Source: Aestuariivivens sediminis
Lineage (GTDB): Bacteria > Bacteroidota > Bacteroidia > Flavobacteriales > Flavobacteriaceae
Length of the DNA stretch: 64,000 bases
Assembly (NCBI RefSeq): GCF_022662105.1
Contig: NZ_JAKMCP010000001.1
Location: 372,001 to 436,000 of the forward strand
Reading direction: 5' to 3'
This document shows, piece after piece, positions 1 through 64,000 of this stretch. Both the position numbers and the translations under genes were made by a program. The notes under the pieces are model-generated. The model was given only the letters and a program-made list of their open reading frames with translations. It ran no database searches and was not told the DNA's origin. Numbering within the stretch: the stretch's first letter is position 1; each line of letters begins with the position of its first letter.

Positions 1-787
1 CTGAAGTGAAAACTACAATTGTATTCTCTAACAATCCCCGTTGTTCAAGATTATTGATCATTTTTCCTAAGTGGAAATCCGCATATTCAATCTCTAAGGC
101 ATAATCCAACATATCATTTCTTATGATATCGTTATCCGGCCAAAAAGCAGGAACAGAATCAATAGCGGTAATTTTTTTGCTGGCCACGCTATGACCGGAT
201 CCATATTCATATTCCCGGTGGGGTTCCCTGGCTCCGTACCAGAAAAACCATGGTTCACCTTTATTAACATCGTTCAAAAAATCATCAAAATTAGTAGCGT
301 AATCTTCCGAGCTCATTTTGTTGGCCCATGGTTTAATTTTATTGCTATTGTAAGATTCGCCTATTAACTCTCTAGGTTTGCCGTCAATTTCACCGGGATC
401 TCCAGGTCCCCAGCCTTTACCCGTTTTAGCGGTTTTATAACCCTTTTCACGCAGAACCTCTGGGAATGTCATAAATTTCTTTGGAAAATTGTTCACATGA
501 TTGGCGGCTTCTTCCAACTGCCATGAATTGCGACCAGTTAGTACCGCAGCCCGTGATGGGGCACACTTTGCATTTGGCGTGTATGCATTGGTAAAAAGAA
601 TGCCTTTTGAAGCTATTTTATCGAAGGCAGGTGTATGGATCCAATCATAACCATAGGCACTCATATGAGGGGAGGCATCATCCATAATACAAAATAGAAT
701 ATTTGGACTTACTACTTCTTTTTTGTTCGCTTCATTACAATTGAATAATAAGAAAACAAAAAACACAAAGACAATTCGATACTGCAT
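1..787 (-). CDS. Sulfatase, S1 family, lipoprotein; C-terminal part outside the window
   Basis: Reading on the minus strand from ATG at 787, an open frame runs off the left edge (262 codons visible). The N-terminus is a lipoprotein signal ending in LLLFNC, so the enzyme is probably anchored in the periplasm or on the outer membrane. The sulfatase signature CAPSR is at about residues 75-79; its Cys is the residue converted to formylglycine. An early metal-binding MDD (about residues 35-37) also fits the S1 alkaline-phosphatase fold. It lies downstream of the GH27 and GH31 genes, so it likely removes sulfate from the glycan handled by PUL 1. The exact S1 subfamily and sulfate position cannot be told from the fragment. 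Confidence 0.9.
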
Positions 788-933
788 GGGGTGATAAAAT
801 AAATAATTAATAACACTGGAAAATTCAAAAATACCATTAGGATTATTCAGCTTTGATAAGCCTGAAAAATGAATATCATCGGACATTCCAGATAATGAAA
901 TCCAGTAATTTCAAAATATATAAAATAACCTAT

Positions 934-2397
934 CTACATCTTTATGGGAGAAGCATATTTTAAGAACACCACACCGTTGGGGTTTATCGTAAAGTAAAAA
1001 TTATCTACTTCTTTGTTGGCCCAAATATCATGAATAATATATTCCTCGTCATCAACGAAATTAAAGTCACTTTTTGAAAACGATAGGGATTTTAAAGATT
1101 TTGATCGATTAAAAATTCCAATCCAGCCATCTTTTCTATCTTTTTTGGGAGTTTTCCATATTTCAACATTATCTTCATCATATATCAAACTACCCATAAT
1201 GCCATTTTGATTACAGTCCAGAACATCTTCATGAGTAATTAGTTCTAGCGAAAAATCGTCCAGTGTAGGTAAATCCCCTCCCATCATCAATGGTGATGCA
1301 GATAAAGCTCTAAGCGTTATAAAGGTATACATTTGATCCTTTGTAAAAGCACTTTGCCTTGTCCAACCTTTACCAGCCAAAAGTTCCACATTACTCAATT
1401 CCCCGGATTCTATTTTTTTTGCTATGTCTTTTTTTGACTCATGCCCATTTACACCTTCTGGCTTTGGGGACATAAGTTGTAATTTTCCAAACGGTATCAT
1501 ATCTAAGTCAATCCAAAAGCCGGGTTCTTCTTCTCCTTGCCATTTTCGCCATGCATCAAAACACTGGTCTAAACCCACTTGGTCATCCCAAATATCTGGT
1601 GTAACACGTAACATATGTGCACGTTTGAAAGAATTTATAGCACTGACATCAACCTTATTACCCGGACTTAAGCTATAAACCATTGGTCTTCCGCACTGCT
1701 CAATAGCATTGGCTACGCCCTCCACCTCTTTAGGAAAAGGCACTAAGTCGTCATATTTTAAAAAGTCTACACCCCAATCTGCCATTTGATTGATTAGAGA
1801 ATTGTAAAATTCTTGAGCGCCTGGTTTTGACATGTCCACACCATAATTTTGATGATTCCATTCACAAATACTGGTGGTGTCGGCAATGTCTCTTGCATGG
1901 TAATCTGTGCCTTTTATCGGTGTGTTTTTTTTATATGCGGCTCTTGGAATACCTCTCATTAAGTGGATTCCAAATTTTAAGCCTAATTCATGGCAACGAT
2001 CTATGATGGGCTGAAGCCCATTAGGAAAGTAGGTTTTCGAAGGTTGAAGTAAGCCATATTCATTAATATTGACTTCGGTAGCATGCTTTTCAGCAGGATA
2101 CATTGTTCCATCTTTAAGCTTAAATTCACCAAACCATCCGGCGTCAATGACAAAATATTTATAGCCATGAGGCTTTAGTTTCTTCGCAAAGACCTCGAGA
2201 TTTGCCAATGCTGCCTCTTCATGAAGGTAAACACCATAGCTGTCAAAACTATTCCATCCCATAGGAGGCGACTGGGCCAATTGTTTTGATTCGAGTTCGG
2301 GTTGTTGAGAGTCTTTTTTTTCAGGCTTAAAACTCAGACCAAGTCCAAAAAAAATCGCAAGGATTAATCCAAGTATACTAATATTCTTTATATTCAT
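934..2397 (-). CDS. GH27 alpha-galactosidase-like glycosidase, secreted
   Basis: This is a 487-residue protein with an N-terminal hydrophobic segment (residues 1-22), so exported. The GH27 hallmark PPMGWNSF sits at about residues 45-52. The likely nucleophile is Asp216 in FLKYDD, and Asp268 in TPDIWDD matches the position of the acid/base Asp of the family. GH27 enzymes remove terminal alpha-galactose (or N-acetylgalactosamine, or beta-L-arabinopyranose). The gene follows GH31 by 27 bases and is part of the PUL 1 operon. Galactosidase activity is inferred from family; the exact sugar is not shown by sequence. Confidence 0.88.
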   Translation of the reverse strand: MNIKNISILGLILAIFFGLGLSFKPEKKDSQQPELESKQLAQSPPMGWNSFDSYGVYLHEEAALANLEVFAKKLKPHGYKYFVIDAGWFGEFKLKDGTMYPAEKHATEVNINEYGLLQPSKTYFPNGLQPIIDRCHELGLKFGIHLMRGIPRAAYKKNTPIKGTDYHARDIADTTSICEWNHQNYGVDMSKPGAQEFYNSLINQMADWGVDFLKYDDLVPFPKEVEGVANAIEQCGRPMVYSLSPGNKVDVSAINSFKRAHMLRVTPDIWDDQVGLDQCFDAWRKWQGEEEPGFWIDLDMIPFGKLQLMSPKPEGVNGHESKKDIAKKIESGELSNVELLAGKGWTRQSAFTKDQMYTFITLRALSASPLMMGGDLPTLDDFSLELITHEDVLDCNQNGIMGSLIYDEDNVEIWKTPKKDRKDGWIGIFNRSKSLKSLSFSKSDFNFVDDEEYIIHDIWANKEVDNFYFTINPNGVVFLKYASPIKM

Positions 2398-2424
2398 TTT
2401 ATTGAGAATATATAATTCTGTTTA

Positions 2425-4038
2425 TCAAATCATTTTAAAATAGGGCAAGCGCTCCAGCGGAACACTTATCTCAATAGTTTTGCCTCCTTTATGTTCATTC
2501 CCCTTTTCATCAAGCCATTTGCCCTTAGGCAAAATTACTTTTCTAGATCTCGCCCCTTTTTTAACAACCGGAGTAACAATGATGTCATCACCCAAAACAA
2601 ATTGATCTTTAATAGTTTCGTATCCATTACCTGGAAAGGCTAACTCCATTGGTTGAACAATGGGATTACCAGTAATAGAGGCCTCTTCGGCTAATTTTAA
2701 AATATGTGAGCCAAATTTTTTATGAAGATTTGCCATATCAAGGCATATTCGCTCATGAGGCTCACTTAATACGCGCCAAGGTGCAACAGAAAATTGCATC
2801 ATTGGCATAAGGGCATGCACTTGAGCTGATCTAACAATTAATTCTTCATCAATAGTAGCCGTGTTCAAAAAGGATTGGTATTCACCTCCCCCAATCATAT
2901 CCGGGCAGGTATAAGCATACCCCATCACACTTTGAGACATTTGGTCTGGGATTAATCTTTCTAAGTCTTCCCAGTCATGTCCTTTATCCCTTAAGCGCTG
3001 GGCCAAAGGCAGACCTGCCATTTTCCATGATGCTCTGTATTCATTTAGAGGATAATGCAACCCCAATTCAGCAAAATATTGGGTATGATCGTTTGGCAAG
3101 GACTCATTGAATGAAATTAAACCTTCAGTATAAAATCCCGCATCCCCTGCATCAAATTTAAATCCATCTACACCATATTCATGAATTAAATAATCTAATT
3201 GTCCTTTAAACCACGCCTTTGCTTTTGGATTGCTCAAATCCAGACAGGCACTGGCGCCATTCCACCAGCGGATAATAGCCGCTTTGTTCCTTGTATTGGC
3301 CCACAATATTTCTTGCGTTCTATCGGCATCAAGAAGTAATAGACCATCCGCTGCCAACTTGCGAAAGGTTTGGGAGTCGGAACTCACGAAAGGACATACC
3401 CACATCATGACTTTAAAACCCATATTGTGCAATTTCTTAATCATCCCTTTGGGATCTTTAAATCTGCGCGCCGAAAATTCCCAGGTCCCATAATCTTCCT
3501 GCCAGTTGTCGTCTATCATCATTACACCAGGAGGATATCCTTTATCAATGATACTTTGAGCGTATTTGAGGATATCTTCCTCATTTTGGTCATACATCAA
3601 TTCAATCCAGGTATTATATTGTGGGTGCGTGAACAGTAGTTCATCCGGTATTTTACCATTGGACGGGAAGTAATTTTTGGAGACAAAATGGTATGCAGAT
3701 TTCAAATTGCCTCCAGCAGTACCATGATGAATTTGCCCACTTTTGGTGGATACAGATAGTATGCCATGGGAAATACCATATTCAATGGGACTCTCACTCC
3801 AAATATAACGCCCCTTACTTGATAATAGAAGAGGTTGTGCTTGATTGCCTTTATTGTCACCATACAAATTCAAGGAAAAATTAGAATCTTTATCGTATGG
3901 TGTCTGATAACCTAATGAACTGATACCTCCCCACCAATATTCATCATCTTGCACAGGAATCTTAATTGATTCTTCTGTCTGCGAAAACAATGTCATAATG
4001 GCAAAGCATATGAATATGTAACTGAGTATAACCTTCAT
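2425..4038 (-). CDS. GH31 glycosidase, possibly MYORG-like alpha-galactosidase
   Basis: I place the start at ATG 4038, because translation from there gives a proper signal peptide (MKVILSYIFICFAIMTLFSQ); the longer frame to 4080 adds 14 poorly fitting residues. About 537 residues. GH31 features are IDDNWQEDYG and MMWVCPF, with nucleophile candidate Asp296 in GFKFDAGD and acid/base candidate Asp380 in CPDMIGG. The combination of DDNW and CPDMIGG rather than the usual WGHDIGGF resembles the MYORG-type branch, some members of which are alpha-galactosidases; that is inference from memory of the family. Its pairing with GH27 in one operon supports an alpha-galactoside substrate. Alternatives are alpha-glucosidase or alpha-xylosidase. 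Confidence 0.85.
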   Translation of the reverse strand: MKVILSYIFICFAIMTLFSQTEESIKIPVQDDEYWWGGISSLGYQTPYDKDSNFSLNLYGDNKGNQAQPLLLSSKGRYIWSESPIEYGISHGILSVSTKSGQIHHGTAGGNLKSAYHFVSKNYFPSNGKIPDELLFTHPQYNTWIELMYDQNEEDILKYAQSIIDKGYPPGVMMIDDNWQEDYGTWEFSARRFKDPKGMIKKLHNMGFKVMMWVCPFVSSDSQTFRKLAADGLLLLDADRTQEILWANTRNKAAIIRWWNGASACLDLSNPKAKAWFKGQLDYLIHEYGVDGFKFDAGDAGFYTEGLISFNESLPNDHTQYFAELGLHYPLNEYRASWKMAGLPLAQRLRDKGHDWEDLERLIPDQMSQSVMGYAYTCPDMIGGGEYQSFLNTATIDEELIVRSAQVHALMPMMQFSVAPWRVLSEPHERICLDMANLHKKFGSHILKLAEEASITGNPIVQPMELAFPGNGYETIKDQFVLGDDIIVTPVVKKGARSRKVILPKGKWLDEKGNEHKGGKTIEISVPLERLPYFKMI

Positions 4039-4132
4039 TGATTGACAAATAAGAAACTCCCAGCCTGCAGAAAAAACCAAGCAGGGAGTTAAATAAAACT
4101 AAACAACTAAACTATTTAATGACAAGTTCTTT

Positions 4133-4867
4133 CTATGGTTCTGTTACTGTAATTACTAACTCTTTGATATTGCGACTCAAATCATATTCATCACCAGAGG
4201 ATGTTCTATCATCCTGATAACCCGAACCCGAATATTGTTTATCGCTAAGATTAGTCGCTATTAAAGTAACCACATACATTCCTGGGTTAGCATAAGAATA
4301 TTCCAGTGTTTTTTCATATCTATCAATAGCTACTCCAGTAGAAAAACCTCCTTCGGGAGCTAACAAAGTGCTATTATCTTCATAGTAGGCATCTACTATA
4401 TCTCTAGCAACCTGCCCTTGTAATTCAGTAAAATACTCCCAAATTATATAGGCGGCTGTCAGCTTATTGGTATATTCTATCCCTACCTGAGTTGCCATAT
4501 TGGTCATGATTGCATCTAAATTTAGTTGATTACCAGGCCCTGCATTTGCATTGTGGGTATTTACACTGGGTTCAAGAAAATCCCTAATGTCTGGTAAGGC
4601 TTCAGATCTTAACACTACAAGTTCCTGGTCTACATCCACTCCTGATGTAATTGCCAAATGACTTTTTTCGAATTCATGATTTTCATCTCCAGTAAATATC
4701 ACAAAGGTTTCTGCACCTCCTGTAATTGTAAACTTTACCGTTTCTCCAACAACAGGGCTTGAATTATCGACTGTAAAGTCAACTTCCGGAGTTTCTAAAT
4801 CATCACTACAGCTGATAAATATAGATGTAGTAAGAAATATCAATAAAAATTTTATACGTAATTTCAT
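4133..4867 (-). CDS. Surface lipoprotein with PKD-like domain, candidate glycan-binding protein
   Basis: A 244-residue protein with a lipoprotein signal (Cys about residue 20, in FISCSDD), followed by an acidic stretch of the kind linked to surface export in Bacteroidota. The start of the mature part (VDFTVDNSSPVVGETVKFT) is typical of PKD or immunoglobulin-like domains, and the C-terminus (about 190-244) has the pattern YANPGMYVVTLIATN seen in PKD repeats. No catalytic motif is seen. Directly downstream of SusD, this is the position of SusE/SusF-like surface glycan-binding proteins, which is the most likely role. It is otherwise not assigned to a family. Confidence 0.7.
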   Translation of the reverse strand: MKLRIKFLLIFLTTSIFISCSDDLETPEVDFTVDNSSPVVGETVKFTITGGAETFVIFTGDENHEFEKSHLAITSGVDVDQELVVLRSEALPDIRDFLEPSVNTHNANAGPGNQLNLDAIMTNMATQVGIEYTNKLTAAYIIWEYFTELQGQVARDIVDAYYEDNSTLLAPEGGFSTGVAIDRYEKTLEYSYANPGMYVVTLIATNLSDKQYSGSGYQDDRTSSGDEYDLSRNIKELVITVTEP

Positions 4868-4893
4868 TTTTGTTTATTTTATCATTTAGACTC

Positions 4894-6492
4894 TTAATAA
4901 CCCGGGTTTTGAGTTAAATTTGGATTTGCCTGTAATTCGGTATTTGGGATGGGCAGCAGTTTATGATGTTCAGCAACATTATCAGCTGTTATATTCCACC
5001 CTCTGCTTTCTGGAGGAGAAGTGGTTGTCAGGTATTTTATTCTCTCAACAAGATTTCCCCAACGCACCAAATCGAACCAACGTTTGGCTTCACCACCCAA
5101 TTCACGAGCCCTTTCATACATAATATAATTTTTCATGGATGTATAATCCGGGTAATCTACAGATGAAATATCTGGTAAAATACTTGAATCGGTAGTTAAA
5201 TTTCTGGGCAGTACATCGTTATGTAAATACTCTCTAGTACCATCGCCATTGACATTTCTGGCTCTGGCTCTTAATTGATTTAAAACATCAAAAACTTCAG
5301 CAGTTGGGCCATTATTTACTTCATTTAGTGCCTCGGCATAAATGAGCAACACCTCTGCATATCGAAATACGGGCCAGTTATGATCCGCATCTCTAAATTG
5401 ATAATTTTCATTGCGAACCGGCCAACGTCTATACTTTCCTATTTTCCACGGTTCCCACCACGGCCTATTCAAATTTAAAGTTCCATTACCGTTGACCCTT
5501 GTCTGATTGGTTGTCCATTCCTGCCTAACAAGGTCTGTGGGTTCATAAATAGTATTAAAATAATCCGTAGCATGAATATTTCCCCAACTTCCACCTTTGT
5601 CCGGAGGTCCTTGCAAGCCCATATGTGCTCCAATCCAACTGCCTTCATTAATACCACCACCCTTAAATTGAATATCAAAAATCATTTCATTATGACCTTT
5701 GTTTTCAACGATAAAAACATCTGGGAAATACGGCTCTAATTGATATTCTCCACTATCTATCACTTCTTTAGCATATTTAGCAGCTAATTGAAAATCTGCA
5801 GATCCATCACCACCATCTCGTTCTGCCATACTACCCCTTGTGAGATATACTTTAGCAAGTGCAGTTTTAGCGGCACCAACTGTGGCTCTACCTGGTTGGG
5901 TTATTTCTGAATTAGTATCCAGGTGTTCTACACCAAACTCTAAATCTCCAATAATTCTTTCATAAACCATTGAAGCAGGATCTCTTGGAACTTCTAAGTT
6001 TTCTAAAGAATTGGTCTCTGTATCAAAATAGGGAACATCACCAAAATAACGCACCAAGTTAAAATACATCATAGCCCTTAAGAATCTGGATTCTGCAACT
6101 AATGTATTTCTTCTGTCCTCATCCATGTTAACATTGGGAACATGCGTTATAGCTGCATTCACCTCATTAATACCCTGAAAATGATCTCTCCATAAACCCA
6201 ATATTACTTGAACGTTATCGGCTGAAAAGGTATAGGTACCTATACCGCCTTGAGTATTCCAATTGGCCGTTCTAACAAGGTCTGTTGTAATAAAATATTG
6301 AGTATTTCCATAGACACCATTTCGTTGCAAAGCATTGTATGCGCCGACTACAGCTGCCTCTGCCTGATCGGCCGTTCTATAATAATTCTCAGGAGATAAT
6401 TGAGATTTTGGCTCTTCTTCTAAAAATTCTTCGCAACCAGCAAAGAATACCATTGAAGCAAATATTAACAGATAATTTTTTAAATTTTTCAT
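4894..6492 (-). CDS. SusD/RagB-family outer-membrane nutrient-binding lipoprotein
   Basis: The 532-residue protein has a lipoprotein signal (VFFAGCEEFL) and the SusD N-terminal pattern EEEPKSQLSPENYYRT. Typical SusD helices follow (FLRAMMYFNLVRYFGDVPYF, about 140-160). The C-terminal pattern of RagB/SusD proteins, WFDLVRWGN and a terminal LTQNPGY, is also present. SusD proteins form a lid over the partner SusC and capture oligosaccharide at the cell surface. The gene lies 19 bases after the SusC stop, so the two are certainly co-transcribed. Confidence 0.96.
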   Translation of the reverse strand: MKNLKNYLLIFASMVFFAGCEEFLEEEPKSQLSPENYYRTADQAEAAVVGAYNALQRNGVYGNTQYFITTDLVRTANWNTQGGIGTYTFSADNVQVILGLWRDHFQGINEVNAAITHVPNVNMDEDRRNTLVAESRFLRAMMYFNLVRYFGDVPYFDTETNSLENLEVPRDPASMVYERIIGDLEFGVEHLDTNSEITQPGRATVGAAKTALAKVYLTRGSMAERDGGDGSADFQLAAKYAKEVIDSGEYQLEPYFPDVFIVENKGHNEMIFDIQFKGGGINEGSWIGAHMGLQGPPDKGGSWGNIHATDYFNTIYEPTDLVRQEWTTNQTRVNGNGTLNLNRPWWEPWKIGKYRRWPVRNENYQFRDADHNWPVFRYAEVLLIYAEALNEVNNGPTAEVFDVLNQLRARARNVNGDGTREYLHNDVLPRNLTTDSSILPDISSVDYPDYTSMKNYIMYERARELGGEAKRWFDLVRWGNLVERIKYLTTTSPPESRGWNITADNVAEHHKLLPIPNTELQANPNLTQNPGY

Positions 6493-6511
6493 GGATTATT
6501 TTTTTTGACAT

Positions 6512-9500
6512 TTATAAATTTATAGACGCTCCTAATGTAAAGGTTACCGATCTAGGATATGTGGCAAAATCTACTCCTGGCCCTACCTTTGCAACGGTTC
6601 CAAAACCGGTACTTACTTCTGGATCGTACCAACTGTAGCGTGTTATCATAAAAGGATTATTAACTCTTGCAAATAATCTCATTGTTCTTACTCCGTAATT
6701 AGTCATGACATCCTCAGGTAAGGTGTATCCTAAAGTAATATAATCGCACTTTAAGAACGAGCCATCTTCAACTAAACTACTTTTCATGTAGTTAGAATAT
6801 GTATCTGGTACTTGACCGTGTACCGTTCCATCTGGATTTAGAGGCGTGAACGCATTCGGCACAAACCCTGATAGGGTATTCCAATTTCCATTTCCTACTC
6901 TATCTAAAAATAGTGTATTCGCATTAATTACATCGTTACCCACACTCCATCTTAAAAAGAAACTAAAATCGAAGTTTTTATAGGTAATTTCACTATTGAA
7001 ACCCCCAATAAAATCTGGCTGTGTATTTCCAATAATAACCCGGTCATTGCTATTGATAACACCGTCGCCATTAACATCTCTAAATTTTACCTGACCAGGA
7101 ATATTTTCTAAAAGCTGTGAATCCGGACTATTAGCAATTTCGTTTTCACTATTAAGAACTTCGTCCTCAATATACCCTACAAAGGTGCCAACCTCTTCCC
7201 CCACACGTAACATAATTTCATCTCTAAAATTAAAATTAAATACTCTGGAGAAATACATTTCATCTCTTTCACCTAAATCTAAAACTTCGGTTTTATTGGT
7301 GGAGAAGGTTAAGGTAGTATTCCATTTAAAATCCTCGGTATCGATATTAACAGAATTTATTGCCAGTTCAAACCCTTTGTTACTTATAGAACCCACATTC
7401 TTTATGGCCGTTTGAAATCCGGAAGTTAAAGGTAATTGTACATCCAATAATAAGTCATCCGTCTCCTTGTAATAGCCATCTGCTGTTACTGAAAGTCTAT
7501 TTTTTAAAAACGCTAAATCCAGCCCGACATTATATTGAGACGTAGTTTCCCATTTTAAATCAGGATTAGCTACACTCCCAGGTACTTGACCAACCACCAA
7601 AGCATCTCCGAATATATATCTTTCCGTATTTAATCTTGCCAAAGACTGATACGTCGGAATCTGACTATTACCTGTTACCCCATAAGATAATCTCAACTTA
7701 AATAAATCAAATGTATTCAAATCTTTGATGAATTTCTCTTCGGAAGCAACCCAACCTAATGCCAGAGAGGGAAAATAACCCCATTTGTTGTTTGGCCCAA
7801 AACGCGAATCCGCATCCCCTCTGAAGGAAGCTGTTAACAAATATTTATTTGCATAGGAATAACCTACTCTGGCCAAGAAGGATAAAGCATTATTCTCCTC
7901 TACTATATTTACCGGAAAATCTGCTTGTAATGCCGATGACAAATCAAAAAGTCCCAGCGATTGTTCTTCAAAATTTGAAGCGCCAAATGTTTGTAAGGTT
8001 ACATCTTGAGTTCTGGCTTCAAACACGGCAGTAGCATTGAAGCTATGCTTTTTAATTCTTTTGTTGTAGTTTAGACGTGTTTGAAAATTTGTATTATCAT
8101 AAAGACGTGATCTAAATCTGGCAAAACCATTAGGATCAAAACCTCTTCTAACACTACTGGGGTAAAATTGTGAATCTGTGTTTCTAAATCTATTTACACC
8201 ATAACTTGTATACCATCTTAAATTATCAGTAAGCTTGTATTCCAGAAATAAATTTCCTAAAATCCTTTCTGATTCAGAAAAGTTTTGGACTTCGTTTATA
8301 TATGTCAACACATTCTCAGCATTCCAAATAAAGGTCGCATCGTCATCCTGAAAATCAGCAATATCAAAATCATCAGGCATAAAAGGATTCAATTGAAATA
8401 CGGTTTTAAGCACTGAATTTTGATCCCAAACCGTAACTAAACCCTCCGTTTCTTTTAAGGAATACGTTATATTTGAACCAATCCTTATCTTTTTCCCTAT
8501 TTTTTGTTCTAAATTAGCACTTAGATTGGTACGATTGAATTCAGAGTTTTTAATAACACCTTCTTGTCCTAAATATCCAGCTGACAATCTGTATTTCATG
8601 CCGTCTGAACCCCCACTAAAACTAATATCCGCTTGATTTGACAAGGCAGGGCGGGTAATTCTATCTATCCAAACAGAACCTCTTTGACCCGAATTTTGGA
8701 TATCTAGCCATTGCTGTATATTACCTTGATTACCACTATTAATAAAGTTTAATTGAGGCCCCCTTTCTATCTGCCAATTTAAATATTCCTGGTCATTCAA
8801 TATGTTTGGTGTATTGGTCATTAAAGAAACACCACTGTTATATTCAAAATTAATTTGTGGTTTCCCTGTTTTTCCTAGCTTGGTAGTTATAAGAATAACA
8901 CCGTTGGCACCTAATGCCCCAAAAACGGCAGTCGCAGAGGCATCTTTTAAAACTTCCACAGATTCGATATCGTTAGGGTTAAAATCGGCTAAAGGGTTTT
9001 GAGAAGGGTCGCTATCATCCGGAATGATTGGAAAATTATCAATCACGTATAGAGGTTGATTCCCACCTGTAAGCGTAGAACCTCCTCTAACTAATATTCT
9101 CACCCCCGCTCCTGGCGAGCTGTCCGTTTGGGATATTTGTACCCCTGCAACCCGTCCTGCCAATGCACTTTGCAAAGACAAGGGTTTACCTTTCTCGATA
9201 CTCGTTCCTTTAACAGAAGCTGTGGAACCTGTAATATCTCTTTTTCTAGCAGTACCATAACCAACTACTACAACTTCGTCAAGGTCTGTAATTGATTGTT
9301 TCAAGGATACATTAATTGTTTGACGTTCTCCAACCACGACAGTTTGATCGGCAAATCCAATGTAACTAAAAACGAGAATGGCATCAGACCCACTTACATT
9401 AATTGAATAATTTCCATCAAAATCGGTAGTCGTACCAGTGTTCGTACCGCCCAAAATGATGGTTACTCCCGGCAGCGGCAAGCTGTCTTCTCCACTAACT

Positions 9501-9601
9501 ACGGTGCCACTTACCTCCCGTTGTTGTGCAACAACTGCAATAGGTATAAAGAACCATAAAAGTATAAACAGCTGTTTTTTTAGTTTTAGTTGGTTTTTCA
9601 T
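6512..9601 (-). CDS. SusC/RagA-family TonB-dependent oligosaccharide transporter
   Basis: A 1029-residue outer-membrane receptor. A signal peptide ends near VVAQ (residue 25); a carboxypeptidase-D regulatory-like domain follows (about 28-105), then DLDEVVVVGYGTARKRD, the SusC-type TonB box region, and the plug with VRGGSTLTGGNQPLYVIDNFP and IESVEVLKDASATAVFG. The rest is the 22-strand barrel ending in a terminal aromatic/hydrophobic strand. It imports oligosaccharides released at the surface, with the SusD encoded next. It is the first gene of the PUL 1 operon and faces the HTCS gene at 9873. Confidence 0.97.
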   Translation of the reverse strand: MKNQLKLKKQLFILLWFFIPIAVVAQQREVSGTVVSGEDSLPLPGVTIILGGTNTGTTTDFDGNYSINVSGSDAILVFSYIGFADQTVVVGERQTINVSLKQSITDLDEVVVVGYGTARKRDITGSTASVKGTSIEKGKPLSLQSALAGRVAGVQISQTDSSPGAGVRILVRGGSTLTGGNQPLYVIDNFPIIPDDSDPSQNPLADFNPNDIESVEVLKDASATAVFGALGANGVILITTKLGKTGKPQINFEYNSGVSLMTNTPNILNDQEYLNWQIERGPQLNFINSGNQGNIQQWLDIQNSGQRGSVWIDRITRPALSNQADISFSGGSDGMKYRLSAGYLGQEGVIKNSEFNRTNLSANLEQKIGKKIRIGSNITYSLKETEGLVTVWDQNSVLKTVFQLNPFMPDDFDIADFQDDDATFIWNAENVLTYINEVQNFSESERILGNLFLEYKLTDNLRWYTSYGVNRFRNTDSQFYPSSVRRGFDPNGFARFRSRLYDNTNFQTRLNYNKRIKKHSFNATAVFEARTQDVTLQTFGASNFEEQSLGLFDLSSALQADFPVNIVEENNALSFLARVGYSYANKYLLTASFRGDADSRFGPNNKWGYFPSLALGWVASEEKFIKDLNTFDLFKLRLSYGVTGNSQIPTYQSLARLNTERYIFGDALVVGQVPGSVANPDLKWETTSQYNVGLDLAFLKNRLSVTADGYYKETDDLLLDVQLPLTSGFQTAIKNVGSISNKGFELAINSVNIDTEDFKWNTTLTFSTNKTEVLDLGERDEMYFSRVFNFNFRDEIMLRVGEEVGTFVGYIEDEVLNSENEIANSPDSQLLENIPGQVKFRDVNGDGVINSNDRVIIGNTQPDFIGGFNSEITYKNFDFSFFLRWSVGNDVINANTLFLDRVGNGNWNTLSGFVPNAFTPLNPDGTVHGQVPDTYSNYMKSSLVEDGSFLKCDYITLGYTLPEDVMTNYGVRTMRLFARVNNPFMITRYSWYDPEVSTGFGTVAKVGPGVDFATYPRSVTFTLGASINL

Positions 9602-9722
9602 AAAAGTTAATTTAATAGTTTGAATTCAGATTATACGTGTTAGTAATTTTAGCATACTAGTTTGTTAGGCTCAATAAAAGACATCGAGAATACAATTAAT
9701 CAAATTAACTCAATTTTATAAT

Positions 9723-9730
9723 CAAATATA
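9723..9730 (-). promoter_or_regulatory. Candidate -7 box of the PUL 1 operon
   Basis: On the minus strand the sequence reads TATATTTG, a full match to the Bacteroidota -7 consensus TAnnTTTG, about 120 bases upstream of the SusC start. The 271-base gap 9602-9872 holds this box and presumably the HTCS operator, but I could not recognise a convincing repeat there. It contains no other gene. Confidence 0.5.
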
Positions 9731-9872
9731 GTTTTAAAATATGTCTTACTTTGGTGCAAAATTGTTCAAAAGGGGATAAAAAATGGTCAGTTTGTGGGTA
9801 ATAATTGTTCTTTGCTGGTTTTCAAAATTAATGCCAATAATAGGAGAATAATTATTTTGTAATATTGTTCAT

Positions 9873-12800
9873 ATGAAAGCATGTCGGATATTAGCAATAA
9901 TCTGCTTTTTATTTTGTGTGAATTTTAATATCAACGCACAAAGCAGAAGATTTCATCATATTACTTCTAAGGATGGACTTTCCCAAAGTGAGGTTTACTG
10001 TTTTTTAAAAGACAGCAGAGGTTTCATGTGGTTTGGTACCGTTGATGGGCTTAATCGTTTTGACGGATACAATATTAAAATATTCAATACGGACAGAAAT
10101 AATCCAAATGCATTAACAAATAATACAGTTCGTAGTCTCGTTGAAGACAAGTTGGGGAGAATATGGATCGGTACTGACGATGGGCTAAACATGTATGACC
10201 CTAATACAGAATCCATTCACCAAATAATTCCCGTTTCTGTTTCAAGCCAGAAGTTAAATATTAGTACGCTTTTAGAATATGAGAATTTTTTATTTCTCGG
10301 TACTGGTCATGGCTTATATAGGATTCAACTTGTTGAAGACTTAACCAAGCTTAATCAAAACAAGTTACAACCTATAAGTTTTGATTTTGATACAGAAGGA
10401 TCCTATGTCAATATTATCAATTTAAAGGAGTGCAGTCTTGGTGGCATTTGGATGCAGACCAGTGGTTTGGTGCGACAGATTATTGTAGAACCCCACAGTG
10501 ACAGGGCTATAACCATCGAAAGTCCGATTTTGGATTTTTCGTATAATTTTTTTGATCTGGCCGAAGACGCTTCGAATAACCTTTGGGTTACAAGCAACGG
10601 TAATGGTTTAATAAGATATAATTTAATTACCAAAGAATTGACGACTTATAATTCATCAGTATCAAAATTTGGTCTGTCGTCCCTAAAATGTTCAAGTATT
10701 ACTAGAGATGCGAAAGGCAATATATGGGTTGGCACCCTGGATAATGGTATTAATCTCATTAAATCTGATCAGTTAAACAGCAATCAAATAAAGTTCGAGC
10801 ATATTCAACACAATCCTTACCGGCCAGCGAGTTTAAATTCCAACCTTGTTCGTACACTTTACGTTTCCAGAGACGATATCTTATGGGTTGGTACCATTGG
10901 AGCCGGAGTCAATTATTTTGATTCAGAACAAAAAGTTTTCAACCATTTGAAAATAAACACTTCAACAGGTAATGGTTCAAATTTCATCCGAGCCGTTTAT
11001 TTAACTTCCCCTAAAGAAATATGGGCTGGGGTACATAGCAATGGACTGTATCAAATTAACCGTGAAGATCATACTGTAATTAAATTGGGATTGCGCAATA
11101 TGACCGTGTTCTATATTGCACCTTACAAGAACAATCAATATTTCATTTGCTCGGATCAAGGTTTATATTTGGTTGAAAAGCACTCAGATAAGATTACTAT
11201 TCTTAGTAATGTAAAAACATTTGCTACATTTTATATAGTCAAGGGTAGAGATAATATATTTTGGTTAGCTTCGTTTCAAGGTTTATTTCGCTTTACAATT
11301 GTTAATAATGAAATTAAAGTAGATAAAAGTTATCCCTTAAAGACTTCTGAAACCGCCTCTCCACAAAACTGTAGGGTCCTTTATTATAATGATAATACAA
11401 ACGAATTGTTGGTAGGCACGGAGGGCGGGGGGCTCCATATACTAGCGCTCAATGAACAGCAAGAAGTTGTACTTAATAAAAAATATAAAAGTAACCTGAC
11501 GGAAGGATCAATCAGCAACAATTACGTAAGATCTATTATTAAAGACAGCCAGGGAAATTTTTGGATAGGAACCTATGAAGGATTAAATAAGATTTTAAAT
11601 TATACTTCTACTTCAGAAGATATTTCATTCAAGTGTTACGCAAAGAATGATGGCTTACCGAACAATATGATCCATTCAATTATTGAAGATAATGAGCAAT
11701 GTTTGTGGATTGGAACTAATAATGGCCTTTCTAAATTTATTCCTTCTCGCAATCGCTTTCAAAATTATTTTGAAAGTGATGGTATTCAGAGCAATGAATT
11801 TTCAGAGCATGCTGTTTACAAGACTGATGACGGGGAAATTATTATAGGTGGAATTAACGGTATTACAACCTTTTACCCAAACGAGATAACAAAAAGCACA
11901 AGAAGACCACAAACCACTGTTACCGACTTCTACATAGATGACGAACGCGTAAAACCAAATCAGAAGATTGGAAAAAACACCCCTTTAAAAAAAGGAATTG
12001 CTATTGCCGATACCATATTTTTGCTTCCGAATCAAAATAATATTGGATTTGATTTTTCATCCATGTTATATCCTAATGTCGACAAAATAAAATACGCCTT
12101 CATGTTAGAAGGCTTTGATAAAACCTGGCAATATACCGATGAGACTACAAAATATGCCAATTACACCAATCTAGACCATGGAAAATATACCTTTAAAGTA
12201 AAATCCACTAATGGTGACGGTATGTGGGAAGAGAATGCCAAAGCGCTATTTGTTCATATTAAAACACCTTTCAAATATTCTTGGTACGCCATAGTGCTAT
12301 ATGTAGTTGTAATTATTTTAATACTCGTATACTTCTCTTACTTCTCCATAATAAGATACACCACTAAAAATAAGTTATTGTTAGAGCAGGAGCACAATCA
12401 AAAAGTTCAGTCTCTAAATAAATTAAGAACCCAATTCTTTATTAACATATCGCATGACCTAAGAACACCCTTAACTTTAATTCGAGGGCCTCTTGAAAGT
12501 ATACTTAAAGAGGAAAACCTAAGTAATGACATTCAGGATAAATTATTGTTGATAAAAAGAAATGTGAAAAGGCTCAATTACCTAATTGAACAATTATTGG
12601 ATGTAAGACGGGCAGAAAAAGGGAAATTAGTTGCACAAATTCAAGAGCAAGACATCGTTGGGTTTACTAAAAAGGAAATAGCCCACTTTACTTATGCGAT
12701 TGACAAAAAGAGATTAAAATATAGCATTGTTAGTCCGTCGAGTAAGTTGGTTATTGGTTTTGATTCTGGCATGTTATCAAAGATTTACTTTAATCTTATT

Positions 12801-14006
12801 TCAAATGCTTTGAAGTACACCGAAAGCGGAGAAATAAAAATTTTAATTGAAGAGGTAAGAAAGGACGATTATAAAATACTTGAAGAATCCAATTTTATGT
12901 CCTTCGTAAAGGTCGAGGTTCGCGATACAGGTAAGGGGATTCCACAAGAAAAATTATTAAAGGTTTTTAATCGTTTTTATCAGGAAGACACAGCGTATGG
13001 CAAGGGTTATGGCATAGGTCTATCACATACCCTTCAGCTTGTTGAAGCCCACAATGGGTATATTGAAGCTGAAAGCGAATTAAATGAAGGAACAACCATT
13101 CGGTTTTTTATTCCATACGCGAATTATCCTGTTGTTGAGAACACAGGACGTGTAGCAAGTGAAGATGATATATATAGACAAGATGATACTGAAGTTGTTC
13201 ATAAAAACCCCGAGCCAATTAAAAATGGAGCCAAGACGATTCTCATCGTTGAGGATAATGCAGATATGAGGGCTTACATAAAATACGAGCTAATAAAAGA
13301 ATATAATGTGTTAGAAGCGGAGGATGGAATTAAGGGCGTTGAAATAGCAGAAAATTATGATCTAGACCTTATTGTTAGTGACGTGATGATGCCAAATATG
13401 GATGGAATGACCTTTTGCCACCACATTAAAACTAATCTTGAAACAAGCCATATTCCAATAATTCTATTAACAGCAAAAACAGATAAACAGTCTAAATATA
13501 AAGGCATTGAGACCGGTGCAGACGATTATATCCCCAAACCTTTTGAAATGGAATATTTGGTTCTGAGAATAAAAAACTTACTTCAGTCCAGAGAACAACT
13601 AAGAAAAATATTTCAAACCAGAGGTACTTTGCTGGAACCTTCATCTGTTACCGTTAACTCTATTGATGAGAAATTTTTAGCGGATTTGATGCAAGCTATA
13701 GAGGCAGGCATCCCAGATTCAGAATTCAATGTAAGTTCATTGGAGAGCAGTTTGGGTATGAGCCATTCTAATTTCTATAGAAAGGTAAAAAGCTTAACAG
13801 GCCAGTCCGGCAAAGACATCCTGAACGAAATGAGAATGAGCAGGGCCAAGCAAATTCTTATGGAAAATAGTGAGGTAAGAATCGATGAAGTTGCTTATAC
13901 GGTAGGATTTACTAATCCCAAATATTTTGGAAAAAGTTTTAAAGAGCAATTTGGTATTTCTCCGACAGAGATGAAAAGAAAGAAAACACACCATGATAAT
14001 TCATAA
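9873..14006 (+). CDS. Hybrid two-component system regulator (HTCS) of PUL 1
   Basis: The 1377-residue protein has all parts of an HTCS in one chain. After a signal peptide (1-22) come periplasmic Reg_prop beta-propeller repeats (about 25-690; recurring motifs such as GFMWFGTVDGLNRFD and GRIWIGTDDGLN), a Y_Y_Y domain (about 710-790) and one membrane helix (about 805-830). Then a histidine kinase with phospho-acceptor His861 in NISHDLRTP, an ATPase domain (NALKYT about 977, DTGKGIP about 1017), a receiver with Asp1170 in VSDVMMPNMDG, and a C-terminal AraC-type HTH (about 1285-1375). HTCS sense an oligosaccharide in the periplasm and switch on the adjacent PUL. It is divergent from the PUL 1 SusC, its likely target. 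Confidence 0.96.
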   Translation: MKACRILAIICFLFCVNFNINAQSRRFHHITSKDGLSQSEVYCFLKDSRGFMWFGTVDGLNRFDGYNIKIFNTDRNNPNALTNNTVRSLVEDKLGRIWIGTDDGLNMYDPNTESIHQIIPVSVSSQKLNISTLLEYENFLFLGTGHGLYRIQLVEDLTKLNQNKLQPISFDFDTEGSYVNIINLKECSLGGIWMQTSGLVRQIIVEPHSDRAITIESPILDFSYNFFDLAEDASNNLWVTSNGNGLIRYNLITKELTTYNSSVSKFGLSSLKCSSITRDAKGNIWVGTLDNGINLIKSDQLNSNQIKFEHIQHNPYRPASLNSNLVRTLYVSRDDILWVGTIGAGVNYFDSEQKVFNHLKINTSTGNGSNFIRAVYLTSPKEIWAGVHSNGLYQINREDHTVIKLGLRNMTVFYIAPYKNNQYFICSDQGLYLVEKHSDKITILSNVKTFATFYIVKGRDNIFWLASFQGLFRFTIVNNEIKVDKSYPLKTSETASPQNCRVLYYNDNTNELLVGTEGGGLHILALNEQQEVVLNKKYKSNLTEGSISNNYVRSIIKDSQGNFWIGTYEGLNKILNYTSTSEDISFKCYAKNDGLPNNMIHSIIEDNEQCLWIGTNNGLSKFIPSRNRFQNYFESDGIQSNEFSEHAVYKTDDGEIIIGGINGITTFYPNEITKSTRRPQTTVTDFYIDDERVKPNQKIGKNTPLKKGIAIADTIFLLPNQNNIGFDFSSMLYPNVDKIKYAFMLEGFDKTWQYTDETTKYANYTNLDHGKYTFKVKSTNGDGMWEENAKALFVHIKTPFKYSWYAIVLYVVVIILILVYFSYFSIIRYTTKNKLLLEQEHNQKVQSLNKLRTQFFINISHDLRTPLTLIRGPLESILKEENLSNDIQDKLLLIKRNVKRLNYLIEQLLDVRRAEKGKLVAQIQEQDIVGFTKKEIAHFTYAIDKKRLKYSIVSPSSKLVIGFDSGMLSKIYFNLISNALKYTESGEIKILIEEVRKDDYKILEESNFMSFVKVEVRDTGKGIPQEKLLKVFNRFYQEDTAYGKGYGIGLSHTLQLVEAHNGYIEAESELNEGTTIRFFIPYANYPVVENTGRVASEDDIYRQDDTEVVHKNPEPIKNGAKTILIVEDNADMRAYIKYELIKEYNVLEAEDGIKGVEIAENYDLDLIVSDVMMPNMDGMTFCHHIKTNLETSHIPIILLTAKTDKQSKYKGIETGADDYIPKPFEMEYLVLRIKNLLQSREQLRKIFQTRGTLLEPSSVTVNSIDEKFLADLMQAIEAGIPDSEFNVSSLESSLGMSHSNFYRKVKSLTGQSGKDILNEMRMSRAKQILMENSEVRIDEVAYTVGFTNPKYFGKSFKEQFGISPTEMKRKKTHHDNS

Positions 14007-14169
14007 TATTTAAAAATAATATTGAATCTTCTAAAAAATCAAATACACATAGCTTATCTGAAGTGAATCATAATTTAATTTAGGACATTATATAGTAATT
14101 TAAATGGATTTAAAGCGTGTTAAATTGGAATCTCATATTACTTTAAAACTGTATTGAATGAAAAAAGAC

Positions 14170-15582
14170 TCAACTCCTTTTTTGAAAACGTTTACTAAAT
14201 ACTAAAAATAGGATCCCACATAACAGCCAAGCCGGAAGGGTAACGAAAGATAAGAACACCTCAAATTTTATGGAAATAAAATAAAAAATCCCAAAACTCA
14301 CGGCCCACGCCCAAAACACCGATTTGTTGAAAGAAAGATTCGCCACCTCAGCATAGTTCTTAATGATACCAACTCTTTTGTGGTAAAAATGTTCAAATAC
14401 AATGACAGCACCAAAAGGGGCCAAAATAAATCCATACAAAGCAACAAATCCTAATAACTTCATGGCAAAAGCCGGAAATAACCCTGCTATGGTCGCTATC
14501 GTTCCTGCAAGTAGGGTCACTTTAAAGGTAGACAGTTTGGGTAAAATGGCCTGAAACGCCAATCCTGCCCGATAAATGGTTGGATTTGCGGTGGTCCATC
14601 CGGCCAAGACTACAGCAATAATTCCAAATATTCCAATGGCATTATGGGCCAAAGGTCCTGGTGCCACCGGTGGCGCTTCGCCATTATTCAAAAAAGCTTG
14701 AGCTTCAGGAGACTTTAAATAAACGGCATATAATAGTGCTGCAGCTATCCAGGCCATATAATGCCCGACATACATTCCTGCCGCCGTAGTCCAACCCGAA
14801 TGGGCTTCTTTCGCATATCTGAACACGGATAAATCGGACATCCCCACATGCATGGCGGCATTCGCAAACCATGACCAGATAACCACATGCCAGAATGTGA
14901 ATTTTATTTGTCCGGGAAAGGGGTCTGATCCTTCACCCCAAATCTTCCAAAATTCCGCAAAACTCGAAACCCCCAATTGATCCAGAGCAACAACCCCGCA
15001 AGCTATAAAAGCGACAACAATAACGGGCGACATCCAGTTTGCCGCCTTCGATACGGTATCATACCCTTTGGCAGCGATGATGGATATCAGCGCCCCAATG
15101 AGTATAACGATAACAATCCAAGTGGTTCCATTGGGCAATGTATCTGTGAGTTTTGGCATGGGCATATCAAATGGGATACCCACCGCCGTAGCAGAAACCG
15201 TAATCATGGCACCTGCTAAAAAGCAAAATAAAACCCCATTGGCTAAATTATAGCCGGTTACCAAAGTTTTACCACATATTTTTTCCAACTGATAGTATAA
15301 AGTCAGTCTGTTTTTTACCGCGATTTCTGCAGTTAGAAAACGCCAGCTCAAAACCGCCAGTAAATTTCCGAGAAGTAACCCAACAATTAAATCGAAGGCA
15401 CTAACACCTGCTGTTAAAAATAAGGGGCCGATCATAAATTCTGTTCCGGCTGCATGTTCTCCGGCATACATGCCTATAAAGCTCTTCCATCCCTTTAATC
15501 TTGATTGTGGCACCGGTGTTCTTTCAAATTCTCCTCCGGTCAGGTGTTCCAGCATTTCTTCTTCTTGGTGATATTGACTCAT
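14170..15582 (-). CDS. NCS1/purine-cytosine-permease-like transporter, candidate L-rhamnose (or lactate) permease
   Basis: A 470-residue integral membrane protein with about 12 hydrophobic segments and an N-terminal region (SFIGMYAGEHAAGTEFMIGPLF) like that of cytosine/purine permeases of the NCS1 group. It is the last gene of the rhamnose operon, 20 bases after the dehydrogenase gene. No other sugar importer for the inner membrane is encoded in this operon. From that context I infer that it imports L-rhamnose or moves L-lactate, rather than a nucleobase. This is not shown by any motif. Confidence 0.75.
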   Translation of the reverse strand: MSQYHQEEEMLEHLTGGEFERTPVPQSRLKGWKSFIGMYAGEHAAGTEFMIGPLFLTAGVSAFDLIVGLLLGNLLAVLSWRFLTAEIAVKNRLTLYYQLEKICGKTLVTGYNLANGVLFCFLAGAMITVSATAVGIPFDMPMPKLTDTLPNGTTWIVIVILIGALISIIAAKGYDTVSKAANWMSPVIVVAFIACGVVALDQLGVSSFAEFWKIWGEGSDPFPGQIKFTFWHVVIWSWFANAAMHVGMSDLSVFRYAKEAHSGWTTAAGMYVGHYMAWIAAALLYAVYLKSPEAQAFLNNGEAPPVAPGPLAHNAIGIFGIIAVVLAGWTTANPTIYRAGLAFQAILPKLSTFKVTLLAGTIATIAGLFPAFAMKLLGFVALYGFILAPFGAVIVFEHFYHKRVGIIKNYAEVANLSFNKSVFWAWAVSFGIFYFISIKFEVFLSFVTLPAWLLCGILFLVFSKRFQKRS

Positions 15583-15602
15583 GCTTTTGTTTGGTTTTTA
15601 AA

Positions 15603-16751
15603 TTATTTTATTAAATGTTTGGGGAAGTCAGTCGTCTTTTCACAACACAGTTGCTCCATCACTTGCTGTAATTCTGTTTTCAACAGAGAAATGGTATGGT
15701 GCCCTCCTCTTTTCCCAAGTGCCGATACACCATACATGAATGAGCGCCCCATAAAGGTGAATTTGGCGCCACTGGCCATGGCCCTGGCCACATCGGGACC
15801 GGATCGCAGACCACTATCCATCATCACTTCTATACGATCTCCATAGGTCCTGGCAATAGTGACTAATGGCTTTATGGTCGATTCTCCCGCATCCAGCTGA
15901 CGCCCCCCATGGTTCGAAACTATAATCCCGTCTATACCGAGTCGAATGGCCTCTTCCGTGTCGTACTCCGAAGTCACACCCTTAAGCACCAACTTACCTT
16001 TCCACATATCGCGAATGGGCTTTATCTTTTCCTCATACAACCGACCGCTAAAGGTGGCATCCATAAACTTACCCAACTGTTTAAGATCCAGTCCCTTAGG
16101 CATATAAGGCTTTAAGGTTTCAAAACCAGGTTGTCCATGTTTTAAGGTTTGCAAGGCCCAATGGGGACGTCCGAATACCTGAAGAATATTGCTTAAGGTC
16201 ATTTTTGGTGGCATGGCTAAACCATTTCTAATATCCCTGGGTCGAAACCCAAAGGTTGGTACATCACACAATATCACTAGCACAGGACAACCTGCGGCCT
16301 CTGCGCGTTTAATGATATCATCCCGTAATCGGTCTTCGGTGGGATGGTATAACTGAAACCAGGATTTCCCCTCGGTGAGTTCAGCGGCTCTTTCAATACT
16401 GGTGGTGGTTACTGTGCTTAAAATAAAAGGAATATTATGCTCAAAAGCGGCCTTGGCCAATATTTCAGCAGAATTGGGCCACATTAATCCCTGAAGCCCT
16501 ACCGGTGCGATCCCGAATGGGGCATCATAGTCCATACCAAACAATGTGGTCTTTAAAGAGGATCCATGATGTTCCTTAAGATAGGTCGGTTTTAATTGAA
16601 CTTCTCTTAGCTCTGTTGTGTTTCTTTTGATATTCACATCCTCATTGCAGCCGCCATCCAAGTATTCAAAGGCAAACTTTGGAATTTTCTTTCTTGCCTT
16701 GGTACGCAAATCTTCAACAGATGGATATCGGGTATCAAAAGGTATGGTCAT
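15603..16751 (-). CDS. lldD: FMN-dependent alpha-hydroxy-acid dehydrogenase, probable L-lactate dehydrogenase
   Basis: The 382-residue protein matches the FMN-dependent L-2-hydroxyacid dehydrogenase/oxidase family from end to end. It starts with the pattern SVEDLRTKARKKIPKFAFEYL, binds FMN through FGIAPVGLQGL and the lysine in LVLKGV, and has the catalytic His in IVSNHGGRQLD. The C-terminal phosphate-binding part is MMDSGLRSGPDV and FMGRSFMYG. In the rhamnose pathway the RhaEW fusion yields L-lactate, and this enzyme would oxidise it to pyruvate. Its start is two bases after the stop of a 40-residue ORF (16754-16876), indicating translational coupling. Other hydroxy acids are possible substrates. 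Confidence 0.88.
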   Translation of the reverse strand: MTIPFDTRYPSVEDLRTKARKKIPKFAFEYLDGGCNEDVNIKRNTTELREVQLKPTYLKEHHGSSLKTTLFGMDYDAPFGIAPVGLQGLMWPNSAEILAKAAFEHNIPFILSTVTTTSIERAAELTEGKSWFQLYHPTEDRLRDDIIKRAEAAGCPVLVILCDVPTFGFRPRDIRNGLAMPPKMTLSNILQVFGRPHWALQTLKHGQPGFETLKPYMPKGLDLKQLGKFMDATFSGRLYEEKIKPIRDMWKGKLVLKGVTSEYDTEEAIRLGIDGIIVSNHGGRQLDAGESTIKPLVTIARTYGDRIEVMMDSGLRSGPDVARAMASGAKFTFMGRSFMYGVSALGKRGGHHTISLLKTELQQVMEQLCCEKTTDFPKHLIK

Positions 16752-16753
16752 AA

Positions 16754-16876
16754 CTACAATTTAAATTTTTGTCTGAGTGCTTTAACCTGACAGGGATGAA
16801 TTGTAACCATGTCACCTAAGGAATGACCCAAAACATTGGATTTGGAAATAAAGACCTTATTGGTAATTAATTTCAT
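16754..16876 (-). CDS. Small 40-residue protein inside the rhamnose operon
   Basis: A 40-codon frame on the minus strand starts MKLITNKVFISK and ends LRQKFKL. It lies exactly between two operon genes: its ATG overlaps the rhamnulokinase TGA as ATGA (16876-16873), and its TAG is followed by TT and the ATG of the dehydrogenase. Such tight packing on both sides suggests that it is really translated. The product is basic, has one Cys (residue 29) and two His, and has neither a signal peptide nor a membrane helix. I do not recognise it. It could be a regulator of the neighbouring enzymes, or a coupling peptide that only carries ribosomes across the gap. Confidence 0.55.
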   Translation of the reverse strand: MKLITNKVFISKSNVLGHSLGDMVTIHPCQVKALRQKFKL

Positions 16877-18252
16877 AAAACTTTAACTATAAAAGGCACA
16901 TGTTTTTTAAGTGCGTAATTTTCCTTAAGAAATTTTGAATTAAGTTTAGTATCTGATATGGCCATGGCAGCCCCTAACGCTGAGCCTAATGAAGCGTTGG
17001 TTGTACTTAATCGTTTATCTCTGAAATAATGAGATAACAGTTTTATGTAGATATCATTATCACTAAATCCTCCATCAATATATATATGGGCGATATTATT
17101 ATCTCCTAAGGCTTCTTTAATGCATTTCACCTGAAGCAAAACCAATTCAATCATTAATTGATGATAAGCATGCTCATATTTATCATAGGAAAAATAGGTT
17201 TTGGCGGGCATATTATTATCCTCAAGGCTATCCCATTTAAAACAATATTCGAAATCCTGGATTAATTCAAAATAAATATCATAATCAAATTTTATGGAGC
17301 GATGGTAGCTGTCCTTTACCCCAAAATGTTTATCCAATTTAGCTACTTGTATCTTGTATTCATTACCGAGAAATAGTCTTGTGGCTTTAACAGGCTTTCC
17401 ACTAATCCTCATATAGTTAATCGTATCTTTATGGTCTTTGTTCGATGGAAGGGCGTTTTCTATAAAAGGATTAAAAACAATGCTCCATGTTCCGGTAGAA
17501 ACCAATATGAATTTTTTCTTAATACTTCGAACGTATGGTAAAAGTGCGGCAGAACTGTCATGAATACCCACACCAATTCTAATGCGTTTACCATTGTAGT
17601 TCATGTTGGTGCTAGTTTCGGCCGAAACTATTGGCGGCAAAATCTTGTTTAACTGTTCTTTATAAACCCACTCATGGTAATCCTTTTTACTGTAGTCCCA
17701 TAACGCGGTATGACAGCCAATACTGGTATATTCAGTTAAAGGTATTCCTGTAAAAATGTAGCTTAGATACTGTGGTAAATGCAAGGCATATTTAATCCTA
17801 TGGAACACCTCAGGTTTGGTCTGCTTCAACCAATATAGTTGTATCCCGGAATTCAGCATACCTAGATCTGCGCAACCCGTAGTGCTTAAAAACTGTTCTC
17901 TAGGACCATATTTTTTAAAAAATGACGTTCTAACATGCTCAGGTAATGGTTTTGTATAGTTATATAAAGGTGTAACAGGTGTACCACTCGCATCTAAATG
18001 CACCAGGCTGGCACCATAAGTTGAAAAATTAATGGCCTTAACATTAAACTTTTTTGATTCGAGAATGCTATGAAATACGTTCTTTAGCCATTTTTGCAGT
18101 TCAGGGAGGTTTTCGGTAGGATGCCCATCTTCATCACATATTTCCTCAAATGAGATATATTCTTTATGAACCTCTTTAAAATTTTTATCAAAGAGAAAAA
18201 ACTTTTTGTTGGTTTTACCAATATCAAAGACCGCTGTTACTGTTTTCATCAT
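16873..18252 (-). CDS. rhaB: FGGY-family kinase, probable L-rhamnulokinase
   Basis: The 459-residue protein has the FGGY/actin-like kinase fold. The N-terminal phosphate loop is FDIGKTNKKFF, the middle has VGIHDSSAALLPYV, VSTGTWSIVFNPF is the ATP-binding part, and the C-terminal adenosine motif is YIDGGFSDNDIY. Between rhamnose isomerase and the hydroxyacid dehydrogenase, with RhaEW upstream, the substrate is most likely L-rhamnulose (giving rhamnulose-1-phosphate). L-fuculose is the main alternative. Its start overlaps the isomerase stop as TAATG, so the two are translationally coupled. Confidence 0.85.
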   Translation of the reverse strand: MMKTVTAVFDIGKTNKKFFLFDKNFKEVHKEYISFEEICDEDGHPTENLPELQKWLKNVFHSILESKKFNVKAINFSTYGASLVHLDASGTPVTPLYNYTKPLPEHVRTSFFKKYGPREQFLSTTGCADLGMLNSGIQLYWLKQTKPEVFHRIKYALHLPQYLSYIFTGIPLTEYTSIGCHTALWDYSKKDYHEWVYKEQLNKILPPIVSAETSTNMNYNGKRIRIGVGIHDSSAALLPYVRSIKKKFILVSTGTWSIVFNPFIENALPSNKDHKDTINYMRISGKPVKATRLFLGNEYKIQVAKLDKHFGVKDSYHRSIKFDYDIYFELIQDFEYCFKWDSLEDNNMPAKTYFSYDKYEHAYHQLMIELVLLQVKCIKEALGDNNIAHIYIDGGFSDNDIYIKLLSHYFRDKRLSTTNASLGSALGAAMAISDTKLNSKFLKENYALKKHVPFIVKVL

Positions 18253-19532
18253 TATAAACCTGTTGCCACCGTATGTTTACCTCTCTCTTTTATTAAGTTG
18301 CCACGAACATCCAAAAAACGATAGGCATCAATTGGATTCAAGGCCCCTCCTGCACTTAAACGGGCTCTTTCTATAAGTGGTCTTACATCGGTTCGGTATG
18401 CCCCTTGCAAAATCTCCTGACATTTTACGGCATCGTTTTCCAACTGGGCGCCTTTCAGTGCTTCCTGATCCACCAAAAGGGCTTTAGCATAAGCCTCCTG
18501 GATGGCTTCCAATGATTGTATAAGGTCCTCCAGGGGATCCTTCACATTATGACTGGCATCGATCATCCATGCCAAATCCGGATTCTTAGGGTTGTTGTTC
18601 ATCCCATAAACTAATTCATTAAAGATCAAGAACAGGGCATAGGGTTTAATACTTCCAACTGTTAAATCGTCATCGCCGTATTTACTGTCATTAAAATGAA
18701 AACCACCTAACTTCCCTTTTAACATTAAAATAGATACTATTTGTTCAATGTTAGAATTAGGGAGGTGGTGTCCTAAATCAACCAGTGTATATGCCTTTTC
18801 TCCACATGCATTTGCCAACATAAACGAGGTCCCCCAATCTTGGATGACGGTACTGTAAAAATGGGGTTCATAAGGTTTATATTCTATGAGCATGCGCCAA
18901 TCATTTGGAAGCATCTTGTAGATATCCTTAAGACTGTCCTGTGTATTTTGAAAAGCCGTTTGAAAGTTATTTTGTCCCGGAAAGCACGATCCATCTGCCA
19001 ACCAAACGGTCAAACTTTTAGAACCCAATTTTTCTCCAATATGAATGACCTCAATATTATGCTGTATGGCCTGTTCTCGAACAGCTTTGCTTACATTACT
19101 CAGGGACCCGTATTTATAACTTTCCTTCGCTTTTTTCTGATCTTGAAAGGTATTAGAATTTACAGAATCAAAATTAATATTCAAAGCCTCTGCTTTCTGT
19201 TTAATCGCCTTATAATCTGATGGGATATCCCAGGGTATATGCAAGGATACGGCCCCGGCAGTCTGGGTTAACTTATGTAGTATCCCAACATCTTCCACCT
19301 TTTGCTCTAAGCTTGTGGGTTCTCCAAAATATGAGAACCTGCCAAATCGTGTCCCACCGGCCCCCAATGCCCAACTTGGAATAGCGACTTGAAAGTCTGT
19401 TAATTTTGCTATAATCTGGTCTACATCATATCCTTTTTTACGCAAATTGTTACCCAAAAAATCGAAGTTATCGTTATGATAATTTATACTTCTTTTGTTG
19501 AAATCTGCGATTTGATCTTTTTGTAATTTCAT
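18252..19532 (-). CDS. rhaI: L-rhamnose isomerase, TIM-barrel (RhaI) type
   Basis: I place the start at ATG 19532 (MKLQKDQIADFN); the longer frame to 19586 adds 18 residues without support. About 426 residues, the usual size for this type of isomerase. Features include AIPSWALGAGGTRFGRF near the N-terminus, VWLADGSCFPGQ, and the metal-site regions DLGHHLPNSNIEQ and GGFHFNDSKYGDDDL. It converts L-rhamnose to L-rhamnulose. Second gene of the operon, 96 bases after RhaEW, and overlapping the kinase start at its own stop codon. Confidence 0.88.
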   Translation of the reverse strand: MKLQKDQIADFNKRSINYHNDNFDFLGNNLRKKGYDVDQIIAKLTDFQVAIPSWALGAGGTRFGRFSYFGEPTSLEQKVEDVGILHKLTQTAGAVSLHIPWDIPSDYKAIKQKAEALNINFDSVNSNTFQDQKKAKESYKYGSLSNVSKAVREQAIQHNIEVIHIGEKLGSKSLTVWLADGSCFPGQNNFQTAFQNTQDSLKDIYKMLPNDWRMLIEYKPYEPHFYSTVIQDWGTSFMLANACGEKAYTLVDLGHHLPNSNIEQIVSILMLKGKLGGFHFNDSKYGDDDLTVGSIKPYALFLIFNELVYGMNNNPKNPDLAWMIDASHNVKDPLEDLIQSLEAIQEAYAKALLVDQEALKGAQLENDAVKCQEILQGAYRTDVRPLIERARLSAGGALNPIDAYRFLDVRGNLIKERGKHTVATGL

Positions 19533-19628
19533 TATTGATTGTGTTTTAAATAAAATAAACTCCCAAAAACCCCAATCAGAATTCATGGAAGCTTATTTCA
19601 ACTCAACTACTAACTAACTCAAATGTTA

Positions 19629-21734
19629 TTATCGTACAAAGGCATTTGCCATACCACCGTCGACGTTAATGATGTTACCCGTCGTTTTTTCTAATATGCC
19701 CACACAGGCAAATACCCCATTAGCGATATCTTCCGGGTATATAATTTCATTTAATAAATTCCTCTTGGCGTAGTGCGTCGGAAGGTCATCTACCGATATG
19801 CCATAAGCTTTGGCCCTTCCTTCTGCCCAATCGCCTTCCCATATTTTACTTCCAATGATTACTCCATCTGGATTAATGGTATTAACCCGAATATGATCCT
19901 TACCCAATTCTGCAGCTAATAAACGTGTCATATGTTGCTGTGCAGCCTTTGCAGTACCATAAGCCACGTTATTAGGACCGGAAACCAGGCCATTTTTACT
20001 GGCAATGGAGATAAAATCTCCACCCAAGTTTTGCTTTCGCATGATATCAACACCCTGTTTTGCAAGTTCAAACTGACCTTTAACCAATATATCTTGAAGC
20101 ATATTCCAGTCCTTATCGGTTGTTTCTTCCAATGGTTTAGAAATCGCCATTCCCGCACTATGGACGATAATATCGACCCCCCCAAATTCCAAGCAGGCTT
20201 TGCTGAATGCTTCAGCAATGGATGCTGAATTCGTTACATCACAAACGGCATAAGTAGAACTATCTCTTTTATAAGTAGCATTAGCTTCCATTAACCTATC
20301 TTCAACAATATCGGTTAACACCACATTGGCGCCTTCTTCCACTAATTTATCTGCAATCGCCTTTCCAATTCCTCCTCCGGCACCTGTAATCAAGGCCACT
20401 TTCCGAGACAAGGGCTTTTCTTTTGGCAAACGTTGTAATTTGGCCTCTTCTAACAACCAATATTCGATATCAAACGCTTCTTGTCTGGGTAAAGAGGTAT
20501 AGGCACTAATCGCCTCTGCGCCACGCATCACATTAATAGCATTGATGTAAAACTCGCTTGCTACGCGTGTAGTTTGTTTATTTTTAGCAAAACTGAACAT
20601 GCCAACCCCGGGATAAATAATAATAACAGGATTAGGATCCCGCATTGCAGGACTATTTGCCCTTTTGCAGGTATTATAATAATCGGCATAGTCTTGCCGA
20701 TAGGCTTCAAAAGCAGGTTCTAATTTCATTAATACCGCCTGTGAATCTGATAAGTCTTCGTTTTTATCCAAATCTAAAACAAGTGGTTGAATCTTTGTTC
20801 TTAAAAAGTGATCCGGACAGGAGGTCCCCATGGGTGCCAATCTGTCCAGATCATTGCTATTAATATATTGCATGACAATTTCAGTATCAGAGAAATGGCC
20901 AATCATTCTGTTTTCGGAGGAGCATAGCCCTCGTAGCAAGGGCATTAATTGTGCCGCCTTTGCCTTGCGCTGATCCGCGGGAAGACTATCCACTTTTTGC
21001 CCCCCAAACACACCGCCGTTTTCCTTTATTTTTTTCTCTATGTATTCTGAGGCCATTTCAATTACCTCAAGACTATTTACATAGCACTCATACGAAGTAT
21101 CTCCCCAAGTGAACAACCCATGGCTTCCCAATACGATACCACGAATCCCAGGATTAGCCTTCAAACAGTTTTCCAACTGAAGCCCAAGATCAAATCCTGG
21201 ACGTTGCCATGGTACCCATCCCATGGTATCACCCCAAATTTCTTTGGTCACTTTCTCACTATCTTCAGCTGCAGCCACAGCAATGAGGGCGTCAGGGTGT
21301 AAGTGATCTATGTGCTTAAAAGGTAAAAGTCCATGTAAAGGGGTGTCTATTGAAGGGGCCTTACTATCTAGATCATAAATACAATGGTTGAACAAGCCAA
21401 CCATGCGGTCTTCATCTTGCAGTCCACCATAAACCTTTTTCAAATCCCTTAGTCGACTCGTGTAAAGGCCTGCTATGCCACTTCGGTTTAAGGTACCAAT
21501 ATCACCTCCAGATCCTTTTACCCACATCACTTCTACCGCTTTATTGGTCAATGGATCTTTTTCCATTGTTTTACAACTGGTGTTGCCGCCGCCATAATTA
21601 GTAATTCTTAAGTCAGCTCCAAGTATATTCGATCTATACAAAAAGAGATCCACTTGATTATCACCCATAGAATCTGCTTTTTGCTTATCCCACAAGTAAT
21701 CTACATATTTAAAATTCTTTACAGTTTGATCCAT
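19629..21734 (-). CDS. rhaEW: Bifunctional rhamnulose-1-phosphate aldolase/lactaldehyde dehydrogenase (RhaEW)
   Basis: A 701-residue fusion. The N-terminal class II aldolase (about 1-430) shows NYGGGNTSCK, the zinc-binding HGLLPFKHIDHLHPDA and VLGSHGLFTWG. The C-terminal short-chain dehydrogenase begins at about 445 with ITGAGGGIG (449-457) and has the catalytic YGTAK (Tyr592, Lys596). The aldolase would cut L-rhamnulose-1-phosphate into dihydroxyacetone phosphate and L-lactaldehyde; the dehydrogenase would oxidise the latter to L-lactate. It is the first gene of the operon, with its start about 53 bases downstream of the CAGGAT repeat site at 21788-21804. Confidence 0.93.
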   Translation of the reverse strand: MDQTVKNFKYVDYLWDKQKADSMGDNQVDLFLYRSNILGADLRITNYGGGNTSCKTMEKDPLTNKAVEVMWVKGSGGDIGTLNRSGIAGLYTSRLRDLKKVYGGLQDEDRMVGLFNHCIYDLDSKAPSIDTPLHGLLPFKHIDHLHPDALIAVAAAEDSEKVTKEIWGDTMGWVPWQRPGFDLGLQLENCLKANPGIRGIVLGSHGLFTWGDTSYECYVNSLEVIEMASEYIEKKIKENGGVFGGQKVDSLPADQRKAKAAQLMPLLRGLCSSENRMIGHFSDTEIVMQYINSNDLDRLAPMGTSCPDHFLRTKIQPLVLDLDKNEDLSDSQAVLMKLEPAFEAYRQDYADYYNTCKRANSPAMRDPNPVIIIYPGVGMFSFAKNKQTTRVASEFYINAINVMRGAEAISAYTSLPRQEAFDIEYWLLEEAKLQRLPKEKPLSRKVALITGAGGGIGKAIADKLVEEGANVVLTDIVEDRLMEANATYKRDSSTYAVCDVTNSASIAEAFSKACLEFGGVDIIVHSAGMAISKPLEETTDKDWNMLQDILVKGQFELAKQGVDIMRKQNLGGDFISIASKNGLVSGPNNVAYGTAKAAQQHMTRLLAAELGKDHIRVNTINPDGVIIGSKIWEGDWAEGRAKAYGISVDDLPTHYAKRNLLNEIIYPEDIANGVFACVGILEKTTGNIINVDGGMANAFVR

Positions 21735-21758
21735 ATTTTATTAAAATAATATATATCC

Positions 21759-21804
21759 CAAAAATATATTTAAAAACTCCGTTCTCTATCCTGTACTATA
21801 CTGC
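21759..21804 (-). promoter_or_regulatory. Rhamnose-regulon promoter of the rhaEW operon (site E)
   Basis: On the minus strand the site reads GCAGTATAGTACAGGAT (21804-21788), two CAG-G/T-A half-sites 10 bp apart. It is followed by exactly 21 bases and then TATTTTTG (21766-21759), a match to the -7 consensus TAnnTTTG. The second half-site thus sits where the -33 element would be. The same arrangement occurs at 21967, 27722 and 39000, and with one base less at 27302. The rest of the gap 21735-22048 is AT-rich, with no gene seen. Confidence 0.8.
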
Positions 21805-21966
21805 AAAATCTGAATTTGTATTTAAAAATATACATTTTTATTAAAATCCGCTTAGTAAATTATTGTTATTCAAACACTTATTGCATTTTTTAAATGTTTT
21901 TTAGACGTATATTAAATAAAGGATTGGCATAAAAAGCCAACGCTTTATAACTGATAAATAAATTTG

Positions 21967-22012
21967 TCAGGACAGAACAGGATTCTTTACTTGTTTTCAA
22001 AACTTAATTTTG
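21967..22012 (+). promoter_or_regulatory. Rhamnose-regulon promoter in front of the FBPase pseudogene (site A)
   Basis: TCAGGACAGAACAGGAT (21967-21983) has CAGGA half-sites 10 bp apart. After exactly 21 bases comes TAATTTTG (22005-22012), a full TAnnTTTG box. It points toward the fructose-1,6-bisphosphatase pseudogene at 22049, with a short leader of about 30 bases. It is divergent from site E. Confidence 0.78.
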
Positions 22013-22048
22013 ATGTTCATTTATTATATCAAACTATAAAAACGTCTA

Positions 22049-23064
22049 ATGCATAAAAATTATATTACTCTTGGAGAATTCATCATCAATAATCAGCAAG
22101 GTATTAAATACTCCTCAGGAGAGCTCTCTAAATTAATTAATTCTATCAGGTTAGCCGCTAAAATTATAAGTCATGAGGTTAATAAAGCAGGGTTAGTTGA
22201 TATTTTAGGAGCTTCTGTTGAAACTAACATACAAGGAGAAACCCAACAAAAGTTAGACGTTTATGCAAATGGAGTTTTTAAATCTGCCTTAATAAATAGG
22301 GAAATTGTATGTGGTATAACTAGTGAAGAAGAAGAAGAAGAAGATTTTATAACCATTGAAGGAAAATACAAAGCACATGATAATAAACATATTGTTCTTA
22401 TTGACCCATTGGACGGATCTTCAAATTTAGATGTGAATGTCTCGGTAGGCACTATTTTTTCAATATATAGAAGAGTTACTCCTCCTGGAATGCCCGTTAA
22501 GAAAGAAGACTTTTTACAGAAAGGTAATGAGCAAGTTGCGACAGGTTATATAGTTTATGGCACCTCAACAATGTTAGTTTATACTACTGGCAATGGTGTA
22601 AATGGTTTCACTCTTAACCCTGCACTCGGAACTTTTTATTTGCTACATCTTAAGATGAAATTTCCTGAATCTGGTAATATTTTTTCAATAAACGAAGGTA
22701 ATTATGCTCATTGCTCTCAAAGTGTTTAAGATCATATTAAATATTGTCAAGCCGAAGAAGAAGACAGACCTTACAACTTTAGACACATAGGTTCAATGGT
22801 ATCAGATTTCCATAGAAATCTGATAAAAGGAGGAATATATATTTATTCACAAGCACTAAATATCCTAATGGTAAATTACGTTTGTTATACGAATGCAATC
22901 CTATAGCTTTTTTAACCTAACAGGCAGGCGGTAAAGCAACAGATGGAATTAAAAGAATCATGGATATAAAACCCAAAGAACTACATGAAAGGGCGCCAAT
23001 TTTTTGTGGAAGTTTGAAAATGGTAGAAAAAGCAATATCATTTATTAAGAAATATGGAAGTTAG
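22049..23064 (+). pseudogene. fbp: Broken class I fructose-1,6-bisphosphatase
   Basis: The first 226 codons encode a class I FBPase with the active-site motif DPLDGSSN. The frame stops at TAA 22727-22729, where family members have Lys (GV-K-DYIKYC). Homology continues ([27 protein letters not shown]), then shifts frame near 22853-22855 and goes on as [17 protein letters not shown] second stop (TAA 22918-22920) replaces Glu in AFL-E-QAGG, and the gene ends at TAG 23062. The total span, about 338 codons, is a normal FBPase length. A run of six GAA codons (22325-22342) is also unusual. At least three lesions make an active enzyme unlikely. FBPase would serve sugar synthesis during growth on rhamnose. 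Confidence 0.92.
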
Positions 23065-23161
23065 CTATAATGATCACCAAATTTTTTTTTAAACCGATAG
23101 TTTACTACTTTTTTTTAATTTAATCTTAACTTGTAATAATCAATTTTTTAATTCTTTTTTA

Positions 23162-24208
23162 ATGGAAATATATAAGTACATAAATATTGATGAAAATTCA
23201 AGAATACCTAAATACCAGCAAATTATTGATTCTATCATTGATAATATCTCTAAAGATAATTTCAATATAGATCAAAAATTACCATCTATTAATAGTTTGA
23301 GTGAAGAGTTTTATCTCTCTCGAGATACCGTAGAAAAGGCCTATGGCATTCTAAAAGAAAGAAATATCATAACGTCAATTCCTGGAAAAGGTTTTTATAT
23401 TTCTCGAACAACATTAATATCCAAAGTCAATATTTTATTCCTAATAAATAAATTAAGCAATTACAAACTAAAAACTTACAATCATTTTATAAACAAAATT
23501 GGGACAAATTCCCATACAGATTTACATGTTTATCATTGCGACGAAAGTTTGTTTTTAAATTTATTAGAAAAGAACAAATCTGCTTATGACTACTATGTTA
23601 TCATGCCACATTTTAAAACCGACTCTTTAAGACATGTTAGTTTTACAGATAAAGTTATAAAAGCCTTAGAAAAAATAAAACAGGAAAAATTAATAATACT
23701 AGATAATATAAAACCAGAGCTAAATGGTGCATTGGGAGAAGTTTATCAAGATTTTGAAAAAGATATTTATAATGCACTAAATGAAGGGGTTTCAAAAATA
23801 AAGAAATATAAAAAAATTATGCTCATATATCCAGAGAAGGCTCTATATCCCTATCCTGGACGTATTTTACATGGATTTAGAAAATTTTGTGCAGAACATA
23901 AGTTGGACTTTGAAATTTTAGAGAAGGTTTACGACGACATGGTTTTAAAAAGAGGGGATTTATTTATTACTATTGAAGAAGCTGATTTGGTTAATTTGGT
24001 AAAACAAGTAAGGGATAATGAATATATAATTGGAAATGATATAGGCATTATTTCTTATAATGACACACCTCTAAAAGAACTTTTTGGAATTACCGTAATA
24101 TCAACAGATTTTAAAGTAATGGGTGAAACGACAGCTGAAATTATTTTAAATAAGAAAAAATTAAAATTAAAAGTTCCTTTTAATTTTATTGAAAGAGATT
24201 CTCTCTAA
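23162..24208 (+). CDS. GntR-family regulator with periplasmic-binding-protein-like effector domain
   Basis: The 348-residue protein has an N-terminal winged helix of GntR type (about 12-80; KLPSINSLSEEFYLSRDT, then IPGKGFYISRT). Its C-terminal domain (about 85-345) resembles the sugar-binding domain of LacI-like regulators, the architecture used by the Bacteroides fucose regulator FucR. Its place between the rhamnose operon and the co-regulated PUL makes it a candidate sensor of L-rhamnose or a pathway intermediate. A decayed copy of the same gene is at 27481-27677. Whether it binds the CAGGAT repeats is not shown; a tandem 10-bp repeat is more usual for AraC-type proteins. Confidence 0.88.
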   Translation: MEIYKYINIDENSRIPKYQQIIDSIIDNISKDNFNIDQKLPSINSLSEEFYLSRDTVEKAYGILKERNIITSIPGKGFYISRTTLISKVNILFLINKLSNYKLKTYNHFINKIGTNSHTDLHVYHCDESLFLNLLEKNKSAYDYYVIMPHFKTDSLRHVSFTDKVIKALEKIKQEKLIILDNIKPELNGALGEVYQDFEKDIYNALNEGVSKIKKYKKIMLIYPEKALYPYPGRILHGFRKFCAEHKLDFEILEKVYDDMVLKRGDLFITIEEADLVNLVKQVRDNEYIIGNDIGIISYNDTPLKELFGITVISTDFKVMGETTAEIILNKKKLKLKVPFNFIERDSL

Positions 24209-24382
24209 TTTTTTTATAACATTTTACATTTTTGACCACATTACATAAAATGGAGTTTATTATTTCACTTTCTATATTATGATACTACTTTTAAAGAGAT
24301 TCTTAAAAACGATTTAATATATTGAAAAATAAGATAATTAAACGCATAAACTGGATTTGATCAAAAGTTGTTTCTTAATAAT

Positions 24383-24412
24383 AAAAAACCACTAAATACT
24401 CAGTGGTTTTTT
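24383..24412. terminator. Bidirectional intrinsic terminator
   Basis: A perfect inverted repeat, AAAAAACCACT and AGTGGTTTTTT, surrounds an 8-base loop between the convergent genes 23162-24208 and 24447-27074. The A-run and T-run on the two sides mean that it can stop transcripts in both directions. The remainder of this 238-base gap shows nothing else. Confidence 0.85.
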
Positions 24413-24446
24413 TAAAATTTTCGATATTCGATATACAGATTAAACC

Positions 24447-27074
24447 CTATTTTGTAATGATCATTTTACCAGAAGTTGAAATGCCTTCAAGACTTAAGGT
24501 GTAAAAATAAAACCCTGATGGTAATTCATTAGCTTTAAATCTAATACTATGACTACCTTTATTTTTATATTCACTTATAAGAGTAGATACACAAACACCA
24601 TTTATATTATATACTTTTATAGATATTTTACCACTGTTAGGCAATACATAGGACAGTGTTGTCTCTGATCGACTAGGATTAGGATAATTGTAAATCTTCA
24701 TAGGACTTTTATTATCTATATCGATGGTTTCAGTATTAAGCTTTACTGTAGCTAATTTTGATTCTAACTGTGATGCCGGAATAAACCTTACCATATCATA
24801 CACAAATCGTTTTCCTCCATATTGGGCATTATTATAAATCCCACTAATTATAATAGGATCAGCCGTAGTGTGATTATGTTTTCCATCTAACCTATAGAAG
24901 CCAGACCATGATCCCTTAGAGTTACCTCCAACATAACTACCACCTTGATTAGAGGCTTCTCTATTTTGATTAATAACATCATTTGTTTCAATTCCTTTAA
25001 TGCTGTATTTGGCATGAGTAACATTTACGTTATCATTATCCAAATAGTCCCAAGAAACTTCAACATAATAGTCTTCTTCCAACAAATCCGAAAAAACGTT
25101 TGGATCTAATTTAGCGGCAAAAGAATTACCATTGGTAACTGAATATTGATAGCCAAGACCTTGCATACCCCAATGGTGTCCTAAACCTTGTTCTCCACTA
25201 CTTGAAACAGATAAATTTGGAAAAGCTTCGAAATTTGAAGCAGATCCTAGGGAAGTATTATCAATGATTGGGTAATCTGATAAAAGGATGGCATCACTTT
25301 GCATAAACTCTTGTCCACCAATAACAGGGGCATCTTGAGAAATCCTGATTCTTGTACCAGGAGTGATATTAATCTTTTTATTACCTAAAAGATACCATCC
25401 CGAAAAGGTGTCATCTGGATGACTTATTCCATCTGCATGTATCCACTGATTTACTGTGCCATTGTATTTGTTTTCCGTATAATCATAAACCCTATACCTT
25501 GCGGCATTAGATCTAAAACCTCCATTTTTGTGCCACATAACATAAATATATTTTGAAGTTCCAGAAAATGCGCCAAGATCTCTTTCTGCCCATGCTGTTT
25601 CATTAGGTATAGACATAACCGTACCGCTATTTAACCAAGTTTGCCCAGTGACATTCCATGGTACGCCAGCATATATCCACCCTTGACCACTTCCAGTCAT
25701 GATTGCCATAGTATCCTCTGTATCTCTATAAGATGGTTGCGCTATTGTTTCTATACGATCTGTCGTACTCCACGAGAAATAAATTAAATATCCGTCTGGA
25801 TCTTCAGAAAAACCTGCTGCTGGACTTTCATTACAAGTTCCTGGATTTGTCATAGGCCATCTTTGTCCAACTTGCTCTCTTACAACGACTGCTGATATTA
25901 AACAGGAACCAGTGCCTACGGAATATGTAACCTTTGGTAGTTTGTATACACCTGGAGTCGGGTATTCAGCAGTTAAGCATGGTAAGTACAATTCGTGTGA
26001 GTATACAGATAAAAGATCTTTAGGTATTCTTATCCAACCATGTACGGTACCATTTGTAACATCAGCTGAAATATTACCTGTAAACGTTAAAGTATCATCT
26101 ACTTCAATCGTCAATGGTGTTCCACTGCCACCAGAAGTCCAATCTCCTTCACTCATACCAATTTTAACACTGGAATTCTCGCTCCAATCGCTTACAACAG
26201 TAGTCACGGAAGGATCATACATAGCCAACCAACTATCTCGGGTAAGCGTAAAATAAACATTACCATCAACTCCCATAGAGGGAAACTGAGGATAATCTAT
26301 ACCTTGCAAAACATTAGTAGCTTGACCATTAGAAAGTTGTATTTTTACTAAAAGCCCGGTATTTGCATTATCTCCCTGATTGGCCTCGGTACATAAATAT
26401 AAAAACTCATCGTTATTGTCTATAACAAGTCCTCTACTTCTCCATATGCCACTGTTTATAATCGTAGTAACTGTTCCATTTGGCGCTCTTTTTTTAACAC
26501 TACCTGGGATTCCGCTTTCTGGAAGACCATAAATACTAAAGTAAACCGTACCATCTGATGCCACAGCAACTCCTTCCGCCGGACCCTGCAGGTTGTCTAC
26601 AAGTATCTCCACAGAACCATTGCTTTTGTTCCACCTGCTAATACGGGACGGTGATTCCGTAGCAAAATAAACATTTCCACTTGCGTCGGTTGCTATTCCT
26701 CTTGGCCTTGTAATTCCAGTAACAATATTTGCTTCTATTCCATTAGGGTCAATTTTTGTTATCATTGCTGGATTACCTACATCACCCAAATCACGCCCGA
26801 TAAAAAGGTTTCCCGAATCATCAAATGCAGCGCCGTACATTCCCTGAAGCCCTATTCGTTTTACTTCTACTACTCCATTTGCATATACCCTTCTTAACAT
26901 TTGCCTGTTAAATTCTGTAAAATAGATCGTGCCATCTGGAGCTGCGGCACACCCATATGAATAGTGCACTGGTGTAATTAACCTCATGCCTTTTGGGACA
27001 TCAATTAATGGTTGACCTTGTGCTAATAAAAAAGATAAAACACTAACGTAAACAAAACAGTAAAATTTTTTCAT
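24447..27074 (-). CDS. T9SS-secreted protein: NHL-like beta-propeller, two golvesin-like domains, sorting tail
   Basis: An 875-residue secreted protein with a signal peptide (1-20). Residues about 25-330 are NHL/SMP-30-like propeller repeats (e.g. GIATDASGNVYFATE, GVAVASDGTVYFSIYG). Two later segments (about 500-600 and 660-770) resemble golvesin/Xly-type carbohydrate-binding domains (ARYRVYDY... and YDMVRFIPAS). The last 75 residues are a type A T9SS sorting domain (YNYPNPSRSETTLSYVLP to the end). It has its own promoter with the rhamnose-regulon repeat (site C). Beta-propellers include rhamnose-related lyases and the GH145 rhamnosidases, so a catalytic role is possible, but no catalytic residues were identified. 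Confidence 0.8.
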   Translation of the reverse strand: MKKFYCFVYVSVLSFLLAQGQPLIDVPKGMRLITPVHYSYGCAAAPDGTIYFTEFNRQMLRRVYANGVVEVKRIGLQGMYGAAFDDSGNLFIGRDLGDVGNPAMITKIDPNGIEANIVTGITRPRGIATDASGNVYFATESPSRISRWNKSNGSVEILVDNLQGPAEGVAVASDGTVYFSIYGLPESGIPGSVKKRAPNGTVTTIINSGIWRSRGLVIDNNDEFLYLCTEANQGDNANTGLLVKIQLSNGQATNVLQGIDYPQFPSMGVDGNVYFTLTRDSWLAMYDPSVTTVVSDWSENSSVKIGMSEGDWTSGGSGTPLTIEVDDTLTFTGNISADVTNGTVHGWIRIPKDLLSVYSHELYLPCLTAEYPTPGVYKLPKVTYSVGTGSCLISAVVVREQVGQRWPMTNPGTCNESPAAGFSEDPDGYLIYFSWSTTDRIETIAQPSYRDTEDTMAIMTGSGQGWIYAGVPWNVTGQTWLNSGTVMSIPNETAWAERDLGAFSGTSKYIYVMWHKNGGFRSNAARYRVYDYTENKYNGTVNQWIHADGISHPDDTFSGWYLLGNKKINITPGTRIRISQDAPVIGGQEFMQSDAILLSDYPIIDNTSLGSASNFEAFPNLSVSSSGEQGLGHHWGMQGLGYQYSVTNGNSFAAKLDPNVFSDLLEEDYYVEVSWDYLDNDNVNVTHAKYSIKGIETNDVINQNREASNQGGSYVGGNSKGSWSGFYRLDGKHNHTTADPIIISGIYNNAQYGGKRFVYDMVRFIPASQLESKLATVKLNTETIDIDNKSPMKIYNYPNPSRSETTLSYVLPNSGKISIKVYNINGVCVSTLISEYKNKGSHSIRFKANELPSGFYFYTLSLEGISTSGKMIITK

Positions 27075-27273
27075 AATTAATTAATTTAAGACTAGCTTTT
27101 TTGTAGTCGTTTATAATTTAGCACACAAAAGTTTGTGCCACTACTACACTGTGGTTTTTGTAATTTATTGTATGAGAGCCTTTTGTTTGAGATTCGTTAA
27201 AAAATTCTGAAACGGCAACACCAATTTATTTAGTTGATAAAAGATTCTGAATTTGCAAATTTTAAATCACGTT

Positions 27274-27318
27274 AAAACTATAAATGGCTAATCAAAAAAC
27301 TATCCTGCACAATCCTGC
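27274..27318 (-). promoter_or_regulatory. Rhamnose-regulon promoter of the propeller gene (site C)
   Basis: On the minus strand the site reads GCAGGATTGTGCAGGAT (27318-27302). A weaker -7 box TAGTTTTA (27281-27274) follows after 20 bases. The predicted leader to the ATG at 27074 is long, about 190 bases, and holds a hairpin at 27121-27139 (GCACA/TGTGC stem). The spacing and the box are slightly off the pattern of the other four sites, so this is the least certain one. Confidence 0.65.
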
Positions 27319-27480
27319 TTTATTTATCATAAATTTCACTTAATTAAAGTGTCTGCTGAATTTTTATCGTTAATAAACCCACCTTGTTGAATCAACCATT
27401 TTGAAAAGTAAAAAGAATACTTTTTAATTCATTTGTATTAACGAAATTTCTAGAATTCGAAATGACAAAAGAATACTGAT

Positions 27481-27677
27481 AGAATTATCATTAATATTTC
27501 TAACAATAAGTTAATTATGTCTTCAATAAACAAATTCCAAAAAGAATTTTATCTATCCGCAGATACCATTTAGAAAACGTAGTATATATTAAGAAAAAAA
27601 ATTAAATGACTTTAAAGCAAACTTATTGTATACAAAGAACAACGCTTACTTATAAAACTGATATCCTATTCTTAAGC
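27481..27677 (+). pseudogene. Remnant of a GntR regulator paralogous to 23162-24208
   Basis: Translated in two frames, this stretch matches the N-terminal third of the intact GntR gene. The first part gives SSINKFQKEFYLSADTI (intact: PSINSLSEEFYLSRDTV) and continues through two TAG codons (27571, 27580) to YILRKK (intact: GILKER). After a frame change it gives IQRTTLTYKTDILFL (intact: ISRTTLISKVNILFL). The rest of the gene is gone. It lies between regulon sites C and B. The surrounding gap 27075-27813 holds otherwise only the two promoters. Confidence 0.82.
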
Positions 27678-27721
27678 CACCATTATAAGTGACTTTCATC
27701 ACTTTATATTTTTAAATAATA

Positions 27722-27767
27722 ACAGGATTGTACAGGATGCTTTCTATGGAATCGCTCAATATATTTG
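27722..27767 (+). promoter_or_regulatory. Rhamnose-regulon promoter of the rhamnose PUL (site B)
   Basis: ACAGGATTGTACAGGAT (27722-27738) is the best example of the direct repeat, two identical heptamers ACAGGAT 10 bp apart. After exactly 21 bases comes TATATTTG (27760-27767), a full -7 box. The SusC start is at 27814, so the leader is about 40 bases. No HTCS is encoded near this PUL, so this site is its likely control element. Confidence 0.82.
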
Positions 27768-27813
27768 AAAAATAATTTATAACTAAGGCTTAAAACCAAT
27801 TAAACTAAATTTT

Positions 27814-30800
27814 ATGAAAATTGTCTGTATTTTTAAGGAAAAAGGATTGTATCTTCTTTTTTTTCTATTCTTTTTAAGTTTTAAAGTATCTGCTCAAGAT
27901 ACAGTTTCAGGAACTGTTAAAAGTAAAGGCTTACCATTGCCAGGGGCCACAATCACTATTAAAGGAACAAATACTGGAACTGTTTCAGATTTTAATGGTA
28001 AATATGAAATTAAAGCGAAATCTGATGCTGTTTTGTTAATTTCGTTTTTAGGATACGAAACGCTTGAAGAAAATGTTAATGGAAGATCCGAAATCAACAT
28101 TAATCTTGAGGAAAGTCAAGAGGAACTATCAGAAGTTGTACTAGTTGGTTATGGTGCCGTAAAAAAGAGTGATTTCACAGGGTCTTCTTCAAAAGTTGCA
28201 AACAAAGAATTAGAAGAATTTCCAATTACGAATCTTGAAAGTGCTTTACAAGGCCGTATGGCAGGTGTAAATATAACTAGCACTTCATCAGAGCCAGGAG
28301 GGGGGGTCAGCATCCAAATTAGGGGAGCAACTTCTTTATCTGGGGGAAATCAACCATTATATGTCATTGATGGTGTACCTCAATTTAACGATGCTTCACG
28401 TTCTGCAGCTGAAATAAATGGATTTGCTCCAACTAATGCTTTAGCTTCCTTAAATCCGAATGATATAGAGTCTGTAGAAGTGTTAAAAGACGCTTCGTCT
28501 GCTGCGATATATGGTTCAAGAGGTGCAAATGGTGTAATCATTATTACAACTAAAAAAGGAAAAGCAGGAGAAAGCAATATAACTTTTGATACTTTTACTA
28601 CGATTGCCGAAAGACCAAAATCCATTCCACTTGCCACTGCAAGAGAGTTCGCAACCCACATAAACCTAGCAAATACAAATCTTGGCGGAGAACCTTATTA
28701 CAATGGTGAAGAAAGGTTCACAGTGGATGGTCAACAAAGTGTGATCTTTCCCAACCCTGAAGAATTGGGTCAAGGTACAGATTGGCAAAGAGAAATATTT
28801 AGGTCTGCCATAACAAATAATTATCAATTAACGGCAAGTGGTGGGAATGATGCTGTAAGATATTTACTCTCTGGAAATTATTTAAAAGACGAAGGTGTTG
28901 TTAAATTTTCAAAATATAGAAAAGGCGCATTTAGATTAAATCTTGATGCCGATTTAAATAAAAGATTAAAAGCAGTTGTGAATCTCAGTTATTCCGCTGA
29001 TTTAAATGACAGAGCAGAAAGTACAAATCTAAGCACAACTCCTGGAGGTCTATCTCCAAGTGGTTCTATATTAAAATCTTTAATAACAAGTCCAGCACTT
29101 TCAACAGATAATCAGCTTTATCAAGTTTTTCTTCTTCTTCCTGATAGAGGCTCCTCTTCAGGATTATTAAACCCATTATTAGATTTAGAAAACACTATTA
29201 ACCAGAGGCGTTATAATATTTTTCAAGGAAGTATGGATTTGACTTACAAATTTAATGACAACTTAAACTTTACAGTGAGAACGGCATACAACAGAACATT
29301 TAGTGCCAATGACAGCTATTGGAATAACTTAACGGCCTTTGGTTATGATGCTAAACAAAGAACATTTCAAAGTGATTGGAGAACAAATTCGTACATAAAT
29401 GAAAACTTTCTTACTTATAATAAAAATACCGAAGATTTCAATATAAATGTCGTTGTTGGTAATACATTGCAAAAGGAAGATGGTAGAGGTGCAGTATTAA
29501 ATGCTGAAAATTTAAGTATTCCAACAAATAATGGTCTTTTCCTCATACCTCTTTACCAAAACATATCAATCCCTCAAAGAAATTTTGTTGAATCGACATT
29601 AGTATCAGGATTTGCAAGAGGGTCATTTAGTTATAAGGGCAAATATTTATTAACTTTAACGGGAAGGGCAGACGCTTCTAGTAAGTTTGCTGAAAATAAA
29701 AAATGGGCATTTTTTCCGTCAGTTGGTTTAGGTTGGACGTTTTCAAGCGAAACATTTTTTGAGGAATTCCGTAATGTAATTTCAACTGGAAAGTTCAGGT
29801 TTAGTTACGGAACTAGCGGTAATCAAGCAATAAGTCCATTCCAATCTTTATCAACATTAGCACCACTGAATTTTGGGTTTAGAAACGGTCAAGCTACGGG
29901 TATTGTTACTAATTCCTCTGAAAATAAAGATTTATCTTGGGAAACAACAACACAAATAGATTATGGTCTGGATCTGTCGTTCTTAAATAACAGATTTAAC
30001 CTTACATTGGATCTGTATGAAAAAGAAACTGAAGATTTATTGCAAGCTAAAGATATTCCTTCGGAATCTGGATTCAATTCCATATTATCCAATTTTGGTA
30101 CAATTAAAAATAAAGGTTTTGAAATCTCTTTGTCCGGTAAAATTTTAAACAAAGAAAACTTTGGATGGGATTTTGCTTTTAACTATGCAAGAAATGAAAA
30201 TGAAATAGTAGATTTAGGAGAAGGTGTAGAATTTTATAATGCCCAAAATGGTCAAGCAGATTATACGCACAGACTAAGAGTTGGCGGTCAATTAGGAGAC
30301 TTTTGGGGATTTGAAACAGATGGGTTACTAAGCGCTGAGGATATTACAAACGGTGCTCCAACATTAGGTGGATCCACATTTGAAGGAGATTTAAAATTTA
30401 AGGATACCAATGAAGATGGAGCTATTACTGATGCTGATAAAGTGCTTCTTGGAAACGCTTTCCCAGATTTTACAATAGGAATTTCCAATAATTTTAGTTT
30501 CAAAAATTGGGAATTGAATTCATTGATTGTAGGGAATTTCGGAAATGAAATTTTAAATCAAAATTTATTATATGGTACTTATGGATCATATTTTGGTGTA
30601 CCTACACAAAAATACTTAAGCGACTTTTGGACACCTGAAAACAAAGATGCCTATTATCCTCGACCTTCAGCAGGAGCAGTTAATAATGTTACTTCTGATA
30701 GGTTAATTGAAGATGGTTCCTTTTTAAGGATTAAAACACTATCACTCGTTTATAATTATCAATTGCCGAATTCCAAAACTAAGTTTAGATTTAATTTAAC

Positions 30801-30948
30801 AGCACAAAACCTTTTTACATTTACGGATTATAGCGGATATGATCCTGAGGTTAGTGGTTACGGACAAAGCATTCTTACTCCTGGTATTGATGTAGGTAGT
30901 TATCCGAGAACTAGATTATGGACTATTGGAGCTCAAGTACAATTTTAA
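27814..30948 (+). CDS. SusC-family TonB-dependent transporter of the rhamnose PUL
   Basis: A 1044-residue SusC-like receptor: signal peptide ending at VSAQ (about residue 28), carboxypeptidase-D regulatory-like domain (about 30-105), the SEVVLVGYGAVKKSD box, and the plug region with IQIRGATSLSGGNQPLYVIDGVP and IESVEVLKDASSAAIYG, followed by the barrel. First gene of a plus-strand operon that ends with RhaM. It should import rhamnose-containing oligosaccharides, which is inferred from its neighbours and shared promoter type, not from the protein itself. Confidence 0.96.
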   Translation: MKIVCIFKEKGLYLLFFLFFLSFKVSAQDTVSGTVKSKGLPLPGATITIKGTNTGTVSDFNGKYEIKAKSDAVLLISFLGYETLEENVNGRSEININLEESQEELSEVVLVGYGAVKKSDFTGSSSKVANKELEEFPITNLESALQGRMAGVNITSTSSEPGGGVSIQIRGATSLSGGNQPLYVIDGVPQFNDASRSAAEINGFAPTNALASLNPNDIESVEVLKDASSAAIYGSRGANGVIIITTKKGKAGESNITFDTFTTIAERPKSIPLATAREFATHINLANTNLGGEPYYNGEERFTVDGQQSVIFPNPEELGQGTDWQREIFRSAITNNYQLTASGGNDAVRYLLSGNYLKDEGVVKFSKYRKGAFRLNLDADLNKRLKAVVNLSYSADLNDRAESTNLSTTPGGLSPSGSILKSLITSPALSTDNQLYQVFLLLPDRGSSSGLLNPLLDLENTINQRRYNIFQGSMDLTYKFNDNLNFTVRTAYNRTFSANDSYWNNLTAFGYDAKQRTFQSDWRTNSYINENFLTYNKNTEDFNINVVVGNTLQKEDGRGAVLNAENLSIPTNNGLFLIPLYQNISIPQRNFVESTLVSGFARGSFSYKGKYLLTLTGRADASSKFAENKKWAFFPSVGLGWTFSSETFFEEFRNVISTGKFRFSYGTSGNQAISPFQSLSTLAPLNFGFRNGQATGIVTNSSENKDLSWETTTQIDYGLDLSFLNNRFNLTLDLYEKETEDLLQAKDIPSESGFNSILSNFGTIKNKGFEISLSGKILNKENFGWDFAFNYARNENEIVDLGEGVEFYNAQNGQADYTHRLRVGGQLGDFWGFETDGLLSAEDITNGAPTLGGSTFEGDLKFKDTNEDGAITDADKVLLGNAFPDFTIGISNNFSFKNWELNSLIVGNFGNEILNQNLLYGTYGSYFGVPTQKYLSDFWTPENKDAYYPRPSAGAVNNVTSDRLIEDGSFLRIKTLSLVYNYQLPNSKTKFRFNLTAQNLFTFTDYSGYDPEVSGYGQSILTPGIDVGSYPRTRLWTIGAQVQF

Positions 30949-30959
30949 AAAATAAAACT

Positions 30960-32465
30960 ATGAAGAATTTAATTTATTTAGCCTTGGTATTATTCTTATT
31001 CTGTCTTACTTCATGTGAAGAGGAATTAAATGAAGTACCACTTACAACGATTTCACCGAACAACTTTTATAAATCGCAGTCTGATTTAGAACTTGCAACT
31101 TTAGGAGCAATAGGAATCCATAGTAGTTTAGATTTGTATTCTTGGGGGATACACTATGCTCAAACATGGCCAGCCGGCGATTATAACAGAGGTCCTGGTG
31201 ACCCCTGGGAAAACTTGTCCTTCGAATCTAATTGGTATTTTTCCAGCTTATTATGGGATGCAAATTATAGATTAATTAATAACGTAAACTTAGCTTTGGA
31301 TAAGATTGATGGTGTACAATTTGATAGTGAGGAAAAAAGAAATGCACTAGTAGGAGAACTTCATTTTCTAAGGGCAGTATCATATTTTGATCTAGTAAGA
31401 TTATTTGGTAAAGTACCTTTACACTTAAGTCCAACAGTTGATTTAGCAGGTTCCTCTTTACCAGAATCTGAAATTGCCGATGTTTACGAAGCCATAGTAT
31501 CAGATTTAAAAGCAGCTGAATCTATATTAGACATAAATAACGCTTATGGAGATGGCTACGCAACAAAAGGTTCGGCTGCTGGCCTTTTAGTAAAAGTATA
31601 TGTTTTTATGGCTGGGTATCCACTAAAAGATACATCCAAATGGACTATGGCATTAGAGCAAGTGAAAAAAATTGTAGATGTAGGCAATCCTTCAGTTTCT
31701 GCTTCTCCCTATAATTATTATCTAGAGCCTGACTTTCAAAATTTATTTTACCTAGTTATTTCTCCGGCTTTTTCTGGCTCTGGTGGATCAGGAAGCGTGA
31801 CAATAGGTCAGCCAGCTAACGAAAATGGCCCAGAGGCTGTATATGAAATTAATTTTGACCAAACCCCTGGGCTTATTTCCTCTGCATTTCCAACTTCAGT
31901 TAGTGGACTGCTTATCAAAGATTGGTTAAGAACATACTTTGAGGATAATGATTACAGAAAAGAAGTAACCATGGTTACGACCGATACAGACCCTCTAGGC
32001 TCTATGTTTCTTGAGAAAAAATTTCAAAGTACAGGAAGTACTTGGTATGATAATTCAAACAACTGGCCATATTTAAGGTACGCTAATCTTATATTATATC
32101 TGGCAGAAGCTGAGAATGAAGTAAATGGTCCTACTCCACTAGCATTTAGCGCGCTAAACGCCATTCGTGAAAGAGCGAGAAAAGGTAAAAATGGTGAACC
32201 AGAAAGAGCGGTGCCCGCAGATTACACAACGGCAGATGCCAGTACAAAAGAAGAGTTTAGACAATTATTATACAGAGAGCGTATTTTAGAATTCGCCTGT
32301 GAAGGCGAGAATTGGTTTGACTGGATAAGAACTGAAAGACTTGAAGAGTTGCTTAATTTCCAAGGTCGCTCTCAATACTACAGACCAAGATTAGAGTTTT
32401 TCCCAAAGCCACAGTCACAAGTTACACTGTCTAATGGAAATATTAGTCAAAATACAGGTTATTAA
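30960..32465 (+). CDS. SusD-family nutrient-binding lipoprotein of the rhamnose PUL
   Basis: The start is ATG 30960, 11 bases after the SusC stop; a longer frame beginning at 30918 overlaps SusC and lacks a signal peptide start. About 501 residues with a lipoprotein signal (FCLTSCEEEL), SusD pattern VPLTTISPNNFYKSQSD, helices with ALVGELHFLRAVSYFDLVRLFGKVPL, and the C-terminal FPKPQSQVTLSNGNISQNTGY. Partner of the SusC encoded just upstream. Confidence 0.95.
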   Translation: MKNLIYLALVLFLFCLTSCEEELNEVPLTTISPNNFYKSQSDLELATLGAIGIHSSLDLYSWGIHYAQTWPAGDYNRGPGDPWENLSFESNWYFSSLLWDANYRLINNVNLALDKIDGVQFDSEEKRNALVGELHFLRAVSYFDLVRLFGKVPLHLSPTVDLAGSSLPESEIADVYEAIVSDLKAAESILDINNAYGDGYATKGSAAGLLVKVYVFMAGYPLKDTSKWTMALEQVKKIVDVGNPSVSASPYNYYLEPDFQNLFYLVISPAFSGSGGSGSVTIGQPANENGPEAVYEINFDQTPGLISSAFPTSVSGLLIKDWLRTYFEDNDYRKEVTMVTTDTDPLGSMFLEKKFQSTGSTWYDNSNNWPYLRYANLILYLAEAENEVNGPTPLAFSALNAIRERARKGKNGEPERAVPADYTTADASTKEEFRQLLYRERILEFACEGENWFDWIRTERLEELLNFQGRSQYYRPRLEFFPKPQSQVTLSNGNISQNTGY

Positions 32466-32520
32466 TAGTGCAATAGCAAATCACTAACAAAACCTCATTA
32501 GGAGTTATTAAGCTCTTTCT

Positions 32521-32565
32521 AGAATCTAATAAGAAGTTTGTATTATAAACATCTTATTAGATTCT
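32521..32565. repeat. Strong intergenic hairpin after susD
   Basis: AGAATCTAATAAGA (32521-32534) and its exact complement TCTTATTAGATTCT (32552-32565) can form a 14-bp stem with a 17-base loop in the 149 bases between SusD and the next enzyme gene. No T-run follows, so it is not a standard terminator. Such a structure could protect the SusC/SusD part of the transcript or partly stop transcription, so that enzymes are made at a lower level. That role is inference. Confidence 0.75.
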
Positions 32566-32614
32566 GGCAATCATGATAAATCTGGAAATTTTTTACAATA
32601 CCAGAAAATATAAT

Positions 32615-34330
32615 ATGAAAAACTTATTATTAAAAAATAATTGTAGAGCAATTATAATATTCTTATTATCAATAAATAACCTCTTCGCTCAGGCTAACAA
32701 GAACGTATTCAATGAAAAACCTGCTGGATTTGACTATTTTATTGGGATTGTTGGAAACCCCTCAGCACCAAATATTGATTGGAGTGATAAACAGCTTATT
32801 GAATTGAAACAGCTTGGAGTAAACATGTTACAATTAAGTATAGCTTGGGGTGGTAAACCTGCCGATGAAGTTCTTAATCTTGAAGATTTGGATGAGGAGC
32901 AAAAAGCCAAGTTTAAATATAGAATAAAGCAAGCCAAAAAATTTGGTTTTAAAACTATAGCCCATTTTGGTATTCCAAGAATGCTCAACTATGCACCAAT
33001 TCTTCCAGCTTGTATTATGGATGAGGATATCAAGAAAAAATATGTGGATTTGATAAGTGATTTTATGATTTCCTTTCCAGAAGTTGACGACATCTTAGTT
33101 TACACATACGATCAACAGGCTTGGATATGTAGCGAATTTGGACCATGTCCTCGTTGTAGTGGATTACCCCTAGATGAAAGGTTACCTGGTTTTTTAAACC
33201 TTCTCAATAATACAATACAAAAGTATAGACCTAATGGTTCAAGATTATGGTGGAAACCATGGGAGATTTCAAAAGGTCAAACTATAGCAATATTAGAAAA
33301 GCTTAATACAAAAGGGTTAGGTTTAATGCTGAATCCTTCAACCACAAACGAGGTTTATCCTTTTAATGATAGATCCTTTAAATCTGATTTGGGAGTTAAA
33401 CGTTTTGTTACCCTAGCCCGTACTAGAAATATACCCGTTATTGGAGAATTTGATCATACACTATATAAGCCTTTATATCAGATAGGAGACTATTTTCCTA
33501 GACTTGTATACGAAACATTGAATGGATGGAAAGAACTTAATATTCAAGGAATTAAGGAGTATTATGGTTTTGAAAGTTCTAACTTTTCGGTTAATTATGA
33601 AATGCTAAAAGCTTGGGTAAAATCTCCTGAGGAATCCCTTGAATATTTACTTAATAAAATAGCTGCCCCATATGGGGAAAAACGCTCCGGTTTTATGAAA
33701 GAAGCATGGGAGCTTGTTGCTCAATCTGTGGAGGCATTTCCTTGGGATGTAACTTATTTAATAGGGCCAATGGGGTTAGATCTCTCACAAAATGGCACTC
33801 ATAGTTGGCAACCAGCAAATATTCCTAATGCAACTTGGGATACACCTATATGGGAAGCTAACAGAAGAGCTAATTTTATGTTAACAGATTCTAACAAGGC
33901 CCATCCATGGATTTTTGAAGACGCTGGTCTAAGATTAGAAGATGCCGCTAAACTTGGCTTTTTAGCTGTAGAATTTTTTGATAAGGCTATAGCTGAAAAT
34001 GGGATAAAAATCGAGGAAATCAAAGAACAGAGAGCAATTGTTAATAAAACATCGAAATCTCTGCGAGGAGTATCTATACATTATTTATTAACTCTCGCTT
34101 CACAAGATGCAAGAATGGCACAAATTAATGATGATCAGTTTCAATTAATTGTTAAAAGAATCGATAAACTTCTAGTAAGAGATCTAGAAAATGGTAATAA
34201 AGAAGCAGAAAAAAAACTAATTGAGTTTAGACAAAACCCAAAGCAATGGTTACAATTTAGTTTTAATCCAAGAACTCATGAATCGATCAGCTATCCCGAT
34301 TGGAAAGTATGGACTGTTCCACAAGATTAA
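32615..34330 (+). CDS. Secreted orphan glycosidase-like protein with conserved Cys cluster (paralogue 1)
   Basis: Start chosen at ATG 32615, which gives a signal peptide ending in LFAQ; a frame from 32573 adds 14 residues. About 571 residues. The order of motifs is like a TIM-barrel glycosidase: GVNMLQLSIAWG, FGFKTIAHFG, ILVYTYDQQAWICSE, WWKPWEISKGQT, IPVIGEFDH, GIKEYYGFES, then a helical C-terminal part with WEANRRANFM. Four Cys (133, 172, 178, 181; the last three as C-x5-C-x2-C) are shared with the paralogue at 36254 and look like a metal site. Glu217 is a candidate catalytic residue. I cannot place it in a known GH family. Being in a rhamnose PUL without a recognisable rhamnosidase, it may release rhamnose. 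Confidence 0.72.
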   Translation: MKNLLLKNNCRAIIIFLLSINNLFAQANKNVFNEKPAGFDYFIGIVGNPSAPNIDWSDKQLIELKQLGVNMLQLSIAWGGKPADEVLNLEDLDEEQKAKFKYRIKQAKKFGFKTIAHFGIPRMLNYAPILPACIMDEDIKKKYVDLISDFMISFPEVDDILVYTYDQQAWICSEFGPCPRCSGLPLDERLPGFLNLLNNTIQKYRPNGSRLWWKPWEISKGQTIAILEKLNTKGLGLMLNPSTTNEVYPFNDRSFKSDLGVKRFVTLARTRNIPVIGEFDHTLYKPLYQIGDYFPRLVYETLNGWKELNIQGIKEYYGFESSNFSVNYEMLKAWVKSPEESLEYLLNKIAAPYGEKRSGFMKEAWELVAQSVEAFPWDVTYLIGPMGLDLSQNGTHSWQPANIPNATWDTPIWEANRRANFMLTDSNKAHPWIFEDAGLRLEDAAKLGFLAVEFFDKAIAENGIKIEEIKEQRAIVNKTSKSLRGVSIHYLLTLASQDARMAQINDDQFQLIVKRIDKLLVRDLENGNKEAEKKLIEFRQNPKQWLQFSFNPRTHESISYPDWKVWTVPQD

Positions 34331-34368
34331 ATACGACTTAACTTATTAACATTTTACATAATAAAATA

Positions 34369-36234
34369 ATGGCTCATAAAAGAATTTATTTATCGGTAGT
34401 AGCACTCCTTTTCTTTTTATTATCATTTGCTCAAAAAAAGGATGTTCTTTTTCCACTCCCTTCAAATTCAGTTCATTTTGAACATATTTTTGAAGAGGCC
34501 ATACAAAGATCAATTGAAAACTGGATTAAAGGAAGTGTTCCTTATTCTGCACTTGTAGATAAATTTCGTACTGGGAGGTCATTTTTTGCACAAGGAGAAA
34601 TGTGGGGTAAAGCAGTTAGGTCTGGTTGTATGTTTTATAGATATACTCAAGACCCAAAACTTAAAAATATTCTAGACAAGACGATGAAAGATATGATGAG
34701 TGCCTCTAGACCTAATGGAAGTATTAGTTGTTCTACAATTGAGAACCAACCCGATGGACCTGGTGGAGATCTTTGGGAGCGAAAATACGTGCTGTTGGCC
34801 ATGCTACAGTATTATACAAATGTGCAAAAGGATTCAACAGTACTTAATTCAATGATTGGGCAATTGGATTGCATCATTGACCAAGTTGGATATCCTCCAA
34901 AAACCAGTATATTAGACTTAGGATGGAGCCCTAATAAAATAGAATCTAGCACTTTGCTGGAGCCAACAATGCGAATCTACAATTTAACACAAAACCAAAA
35001 ATATTTAGATTTTGCTACCTATATCGTTAATGAAGGTGGCGCAAAAGGCTACAATCTTTTCCAAGCTGCTTTAAATAATGTAGACCCATATAAAATGGCT
35101 GGTGTATACCCCAAAGCTTATGAAATGATGTCACTTTTTGAGGGACTGGTAGAATATTACAGAGTAACTAAAGAAGAAAAATGGAAACAGGCCGTATTGA
35201 ACCTTTTTCACAACATCATAGAAAAAGAAATTACCATAATTGGAAATGGTGGAGGAGACCAACCTTACCATCCAAAAGTACTTGGAGAAGCATGGGATAA
35301 TACAGCAGTAGAACAAACCAATCCAGATATGGAAAGGATGATGGAAACTTGCGTGGGTGTTACTTGGATGAAACTTTGTAGTCAATTATTACGTCTTACG
35401 GGAGACCCTCTTACGGTAGATATGATAGAGAAGTATGCCTATAACGGACTTCTAGGAGCCATGAAACCCGAAGGGGATGGCTTTAGCTATGTTAATTTAC
35501 TCAATGGAGTGAAAACTAATGCAGAAGGTTGGGGAGGAAATGTATCAGGCGTCTACATGACCTGTTGTAATCTCAACGGTCCTATGGGACTGGCATATTT
35601 ACCTTACGTTGCAGTAATGAAATCTAATTCTGGTCCTGTAATCAATTTATATGAAAAAGGTTTAGCTTCAGTTGATTTATCTGAAGAAAATAAGGTCGGT
35701 TTTAAAATTGAAACAGATTATCCCAAATCAGGAAATATAGCTATAAATGTTTCACCAAAAATAACTGCGAATTTCAATTTAAAGTTACGCATTCCTGCAT
35801 GGAGTACTGCCACAATCCTAAAAATCAATGGTAAAGAATACCCGGCTAGTGCCGGCACTTATGCTGATATAAATAGAAAATGGTCAACGGGAGATTTAAT
35901 AGAACTACAATTAGATATGAGATGTCGTATTATTGATGCACCTCAAGGTAGCAACCGAAAAGGAGATCATTTTAAAGCTCTGGTAAGAGGTCCGATTGTA
36001 TTGACAAGAGATGAAAATTTAGATGAGAACTATGACAAACCAATAAATATCATTTCAAAAAATGGCCTTGTAGAAATCATAGAAAAGCAACCTACTTATG
36101 ATCACATAAAATTTCAATTCAAAATTCCGACAGAAAGTGGCCATATAGACATGATAGACTATGCATCTGCTAACAGCTGGTCTGGTAAAAAAGTTTTTAC
36201 ATGGATTCCATATGAACCAGAAATAAATAACTAA
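34369..36234 (+). CDS. GH127-like (DUF1680) glycosidase with cysteine-metal active site
   Basis: A 621-residue exported protein (signal peptide ending in LSFAQ). It keeps the active-site pattern of GH127 beta-L-arabinofuranosidases: Glu326-x-Cys328 in METCVG and the Cys399-Cys400 pair in MTCCN, which bind zinc, one Cys being the nucleophile. The alpha/alpha-barrel region covers about 20-430, followed by a beta-sandwich with LKLRIPAWS and ALVRGPIVL. Besides L-arabinofuranose, relatives act on other sugars, including 3,6-anhydro-D-galactose in GH127/GH129. It sits between the two orphan paralogues. The true substrate in this PUL is open. Confidence 0.85.
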   Translation: MAHKRIYLSVVALLFFLLSFAQKKDVLFPLPSNSVHFEHIFEEAIQRSIENWIKGSVPYSALVDKFRTGRSFFAQGEMWGKAVRSGCMFYRYTQDPKLKNILDKTMKDMMSASRPNGSISCSTIENQPDGPGGDLWERKYVLLAMLQYYTNVQKDSTVLNSMIGQLDCIIDQVGYPPKTSILDLGWSPNKIESSTLLEPTMRIYNLTQNQKYLDFATYIVNEGGAKGYNLFQAALNNVDPYKMAGVYPKAYEMMSLFEGLVEYYRVTKEEKWKQAVLNLFHNIIEKEITIIGNGGGDQPYHPKVLGEAWDNTAVEQTNPDMERMMETCVGVTWMKLCSQLLRLTGDPLTVDMIEKYAYNGLLGAMKPEGDGFSYVNLLNGVKTNAEGWGGNVSGVYMTCCNLNGPMGLAYLPYVAVMKSNSGPVINLYEKGLASVDLSEENKVGFKIETDYPKSGNIAINVSPKITANFNLKLRIPAWSTATILKINGKEYPASAGTYADINRKWSTGDLIELQLDMRCRIIDAPQGSNRKGDHFKALVRGPIVLTRDENLDENYDKPINIISKNGLVEIIEKQPTYDHIKFQFKIPTESGHIDMIDYASANSWSGKKVFTWIPYEPEINN

Positions 36235-36253
36235 TACAACTTAAATATTTAAT

Positions 36254-38035
36254 ATGAAAATTATAAATTATGTACTAATTATTTTACTATTGACATCATG
36301 TGTTACAGAAAATAAGGACGGTAAAGAAAAAGAATTTTTAAATCAAGACATTGAATATAAAGTTGGCCTTTTAGGAGCACCCTCCTATCCCGATGTGGAA
36401 TGGAATGATGAAAATATGCAAACCATGAAAGACTTAGGGTTCAATACCATGCAACTTAATATTGCATGGGGGTATAGACCAGGAGATGATCCATTAAATT
36501 TGGAAGATGTCTTAGAGTTGCCAGAAAAATTCAAATTGCCCATAGATATAGATACTACTTTAAACAAAAATGTTGGGTCTAGCAAAACTTTTATACGTAC
36601 TAAAGATAAAATTTCGGTTCGTGCCAAAGAGCTAAAACATAGAGTAGCTATTTGCAAAAAATATGGATTTAGGAGTATCTTTCATTTTGGAGCTCCCTTT
36701 GTAGCATATCCTGCAAATGAACCTTTATCACAATGCATTTCTAATGATGCTACTATTGATAGATATACTACACTCATAAAAAATTTTCACAAGGAGTTTT
36801 CTGGTGTTGATGACTTATTAATTTATACATATGATCAAAATGCTTGGTTATGCAGTGAGTATGGTCCATGTGAACGGTGTCATGGCGTTCCTTTAGATGA
36901 GAGAGTTTCTAAATTTATTAATACATTGGCCAGCACCTGGAAATCCCTTAATGGTGATGGAAGAGTGTGGTGGGAGCCTTGGGAAATTTCAGCAGGTCAA
37001 ACTTTTAGTATTGTAGATAAGCTTGATCCTGAATCTGTTGGTTTATCTCTTCATTCAAGTATTGCAGAGGTTCAAATTGCAATACCTGCCGATAGGTGGT
37101 TTAAAAATTTGGTAAACCTAGCAAATGAAAATAATATTCCTGTTTTAGGCGAAGTATGGATGGGAAGTGCCACTGAAGAGGTAGAACCTTATATAAATAT
37201 TCCAACGCCTCTTGCCACTTTAAAGGCATTAAGAGCAGTAAATAATTCTGGTAAACTAAAAGGAATTAAAGAATATTATGGAAATATTCCAAATAGAGAA
37301 GATGTAAACTTGCGAATGACTTCCATATTCTTTTCTAACCCAGATATTTCAGATAATGAAGCTTTGAAGCAATTGGCAGAGCCCTACGGTGAAGTAGCAG
37401 ATAAAGTAGCAGAATTTTGGGAATACTCATCCGAAGCAATTGAACTCTATCCTTGGGATATTTCTTGGAATTCAAGAGAAATAGGGAGAATAGACCCTAT
37501 TCATCTCATGTCTGCCGCTACACTTAAAGGCGTTAGCTGGGAAACTCCTTCTTGGCAGTCTAACCGCAGGGCTGGCTTTATGAGAACGTCTGAAACAGAG
37601 GAACCTCATTATTGGATGTTAGAAGATGCTCAACTTCGTTTTGAAAAAAGTGCCGAAAAAATTGGAAAAGCATTATCTGTTGCCAATGAAATTAAAGATG
37701 ATGTGCCTAATGGCTATAGGGAAAGTTTTAATTCAAGCATTACAGAATTAACAAGTTTGCGAAAAGCATTATTATCATACGTTTATCATATTAGAGAAAC
37801 CAATTTATCCTCTTTAATGAGAAGCTCATTGAAGAATACAGGAAAAATCAAGGAATCTAACCTTAACGAATTAAGGTCTATACTTAAAAAAGATATCGAA
37901 AATCAGGGTACCTCAGAATTTGTAGGCCCTGCACTAGACCTTTTGGAATCTGATGTCAACCAATTTTTAGACACCTATTTTAAAGTGACGCCTTTTACAG
38001 GGCAAAGAAACGTTTGGTCTGTGACATCAAAATAA
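36254..38035 (+). CDS. Lipoprotein orphan glycosidase-like protein with conserved Cys cluster (paralogue 2)
   Basis: The 593-residue paralogue of 32615-34330. A lipoprotein signal (LLLTSCVTEN, Cys16) replaces the plain signal peptide, so this copy is membrane-anchored. Shared motifs are GFNTMQLNIAWG, GFRSIFHFG, LLIYTYDQNAWLCSE, WWEPWEISAGQT, IPVLGEVW, GIKEYYGN and WQSNRRAGFM. The four Cys are residues 161, 200, 206 and 209; Glu241 and Glu244 are candidate catalytic residues. An insert of about 30 residues (near 78-110) distinguishes it. The two copies flank the GH127-like gene, which suggests a duplication with division of labour between cell-surface and periplasmic steps. Family unknown to me. 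Confidence 0.72.
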   Translation: MKIINYVLIILLLTSCVTENKDGKEKEFLNQDIEYKVGLLGAPSYPDVEWNDENMQTMKDLGFNTMQLNIAWGYRPGDDPLNLEDVLELPEKFKLPIDIDTTLNKNVGSSKTFIRTKDKISVRAKELKHRVAICKKYGFRSIFHFGAPFVAYPANEPLSQCISNDATIDRYTTLIKNFHKEFSGVDDLLIYTYDQNAWLCSEYGPCERCHGVPLDERVSKFINTLASTWKSLNGDGRVWWEPWEISAGQTFSIVDKLDPESVGLSLHSSIAEVQIAIPADRWFKNLVNLANENNIPVLGEVWMGSATEEVEPYINIPTPLATLKALRAVNNSGKLKGIKEYYGNIPNREDVNLRMTSIFFSNPDISDNEALKQLAEPYGEVADKVAEFWEYSSEAIELYPWDISWNSREIGRIDPIHLMSAATLKGVSWETPSWQSNRRAGFMRTSETEEPHYWMLEDAQLRFEKSAEKIGKALSVANEIKDDVPNGYRESFNSSITELTSLRKALLSYVYHIRETNLSSLMRSSLKNTGKIKESNLNELRSILKKDIENQGTSEFVGPALDLLESDVNQFLDTYFKVTPFTGQRNVWSVTSK

Positions 38036-38078
38036 AATATGGTTAAGCTATTATTATGTCTATTTATAATTATACAAA

Positions 38079-38393
38079 ATGATTAGGAAAGCATTTAAAA
38101 TGAAAGTTTTTCCAGATAAGATTGATGAATACATAAAAAGGCACAACCCTATTTGGAAAGAACTTGAAGATACCTTAAAGTCCCATAAAGTGAGAAATTA
38201 TAGTATTTTTTGGGATAAAGAAACAAATCTTTTATTTGGTTATGCTGAATTAGAATCGGAAATAAAATGGAATAAAATAGCCAACACTGATGTTTGTAAA
38301 AGATGGTGGAATTATATGTCTGATTTAATGGAAACAAATGAAGATAATAGTCCGGTATCCATAGAACTCGAGCAAGTTTTTTATTTATTTTAA
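38079..38393 (+). CDS. rhaM: L-rhamnose mutarotase
   Basis: A 104-residue protein that matches RhaM over its full length: [14 protein letters not shown], the RHNPIW motif with the catalytic His22, [31 protein letters not shown] and [14 protein letters not shown]. It interconverts the alpha and beta anomers of L-rhamnose. There is no signal peptide, so it acts in the cytoplasm, feeding the isomerase encoded at 18252-19532. As the last gene of this PUL, it is the direct evidence that the PUL releases L-rhamnose. Confidence 0.95.
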
Positions 38394-38469
38394 ATAATAT
38401 CTTCCAGATTGATCCTTAAAATTAGCTTGACTATTTATATATATATAATTTAAAACCAATTCTTAATTA

Positions 38470-38488
38470 ATCAAACAATATGTTTGAT
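38470..38488. repeat. Short palindrome downstream of rhaM
   Basis: ATCAAACA and TGTTTGAT flank ATA in an AT-rich stretch about 77 bases after the rhaM stop. It could be a weak 3'-end hairpin or an operator. Nothing else in 38394-38560 is recognised. Confidence 0.4.
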
Positions 38489-38559
38489 GTTACCCTATAG
38501 TTGTACAAAATCCTGAGCATAATACAATCAATTACATAAATCAAGCCAATACTTTTTAA

Positions 38560-38690
38560 ATAAAAAAAAAGATTTTAGCAATTTTAATACTATGGTTTCT
38601 TGTCGGCCTCAATAATCCTAAAAGTTCACAGTCAAAAATCCGAAAGGTATTCTTATGAAATTGAGAGTAGCTACATTACACCTAATAGCT
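38560..38690 (+). pseudogene. Remnant of a secreted-protein 5' end with mutated start
   Basis: From 38560 the frame reads ATA followed by KKKILAILILWFLVGLNN, a classic signal peptide if the ATA was once ATG. The frame meets TGA at 38656; a following frame gives YSYEIESSYITPNSS before another stop. Nothing longer remains and I do not recognise the gene. The call rests only on the signal-peptide look. Confidence 0.35.
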
Positions 38691-38879
38691 CCTAGCTGTA
38701 AAAAAATTAAAAATAGAACCACATTTAAGCGATTTAATATAGGTAGAAGGAACATATCCATTAAAGGTTGTAGGAAGAGGGGCCAGGGCATCCAATTGCC
38801 CCTGATTTCCTATAAGTAGATCCTGGGAATATGTGAATTGAAAAATGAAAGTAAATAATAAAAAGTAAAGCTTTTTCAT
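38682..38879 (-). pseudogene. Truncated secreted protein with intact promoter
   Basis: From ATG 38879 the minus strand encodes a good signal peptide (MKKLYFLLFTFIFQFTYSQ) and then only about 46 residues (DLLIGNQGQLDALAPL...) to a stop at 38682. The frame is open further upstream to 38951. The mature part is too short for an enzyme and matches nothing I know. It has a full rhamnose-regulon promoter (site D), so the original gene probably encoded a secreted member of the system. It ends against the opposite remnant at 38560-38690, as if a deletion had removed the bodies of two convergent genes. Confidence 0.5.
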
Positions 38880-38970
38880 AATGGATTGATTTAGTATTAG
38901 TCTATATTTTGGTAACACCGAATCTTCACCTTTTTTATTGTTGAAGGCCATTTGAACATTCAGTATCTCT

Positions 38971-39016
38971 CAAAACTAAAACCAACGATCCATAAATGTA
39001 TCCTGCACAATGCTGT
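38971..39016 (-). promoter_or_regulatory. Rhamnose-regulon promoter of the truncated secreted gene (site D)
   Basis: On the minus strand the site reads ACAGCATTGTGCAGGAT (39016-39000). After exactly 21 bases comes TAGTTTTG (38978-38971), a full -7 box. It points to the truncated ORF at 38682-38879. Confidence 0.78.
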
Positions 39017-39634
39017 ACACCAAAGCTTATGTCGAACAAAAATATAACAGGATAAAATTAAAATTTCACCAATTCCAATACCTTTATATAAAGTGATTTC
39101 GGGAAAAGGACATTGGACCATCCGACCGTTCCTATATGCAAATTTTACAGTGAAATTTATATAATGCTAAGAGACAAACTTGGCGACTATGATTAAGAAA
39201 GAACAATTGCGCTTCAATAAAATATCAATGTTTAAATTATTATAAGTTTTAACTGCATAATTGATCAACATAAACCATTATTTAGTTTGCGTTTAATTTA
39301 AGGCTGAAACGATCATACCTCTTAAGAAATTATCTCGGACAGAGGCAAAACTGATTCACATTTCTGGTCTACAATTATGGATAACAGCTTACATTCAAAC
39401 AATTTGAAAATAGCGTTTGTAAGTTACTATTTTGAATCTGGTTTTCGATTCAACCAAAAATAATAATCTCATAGACGAAACCTTTAAAAAGAATTAAAAG
39501 CTATAATAAGCAACAATAGCATTACCAATAATTATAACTATTTAATAGATCTTGGTATAGTTGACAGTCAACAAATAACATGTTTTGAATAAATGATTAT
39601 TTTTTATTCTTGAAACACTAAAAAAGGTTCTAAA
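39017..39634. other. Gene-free AT-rich stretch
   Basis: About 620 bases between the rhamnose region and PUL 3 contain many stops in all frames. I see a lone half-site ACAGGAT near 39045 but no paired repeat, no gene, and no clear terminator. It separates the two systems and may be debris of lost genes. Confidence 0.6.
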
Positions 39635-41059
39635 CTATTTATTTTTTACAATTTTCTTTTCTATCGGATTTTTATACAAAACAGGTTTGTTTAACATTAA
39701 GTATTTATGGATGTGATAAGTGATCTCCATCCATTCGTCGTCTTCTTTCCATAAAGGTGAACTCATCTCTTTTTCCCAAGAACTAAGTTTGCCTGTTAAA
39801 TCTTCTAATCCAAGAGTATCTATTTTAGAAATATCTATAGTTTCCTTAATATCATTATTAAGATTGTACATAGTAGACCCAAAGTCTTCTAAACGAATTA
39901 ATTTTTTAGGCCCAACCCTTATCGCTGCTTCCTGAAGTTTACGCCAGTATAATGCCTCGTGCGGATTTCCTTTTTTATCTTCAATTAGGTAAGGTAAAAG
40001 ATTAACACCATCTAAGTTTAAGTTTGAATCCTGCGATATATTTCCCGCAGCCATCGATGTGCTAAAGATGTCCAAAGAGGATGTTAACCCATTAAAAGTC
40101 TGGGTACCTTTAATCTTTTTTGGCCAACTTACAATAAAAGGTACGCGATGCCCTCCTTCAAATTTATTACCCTTCCATCCCTTTAGATGACCATTATTGG
40201 AATCGTTGTTATCTGCCCCGCCGTTGTCGCTTAGAAAATATATTAAGGTATTATCTAATAGGTCCAACTCTTTTAATTTACGTCTTAATTTACCAATATT
40301 CTCATCCAAAGACCATGTCATTGCTGCTAAATGCTGTCGTGGATGATCTTTATATTTTTCGAGATCTTCCTTTTTTGCTTGCATAGGTGTATGCACTGCG
40401 TTGTAGGCTAAATACATAAAGAAAGGCTCATTTTGGTTCTCCTCAACAAAACTTACCGAACGGTCACCCAGGATGTCGGTTAGATACCCCGTAAATCTCA
40501 CCGGATTTCCATTTTGCTGTATCATATGGTTTTCCGACGGGTTCTCCAAAGGAAAATAGGAACGGGAACCGCCTAAGAATCCGTAGAATTCATCGAAACC
40601 TCTTTTATTGGGATGGTCTGTTTCGGTCGCACCCAAATGCCATTTTCCAATGGCGATGGTCTTGTAATCATTTTTCTTAAAGACGTCGGCCATAGTTACC
40701 ACATCATCAGATAAACCAATATCTCCGGAATGTTCATCTCCGGTACCGTTAGCCTCAAATCCAAAACGCTGCTGGTACTTGCCGGTTATAAGACCGGCTC
40801 TTGAAGGAGCACAAACGGTGGCACTTACATGGGCATCAGTAAAAATAACACCGCCCATAGCTAACTTATCTATTTCCGGAGTATCCAAATCTTTGGAGCC
40901 CATAAAACCAAAATCCATATAACCGGCATCATCAGCAATAATAACAATGATGTTGGGTTTTGAGTTTTCATTACTTTCTTCCACAGATGCCTCTTTCGAC
41001 CTATGGATACAGGAAAACAGAAGTACGATTGCAATGATTTGATAAACGTATTTCGGCAT
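39635..41059 (-). CDS. Sulfatase, S1 family, lipoprotein
   Basis: A 474-residue sulfatase with a lipoprotein signal (VLLFSCIHRS). The metal-binding IIADDAGYMD is at about 40-49 and the formylglycine motif CAPSR begins at Cys83. GKWHLG (about 138-143), FLSDNGG (about 276-282) and HLKGWKG complete the S1 pattern. It closes the minus-strand arm of PUL 3, after a hairpin that may reduce its expression (41088-41128). Arylsulfatase-A-like, acting on sulfated glycan; subfamily and position not determined. Confidence 0.92.
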   Translation of the reverse strand: MPKYVYQIIAIVLLFSCIHRSKEASVEESNENSKPNIIVIIADDAGYMDFGFMGSKDLDTPEIDKLAMGGVIFTDAHVSATVCAPSRAGLITGKYQQRFGFEANGTGDEHSGDIGLSDDVVTMADVFKKNDYKTIAIGKWHLGATETDHPNKRGFDEFYGFLGGSRSYFPLENPSENHMIQQNGNPVRFTGYLTDILGDRSVSFVEENQNEPFFMYLAYNAVHTPMQAKKEDLEKYKDHPRQHLAAMTWSLDENIGKLRRKLKELDLLDNTLIYFLSDNGGADNNDSNNGHLKGWKGNKFEGGHRVPFIVSWPKKIKGTQTFNGLTSSLDIFSTSMAAGNISQDSNLNLDGVNLLPYLIEDKKGNPHEALYWRKLQEAAIRVGPKKLIRLEDFGSTMYNLNNDIKETIDISKIDTLGLEDLTGKLSSWEKEMSSPLWKEDDEWMEITYHIHKYLMLNKPVLYKNPIEKKIVKNK

Positions 41060-41087
41060 GGATTATTTATAGTAATTAGATTAAAAA

Positions 41088-41128
41088 GGATAGAGGTATC
41101 TGTTTTTGTAAATAGGTAACCTCTATCC
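41088..41128 (-). terminator. Hairpin with T-run before the sulfatase gene, possible attenuator
   Basis: GGATAGAGGT (41088-41097) and ACCTCTATCC (41119-41128) form a 10-bp perfect stem. On the minus strand the stem is followed by TTTTTAATC, as in an intrinsic terminator. It lies between 41158-41937 and the sulfatase at 39635-41059, so read-through would set how much sulfatase is made. Confidence 0.65.
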
Positions 41129-41157
41129 GAATAATTGACACTATTAAGACTTCAATA

Positions 41158-41937
41158 TTATTGTTTGATAAATTTGAAGGAGCCTTGAGCATCTTCAATG
41201 TAAGCTTTCATAATATATAAACCGTCTGCAAGTTTTGATATATCTATCTGACCTGTTGTATTAGAAATAACCTGATTCATAACCTGCTTGCCGACTATAT
41301 TATAAACCTCTATATTATCAATATTTTTTTTGGCTGATAGATATAAACGATCTTGTGCTGGATTTGGATATGAGCTAAAGCTAAATTGCTTTAAATCATC
41401 AATACCTAGTGTACTCTCTGTGATGCTAACATTATCAAAATAAGCAATTCCTGAATTTTTATATAATTTAATCGTTATGGAAGTTATTCCAGCAGGAACA
41501 GTATACGCTGTCGTAAGCGTGGTATTTACATCTGTAGCAATATTACTTATGGCAACTGTAGTACCTCCATCCTCTATCACCTCACAATATAATACTTGTC
41601 CTGTATTGCCGGTTCCATTTGCAGCTCCTGCTTGTGCACGCCCTGAATAAGTGATATCATAAGTCACCCCGGGCACTACCGTAACCGTTTGATATAATTC
41701 AGAATAATTATTTACAGCTGATAGACGCACACAAATTGTTCCATCAAAGGATCTATCAAGAGCAGGGTCAGTATTAGGATTTTGTTGTCTTACCTCACCC
41801 CATGTAGTACTTTGCCAATCTTCAAAGACATTGCTAGATACTAATAATTCAAAGTCTCCATTCAAAAGCAAATTCTGAGCATTTAAAGCTCCTACAAAAG
41901 CCATTAAAATGGCAGTTAAAAATAATTTTGTTTTCAT
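41158..41937 (-). CDS. Small T9SS-secreted carbohydrate-binding protein (CBM4/9-like)
   Basis: The 259-residue protein has a signal peptide (1-20, ending LNAQ). Residues about 21-172 form a jelly-roll domain with the pattern LLLNGDFE...W...YFDNVSITE typical of CBM4/9-like modules. Residues about 180-259 are a type A T9SS sorting domain (FSSYPNPAQDRLYLSAKK... KFIKQ). There is no catalytic domain. It probably binds the target polysaccharide at the cell surface or outside the cell. It lies between the GH128-like and sulfatase genes of the PUL 3 operon. Confidence 0.82.
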   Translation of the reverse strand: MKTKLFLTAILMAFVGALNAQNLLLNGDFELLVSSNVFEDWQSTTWGEVRQQNPNTDPALDRSFDGTICVRLSAVNNYSELYQTVTVVPGVTYDITYSGRAQAGAANGTGNTGQVLYCEVIEDGGTTVAISNIATDVNTTLTTAYTVPAGITSITIKLYKNSGIAYFDNVSITESTLGIDDLKQFSFSSYPNPAQDRLYLSAKKNIDNIEVYNIVGKQVMNQVISNTTGQIDISKLADGLYIMKAYIEDAQGSFKFIKQ

Positions 41938-41986
41938 ATTTGTTAAAATTTAAATGGTTAATAAATAATATTTGTAATTGTTTGAT

Positions 41987-42010
41987 TTTCATGCTGATAA
42001 CAGCATGAAA
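41987..42010. repeat. Perfect 10-bp hairpin between two PUL 3 genes
   Basis: TTTCATGCTG and CAGCATGAAA enclose the loop ATAA, between the GH128-like gene and the carbohydrate-binding gene. No T-run follows on the minus strand. It may mark an RNA-processing or stability site. Confidence 0.6.
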
Positions 42011-42026
42011 GTTGCTTGTTTAATTT

Positions 42027-42944
42027 TTAGTCCTTACCGGGCCCAATAAATACATTGGGTTTAAAATCTGCATAATACTCGCCTAACGGCGTTAATTCTC
42101 CATTTGAATCAAAAAGTGCCGATGAAGTCCCTGCGGAAGAACTTTCCTTAAACGAAAACCATGAATAGCGCTTCACATAGTCTAAATCCTCCAGTTTCGG
42201 GAGCACACCTTTCATGAAGTTGAGCACCTGTTCTGGGCTAAATTTATTATCTTCCGGTGTGGCTGCCGTCCAGTCTGCCACCGCAAATTCTGTAATCCAA
42301 ATAGGCTTACCATATTCGTTCCATACATCCTCCAACATATTTATAAAATTGTCTACACTAGCTCCTCTATAAGAGTGTACGGTAACAAAATCAACTCTAA
42401 GATTTTCTTCAGTAGCCCGTTGCATGAATTCTTTCATCCAATCGTTCAAAGGGTTAGTTGTTGCAGGGCTCCCTAAAGGGACGCCTACTTCCATAAGCTT
42501 TGGCCAGCGATCTATGGCTTCATCCACGGTCATATTCGCCTGATCAGTTTTATCTGGTTCATTAAATCCAAGAAGGTAGTGCATTTTACCCGCATCCCTA
42601 AAAACTTTCAATTCAGCAACTCTTTCATCGTTAATATTCCACTTTCCCCATTGCATGGGCACGAATTCGGTATATTCTGGTTTCATGTCATAGACCTCAC
42701 CACTCAGTCCAGGCCCCCAAGTATAAAACCAGTGTGCTTGTAAAGTGGATATTTTAGTTGAAAATCTATCAGAACTTAGTGTAAAGCAAACACCCTTTTT
42801 CCCAACTGCCTCAGCATCGGGAGTTGGAGGGACAATAAGAGGAGCATCAATTTCTTCGTAACCGAATTGATTAAGATTAAATTTTCTTTCGCATGACGTG
42901 AAAATGATTCCAAAAACGATTAGTGTTCTAAATATATTATTCAT
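42027..42944 (-). CDS. GH128-like glycosidase, lipoprotein
   Basis: A 305-residue protein with a lipoprotein signal (IIFTSCERKF). The fold matches the GH128/Asl1-like glycosidase core: WFYTWGPGLSG, VPMQWGKW, LLGFNEPDK with acid/base candidate Glu129, VTVHSYRG, and PIWITEFAV with nucleophile candidate Glu219. GH128 enzymes act on beta-1,3-glucans. With sulfatases nearby, the true substrate may be another beta-linked, sulfated glycan. A second, T9SS-secreted relative is at 58357-60249. Confidence 0.85.
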   Translation of the reverse strand: MNNIFRTLIVFGIIFTSCERKFNLNQFGYEEIDAPLIVPPTPDAEAVGKKGVCFTLSSDRFSTKISTLQAHWFYTWGPGLSGEVYDMKPEYTEFVPMQWGKWNINDERVAELKVFRDAGKMHYLLGFNEPDKTDQANMTVDEAIDRWPKLMEVGVPLGSPATTNPLNDWMKEFMQRATEENLRVDFVTVHSYRGASVDNFINMLEDVWNEYGKPIWITEFAVADWTAATPEDNKFSPEQVLNFMKGVLPKLEDLDYVKRYSWFSFKESSSAGTSSALFDSNGELTPLGEYYADFKPNVFIGPGKD

Positions 42945-42965
42945 AGTCTTTTTTTTAAGTTTTAT

Positions 42966-44624
42966 TTACCATCCAGTATTCTGAGTTAAATTTTGGTTTT
43001 TATTAAGTTCAGACTGAGGAATTGGGTATAGATTCATTCGCTCTTCAAAAGTTCTTGTTTCAAGTAATTTCTTCTCAAAATCAAAGCCTCCAAAATCACC
43101 CGGTGTTATTTCCATTTGGAATATATCGGTAGTCTGTTGCCCGATTTTCCAGCGACGGATATCCCAGAAACGATGATCTTCAAAAGCTAATTCTACCATA
43201 CGCTCATTGCGTAACTTATCACGAAACTCTTCTTGACTCATTCCTGTTGGGAAGTTTGGCATATTTGCACGTTGTCTTACTTCGTTTACTGCATCAAGTG
43301 CGGTCATTCCCAAGTCGGCAGCATTTTCCGGCCCATAAGCCTCATTCATAGCCTCGGCATAATTTAAAAGTACTTCACCATATCTGAATAATACCCATGT
43401 ATGTTCTCTGGTAGTTGTATTTGTAGGGAGAAGATTAATAGCTTCTATAACATATTTTTTAAGGTAATACCCCGTTTTTGTCGCATTGATAATTGGTGGG
43501 CCATTTGATCCTCCGAGAAAACTACCGACTGTTTGGTCTTTCCAAGTAGATCCATTTAGGATAACTGTTTTTTCTAAGCGGGGGTCCCGACCTTCATAAG
43601 GGTCTGTGGGATCGTAACCCGATGCTGGATTTGTAATAGGAAGACCATTAGTTTGCATCTCGTAGGCATCCACTAAATTTTGTGAAGGACAGGTTCCTGT
43701 ATTACCCCCTTCGTAACCTATTGGGAAGTTTCTTCTTTCAAACCCATTTGAAGGCCCTTCACGACGCTCAAAAATTAACTCGTTACTGGTGTAGTCATTT
43801 ACAACATTTGAATAATTATTCTCCAATGTGTATTTATTCAAATCCATAACTTCTTTGGCGGCGGCGGCGGCACTAACCCATAATGCCGTATTGTTACCCG
43901 TATTGTGCAACGGACTTGCTGCATACAATAACATACGAGCCTTTAGAGCCAGCGCTGCCCCTTTGGTAACCCTACCCGTTTCTTGAACCGAAGAAAAGTT
44001 TTGATAATCTTCCGGCAACTCTAAAGAAATAGCATTGCACTCACTGACAATAAAATTGACGATGTCGTCAAAACTATTTTGCTGGGCGTTTATAGCCTCT
44101 TCCGGGGTTAAAACATCGGTAATAAGCGGTATATTTTTATAGCGCTTTACGAGCTCAAAATAAAAGAATGCTCTTAGAAACCTGACTTCGTACTGATAGT
44201 TATTAAATTGTTCAATAATTTCTTCGTAATCTACATTATACTGGTCTTCCAAAAATCCTTGACCCTCAGCCTCCATTAAATACATGTTAGCGGCACGAAT
44301 ACCGGAATACATGTTGCCCCATACATTGTCTATAGGTTGTATGGCACTAAAACGACCTTCATTGAATCTTTGAACATCAGATAGGTCCCACACGTGTTCG
44401 GCCTCATCTGAAGCAGATGACCGCATAGCGCCGTCTATACTATTAAAATCTGTGGGTAAATAACTGTATATATTTGATACGAAATTTTTAGCCCGGTTAA
44501 AGTCATTGAATACATCTTCCTTACGATTAAAGGATGTTTCGTCGTAGTCTAGATAATCACAATTACTAACCGAAAAGAAAAGAATTGCGAGTAGTCCGTG
44601 GTATATATATTTTGATATTTTCAT
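42966..44624 (-). CDS. SusD-family lipoprotein, second pair of PUL 3
   Basis: A 552-residue SusD-like protein with a lipoprotein signal (FFSVSNCDYLDYDE). SusD features are the helix with YEVRFLRAFFYFELVKRYKNIPLI (about 135-160), FRYGEVLLNYAEAMNEAYG, and the C-terminus DIRRWKIG and YPIPQSELNKNQNLTQNTGW. It begins 12 bases after the stop of its SusC partner. Confidence 0.95.
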   Translation of the reverse strand: MKISKYIYHGLLAILFFSVSNCDYLDYDETSFNRKEDVFNDFNRAKNFVSNIYSYLPTDFNSIDGAMRSSASDEAEHVWDLSDVQRFNEGRFSAIQPIDNVWGNMYSGIRAANMYLMEAEGQGFLEDQYNVDYEEIIEQFNNYQYEVRFLRAFFYFELVKRYKNIPLITDVLTPEEAINAQQNSFDDIVNFIVSECNAISLELPEDYQNFSSVQETGRVTKGAALALKARMLLYAASPLHNTGNNTALWVSAAAAAKEVMDLNKYTLENNYSNVVNDYTSNELIFERREGPSNGFERRNFPIGYEGGNTGTCPSQNLVDAYEMQTNGLPITNPASGYDPTDPYEGRDPRLEKTVILNGSTWKDQTVGSFLGGSNGPPIINATKTGYYLKKYVIEAINLLPTNTTTREHTWVLFRYGEVLLNYAEAMNEAYGPENAADLGMTALDAVNEVRQRANMPNFPTGMSQEEFRDKLRNERMVELAFEDHRFWDIRRWKIGQQTTDIFQMEITPGDFGGFDFEKKLLETRTFEERMNLYPIPQSELNKNQNLTQNTGW

Positions 44625-44635
44625 AGGTATTTTTA

Positions 44636-47600
44636 TTAAAATTCAATTTTAAGTCCAAGGTGATATGAGGCCAGCGTCGGATATCCAATTCCTATCGCTT
44701 CCGGATCTGCATCCCGTATGGCATCAAAAGAAAGTACGTTCATACCTCGTCCGTATAGTTTTGCCTTCTTTATCGCCAACTTACTAACCAAATGATCCGG
44801 AAAATTATAGTAGATCTCAAAACGTCTTAGTTTTAAATAATCTCCACGGGTTAACCAAATGTCGTTTCTACGGAAATTATTGTTGTTTTCTAACAATGAA
44901 AGTCTAGGTAAAGTAGCTGTTTGAGCCGTTTCAGGTGTCCAGCTATTTGCAGAAAAATCAGAAAGAGTGGCGTTTCCTCTTAATGGCCAAAATACACTTG
45001 GTGTATTTAAGTAAATGGTTTGATTAGCGATACCTTGGAAAAGTATATCCACTCCAAATCCCTTCATTTCATATCCAAAATTTATTCCGTAATAAATTTC
45101 CGGATACCCCCCGGCATAACCTATCGGTACTACGTCTAAATTATCTATTACACCGTCGCCGTTCTGATCCTTGTATTTTATATCACCAGGTCTAACTTCA
45201 GAGAATAATTGCTGCGGGCTATTATCAATATCGGCTTGGTTTTGAAAGAAACCTAGAGACTCTAAACCAAATTGCTGTCCTACCGGATTCCCCGTTTCCC
45301 TTAAGTAGTCATAGGGCTGAAATTCTTCGTTCATCTCGACAATCTCATTTTTGGCAAACGTAAAATTACCTCCAATGAAGTACTTGAAATCGCCTACTTC
45401 CTTCTTCCACAAAAGCGATGTCTCTAATCCTTGACTTTTTACTTCTCCTGCATTTTCTATGGCAGTAGTAACCCCAATTAAAGAAGGTATGGCGCCACCT
45501 GTTCCAATAAGAATGTTTTCACGCTTATCATAAAAAACATCCGCAGTCATGGATAAGCCACCTAATAATTTCAAATCAATTCCAATATTAGTTTTAATGG
45601 AATTTTCATAGGTTAAACCTACAGTAGCCAATCGCCCTTCTGAAATGCCTCCCGAGCTGTTATTATTGCTAGTAAAATAATAACCACCTCCGCCTCCGAA
45701 CGCCTGTTCAGCTAAATTATAGTTCATCGAATCATTACCACTTATACCCCATGACAGCCTTAATTTCAAATAATCTATGGTCTTACTGTCTTTCAGAAAG
45801 TTTTCACGATTTACAATCCATCCAGCTGAAAAGGCAGGAAAAAAACCAAAACGATCACCATCGGGCAATACACTGCTGCCAGCATAAGATAAAACATGGT
45901 CAATAAAGTAACGGTTTTTATAGCCATAAGACGCTGACACCATTGAATTCTGATGTAAGAAGGTATTATATTGCCCATCATTTACCCGTTTGTCTTGATG
46001 ATACATTAATGATGCATTAAGTTTGTGATTGCCCCAAATTTTATCGTAATTCAACTTACCATAGAGCGTCGCGTGCCTTACCTGATCTCCAAATCCACTA
46101 CTAAAATTTAAATCTGTTTCACTTCCAAAAACAGTTGCAAAACTGTCAATAATCTCACCTGTTAAAGGATCTCGTAAAAACGATAAACTTTCATATAAAA
46201 ATTCACGAATTCTATTTTCTGTATAAACTACCTGATTATCGTAAGCTAAAGCTAGTTCTGCAGATAACCCTTTCACCAAGCCACTTAAGTCTTGAATAAT
46301 TTGACCATCCACCATAATTTGTCTTCCATTGGGTTGGCGTACACCTGTTGAAGACACCAGAGCCACAGGGTTATTGTCATAAAATTCAGTCCCGCCAAAT
46401 TCTCCGTTTGGGGTTCTAACAGGAAATGCCGCTGAAGGAATTCTGTAAAGTGCATTCATTATACCAGATACCTGGGCTCCTGGTACTGTTCGACCATCAA
46501 TATATCCTGTAGCATTAAGAATAAATTTTGTTGTGTTAGTCACATCAAGGTCAATATTCGTTCTAAAATTAAAACGATCATATTTCAATTGGCTATCATA
46601 GCGATTATCAAAATTGGTATTATCAAACAACCCTCTTTCATTTTGATAGTTTACAGAAGCGAAGTATTTAAGTGTTTTCGATCCACCTGAAAATCTGCCA
46701 CTAATGTTTGTGGTATTTCCGAAATCTCGAAATGTCTCATCGAACCAGTTTACATTTGGAAGTAAAAAGGGATCCTCGTTGCTCTGGAAACCAAATAAAT
46801 CTTGATCAGAATATACAGGAGCATTTCCATCAAGAATACTTGCTTGGTTTACTGCTCTGGCATAATCATAAGAATTTAAGAACTCAGGCTCACGAAACGC
46901 GAAATTCCAACCTTGATCAATAGTGAATTCAGCCTTTAAGCTACCTTTATTTCCCCGCTTTGTAGTTACCAGTATCACCCCATTTGCACCTCTTTGACCA
47001 TATCTGGCTAAAGCCGTACCATCTTTCAATACCGATACACTTTCTATATCAAGTAGCGCAAGGGTGGATAAATTTCTCTCAAAGCCATCAACTATGACCA
47101 AAACAGAATTGTTGTTCAAGGTTCCTCGTCCTCTGATATTTATACTAGGGTTTCTATTCCATGGTTCACCACCATTTTGCAGAACCATAAGCCCCGTGAG
47201 CTGCCCGTAGAGGCTTTCAAGCGGATTGTTAAGTGAACTCTTCTCCAGTTCATCTGAATAAACTACATCTATGGATGATGTAGTCTCATCTACAGACTTT
47301 GAAAGTCCAAACCCGAGATTAACCCTCTTATCGCTATTATTCAACTGTACTTTTACTTTTTTGGTTTTGACCAGAACAGTTTCTTCCATATCGCCGAGGG
47401 TCAATTTTATCAGTCCATTAACAAGAATATTTAATGTTGCAACACCTGATTCATCTGTTTTAACTAATTCGGAGAAGTTATCCATTGATTGTATGATCAC
47501 ACCTTCCAAAGGAAGGCCCGAGCCATCTTCAACATATACACTGACTTCTTCTGCCTGTCCAATAACTACCTGAGTCGAAAGGATAAGCGCTAAAACACAT

Positions 47601-47725
47601 ATAAATCCTCTAAATCTTAAGTTTACATATGTTATAAGATGTTGTAAACCTAAGGAAGTTATACTGTTCATAATGCTATTCTTTAAGGCTTTGTTATTTA
47701 GTTGTCCTAGTTTGTATTTTTTCAT
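44636..47725 (-). CDS. Atypical SusC-family transporter, second pair of PUL 3
   Basis: I choose ATG 47725 (MKKYKLGQ); the longer frame overlaps the preceding SusD. About 1029 residues. The hydrophobic signal segment (about 40-58, ending VVIGQ) is set back from the start, so ATG in MNSITSLG (about residue 19) could be the real one. A divergent carboxypeptidase-D-like domain follows. The usual VVVGYG..KK box before the plug is missing; instead DVVYSDELEKSSLNNPLESLYGQL leads into the plug (SINIRGRGTLNNNSVLVIVDGF, SVLKDGTALARYG). The barrel is normal. Its partner SusD is next. Confidence 0.93.
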   Translation of the reverse strand: MKKYKLGQLNNKALKNSIMNSITSLGLQHLITYVNLRFRGFICVLALILSTQVVIGQAEEVSVYVEDGSGLPLEGVIIQSMDNFSELVKTDESGVATLNILVNGLIKLTLGDMEETVLVKTKKVKVQLNNSDKRVNLGFGLSKSVDETTSSIDVVYSDELEKSSLNNPLESLYGQLTGLMVLQNGGEPWNRNPSINIRGRGTLNNNSVLVIVDGFERNLSTLALLDIESVSVLKDGTALARYGQRGANGVILVTTKRGNKGSLKAEFTIDQGWNFAFREPEFLNSYDYARAVNQASILDGNAPVYSDQDLFGFQSNEDPFLLPNVNWFDETFRDFGNTTNISGRFSGGSKTLKYFASVNYQNERGLFDNTNFDNRYDSQLKYDRFNFRTNIDLDVTNTTKFILNATGYIDGRTVPGAQVSGIMNALYRIPSAAFPVRTPNGEFGGTEFYDNNPVALVSSTGVRQPNGRQIMVDGQIIQDLSGLVKGLSAELALAYDNQVVYTENRIREFLYESLSFLRDPLTGEIIDSFATVFGSETDLNFSSGFGDQVRHATLYGKLNYDKIWGNHKLNASLMYHQDKRVNDGQYNTFLHQNSMVSASYGYKNRYFIDHVLSYAGSSVLPDGDRFGFFPAFSAGWIVNRENFLKDSKTIDYLKLRLSWGISGNDSMNYNLAEQAFGGGGGYYFTSNNNSSGGISEGRLATVGLTYENSIKTNIGIDLKLLGGLSMTADVFYDKRENILIGTGGAIPSLIGVTTAIENAGEVKSQGLETSLLWKKEVGDFKYFIGGNFTFAKNEIVEMNEEFQPYDYLRETGNPVGQQFGLESLGFFQNQADIDNSPQQLFSEVRPGDIKYKDQNGDGVIDNLDVVPIGYAGGYPEIYYGINFGYEMKGFGVDILFQGIANQTIYLNTPSVFWPLRGNATLSDFSANSWTPETAQTATLPRLSLLENNNNFRRNDIWLTRGDYLKLRRFEIYYNFPDHLVSKLAIKKAKLYGRGMNVLSFDAIRDADPEAIGIGYPTLASYHLGLKIEF

Positions 47726-47756
47726 TTGATAGTGATTAGTTGTATTCAAGTTGTAG

Positions 47757-49520
47757 TTATTCCCATCCCGGGTTTTGCACCAAACCATAACCTTTATTTA
47801 TTTCGTCTGGCGGAAACGCACTTAAGTACCATTTTGGAGAGAAGTCGTTCTTCCAATAGCGCTCTGGAAGCTCGTTAATTTCGTATGTAAATTGACCGTT
47901 CTCACGTATTGTATTAACGCCATATATTGGTGTGGTAAAACTGTCTTCCATTTTCCAGCGAATAATATCAAACCAACGTACTTCTTCCTGATAAAATTCT
48001 AGAGCTCTTTCCTTTAACACGGCCTCCCGAAATTCTACTTGAGATAATCCGGTTGGAAGACCATTTAAACCTGCACGATTTCGAACGTAATTAACAGCGT
48101 CATAAGCAGCTTGCGTTGGTCCTCCATTAGACTCGTTTAAAGCCTCTGCATAAGACAAATAAATTTCAGGCAATCTTAAATATGGCCATTGTACTATTGA
48201 TTGCACAGAAGTAGCAGTATTTCCATCTAGCCAAAACTTTCTTTGTCTAAAACCGGATTTGCTTCCGTTATGACCGATATTCCTTCTCTCTCGGCCACCA
48301 ATCCATAATTCTGCTGTACGTCCTCTATAACTGTCACCATTTACCAAAACACTTTCATATAATCTCGGATCTCTATTGGCCCATGGGTCATTTGGATCCC
48401 ATCCAGAACCTGGAGCATCTATCGGGGTGCCATCTGCCATGGGAAACATATCTACATAATTTCCCGTAGGAACGGCAGCTCCGTAGTTTGAACTCTGGAA
48501 AAAATAATATGAGGTTGCCCAAAAACCTTGAGTTCTAAATCGTACTCTTGTACTAATTAGAATCTCACCATTTCCTCGTTTGTAATAGCCATCTTGGAAA
48601 TCCTGTCTTGGGTTTCCAGTATTGACGAGATCATATCCTCCATTAGCATTAATATTGTCTAGTAGATCCTTTGCAGCCTCCGCAGCCCGGGTCCATAAAT
48701 TGGAATCGTATCCACCATGCCAAGTCATATTTTTATCAGATGCTTCGCCGGCCATAAAGGGTTCATTGCTATTAAATAAAGGACTCGCTCCAAATAACAG
48801 TACCCGAGCCTTCAAACCCATAGCTGCCGCTTTTGTAAAGCGCCCATCCCAATTAGATAAATCCTGTATCGTCCAAGGTAATAATGGAATAGCTTCATCA
48901 ATAAGAGACACTATATTATTCATGGTTTCTTTTGAAGTTGATCTGGGTAAAAACGTGTCTTCGGTGGGAATATAAGCATGGTCTACCCAAGGCAAACCTC
49001 CAAAATGTCGAAACATGTCCGTATAGTGAATAGCAATAATCATCTTGGCCTCTGCTTTCAACTGTTCTTTATATTCTGTGGGAGCATCTGGTACACGATC
49101 GACATTCTCGATAATGTTCCATCCAATCCGAATACCTTCCCAGCTTTCTTCTTTAGTGTAATGATATTTGGTGTTAGAAGCATCATTTTCTACCGCTGCA
49201 GAATACTGACCATTATAATAAAGTCTATTGGGACCACCCCATGCCAAAAAGCTTGTACCTATATCGGTCAGGGATTCTAATAAGTCCATACCTATTTTAT
49301 TGCGTTTGGCAGGCCAACCTGTGTTTAAGCCATAGGGTAAGGTTACGTATCCACGCCACAAATAACGTTCGGTTAATTCTATTGAGTTAAAAATAGTATC
49401 TGAAGTGACATCTATACTCGGTTCTTTTTCAAGGAAATCATTCCCGAACTCAACCTCTTCACAACTGTTAATAACCAATGCTAATAATGCAATGATGTAA
49501 ATTAATGTCTTTGTTTTCAT
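47757..49520 (-). CDS. SusD-family lipoprotein, first pair of PUL 3
   Basis: A 587-residue SusD-like protein with a lipoprotein signal (LALVINSCEEVEF). SusD patterns are LKAEAKMIIAIHYTDMFRHFGGLPWV, YLRLPEIYLSYAEALNESNGG, and RWFDIIRWKM with terminal GYGLVQNPGW. It follows its SusC partner by 39 bases. Together with the second pair it gives the operon two import systems, perhaps for oligosaccharides of different size or sulfation. Confidence 0.95.
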   Translation of the reverse strand: MKTKTLIYIIALLALVINSCEEVEFGNDFLEKEPSIDVTSDTIFNSIELTERYLWRGYVTLPYGLNTGWPAKRNKIGMDLLESLTDIGTSFLAWGGPNRLYYNGQYSAAVENDASNTKYHYTKEESWEGIRIGWNIIENVDRVPDAPTEYKEQLKAEAKMIIAIHYTDMFRHFGGLPWVDHAYIPTEDTFLPRSTSKETMNNIVSLIDEAIPLLPWTIQDLSNWDGRFTKAAAMGLKARVLLFGASPLFNSNEPFMAGEASDKNMTWHGGYDSNLWTRAAEAAKDLLDNINANGGYDLVNTGNPRQDFQDGYYKRGNGEILISTRVRFRTQGFWATSYYFFQSSNYGAAVPTGNYVDMFPMADGTPIDAPGSGWDPNDPWANRDPRLYESVLVNGDSYRGRTAELWIGGRERRNIGHNGSKSGFRQRKFWLDGNTATSVQSIVQWPYLRLPEIYLSYAEALNESNGGPTQAAYDAVNYVRNRAGLNGLPTGLSQVEFREAVLKERALEFYQEEVRWFDIIRWKMEDSFTTPIYGVNTIRENGQFTYEINELPERYWKNDFSPKWYLSAFPPDEINKGYGLVQNPGWE

Positions 49521-49559
49521 AAGTGCCTTTTTTTATTTTTCATTATTTCATTTACTCTT

Positions 49560-52500
49560 TTAAAGGAAATTAACCTTAACTCCTAAATTGTATACTTTCG
49601 TAAGCGGATACTGAGAATCATTAGCTGTTCTAGATTCAGGATCCGTTAGATCAAGCTTAGAAATGGTTATAAGATTCAATCCATTCATGTAGGTCCTCAA
49701 ATTACTTATACCAATACTTTTCAAGAATGCACTCTTAAAATTATATCCTAATTCTACATTTCGTAACCTTGCATACGATGCATCACGCAACCAGAAATTG
49801 GAATCTTTGGTATTATTTTGAGTGCCGACCAAAGTCATTCTTGGATATGTGGCAGAATCGGCTGTTTCTGGTGTCCATCGGCCATCGGCCATGTACTGTA
49901 GCAATGAACGATTCAAGGTTGCCCCAAAAGCAACACGGTAGGTTTCACCCAAATACCTTGAAGTATTTGTAGCTCCTACCCATGACATCGAAAAGTCCAG
50001 ATTCTTGAATCGAAAACCCATATTGAGACCAAAAACATTAAAAGGATATACAGGATAACCAATGGCTCTCTGGTCATTTTGGTCAATCACACCATCATCA
50101 TTCAAATCCTTATATACCATGTCCCCCCCTTGTAGGTCATATTGATGATCTGGCAGTTGGTCATTGCCGGTATCAGTGTCATTGTAGAATTTATCGAATA
50201 TGTATCCAAAGGGTTGTCCCACCGGCAGACCCGTTCTGTATAAATAATCTTCTGTTTGAGGAACTTCATCTTGGAAAACAATTTCATTCTTGGCATGCGA
50301 CATGTTTGCATTTATCCAATATTTAAAATCGTCATTAACAGTATGATTCCATTCGAGTTCTATTTCAAAGCCTTCATTTCGAACTTTTCCTATATTAACC
50401 GCCGGTAAGTCGTATGCTACAAATCCAGGTACTGTACCCCTAAATGTTAGAATGTCAGAGCGATTTTCTATAAAATAATCTACGTTAATACCTAGTTTAT
50501 TTTTAAGAAATTTTAAATTGATACCATAATTTTGTTTTTCGGATGTTTCCCATGAAACATTTGGATTTCCAATTTGGCCTTCACTAGCAGCTTGCTGGTT
50601 CTGTGGATTATCGGTTCCAAAACTATAGCTCCCATCAGACGGATCGTAACTATTTGGAAGATATAGAAAACGGTTTGTTCCCGGATCTCCAATTCGGTCA
50701 TTACCAACTAAACCATAAGATACTCTTAGTTTAAAAAAATCTAAAAATGATTGGTTTTTCATAAAGGATTCATTCGTCAAAACCCATCCCACAGATGCTG
50801 CCGGAAACGTTCCAAACCTTCTATTCCTTGCAAAATTTTCTGAACCGTTATACCCAATACTTAAATCTAAAAAGTACTTGTTTTTGAATTCATAGTTTAC
50901 ACGCCCAACAAAACCTACTAAACCTCTAGGAATATCTGGAAACTGCTCAGGATAATATACCTTTTGTTGGTTATAAAGAGCCAATGCTCCTACATCGTGA
51001 TCTCCAAATGAGTTTTTATAACTCAAACCTCCTTCTAAATACCAATTTCTATCAGTACCGTAAGATTCGGAGTAGCCCAAATTACCTGCAGAACCATTTC
51101 TTTGAAACACAATTTCATCACTACTTTGGTCTGCATTTGGATCGATATCCCTTAAGTAGACCGGTGTGTAATTAGGTAAAGAAGAATTACGTATTTTTCT
51201 GTGGACATAATCTGTATTGTAGGCAAATTTTGTTCGGAATTTTAATCCCTTTAAAAAATTAAGATTTTGGTTTAAACCGATATCAAAATTTAGCCTATTG
51301 CTAGTAATATTTGTATAACCCTGGCCATAATAATAACTTAAACCATCTTTTTTATTATCAGGAATGTAATCGTTACCAATAAGAATCAGTTTCCCATCAA
51401 TTATACCTGGGCTTGCAAAAGGCACCGACCAATAAGTGTTTCGAAACAATTCATTAAAATTACCATTTGTGTTGGGGCGATTAGTGACGCCAACGCGACC
51501 CCCGATGGTAATGGCCAATTTAGTGGTGCCGGTAATATCAATATCCAAATTAGTTCGGTAATTATACCTTTTGAAAGAAAAATTGTAATCATAGCCTGTC
51601 TCAAATGTTTTGAATAGGCCATCTTGATTCAATATTCCCAAAGACACAAAATATTTAACTTTTTCAGTACCACCGGTTAAATTAACGTTTCCCTGAGATT
51701 GTGATGCTGTTGGTTTTAAAATATAGTCTAACCAATCTAAGTTCGGAAACATGATCGGATCTGAACCCGTCCTAAAAGCTTCTACAACTTGAGGTGTAAA
51801 ACGAAGTTCTTCAGGAGATAAATTTGGGTTGTCATTCAGTTCTGCTTCATTATATCTCAGTGCATATGTATAACTATCTGCAAAATCGAGCAATCTGGTT
51901 GGTTCCTGAAGACCTGTTGAAAAACTTGCGGATATTTTCGGCTTTCCAAACTTACCTCTTTTAGTTGTGACCAAAACAACACCATTGGCTCCTCTAACCC
52001 CATAAACCGCTGTAGCAGATGCATCTTTTAATATGGAAATACTTTCAATTTCGTTGGGATCCAGCGATGTAAAAGGACGCTCCACACCATCTACAATAAA
52101 GAGTGGAACTGATCGTCCCTCGGATAAAGAGGCAATACCACGCAAATAAATGTTAGGTTCATCCGCGCCAGGTTGACCGGAAAACTGAACTGTCGCAAAA
52201 CCTGTTACCTTACCTGCAAGAGAATTTGCTATATTAGGAGCAGGTGATTTCACAAGCTCTTCAGATTCAACTGTACTTATGGCTCCCGTCACAGCGATCT
52301 TTTTTTGCTGTCCATAAGCGACTATTGTAATTTCATCTAAATCAGTAGTACTTACATTCAATGTGACATTTATTGAATTTTGGCCACTTACACTTATCTC
52401 TTGAGTCTGAAACCCGATATAACTAAAAATTAAAGTGCTTTCGGAAGAAACATCTATTTGATATAGCCCATCAAAATCTGTTATAGCACCATTGGTTGTG

Positions 52501-52655
52501 CCTTTTTCGAGTATCGTAACCCCTGGAAGTGGGAGTCCTTTGTCATCGATAACCAATCCTGAAACTTGTATAGTCTGTGCGTACAATAAACCGTTTATTC
52601 CCAATAAAGTGATTACTGTTAGAAATAAATGAATTCGTGTTTGTTTTATTTTCAT
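49560..52655 (-). CDS. SusC-family transporter, first pair of PUL 3
   Basis: A 1031-residue SusC-like receptor: signal peptide ending LLYAQ, carboxypeptidase-D regulatory-like domain (about 28-100), DLDEITIVAYGQQKKIAVTG as TonB-box region, plug with IYLRGIASLSEGRSVPLFIVDGV and IESISILKDASATAVYG, then the barrel to the C-terminus (YNLGVKVNFL). Probably the first large gene of the PUL 3 minus-strand operon. No -7 box was found directly upstream, so transcription may start before 53132. Confidence 0.96.
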   Translation of the reverse strand: MKIKQTRIHLFLTVITLLGINGLLYAQTIQVSGLVIDDKGLPLPGVTILEKGTTNGAITDFDGLYQIDVSSESTLIFSYIGFQTQEISVSGQNSINVTLNVSTTDLDEITIVAYGQQKKIAVTGAISTVESEELVKSPAPNIANSLAGKVTGFATVQFSGQPGADEPNIYLRGIASLSEGRSVPLFIVDGVERPFTSLDPNEIESISILKDASATAVYGVRGANGVVLVTTKRGKFGKPKISASFSTGLQEPTRLLDFADSYTYALRYNEAELNDNPNLSPEELRFTPQVVEAFRTGSDPIMFPNLDWLDYILKPTASQSQGNVNLTGGTEKVKYFVSLGILNQDGLFKTFETGYDYNFSFKRYNYRTNLDIDITGTTKLAITIGGRVGVTNRPNTNGNFNELFRNTYWSVPFASPGIIDGKLILIGNDYIPDNKKDGLSYYYGQGYTNITSNRLNFDIGLNQNLNFLKGLKFRTKFAYNTDYVHRKIRNSSLPNYTPVYLRDIDPNADQSSDEIVFQRNGSAGNLGYSESYGTDRNWYLEGGLSYKNSFGDHDVGALALYNQQKVYYPEQFPDIPRGLVGFVGRVNYEFKNKYFLDLSIGYNGSENFARNRRFGTFPAASVGWVLTNESFMKNQSFLDFFKLRVSYGLVGNDRIGDPGTNRFLYLPNSYDPSDGSYSFGTDNPQNQQAASEGQIGNPNVSWETSEKQNYGINLKFLKNKLGINVDYFIENRSDILTFRGTVPGFVAYDLPAVNIGKVRNEGFEIELEWNHTVNDDFKYWINANMSHAKNEIVFQDEVPQTEDYLYRTGLPVGQPFGYIFDKFYNDTDTGNDQLPDHQYDLQGGDMVYKDLNDDGVIDQNDQRAIGYPVYPFNVFGLNMGFRFKNLDFSMSWVGATNTSRYLGETYRVAFGATLNRSLLQYMADGRWTPETADSATYPRMTLVGTQNNTKDSNFWLRDASYARLRNVELGYNFKSAFLKSIGISNLRTYMNGLNLITISKLDLTDPESRTANDSQYPLTKVYNLGVKVNFL

Positions 52656-52772
52656 AGGGTTTTAATTTTCTTAATTTTTGTTGCTTAGTTGTTTTTTAAG
52701 TCTTGTTCTTGAATTCAGAATATTTCAGCTACCTTAATTCTGTTTATAACTCAATAAAAAATAAAACATCGT

Positions 52773-53132
52773 TTAAATTGTTTCATCAAAATAATTGGTC
52801 TGTTGAGCCACTTTAATTTTTTGGGGAACATAACCAGGAAAAGAAATTACAAAGGTGGAACTGTTGGATACCGTTAAGGAACAAATTCCATCAAAAGAGT
52901 TATGCATACCATTAGTTAATCCTTTTTCAATAACAATGGCTTCGGCCAGTGGAAATCCTGTGGAATCTTTAAGCTTACTCGAAACGATTTTTTGTTGTAT
53001 GGTTTTTGTGTCAGAAATCCAATTTGGATCGTCAATTGCACTAGAAGAAATCGATGTAAAAATGAAAAATACGAATGCATAAAGCACATACCTGTTTTTT
53101 CGAATTCTTATGCGTCTTTTTGAATTACTCAT
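52773..53132 (-). CDS. Stand-alone carboxypeptidase-D regulatory-like domain protein
   Basis: Start chosen at ATG 53132 (MSNSKRRIRIRKNR); about 119 residues. A basic N-terminus and hydrophobic stretch (about 14-32) suggest export. The rest matches only the N-terminal domain of SusC proteins (LKDSTGFPLAEAIVIEKGLTNG and FDGICSLTVSN...FPGYVPQKIKV), close to that of the SusC encoded 117 bases downstream. There is no plug or barrel. It may be a remnant of a duplicated susC or a small accessory protein. Confidence 0.6.
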   Translation of the reverse strand: MSNSKRRIRIRKNRYVLYAFVFFIFTSISSSAIDDPNWISDTKTIQQKIVSSKLKDSTGFPLAEAIVIEKGLTNGMHNSFDGICSLTVSNSSTFVISFPGYVPQKIKVAQQTNYFDETI

Positions 53133-53253
53133 AAAATGTTTAGTTTTAGTTAATTTTAGTTGCAGATAAATAAGATTCAAAACTTAGCGGTATGCTTATC
53201 AAACTATTTAGTTTTTTTTATAACTCAGTTCTCGAATTCATGAGTTTTCATGT

Positions 53254-53364
53254 TTACTTCATAAACAAATAAAGTAGTGTTACAAAAAATACAATTAGCA
53301 AACCAAAAACAATTAAACCATGTAATTTGTTTTTATTTCCCGCTTTATTAATTTTTTCATCCAT
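53254..53364 (-). CDS. Possible 36-residue single-membrane-span protein
   Basis: A 36-codon frame reads MDEKINKAGNKNKLHG followed by one strong membrane helix (LIVFGLLIVFFVTLLYLF) and MK. Polar start, helix, then stop is the look of small inner-membrane proteins. It lies upstream of, and in the same direction as, the PUL 3 genes. I do not recognise it, and no clear ribosome-binding site helps in this phylum. Confidence 0.4.
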   Translation of the reverse strand: MDEKINKAGNKNKLHGLIVFGLLIVFFVTLLYLFMK

Positions 53365-53974
53365 AATTAATTTATCTCATAACAAAGTTTCACGTTTTTA
53401 CTTTATTTTAAGATTGACGAGCGTTCAAAAAGGGGGGGCTATAAGATTATATGCCTTTCTTAATCATAGAAACCTTTGAGTTTCCCTAACTTCTTAGGAT
53501 AATCTTTAATGCCTGCGATTAAATCAAGATGACAACGTTCAAACCTTCTATTGTCAGCGATTACGTTTTATATTGACTGTGCTCTCCAATATACCATCAA
53601 CCGATATTTCACTAGATGTTCTAGAAATAACCTTAACCGTGGCAACGACTTTGTTCTTTATGAACCAATGTCCGATGATACAGTTTAATATGATATCCCT
53701 GGAACAGAGTTTTTATAAAAAGAGGGATGTACGGATAAGGACCGCATTGAAAGCGTTATTCACAAATAAAACATAGGAAAGATGTAATTGGGAGCATTTT
53801 TAAAAGGAGATATCAGGTCAATGCACCACAATCTCCCAAGCTCGATTTGAATATTAATATATTTAAAATCCAAAATCCCATTACAAGAGTCTCGCAATAA
53901 TCAATACCTCTGTAATAGAGAGTAAAGAATCATTCTGATTAGAGCTAAAGGCTATTTTTTTAAAATGAAAACCA
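53365..53974. other. Degenerate gap between PUL 3 and its HTCS gene
   Basis: The gap contains no convincing gene. On the minus strand at about 53464-53550 a short frame ends in LIAGIKDYPKKLGKLKGFYD and a stop, which could be the tail of a lost gene that I cannot name. A run of seven G (53432-53438) stands out in this AT-rich DNA. A 67-codon plus-strand frame at 53573-53776 has no family features. Confidence 0.5.
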
Positions 53975-56900
53975 CTACCCGGAGACTTCCCTATTTGTGG
54001 ATTCTTTACTAAATTTAGAAGGTGAGGCTCCAAATTGATCCTTAAAACACTTTCTGAAATATTTTAAATCGTTGAATCCTACGGCATAGCCAATCGAGCC
54101 AATATTATCGTGCTTATTCAAAATCAATTGGGCTGCTCTCTTGATGCGGATGGATCTCACAAAGGTAGACGTATCCTGCCCGGTTAAGGTTTTTATTTTT
54201 CTATAGAGTGTCGAAGGGCTGGTTGCTAATTTATCGGCTAAAAATTCTCTGTTTAAATTTTCATTCAGGAGATTTTCCTCGACTATTTTCATAGCATTAT
54301 TAATAAACTCCTCATCATGGGAGGTAACTTCGACATCCGTTGGTTGCAGGGTAATTTTCTTTGAAAAATATTCCCTTAGTTTTAACCTGTTAGTCAGTAA
54401 TCCCTGAACCTGCACTTTTAACAGGGCTGCATTAAATGGTTTAGTCACATAGATGTCAGCTCCATAGCTATAGCCCTGCTGTTGAAATACTGTGCTGGTT
54501 CTTGCTGTTAACATAACGATTGGTATATGCATGGTTTCCTTAGTTTTTCTAAGATTCTTGCATAACATAAGACCATCGACTTCAGGCATGGCCAAATCTG
54601 TAATTATAATATCAGGTAAATGCTTTAATGCTTTTTCAAAACCTATCCTGCCGTTTTCCGCTTCCATGGTATTATAAGTGTCCATGAAAAGCGTTTTAAC
54701 AAAGTTTCTAATATTGGCATTATCCTCGACGATCAACATACTTGGAAGTTGGTCATCACGGGTTTTGACAACATCATTTTGAAAGCTCACCACTTTTTCG
54801 ACTGTATAGTGAACAGGATCTTCAGCTTTTTTGAAATCCGTAATAAAATCTTCCATCGCGAAGTGGTTATTCCCCAAAGGTAATTTCACTATGAATTCAC
54901 TACCCTCGCCCTCCTCACTTTCTACCTCAATAAGGCCTTTATGTAATTTTACAATACTTTTTACCAAGGCTAACCCAATGCCCGTACCTAAAAGACTGGA
55001 AGAATTTGTATTAGAAATTTGATAAAACCGATTAAAAATTAACTTTAAACCCTCCTTCGAAATTCCAGTGCCATTATCTTTTACGGAAATCATGCAATAG
55101 CCCAATGGAAACTGATTGCTTTCGTCCTTGTTATTTGAGGTGCTCACTGTCAACACAATTTCACCATGATCTGGAGAGAATTTAAAAGCATTGGATAGGA
55201 GGTTGCACAGGACAATTTCCATTTTTTGCCTATCATAGGTTAGAGGTGTCATGACGCCTTCAGCATTAAACTGAAAATTTATGTTTCTGCTTTCGGCTAA
55301 CTCCAAAAAAGAAAGGTATATTTCATAAGCAAAGCTCTGAAAATTGCCTTCGGCTACTCTCAATTTCATTTTACCACTTTCAACTTTTCTAAAATCCAGT
55401 AATTGATTTACCAAATTTAAAAGCCGTTGTGTGTGGTAGTAAACAGTCGATAGATGTCCTTTTCTTTGATTCTCATCCAGAGTGTCATCCATCATCATTT
55501 CCACAGGTCCAGAGATTAAAGACAGCGGTGTTCTGAATTCATGAGCAACATCGGTAAAGAACTGGGTTTTCAATCTAATGAGTTCTTCTTCCTTTTTCCT
55601 TTTTAATTTAGATATTTCTAGTTTGTTTTTTAGATTATGCTCCCTTTCAATCACGAGCTTAAATAAGTATAATAACCCTATAAATATTAAAACATAGAGC
55701 ACTAAGGCTTGCCACGTTTTCCAGAACACAGGCAATACGGTGATCTTTAAACTAGCTGCTTGTGTCTCCTTCTGTATGTTTTTATTGATGGTCTTAACTT
55801 TGAAGATGTATTCACCGGCATCTAAATTCGAGTAGGTTATTTGGTTTTCATTAGTGGTTGTGTTCCAATCGGAATCAAGCCCTTCTAACATATAATTATA
55901 TGAATAGTCATAACTCGAAAGGAAGTCTAAAGCGGCATATTCTAAAGTGAGTCTATTATTATCATGAGACAAAATAATTTCAGTATTGTATTCAATAGCC
56001 TTTTCTAAAACAATATTTTCATCATCTGTTGTGCCTCCAGAAATTTCCTGTCCAGATACTTTTAGGCCTGTTAACACGACCGGCGGTATTTCGGAATTCC
56101 CAATGGTCTCCGGATCTAAAATGTTAATTCCATAGATACTGCCAAAATATAATTTCCCATTTGATCCATTTACTGCAGAATCTTCTAAAAAAGTGTTTGA
56201 CAATAATCCAGAGTTCGTATCATAATTATAAAACAGACCATCTTCTTTGTTAAATCTGGAGACCCCTTTATTCGTGCTAACCCATATATTCCCGTTGTCG
56301 TCTTCTAAGATAGCATGTATATAACTGTCTAGTAATCCATCTTTTTCTTGATATAATTTAAAGATGAATTTATCATTACCTGCTTCAATAACTTTATTCA
56401 GTCCATTCGGGGTTCCTACCCAGAGTGTTCCGCTTTTGTCCTCATGCAAACAAATAATAATATCACTACTCAGTGTTCCCGTTTTCCCATGAATTTTATT
56501 AAAGGTCTTGAAATTATCAGAAATAGAATTATATAATTTTAATCCTTGATAGGTTCCAACCCATAAACGCTCTTTGCTATCCTGTAAAAAATCACTTATC
56601 CTCTGGTCATTCAGGTATTTTTTAAAAGATTGGGTTTTCGGGTTTCCGGAATTTAAAGATTTTCTTAGCCCTCTTTGTTGTGTGCCAATCCAAAATGTAC
56701 CATCCATGGTCTGAAATAATTTTGTGATTTTTGTGAGGTAATGTTCTTCAGAGGTTACATGGTCTTTAATTTTAATTGGAACAATAGAAAACTTGGCATC
56801 ATGCTCTACTATTTCATACAGACTTGTTACGTTTGCAAGCCAGAGTGAGCTATCCCTTGCCTGGTAAATTTCCCGGACATGATCTTTTTCACCGACCAGG

Positions 56901-58099
56901 AGATCGGGCTTGAATTGAGGCACTACTTTTTTAAAGGACGTGAGGTTGTCTTCACTGTAATAGACATTCTTATCCCCTTTTAATCCAACCCAAATATTGT
57001 TTCTAAAATCCTTTTCAATTTTCCAAACAGGTTTATTTGGCAAGTTACTACTTTGAGTACTTTCAAATTGATTCTCCTTTTGTGCTACTTTGCAAACACC
57101 TCCATTAGTGCCAAACCATAAAATTCCGAGATCATCTTGAAATATATACAAGACTTCATCATACAATTCTGCTGCACCTCTATTATGGTTTTTACCAAAA
57201 CTGAAGGCGTCAAATTCTTTAGTTTGTGGATCAAAAATAAGAAGACCATTCCCCCAGGTCCCTATCAGCATGCTACCATCGCTTATCTGCTCTATATAAT
57301 ATGTGTTTCTTAAATCGACATTTGGATGATCCTTATATTGGGTAAAGGTATTTTTGTTATTATCGTACTCCAAAACTCCCTCAGACCATGTAACAAAATA
57401 TATTAAATTGGTCCGTACATCTTCAGCAATGGCGTTAAACTCTAAATTTCTACCATCAAAACGGATATGTTTAATTTGGTGCCCTTTGGATGAAAAGAGA
57501 TAAGCGCCATTATTTGTAGCCACCCATATATTGCCATTTTTAGATTTTAAAATGTCATTGATCTTTAAATCACTTAAAAAATGACCCAAAAGTTCTCTCT
57601 TTTGGTTAAGGATATAAAATCCATTTTGCCATGTCCCCAACCAAATTTCCTTAGAATCTGCCTCTTCTATGGCAACGACTCGTTTGTCGCCAAGAGGCAA
57701 AGAATCAGTTTCAGATCTTACTTTTGGCAGCTGTTCGAATTTATGAAATTCCGGATTGTAACGACTAACACCATTGGACTTGGTCCCTATCCAAATATAT
57801 CCATCGCTATCCTCAAATAATGTTTCAATCGAGTTATTTATAAGGCTATTGGAATTCTCTATTTTGTTTCGAAAAACTTTTATGGTATTCCCATCATAGC
57901 GATTTAAACCTCCGCGGGTACCTATCCATATAAAGCCCTTCTTATCCTTAATTATAGAAGTTACTTCACTTTGAGAAAGTCCATTATCGGCATTAATATA
58001 TTCTGTGTTGATAAAATCCGTAAAAATTTGGGAATACGAATCGAATATGCTAACCAGCGATAGCAACAGAAAAAGCAACCATAATTTTCTATTTATCAT
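53975..58099 (-). CDS. Hybrid two-component system regulator (HTCS) of PUL 3
   Basis: Start chosen at ATG 58099, which gives a clean signal peptide (MINRKLWLLFLLLSLV...SYSQ); the frame is open to 58180. About 1374 residues. Periplasmic Reg_prop repeats (GFIWIGTRGGLNRYDG and similar) are followed by a Y_Y_Y domain, one membrane helix, a kinase with His853 in DVAHEFRTP, an ATPase domain (LLSNAFKFS, DNGTGIS), a receiver with Asp1168 in IITDLAMPEVDG, and an AraC-type HTH at the end. It should sense a PUL 3 oligosaccharide and activate both arms. It is divergent from the 58357-61974 arm. Confidence 0.96.
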   Translation of the reverse strand: MINRKLWLLFLLLSLVSIFDSYSQIFTDFINTEYINADNGLSQSEVTSIIKDKKGFIWIGTRGGLNRYDGNTIKVFRNKIENSNSLINNSIETLFEDSDGYIWIGTKSNGVSRYNPEFHKFEQLPKVRSETDSLPLGDKRVVAIEEADSKEIWLGTWQNGFYILNQKRELLGHFLSDLKINDILKSKNGNIWVATNNGAYLFSSKGHQIKHIRFDGRNLEFNAIAEDVRTNLIYFVTWSEGVLEYDNNKNTFTQYKDHPNVDLRNTYYIEQISDGSMLIGTWGNGLLIFDPQTKEFDAFSFGKNHNRGAAELYDEVLYIFQDDLGILWFGTNGGVCKVAQKENQFESTQSSNLPNKPVWKIEKDFRNNIWVGLKGDKNVYYSEDNLTSFKKVVPQFKPDLLVGEKDHVREIYQARDSSLWLANVTSLYEIVEHDAKFSIVPIKIKDHVTSEEHYLTKITKLFQTMDGTFWIGTQQRGLRKSLNSGNPKTQSFKKYLNDQRISDFLQDSKERLWVGTYQGLKLYNSISDNFKTFNKIHGKTGTLSSDIIICLHEDKSGTLWVGTPNGLNKVIEAGNDKFIFKLYQEKDGLLDSYIHAILEDDNGNIWVSTNKGVSRFNKEDGLFYNYDTNSGLLSNTFLEDSAVNGSNGKLYFGSIYGINILDPETIGNSEIPPVVLTGLKVSGQEISGGTTDDENIVLEKAIEYNTEIILSHDNNRLTLEYAALDFLSSYDYSYNYMLEGLDSDWNTTTNENQITYSNLDAGEYIFKVKTINKNIQKETQAASLKITVLPVFWKTWQALVLYVLIFIGLLYLFKLVIEREHNLKNKLEISKLKRKKEEELIRLKTQFFTDVAHEFRTPLSLISGPVEMMMDDTLDENQRKGHLSTVYYHTQRLLNLVNQLLDFRKVESGKMKLRVAEGNFQSFAYEIYLSFLELAESRNINFQFNAEGVMTPLTYDRQKMEIVLCNLLSNAFKFSPDHGEIVLTVSTSNNKDESNQFPLGYCMISVKDNGTGISKEGLKLIFNRFYQISNTNSSSLLGTGIGLALVKSIVKLHKGLIEVESEEGEGSEFIVKLPLGNNHFAMEDFITDFKKAEDPVHYTVEKVVSFQNDVVKTRDDQLPSMLIVEDNANIRNFVKTLFMDTYNTMEAENGRIGFEKALKHLPDIIITDLAMPEVDGLMLCKNLRKTKETMHIPIVMLTARTSTVFQQQGYSYGADIYVTKPFNAALLKVQVQGLLTNRLKLREYFSKKITLQPTDVEVTSHDEEFINNAMKIVEENLLNENLNREFLADKLATSPSTLYRKIKTLTGQDTSTFVRSIRIKRAAQLILNKHDNIGSIGYAVGFNDLKYFRKCFKDQFGASPSKFSKESTNREVSG

Positions 58100-58253
58100 A
58101 ATTATAATATCCAATTTTCTGCTATAATAGTTTGATAAATTAACGCAAGAATAGCTTAAATTTTTACTAAAGTGAAACAATTTTTTAAATTAATGTAATA
58201 AAAGCCTCAATATAAAGATTTAATTGACAGTTCAAGAAGCATGACCTCTAAGT

Positions 58254-58309
58254 TACCCTTTATTGAGTAATTTATACCCTAAAGGGCATATAACATGATT
58301 ATATATTTG
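58254..58309 (+). promoter_or_regulatory. Promoter of the plus-strand arm with a candidate HTCS direct repeat
   Basis: TACCCT occurs at 58254-58259 and again at 58275-58280, 21 bp apart (two helix turns). After the second copy come exactly 21 bases and TATATTTG (58302-58309), a full -7 box. This mirrors the geometry of the rhamnose sites, with a different repeat, and would suit binding by the neighbouring HTCS. No equal repeat was found before the minus-strand SusC. Confidence 0.55.
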
Positions 58310-58356
58310 TACGAGTTCAGGGCTTAATCTTTTCAATAAATTAAGCAGTCACTTTT

Positions 58357-60249
58357 ATGAAAAAGGAATTTATAATCTTAATTATTCTAATGACTTTGTT
58401 TCAGAGTTATTCGCAGCAGTTAACATGGACAGGGTTTGCTGCCAACAACGATTTTTTTGATGAAACGAATTGGAAAGATTCAATGACTGACCTACCACCG
58501 GAAATCGGAACAATAGACGCTGATCAACCCATAAATATTGATCTTGAAATAAGCGATTCTAGTCTGGAAGTTATTTTGGCTTCCGGAATCATTAATTTAG
58601 GATCCGGAACACTTTCTATAACATCTTCAGCCTTGGAAGCTGATGCATTGTCATCTGGTCATGTAATTATAAATAGTAACGCATACCTAAACCTCAGTCA
58701 TGCCAGTCCTTTTCAAAATGGTATAGCAATAGATTTTACCTCTGATATGGGTTGGATTAGGACTTTAAACAAAAATCCCCAATCCATACTTAATGATCAT
58801 ATAGGTCAGATCACCGTAAATGGTGCGGCCGCTAATTATCAAACTAATCTTCGATTGGATAATTACTACGCCATAGGTACTGTTATTAGAGGAAATAATT
58901 TGTCATCTGATGCACTGACGATTTTCGATGACGCCTATTTAACTGGTCAATCTGCTAATCTCTCGATAGGCGATGTTCACAACGGAGTTAGTCTTCCTAA
59001 CCATATGGAAAATAAAATGGAATCTTTCCTTTTGAAGAAAGGCTTTATGGCAACCTTTGCCGTAACCGAGGATGGCACGGGTAAAAGTAAAAATTATATC
59101 GCTTCAGAAGAAGATCTAATTATTAACGAATTACCAAACTATCTGGTCAATAATGTCTCATTTATTAGGGTTGTGCCTTGGAACTGGGTTGCGAAAAAAG
59201 GTATTGGTGGTATTTATGATGAAATGGATCATACTTGGTACTATAATTGGGGAAACGGAAATACTTCGCGATTGGCAACAGAATATGCACCTATGGCTTG
59301 GGGTTATGGAGGTGCCAATGATGACGGTGACATTGCAAATTATAAATCAAAATATAAAGTCACTCATGTACTGGCTTTTAATGAATCTGACAATTGTGAA
59401 GATCAGTCCGGACAATGGAATAACTTATGCAATACGGATGTCGCCGTAAATACCTACAAAAATTTAATGAAAACAGGACTGCGATTGGTGTCTCCAAATT
59501 GCAGAGAAAATGCACCTTTTGGTTGGCTCAAAGAATTTCATGACAAAGCCAATGCACAAGATATCAGAATAGATGTTATTGGGGTACATTGGTACGATTG
59601 GGGGTCAAGTCCGAAAAATTCTCCAAATGCCGATCCTCAACAGGTGTTTAATAGATTTAAAAATTACTTGCAAAGGGTATATGATCTATATAAGTTACCG
59701 ATATGGATTACAGAATTTAATGCCAACCCCAACAGATCGACCGCTACCAATTATGGCTTCATGCAACTGGCTTTACCATACTTAGAAACTCTAGATTATG
59801 TTGAAAGATACTGCTGGTATCAACCCAATTCGGATGTTGCAGATTATTATACAGTTGCTAATCAAACAACCCTCACCGACGTTGGATATTTTTACAACAA
59901 TCAGAACTCAACACCAGCTATACCGGAGGCTACGGTCTCGGCAGACAGCAACTTGGATATTTATTATGCCAGTACTTTGTCTAATACCAAAATGACTGTA
60001 AGCGATACGTTAATATTTCCAAATCCGTGCGATGGTATATTTACAATAAAATCATCCTTTCCGATGGATTCCCTTACAGTATTCGATGTGAACGGAAAAA
60101 TAGTAAAGAAAGTGTTTAATTTGAAGTCGAACCAATCAGAAATTAATTTAAAAGATCAAAAGCAGGGCCTTTATCTTGTGATAATAAAGGATACTAATGG
60201 CAATACCTTTACAGAAAAATTGATTTCAATACCATTGAATAACCATTAA
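58357..60249 (+). CDS. GH128-like glycosidase, T9SS-secreted
   Basis: A 630-residue secreted protein with a signal peptide (1-20). Residues about 21-215 form a beta-rich N-terminal region. The GH128-like catalytic core covers about 215-530: VPWNWVAKKG, MAWGYGG, LAFNESDN with acid/base candidate Glu343, VIGVHWYDWG, and PIWITEFNANP with nucleophile candidate Glu453. The C-terminal 80 residues are a type A T9SS sorting domain (IFPNPCDGIFTIKSS...). It is a relative of the lipoprotein at 42027-42944 but is released to the outside or held on the surface. It probably makes the first cuts in the polysaccharide. Confidence 0.85.
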   Translation: MKKEFIILIILMTLFQSYSQQLTWTGFAANNDFFDETNWKDSMTDLPPEIGTIDADQPINIDLEISDSSLEVILASGIINLGSGTLSITSSALEADALSSGHVIINSNAYLNLSHASPFQNGIAIDFTSDMGWIRTLNKNPQSILNDHIGQITVNGAAANYQTNLRLDNYYAIGTVIRGNNLSSDALTIFDDAYLTGQSANLSIGDVHNGVSLPNHMENKMESFLLKKGFMATFAVTEDGTGKSKNYIASEEDLIINELPNYLVNNVSFIRVVPWNWVAKKGIGGIYDEMDHTWYYNWGNGNTSRLATEYAPMAWGYGGANDDGDIANYKSKYKVTHVLAFNESDNCEDQSGQWNNLCNTDVAVNTYKNLMKTGLRLVSPNCRENAPFGWLKEFHDKANAQDIRIDVIGVHWYDWGSSPKNSPNADPQQVFNRFKNYLQRVYDLYKLPIWITEFNANPNRSTATNYGFMQLALPYLETLDYVERYCWYQPNSDVADYYTVANQTTLTDVGYFYNNQNSTPAIPEATVSADSNLDIYYASTLSNTKMTVSDTLIFPNPCDGIFTIKSSFPMDSLTVFDVNGKIVKKVFNLKSNQSEINLKDQKQGLYLVIIKDTNGNTFTEKLISIPLNNH

Positions 60250-60543
60250 CAATAAGAGGATATGGCTCATTATCATTTTAGCCTCCTGTCTTAAAACTTT
60301 AATAGAACCGTAACGCATGTAAATTATTGCAGTCGACATCTACAATTACCTTGCTTACATGTGCAAAAGAATGGTTATGATCAAAATTAGATATCTGTAA
60401 TCAAAACGATACTGAATATGGGAGCTTATCTTTAGCATTAATAGAAAATGAGTATTTACTATTTTAGCACAAGTAAAAATGAAATTCATTACATTACACA
60501 AGACCATACCTTTCTATTTTAATTATGCCATAAATTATTGATT

Positions 60544-61974
60544 ATGTTAAAAAAAGTTCTAATGTTTATTATGCTTGCAGTCATATCAGCCATGGCGAAA
60601 GCACAGGAAATAGCAAAGCCTAATGTCTTATTTATAGTCGTGGATGATTTGCGTCCTGAGTTGGGTTGTTATGGGAAATCTCAAATAATTTCCCCTCATA
60701 TTGACAGGTTGGCGGCATCCGGTATGATTTTTAATCGGTCCTATTGCAACATACCGGTTTGTGGTGCCTCCCGTGCCAGTCTGCTCTCCGGTGTGCGTCC
60801 AAATCGATATCGCTTTGAGGATGCCCATATAAGCCAGGATAAGGATTTACCCGGAGTAGTTAGTCTCCCCATGCATTTTAAAAATAATGGATACTACACC
60901 ATATCCTTGGGGAAAGTATATCATAAAAACCCGGATGGAGTTGGTAGTTGGAGTATTCCGCAGTGGCGACCAAAGGGGGATTGGAACGGTTGGCAAGAAT
61001 ATATTACTCCGGCGTCTCTTAATCAAAGCGTTAAAACTAAATGGGGCATTAATGGTCCTAGCTTTGAGGCTCCGGACGGGTCGGATCATATTTATGGTGA
61101 TGGCATGATTGCTGATGAAGCCATTCGACACCTGGGGAATTTTAAGGAAACAGGTCAAAGATTTTTTCTTGCTGTTGGATTTAGAAAACCACATCTGCCG
61201 TTTAATGTACCGAAGAAATATTGGGATATGTACAATATTGATAACATACAATTACCCGATAATATGTATAAACCTATTGGTGCACCCGACATAAGTATGC
61301 ATAACTTTAAAGAATTAAGGGAATATACCGATGTGCCTGATGAAGGCTCAATGGAACAGGACTTTATGAAGAAATTAATTCACGGGTATTATGCTTCGGT
61401 GAGTTATGTCGATGCGCAAGTGGGCAAAGTTTTAAACGAACTCGAGCATTCTGGTCTGGCCCAAAATACCATTGTCATTCTTTGGGGCGATCACGGTTGG
61501 AACCTTGGTGAGCACGATTTATGGGTCAAACACTGCAATTACGATAACGTATTACGTACGCCCTTAATTCTATATGTTCCGGGACAAAAGGGTAATGTTA
61601 AAACAGATGCTTTGGTAGAATACGTTGATATTTATCCGACCTTATGTGATTTGGCAGGCCTATCTAAGCCGTTTCATTTGCAAGGCAAAAGTTTTGCGCC
61701 TTTGGTAGCTGAGCCTGATCAATCTTGGAAAGAAGCTGTATTTAGCCGTTGGAAGACGGGTGAAACCATCATAACGCAAACATATACCTATACCGAATGG
61801 TTTGACGATCATACAGGAGAAAGAACAGATCGAATGTTGTATAATTTAACCACAGATCCGGATGAAAATGTAAATATTTCTGAAATAAAAGAAAATAAAA
61901 GTTTGGTCAAAAAATTATCCGCAAAGCTCGCTGATCATATAAAACAAAGAGATTTTATCCAGATCAAAAATTGA
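60544..61974 (+). CDS. Sulfatase, S1 family, iduronate-2-sulfatase-like
   Basis: The start is ATG 60544 (the frame can be read from TTG 60538). About 476 residues with a signal peptide ending at AKAQ. The metal-binding FIVVDDLRPELGCYG is near residue 31, and the formylglycine site is Cys73 in CGASR, the C-x-A-S-R variant common in iduronate-2-sulfatase-like enzymes. GKVYHKNP, HLPFNVP and LWGDHGWNLGEH complete the family pattern. It removes sulfate from a uronic or neutral sugar; the position is not known. Encoded 294 bases after GH128; the gap 60250-60537 shows no gene. Confidence 0.92.
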   Translation: MLKKVLMFIMLAVISAMAKAQEIAKPNVLFIVVDDLRPELGCYGKSQIISPHIDRLAASGMIFNRSYCNIPVCGASRASLLSGVRPNRYRFEDAHISQDKDLPGVVSLPMHFKNNGYYTISLGKVYHKNPDGVGSWSIPQWRPKGDWNGWQEYITPASLNQSVKTKWGINGPSFEAPDGSDHIYGDGMIADEAIRHLGNFKETGQRFFLAVGFRKPHLPFNVPKKYWDMYNIDNIQLPDNMYKPIGAPDISMHNFKELREYTDVPDEGSMEQDFMKKLIHGYYASVSYVDAQVGKVLNELEHSGLAQNTIVILWGDHGWNLGEHDLWVKHCNYDNVLRTPLILYVPGQKGNVKTDALVEYVDIYPTLCDLAGLSKPFHLQGKSFAPLVAEPDQSWKEAVFSRWKTGETIITQTYTYTEWFDDHTGERTDRMLYNLTTDPDENVNISEIKENKSLVKKLSAKLADHIKQRDFIQIKN

Positions 61975-62023
61975 CACTTGAAAGCGAATATTACATAAAA
62001 ATAATAAACATTTAAATATCATC

Positions 62024-62595
62024 ATGAGTAGATTATTACTTCTTTTGTTTGTGATGTCCATACTAGCTTGTTGTACTACTGAAACACCATTAAGAAAGAT
62101 AAATTCTTTTAACGATCAATAGTTATTCAAAAAACTGAGGATTCGTTGGCTTCAACAGTGGCGTATAATGATTCTAATTGGAGGCCATTATCTGTACCTC
62201 ATGATTATGTGATTGAAGGCCCTTTTAAACCTGATTATAATCTTAGAACTGGTGGTTTACCTATTTCTGAACACGCCTGGTATCGAAAATATTTCACTAT
62301 TGATGGGATTGAAAAAGACAATGTTGTAACTCTTGAGTTCGATGGTATTATGAACAACTCTACCATTTTTATTAATGGTAAAAAGGTATATCACAGACCC
62401 TACGGTTATATCGGCTCTCAAATAGATATAACGGCCTATATCAATTTTGGTGGAAATAATATCGTTGCTGTAAAAGTTAATCCTGAAGATTTATCTGCAA
62501 GGGGGTATCCCGGTGCTGGAATATATAGAAATGTGCGGTTCGAAATAAAAATTCCTGTTCATGTAAAACATTGGGGCACTTATATTACAACTTAG
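62024..62595 (+). pseudogene. GH2 beta-galactosidase-family pseudogene, N-terminal domain only
   Basis: From ATG 62024 a lipoprotein signal (SILACCTTE) is followed by FNDQ and TAG (62120), where GH2 proteins have Trp. A frame change in the A-run just after it leads to TEDSLASTVAYNDSNWRPLSVPHDYVIEG, the typical GH2 N-terminal sugar-binding domain (HAWYRKYF, GYPGAGIYRNV). The frame ends at 62595, after about 190 of an expected 800 or more codons. The catalytic domain is missing. One stop, one frameshift and the lost 3' part make it dead. Confidence 0.9.
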
Positions 62596-62612
62596 CCACA
62601 ATAGTCTATTTA

Positions 62613-64000
62613 TCATTTTTCTTCACCTACATTAGGTCTGTATTTTTCCCTTTCAAAGCCCTCAACACTCCAGGGAACAATATCCTTTTTTATAAGTGGT
62701 GCCTCATGTTTTGGTAAATATTTTGCCAATTTCGCCTTTTGTTTTTCATATTCCGGTTTATTAGCTAAATTATACCATTCGTTTTTATCATTTTCGTGCG
62801 AATACAACTCTTCGGAACCATCAAAATATCGAATATATCGCCAATTATTGCTTCTAACAGCATAATTCCCTCTTCCCCATGAAGTAATAGCAGGTTCTCC
62901 GGTATGTTTCTCGGGTTTCTTAAGTAAAGGAACCAAACTAGTTCCATTGACATATTCCGGTATTTTCAGATCTACGAGTTCGCCAAGTGTTTTATAAATA
63001 TCAATCAAAGAAACAGGTTGATAGCAATCTTGCTTATTCTTCATTTTTATACGAGGATCATAAATAATAAACGGAACACGAGTCGCTTCTTCCCACAAAG
63101 TGAATTTCTTAAAACTCATTTTCTCTCCTAAATGGTATCCATGATCTGACCAAATTACAATAATAGTATTATCCGCATAAGGGCTTTTTTCCAGTTCATC
63201 CAATACACGACCAATGTTATAATCAGCCCACGAAATACAAGCAAGATAAGCACGTCTCACTTCATTCCATTTGTTTTCTTTATAGTAAAAAGAGCCGGAC
63301 TTTTTCATCTCTCTACCCACTTTTGGTATATCATCCAGATCATTCTTCAAAATTTCAGGCGAAGCAACTTCGTCTGGTAAAGCATCAAAAAACCGTACAG
63401 GAGCATCAAATGGTAAATGTGGCTTCACAATCCCGACTGCTAAAAAGAAAGGCTTTTCGTGCTTTTCTTTGAGAATATCAATACCATAAGATGCTACTTG
63501 GTGGTCAATATGCTCCTCGTCCGGATTTAGAGTTGCTCTAAATGACATCTTTCCTCCTTTACCATGATGATACCCCAAACCTTCTTTAAATTGTTTTTTT
63601 ATCGGTTTTGATTTAAAATATTCAGTCCATTCACGTTCATCATTAAAACTTCCGTGATGAATTTTACCGGCTCCATAAGTCGAATATCCGCTCTCTTTCA
63701 GGAAACGCGGTAAACTTATATACTTATCTGCCAGCTCATCATGTATTCCAAGCTCATAAAAAGGGTATAAGCCCGAATTAAATGGCTCAATTCCAAACAA
63801 AAGAGCATTCCTGCTTGGCGAACAAGCTGGCGCCGGACAATGTGCATTTGTAAAGCTTATTCCTTTCTTTGCCAGCTTGTCCAGACTTGGCGTTATTGCA
63901 TCAGGATGGCCTCCTAAAAAGCCGGTCCAGTCATTCATATCATCAATTGCGATGAATAAAATATTTGGTTTTTCGCTTTTTAACATATCTGCTTTTCTTT
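62613..64000 (-). CDS. Sulfatase, S1 family, possibly cut at its N-terminus by the window edge
   Basis: A frame from ATG 63986 gives 457 residues starting MLKSEKPNILFIAIDDMNDW. There is no signal peptide, and the frame stays open to the edge (codons for RKAD precede it), so the true start is probably outside. The formylglycine motif is CSPSR (Cys55 from that ATG). AGKIHHG, KPHLPFDAP and IWSDHGYHLGE place it near the iduronate-2-sulfatase/choline-sulfatase-like group. It is convergent with the GH2 pseudogene. It may belong to PUL 3 or to a neighbouring cluster on the right. Confidence 0.9.
   Translation of the reverse strand, partial: RKADMLKSEKPNILFIAIDDMNDWTGFLGGHPDAITPSLDKLAKKGISFTNAHCPAPACSPSRNALLFGIEPFNSGLYPFYELGIHDELADKYISLPRFLKESGYSTYGAGKIHHGSFNDEREWTEYFKSKPIKKQFKEGLGYHHGKGGKMSFRATLNPDEEHIDHQVASYGIDILKEKHEKPFFLAVGIVKPHLPFDAPVRFFDALPDEVASPEILKNDLDDIPKVGREMKKSGSFYYKENKWNEVRRAYLACISWADYNIGRVLDELEKSPYADNTIIVIWSDHGYHLGEKMSFKKFTLWEEATRVPFIIYDPRIKMKNKQDCYQPVSLIDIYKTLGELVDLKIPEYVNGTSLVPLLKKPEKHTGEPAITSWGRGNYAVRSNNWRYIRYFDGSEELYSHENDKNEWYNLANKPEYEKQKAKLAKYLPKHEAPLIKKDIVPWSVEGFEREKYRPNVGEEK

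Follow-up and report, generated by a model that had tools for sequence, protein, structure and literature searches.

A 17-bp direct repeat at a fixed distance from the -7 box as the probable operator of a GntR family regulator of rhamnose genes in Aestuariivivens sediminis and its relatives

The window analyzed here, a 64,000-nucleotide stretch of the Aestuariivivens sediminis genome (contig NZ_JAKMCP010000001.1, positions 372,001 to 436,000), carries the same 17-bp element ahead of five loci, among them the rha operon and a PUL, raising the question of which protein reads the element and to what effect. Its reader is most probably a GntR-Peripla_BP_3 protein whose gene lies in the same window, and this protein would activate transcription from the -33 region upon sensing rhamnose or a close derivative.

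Operator sites and promoter geometry

The consensus of the operator motif, CAGGATTGTRCAGGAT, spans 17 bp and comprises two half-sites. The initial annotation had placed it at five positions, each oriented toward its own gene, and when the positions were reread all five places and strands were correct (Table 1); in order of position, the sites have 2, 3, 0, 0, and 1 mismatches to the consensus. A spacing of 21 bp to a perfect -7 box had been claimed for four sites, as was found, and one of 20 bp for the site at 27302. However, the box of the latter reads as TAGTTTTA, with one mismatch, such that a TAnnTTTG-type box lies exactly 21 bp downstream of all five sites. The five-site observation is confirmed, and a shared operator with one fixed promoter geometry is supported both by this spacing and by that in relatives.

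Table 1. Features of the window discussed in the text
Feature	Position	Strand	Details
rha gene run	14170-19586	-	four genes downstream of rhaEW
NCS1-like transporter	14170-15582	-	NCBIfam match below cutoff
FMN-dependent dehydrogenase	15603-16751	-	
FGGY kinase	16873-18252	-	NCBIfam match below cutoff
Isomerase	18252-19586	-	NCBIfam match below cutoff
rhaEW, bifunctional rhamnulose-1-phosphate aldolase/dehydrogenase	19629-21734	-	NCBIfam PRK08324.1-5 and TIGR02632, above cutoff
Operator, rhaEW operon	21788-21804	-	GCAGTATAGTACAGGAT; box TATTTTTG at 21759-21766; spacer 21 bp; PWM 41.2
Operator, broken FBPase gene (gntR next after it)	21967-21983	+	box TAATTTTG at 22005-22012; spacer 21 bp; PWM 30.9
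Fructose-1,6-bisphosphatase pseudogene	22049-23055	+	compared with intact 335-residue G002 homologue
GntR winged helix and LacI-type Peripla_BP_3 regulator (proposed binder)	23162-24208	+	recognition helix SRDTVEKAY
Secreted propeller-like protein, T9SS sorting domain	24447-27074	-	Vgb_lyase match below gathering cutoff; site ahead of gene
Operator, secreted propeller gene	27302-27318	-	box at 27273-27280, one mismatch; spacer 21 bp; PWM 31.5
Operator, SusCD PUL	27722-27738	+	box TATATTTG at 27760-27767; spacer 21 bp; PWM 34.9
PUL	27814-38393	+	SusC 27814-30948; SusD 30918-32465; 32573-34330; GH127 34369-36234; 36254-38035; RhaM 38079-38393
Operator, short ORF 38685-38951	39000-39016	-	box TAGTTTTG at 38971-38978; spacer 21 bp; PWM 32.8

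A search of the window allowing up to three mismatches returned these sites alone, where shuffled sequences led us to expect 0.85 matches and reached five or more in 0 of 100 shuffles. The whole-genome scan (3,932,727 bases) that the initial annotation had called for, using the motif, N21, and TAnnTTTG with up to three mismatches, retrieved exactly the five window sites and nothing beyond them, and the pattern read backward gave no matches in the same search. A looser pattern added a sixth, weaker match outside the window (G000:C5:443849-443893), ahead of a sulfatase/alpha-L-rhamnosidase gene, with one match for the backward control in the same genome.

Spacing in relatives was determined for 147 sites (motif with up to two mismatches, not deduplicated) from 80 loci of related genomes. 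An exact TAnnTTTR box was present at 21 bp for 78 of these sites, and over the range of 5 to 44 bp no other distance was seen more than five times; with one box mismatch allowed, the counts were 124 at 21 bp and at most 12 elsewhere. The reversed motif matched five times in the 80 loci. Across 121 aligned sites the element is a direct repeat with a 10-bp period and not a palindrome of the kind seen in the usual GntR consensus; such palindromes are typical of GntR operators but do not enter into how the available text of PMC4494728 defines the AraR subfamily. A PWM at a score of 14, scored on its own training loci, gave 170 matches versus 2 in reversed sequence. Sites within an ORF of at least 150 aa were rare (2/191, compared with 840/955 random positions), and 58 of 63 rhaEW loci had an equivalent site within 300 bp upstream. 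The FBPase site has counterparts upstream of FBP in G005 and G002, and the 45 bp carrying the 39000-39016 site recur identically in G003. That all five window sites fall within approximately 17 kb might suggest chance or local duplication, but the shuffles, the genome scan with its empty reversed control, the spacing counts, and the conservation of the rhaEW site contradict this, as does the recurrence of the arrangement ahead of rhaEW and FBP in other genera, and its probability is negligible.

In the 121 spacers, TTTG was found in 17 and TTG within the first six spacer bases in 2; most of these promoters are without a recognizable -33 element. The rigid distance to the -7 box would also fit an element that is itself the promoter motif of an alternative sigma factor. 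This is highly improbable, as TAnnTTTG is the consensus described for sigma-A in the available text of PMC9723704, and the sites are few per genome, mostly at sugar genes, and track a DNA-binding protein.

Genes associated with the element

The L-rhamnose mutarotase RhaM of the PUL was identified with Pfam rhaM (4.2e-29). Relative to its G002 homologue, the FBPase gene is interrupted by two stops, the first of them directly following codon 226, and by a frameshift. In related genomes, site-bearing targets include rhaEW, SusC, sulfatases, GH106, GH78, GH88, RhaT, and an ulvan-lyase domain, supporting the rhamnose gene set proposed for the regulon, with targets of a rhamnose/ulvan type. Two HTCS are encoded within the window. 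HTCS operators are described in the available text of PMC3878776 as a tandem motif with an average period of 21 bp, whereas the window motif has a period of 10 bp, and the regulon would be independent of HTCS.

The GntR protein and its co-occurrence with the sites

The proposed binder matches Pfam GntR (E = 1.3e-12, 47.6 bits, cutoff 27) and Peripla_BP_3 (E = 9.8e-7, 29.4 bits, cutoff 26.5), and its DNA-binding domain matches the AraR structure 4egy by sequence (E = 2.9e-7). What defines the AraR subfamily, in the available text of PMC4494728, is the fusion of a GntR winged helix with a sugar domain of the GalR/LacI type; both the N-terminal winged helix and the C-terminal ligand domain of this chimera are present here. 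In Pfam searches the protein had no AraC (HTH_18) domain and no DeoR match at E 1e-4.

Site counts from per-genome tables were compared across 299 genomes of the family, with the backward pattern as the control; the Fisher test applied to this co-occurrence carries no correction for relatedness. Orthologs were called at a best E of <1e-115, a threshold chosen after viewing the table, in which no best E fell between 2.1e-119 and 3.8e-84. At least three sites were present in 54 of the 60 genomes with an ortholog (583 sites, control 9), and the remaining six had one or two sites each, in the rhaEW/GntR locus. Genomes with a 39 to 44% identical homolog in the rhaEW locus had at least three sites in three of six cases (13 sites, control 2), and other genomes in only 1 of 233 (65 sites, control 44). 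G263, with three sites (control 1) and no ortholog, is an exception to the association. Eight genera could be represented by one genome with and one without the ortholog, and all eight differed in the expected direction: seven had 6 to 24 sites versus 0 or 1, and the window genus had 6 versus 2. As rhaEW is present in 59 of the 60 ortholog genomes, the regulator and the rha pathway travel together, and thus co-occurrence alone cannot fully separate them; six rhaEW-positive genomes with neither ortholog nor intermediate homolog had four sites (control 3).

Half-sites and recognition helices

Proteins were classed by recognition helix as E (SRDTVEKAY), V (SRDT[VI]V[KR]AY), or AE (SRDTAEKGY), and these classes pair with the half-sites CAGGA, CAGAA, and CAT[GA]A, respectively. 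Under a uniform rule, class E gave 21 CAGGA and nothing else (18 chosen loci, 12 with a match), class V gave 8 CAGAA and nothing else (seven loci, four with a match), and class AE gave 4 CAT[GA]A plus 2 CAGGA (eight loci). Both pairings occur in G484, where a class E protein adjoins a CAGGA site and a class V protein adjoins a CAGAA/CGGAA site with a poor box; the site boxes of the class V genomes G375 and G484 have two mismatches. Exceptions occur among AE genomes: G345, with one GntR found at E 1e-15, has five matches with a CAGGA right half, and G556 and G602 have CAGGA-type matches with no CAT[GA]A match. When the effector domains were placed on a tree, class V formed a single group (support 82) and two changes were required for AE (a single change is possible); only one independent pair per trait was available. 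Other residues of the DNA-binding domain also vary between the classes. The joint changes of helix and half-site are therefore few independent events, with exceptions.

The varying Glu can be equated, via the SRxT motif, with an AraR/FadR residue that contacts the backbone and not bases (PMC4494728, Table 1, as available). Because of this and the single independent pair per trait, a one-to-one direct base-contact reading was set aside. It is conceivable, though we hold it only tentatively, that an AraR-architecture GntR family of Bacteroidota consists of class II activators that use 10-bp direct repeats always placed 21 bp from the -7 box, with the half-site readable from helix residues 57 and 58 in window numbering ([VI]E for CAGGA, [VI]V for CAGAA, AE for CAT[GA]A); in the AE class, the residue at position 60 (A or G) may have a modifying effect.

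The initial annotation had left two candidates for the regulator, the local GntR protein and an AraC-type RhaR encoded elsewhere. Co-occurrence in the 299 genomes and the change of half-site with recognition helix make the former the most likely. An AraC-type RhaR (BT3768) controls rhamnose genes in Bacteroides, and its predicted operator is likewise a direct repeat, but with a 21-bp period according to the available text of PMC3870299; with a period of 10 bp here, and a half-site that varies with the GntR helix, this other protein family is a quite improbable reader of the element.

Discussion

We infer the following mechanism from sequence. Two DNA-binding domains would bind head to tail to half-sites one helical turn (10 bp) apart. 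The half-site nearer the promoter covers approximately -39 to -34, the place at which a -33 element, absent here, would be recognized, and a protein bound there would most likely bring sigma-A RNA polymerase to the TAnnTTTG box in a class II-like manner. Class II activators contact the polymerase from a site at -35, and the comparison with them draws on position and fixed spacing. The trigger would be rhamnose, or a compound closely derived from it, sensed by the LacI-type domain, and the genes driven would be those of the rha operon and the PUL together with other secreted genes. Within the window, the protein may also drive its own gene via the FBPase promoter; own-gene sites are rare in relatives, with one within 300 bp upstream of gntR in 1 of 80 loci. 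An AraC-like activator replacing the -33 element had been suggested at the outset: the activator-like position holds, but the AraC identity does not agree with the GntR winged helix, the Peripla_BP_3 domain, and the 10-bp period.

The same protein could instead repress, denying RNA polymerase access at -33 until the sugar releases it, like Bacillus subtilis AraR, which PDB entries and a reference title label a repressor. The operator abuts the promoter, and the gene of a galactose-operon paralog is itself preceded by 10-bp repeats, at a variable distance (approximately 17 to 21 bp, by eye), as might be expected of an autorepressor. However, a repressor does not need exact spacing, and 21 bp dominates across many genera and recurs in distant classes with altered half-sites, while a recognizable -33 element is missing from most promoters. 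Fixed spacing together with a site abutting a -33 region with no -33 box argues for activation, and repression appears unlikely. For the paralog itself, fixed spacing was considered and dropped, since the distance between its repeats and the -7 box of its own gene varies.

The favored GntR activator resembles B. subtilis AraR in architecture, in the 4egy match, and in having a sugar regulon, but it belongs to Bacteroidota, is tied to rhamnose, and has a 10-bp direct-repeat operator at fixed promoter distance. Direct repeats with a period of 10 to 11 bp, as here, are reported for DeoR-type RhaR, also a rhamnose regulator, in the available text of PMC3870299, whereas the window protein is GntR/Peripla_BP_3. 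From the descriptions available to us, the MocR-type GabR and PdxR, both activators, and NanR also place GntR DNA-binding domains on direct repeats, but with aminotransferase or FadR-type C-terminal domains; NanR, moreover, represses, and its repeats are separated by less than half a turn. Neither a report of this regulon nor the motif, in five spellings, was found in the literature searched, a scope lying outside regulon databases such as RegPrecise and most subscription journals.

These results link a hitherto unassigned GntR protein to the regulation of how marine Bacteroidota use rhamnose and ulvan-type polysaccharides. The pattern finds likely regulon members (rhamnosidases, sulfatases, SusCD, and transporters) by sequence alone. 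The classes form a naturally occurring set of regulator/operator pairs on which GntR DNA recognition can be tested, and the promoters offer material for testing activator-dependent transcription in a phylum whose promoter boxes are distinctive.

Sites in the window and its genome

A 17-bp element composed of two half-sites 10 bp apart had been proposed at five loci by the initial annotation, and all five places and strands were confirmed in the window sequence. Using the consensus CAGGATTGTRCAGGAT with up to three mismatches, exactly these five matches were identified, with 0.85 expected from shuffled sequence and none of 100 shuffles attaining five. The one exception to the spacing that had been claimed, 20 bases instead of 21 at one site, was not upheld, as the 27302 site likewise has 21 bases to its box, TAGTTTTA. 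A scan of the whole genome (3,932,727 bases in 13 contigs) for the motif followed by 21 bases (N21) and the -7 box TAnnTTTG, allowing three mismatches, returned these five and no others; the reversed pattern gave no match. A slightly degenerate pattern added a weaker sixth site beyond the window (position weight matrix [PWM] score 16.3), whose box ends 41 bp ahead of the start codon of a gene for a 1,175-residue protein that fuses sulfatase and GH78-type alpha-L-rhamnosidase domains.

The 39000 site is also present, letter for letter, in a same-genus genome (G003) with neither a close GntR orthologue nor a rhaEW match, where it adjoins a sulfatase stretch that is 100% identical over 292 residues; this copy may be an orphan site, a recent transfer, or an assembly effect.

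Coordinates of sites, regulators, and related features (G000, genome of the window)
Feature	Position	Strand	Remark
Site 1	21788-21804	-	
Site 2	21967-21983	+	precedes FBPase, then gntR
Site 3	27302-27318	-	
Site 4	27722-27738	+	
Site 5	39000-39016	-	
Site 6	G000:C5:443849-443893 (L212:7893)	-	
FBPase pseudogene	22049-23055		broken by stops and a frameshift; intact copy in G002
GntR	23162-24208	+	GntR winged helix and LacI-type Peripla_BP_3 domain; helix SRDTVEKAY
HTCS regulator	9873-14006		one flank of the regulon
HTCS regulator	53975-58180		other flank of the regulon
GntR paralogue (L142)	G000:C5:233677-234663		about 38% identical to GntR
Copy of the 39000 site (L008)	G003:C4:28057-28101		
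Tandem array (L027)	G005:C12 near 382090		three or four 10-bp units
Tandem array (L038)	G002:C31 near 137881		three or four 10-bp units
CAGGA right halves in G345	C1:1164750, 1363669, 1384968, 4899660, 4905257		class AE genome

Form of the element and promoter register

Among 80 loci around GntR homologues taken from public genome records, 147 sites matched the 16-mer when up to two mismatches were allowed, compared with five for the reversed motif. An exact TAnnTTTR box lay at a spacing of 21 in 78 of the 147 sites and at any other spacing tested (5 to 44) in no more than five. A box with up to one mismatch accompanies 121 unique sites at a spacing of 21 bases. Their consensus is RCRGKAYAGTACAGGATRS, in which the promoter-proximal half-site CAGGA is nearly invariant and the distal half-site looser, although this conservation is not independent evidence, as the sites were chosen for motif and box. 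Two loci carry tandem arrays of the 10-bp unit.

A PWM set of 198 unique sites (score of at least 16) was assembled from the window, 18 further stretches, and the 80 loci. An ORF start was located within 400 bp of 191 sites (median, 39 bp), and only 2 of these 191 fell inside an ORF of at least 150 amino acids, versus 840 of 955 random positions. With the sigma-A box placed at -12 to -5 (PMC9723704), the distal half-site spans roughly -49 to -44 and the proximal one roughly -39 to -34. Of the 121 spacers, 17 carry a -33-like TTTG.

Target genes

When the 191 downstream ORFs were compared with the window proteins, rhaEW was the commonest named gene (n = 61), followed by genes for SusC-like proteins (25), sulfatases (22), the rha-cluster transporter (8), FBPase (6), GntR (3), RhaM-like proteins (2), and the propeller protein (1), with 63 others. 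A Pfam scan of 38 of these 63 matched 53 families, 25 of them among the matches listed, which included T9SS tails (6), GH106 rhamnosidase (5), GDSL lipases (3), GH2-related proteins (3), GH88 (2), RhaT (2), GH43 (2), one GH78, and one ulvan-lyase domain.

A site lay within 300 bp of the rhaEW start in 58 of 63 loci with a readable start. In four of the five remaining loci (L074, L078, L093, and L094) the site instead precedes a gene with a RhaT-like protein start, an assignment made for the last three by resemblance to L074, the only one of the four covered by the Pfam scan; the fifth is L080. No site was found within 300 bp of the inner genes of the rha run, namely, rhaI (0/26), rhaB (0/61), and the FMN dehydrogenase gene (0/38), and gntR had its own site within this distance in 1 of 80 loci.

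Co-occurrence of sites with GntR

Of 299 family genomes, 60 encode a close GntR orthologue, and together these contained 583 sites (control, 9). At least three sites were present in 54 of the 60, and in the other six the rhaEW/GntR locus still had one or two good sites. Six genomes with a 39 to 44% identical homologue in the rhaEW locus had 13 sites (control, 2). The remaining 233 had 65 (control, 44), and only one of them, G263, carries three sites with no GntR orthologue, a counter-case. In all eight genera sampled with one genome of each kind, the orthologue genome had more sites, the window's own genus being the least clear pair (6 versus 2; control, 2). As rhaEW is present in 59 of the 60 orthologue genomes, co-occurrence alone does not prove that GntR is the reader; the six rhaEW-positive genomes with neither an orthologue nor an intermediate homologue had four sites (control, 3).

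Two tandem GntR copies were seen in relatives at seven loci (L043, L048, L050, L052, L056, L067, and L101), 61 to 68% and 75 to 83% identical to the window protein, all with the helix SRDTVEKAY or SRDTIEKAY.

Correspondence between half-site and recognition helix

In diverged homologues the operator letters differ, while the 10-bp period and N21 are retained. The window-type helix SRDT[VI]EKAY (class E) pairs with CAGGA, SR[DV]T[VI]V[KR]AY (class V) with CAGAA, and SRDTAEKGY and near forms (class AE) with CAT[GA]A. When four half-sites were searched in a uniform way (exact right half, up to three mismatches in the 16-mer, up to one in the box), 18 chosen class E loci gave 21 CAGGA and seven class V loci eight CAGAA, each with no other half-site; eight class AE loci gave two each of CATGA, CATAA, and CAGGA, and four loci with other helices gave none. 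The background at 20 other spacings averaged at most 1.15 per spacing. Matches were present in 12/18, 4/7, and 4/8 loci of classes E, V, and AE, respectively; some of the remainder carry weaker sites, and in others no site was visible on inspection.

Searching 27 whole genomes added the AE genomes G434 and G572, bringing CAT[GA]A right halves to six of eight, and further CAGAA sites in the class V genomes G264 and G126. G484 encodes two GntR proteins on one contig: one of class E, which has a CAGGA site at a distance of 191 bp, and one of class V, which has a CAGAA/CGGAA site and a box with two mismatches. Against the rule, G345 has five CAGGA right halves and only a class AE GntR was found in it, so that these sites may have another reader, and the AE genomes G556 and G602 (helix TAEKAY) have CAGGA-type matches and no CAT[GA]A match. 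CAGGA-type matches also occur in G456 (AE), yet it has a second GntR with the E-type helix ARDTIEKAY. In an effector-domain tree class V forms one group and class AE requires two changes, indicating that independent events are few, and the classes also differ at residues outside helix 3.

A paralogue in an apparent galactose operon

The GntR paralogue in the window genome apparently sits in a galactose operon, its neighbors being, as we take them by eye, galT, galK, a galM-like gene, and a sodium-solute symporter gene. Upstream of its orthologues is a 10-bp direct repeat of the TAGTAGGGTCTAGTAGG type (also written CTAGTAGG). In 17 of 20 loci no more than 3 of 100 shuffles equalled its best match, and in 14 none did; these counts describe rather than test the pattern, as it was read from the same loci. 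The repeat lies at varying distances from the -7 box of the paralogue itself; thus, direct-repeat reading may be general in the AraR-type subfamily and the fixed register specific to the rhamnose regulator.

Proposed mechanism and relation to known systems

A single spacing kept over many promoters and lineages points to a protein that must touch polymerase, as a blocker would tolerate variation. Given also that the site abuts the -33 region and that most promoters lack a -33 box, the best reading of the sequences is that GntR acts as a class II-type activator: bound at the -33 region, it would contact polymerase and switch the promoter on. From the LacI-type domain and the identity of the target genes, we infer that the effector is rhamnose or a derivative. 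The order of site 2, FBPase, and gntR makes positive feedback possible in the window; sites at gntR itself are rare elsewhere.

The window GntR shares its domain architecture with the AraR subfamily, as delimited in PMC4494728, and its DNA-binding domain matches that of AraR structure 4egy. Direct-repeat operators are reported for the GntR proteins NanR, GabR, FarR, and NagQ. PMC3870299 describes repeats of 10 to 11 bp for DeoR-type RhaR and an AraC-type RhaR as the rhamnose regulator of Bacteroides. No published account of such a system was found in the literature searched. What differs here is the combination of an AraR-type chimera, 10-bp repeats, an exact promoter register, and rhamnose.
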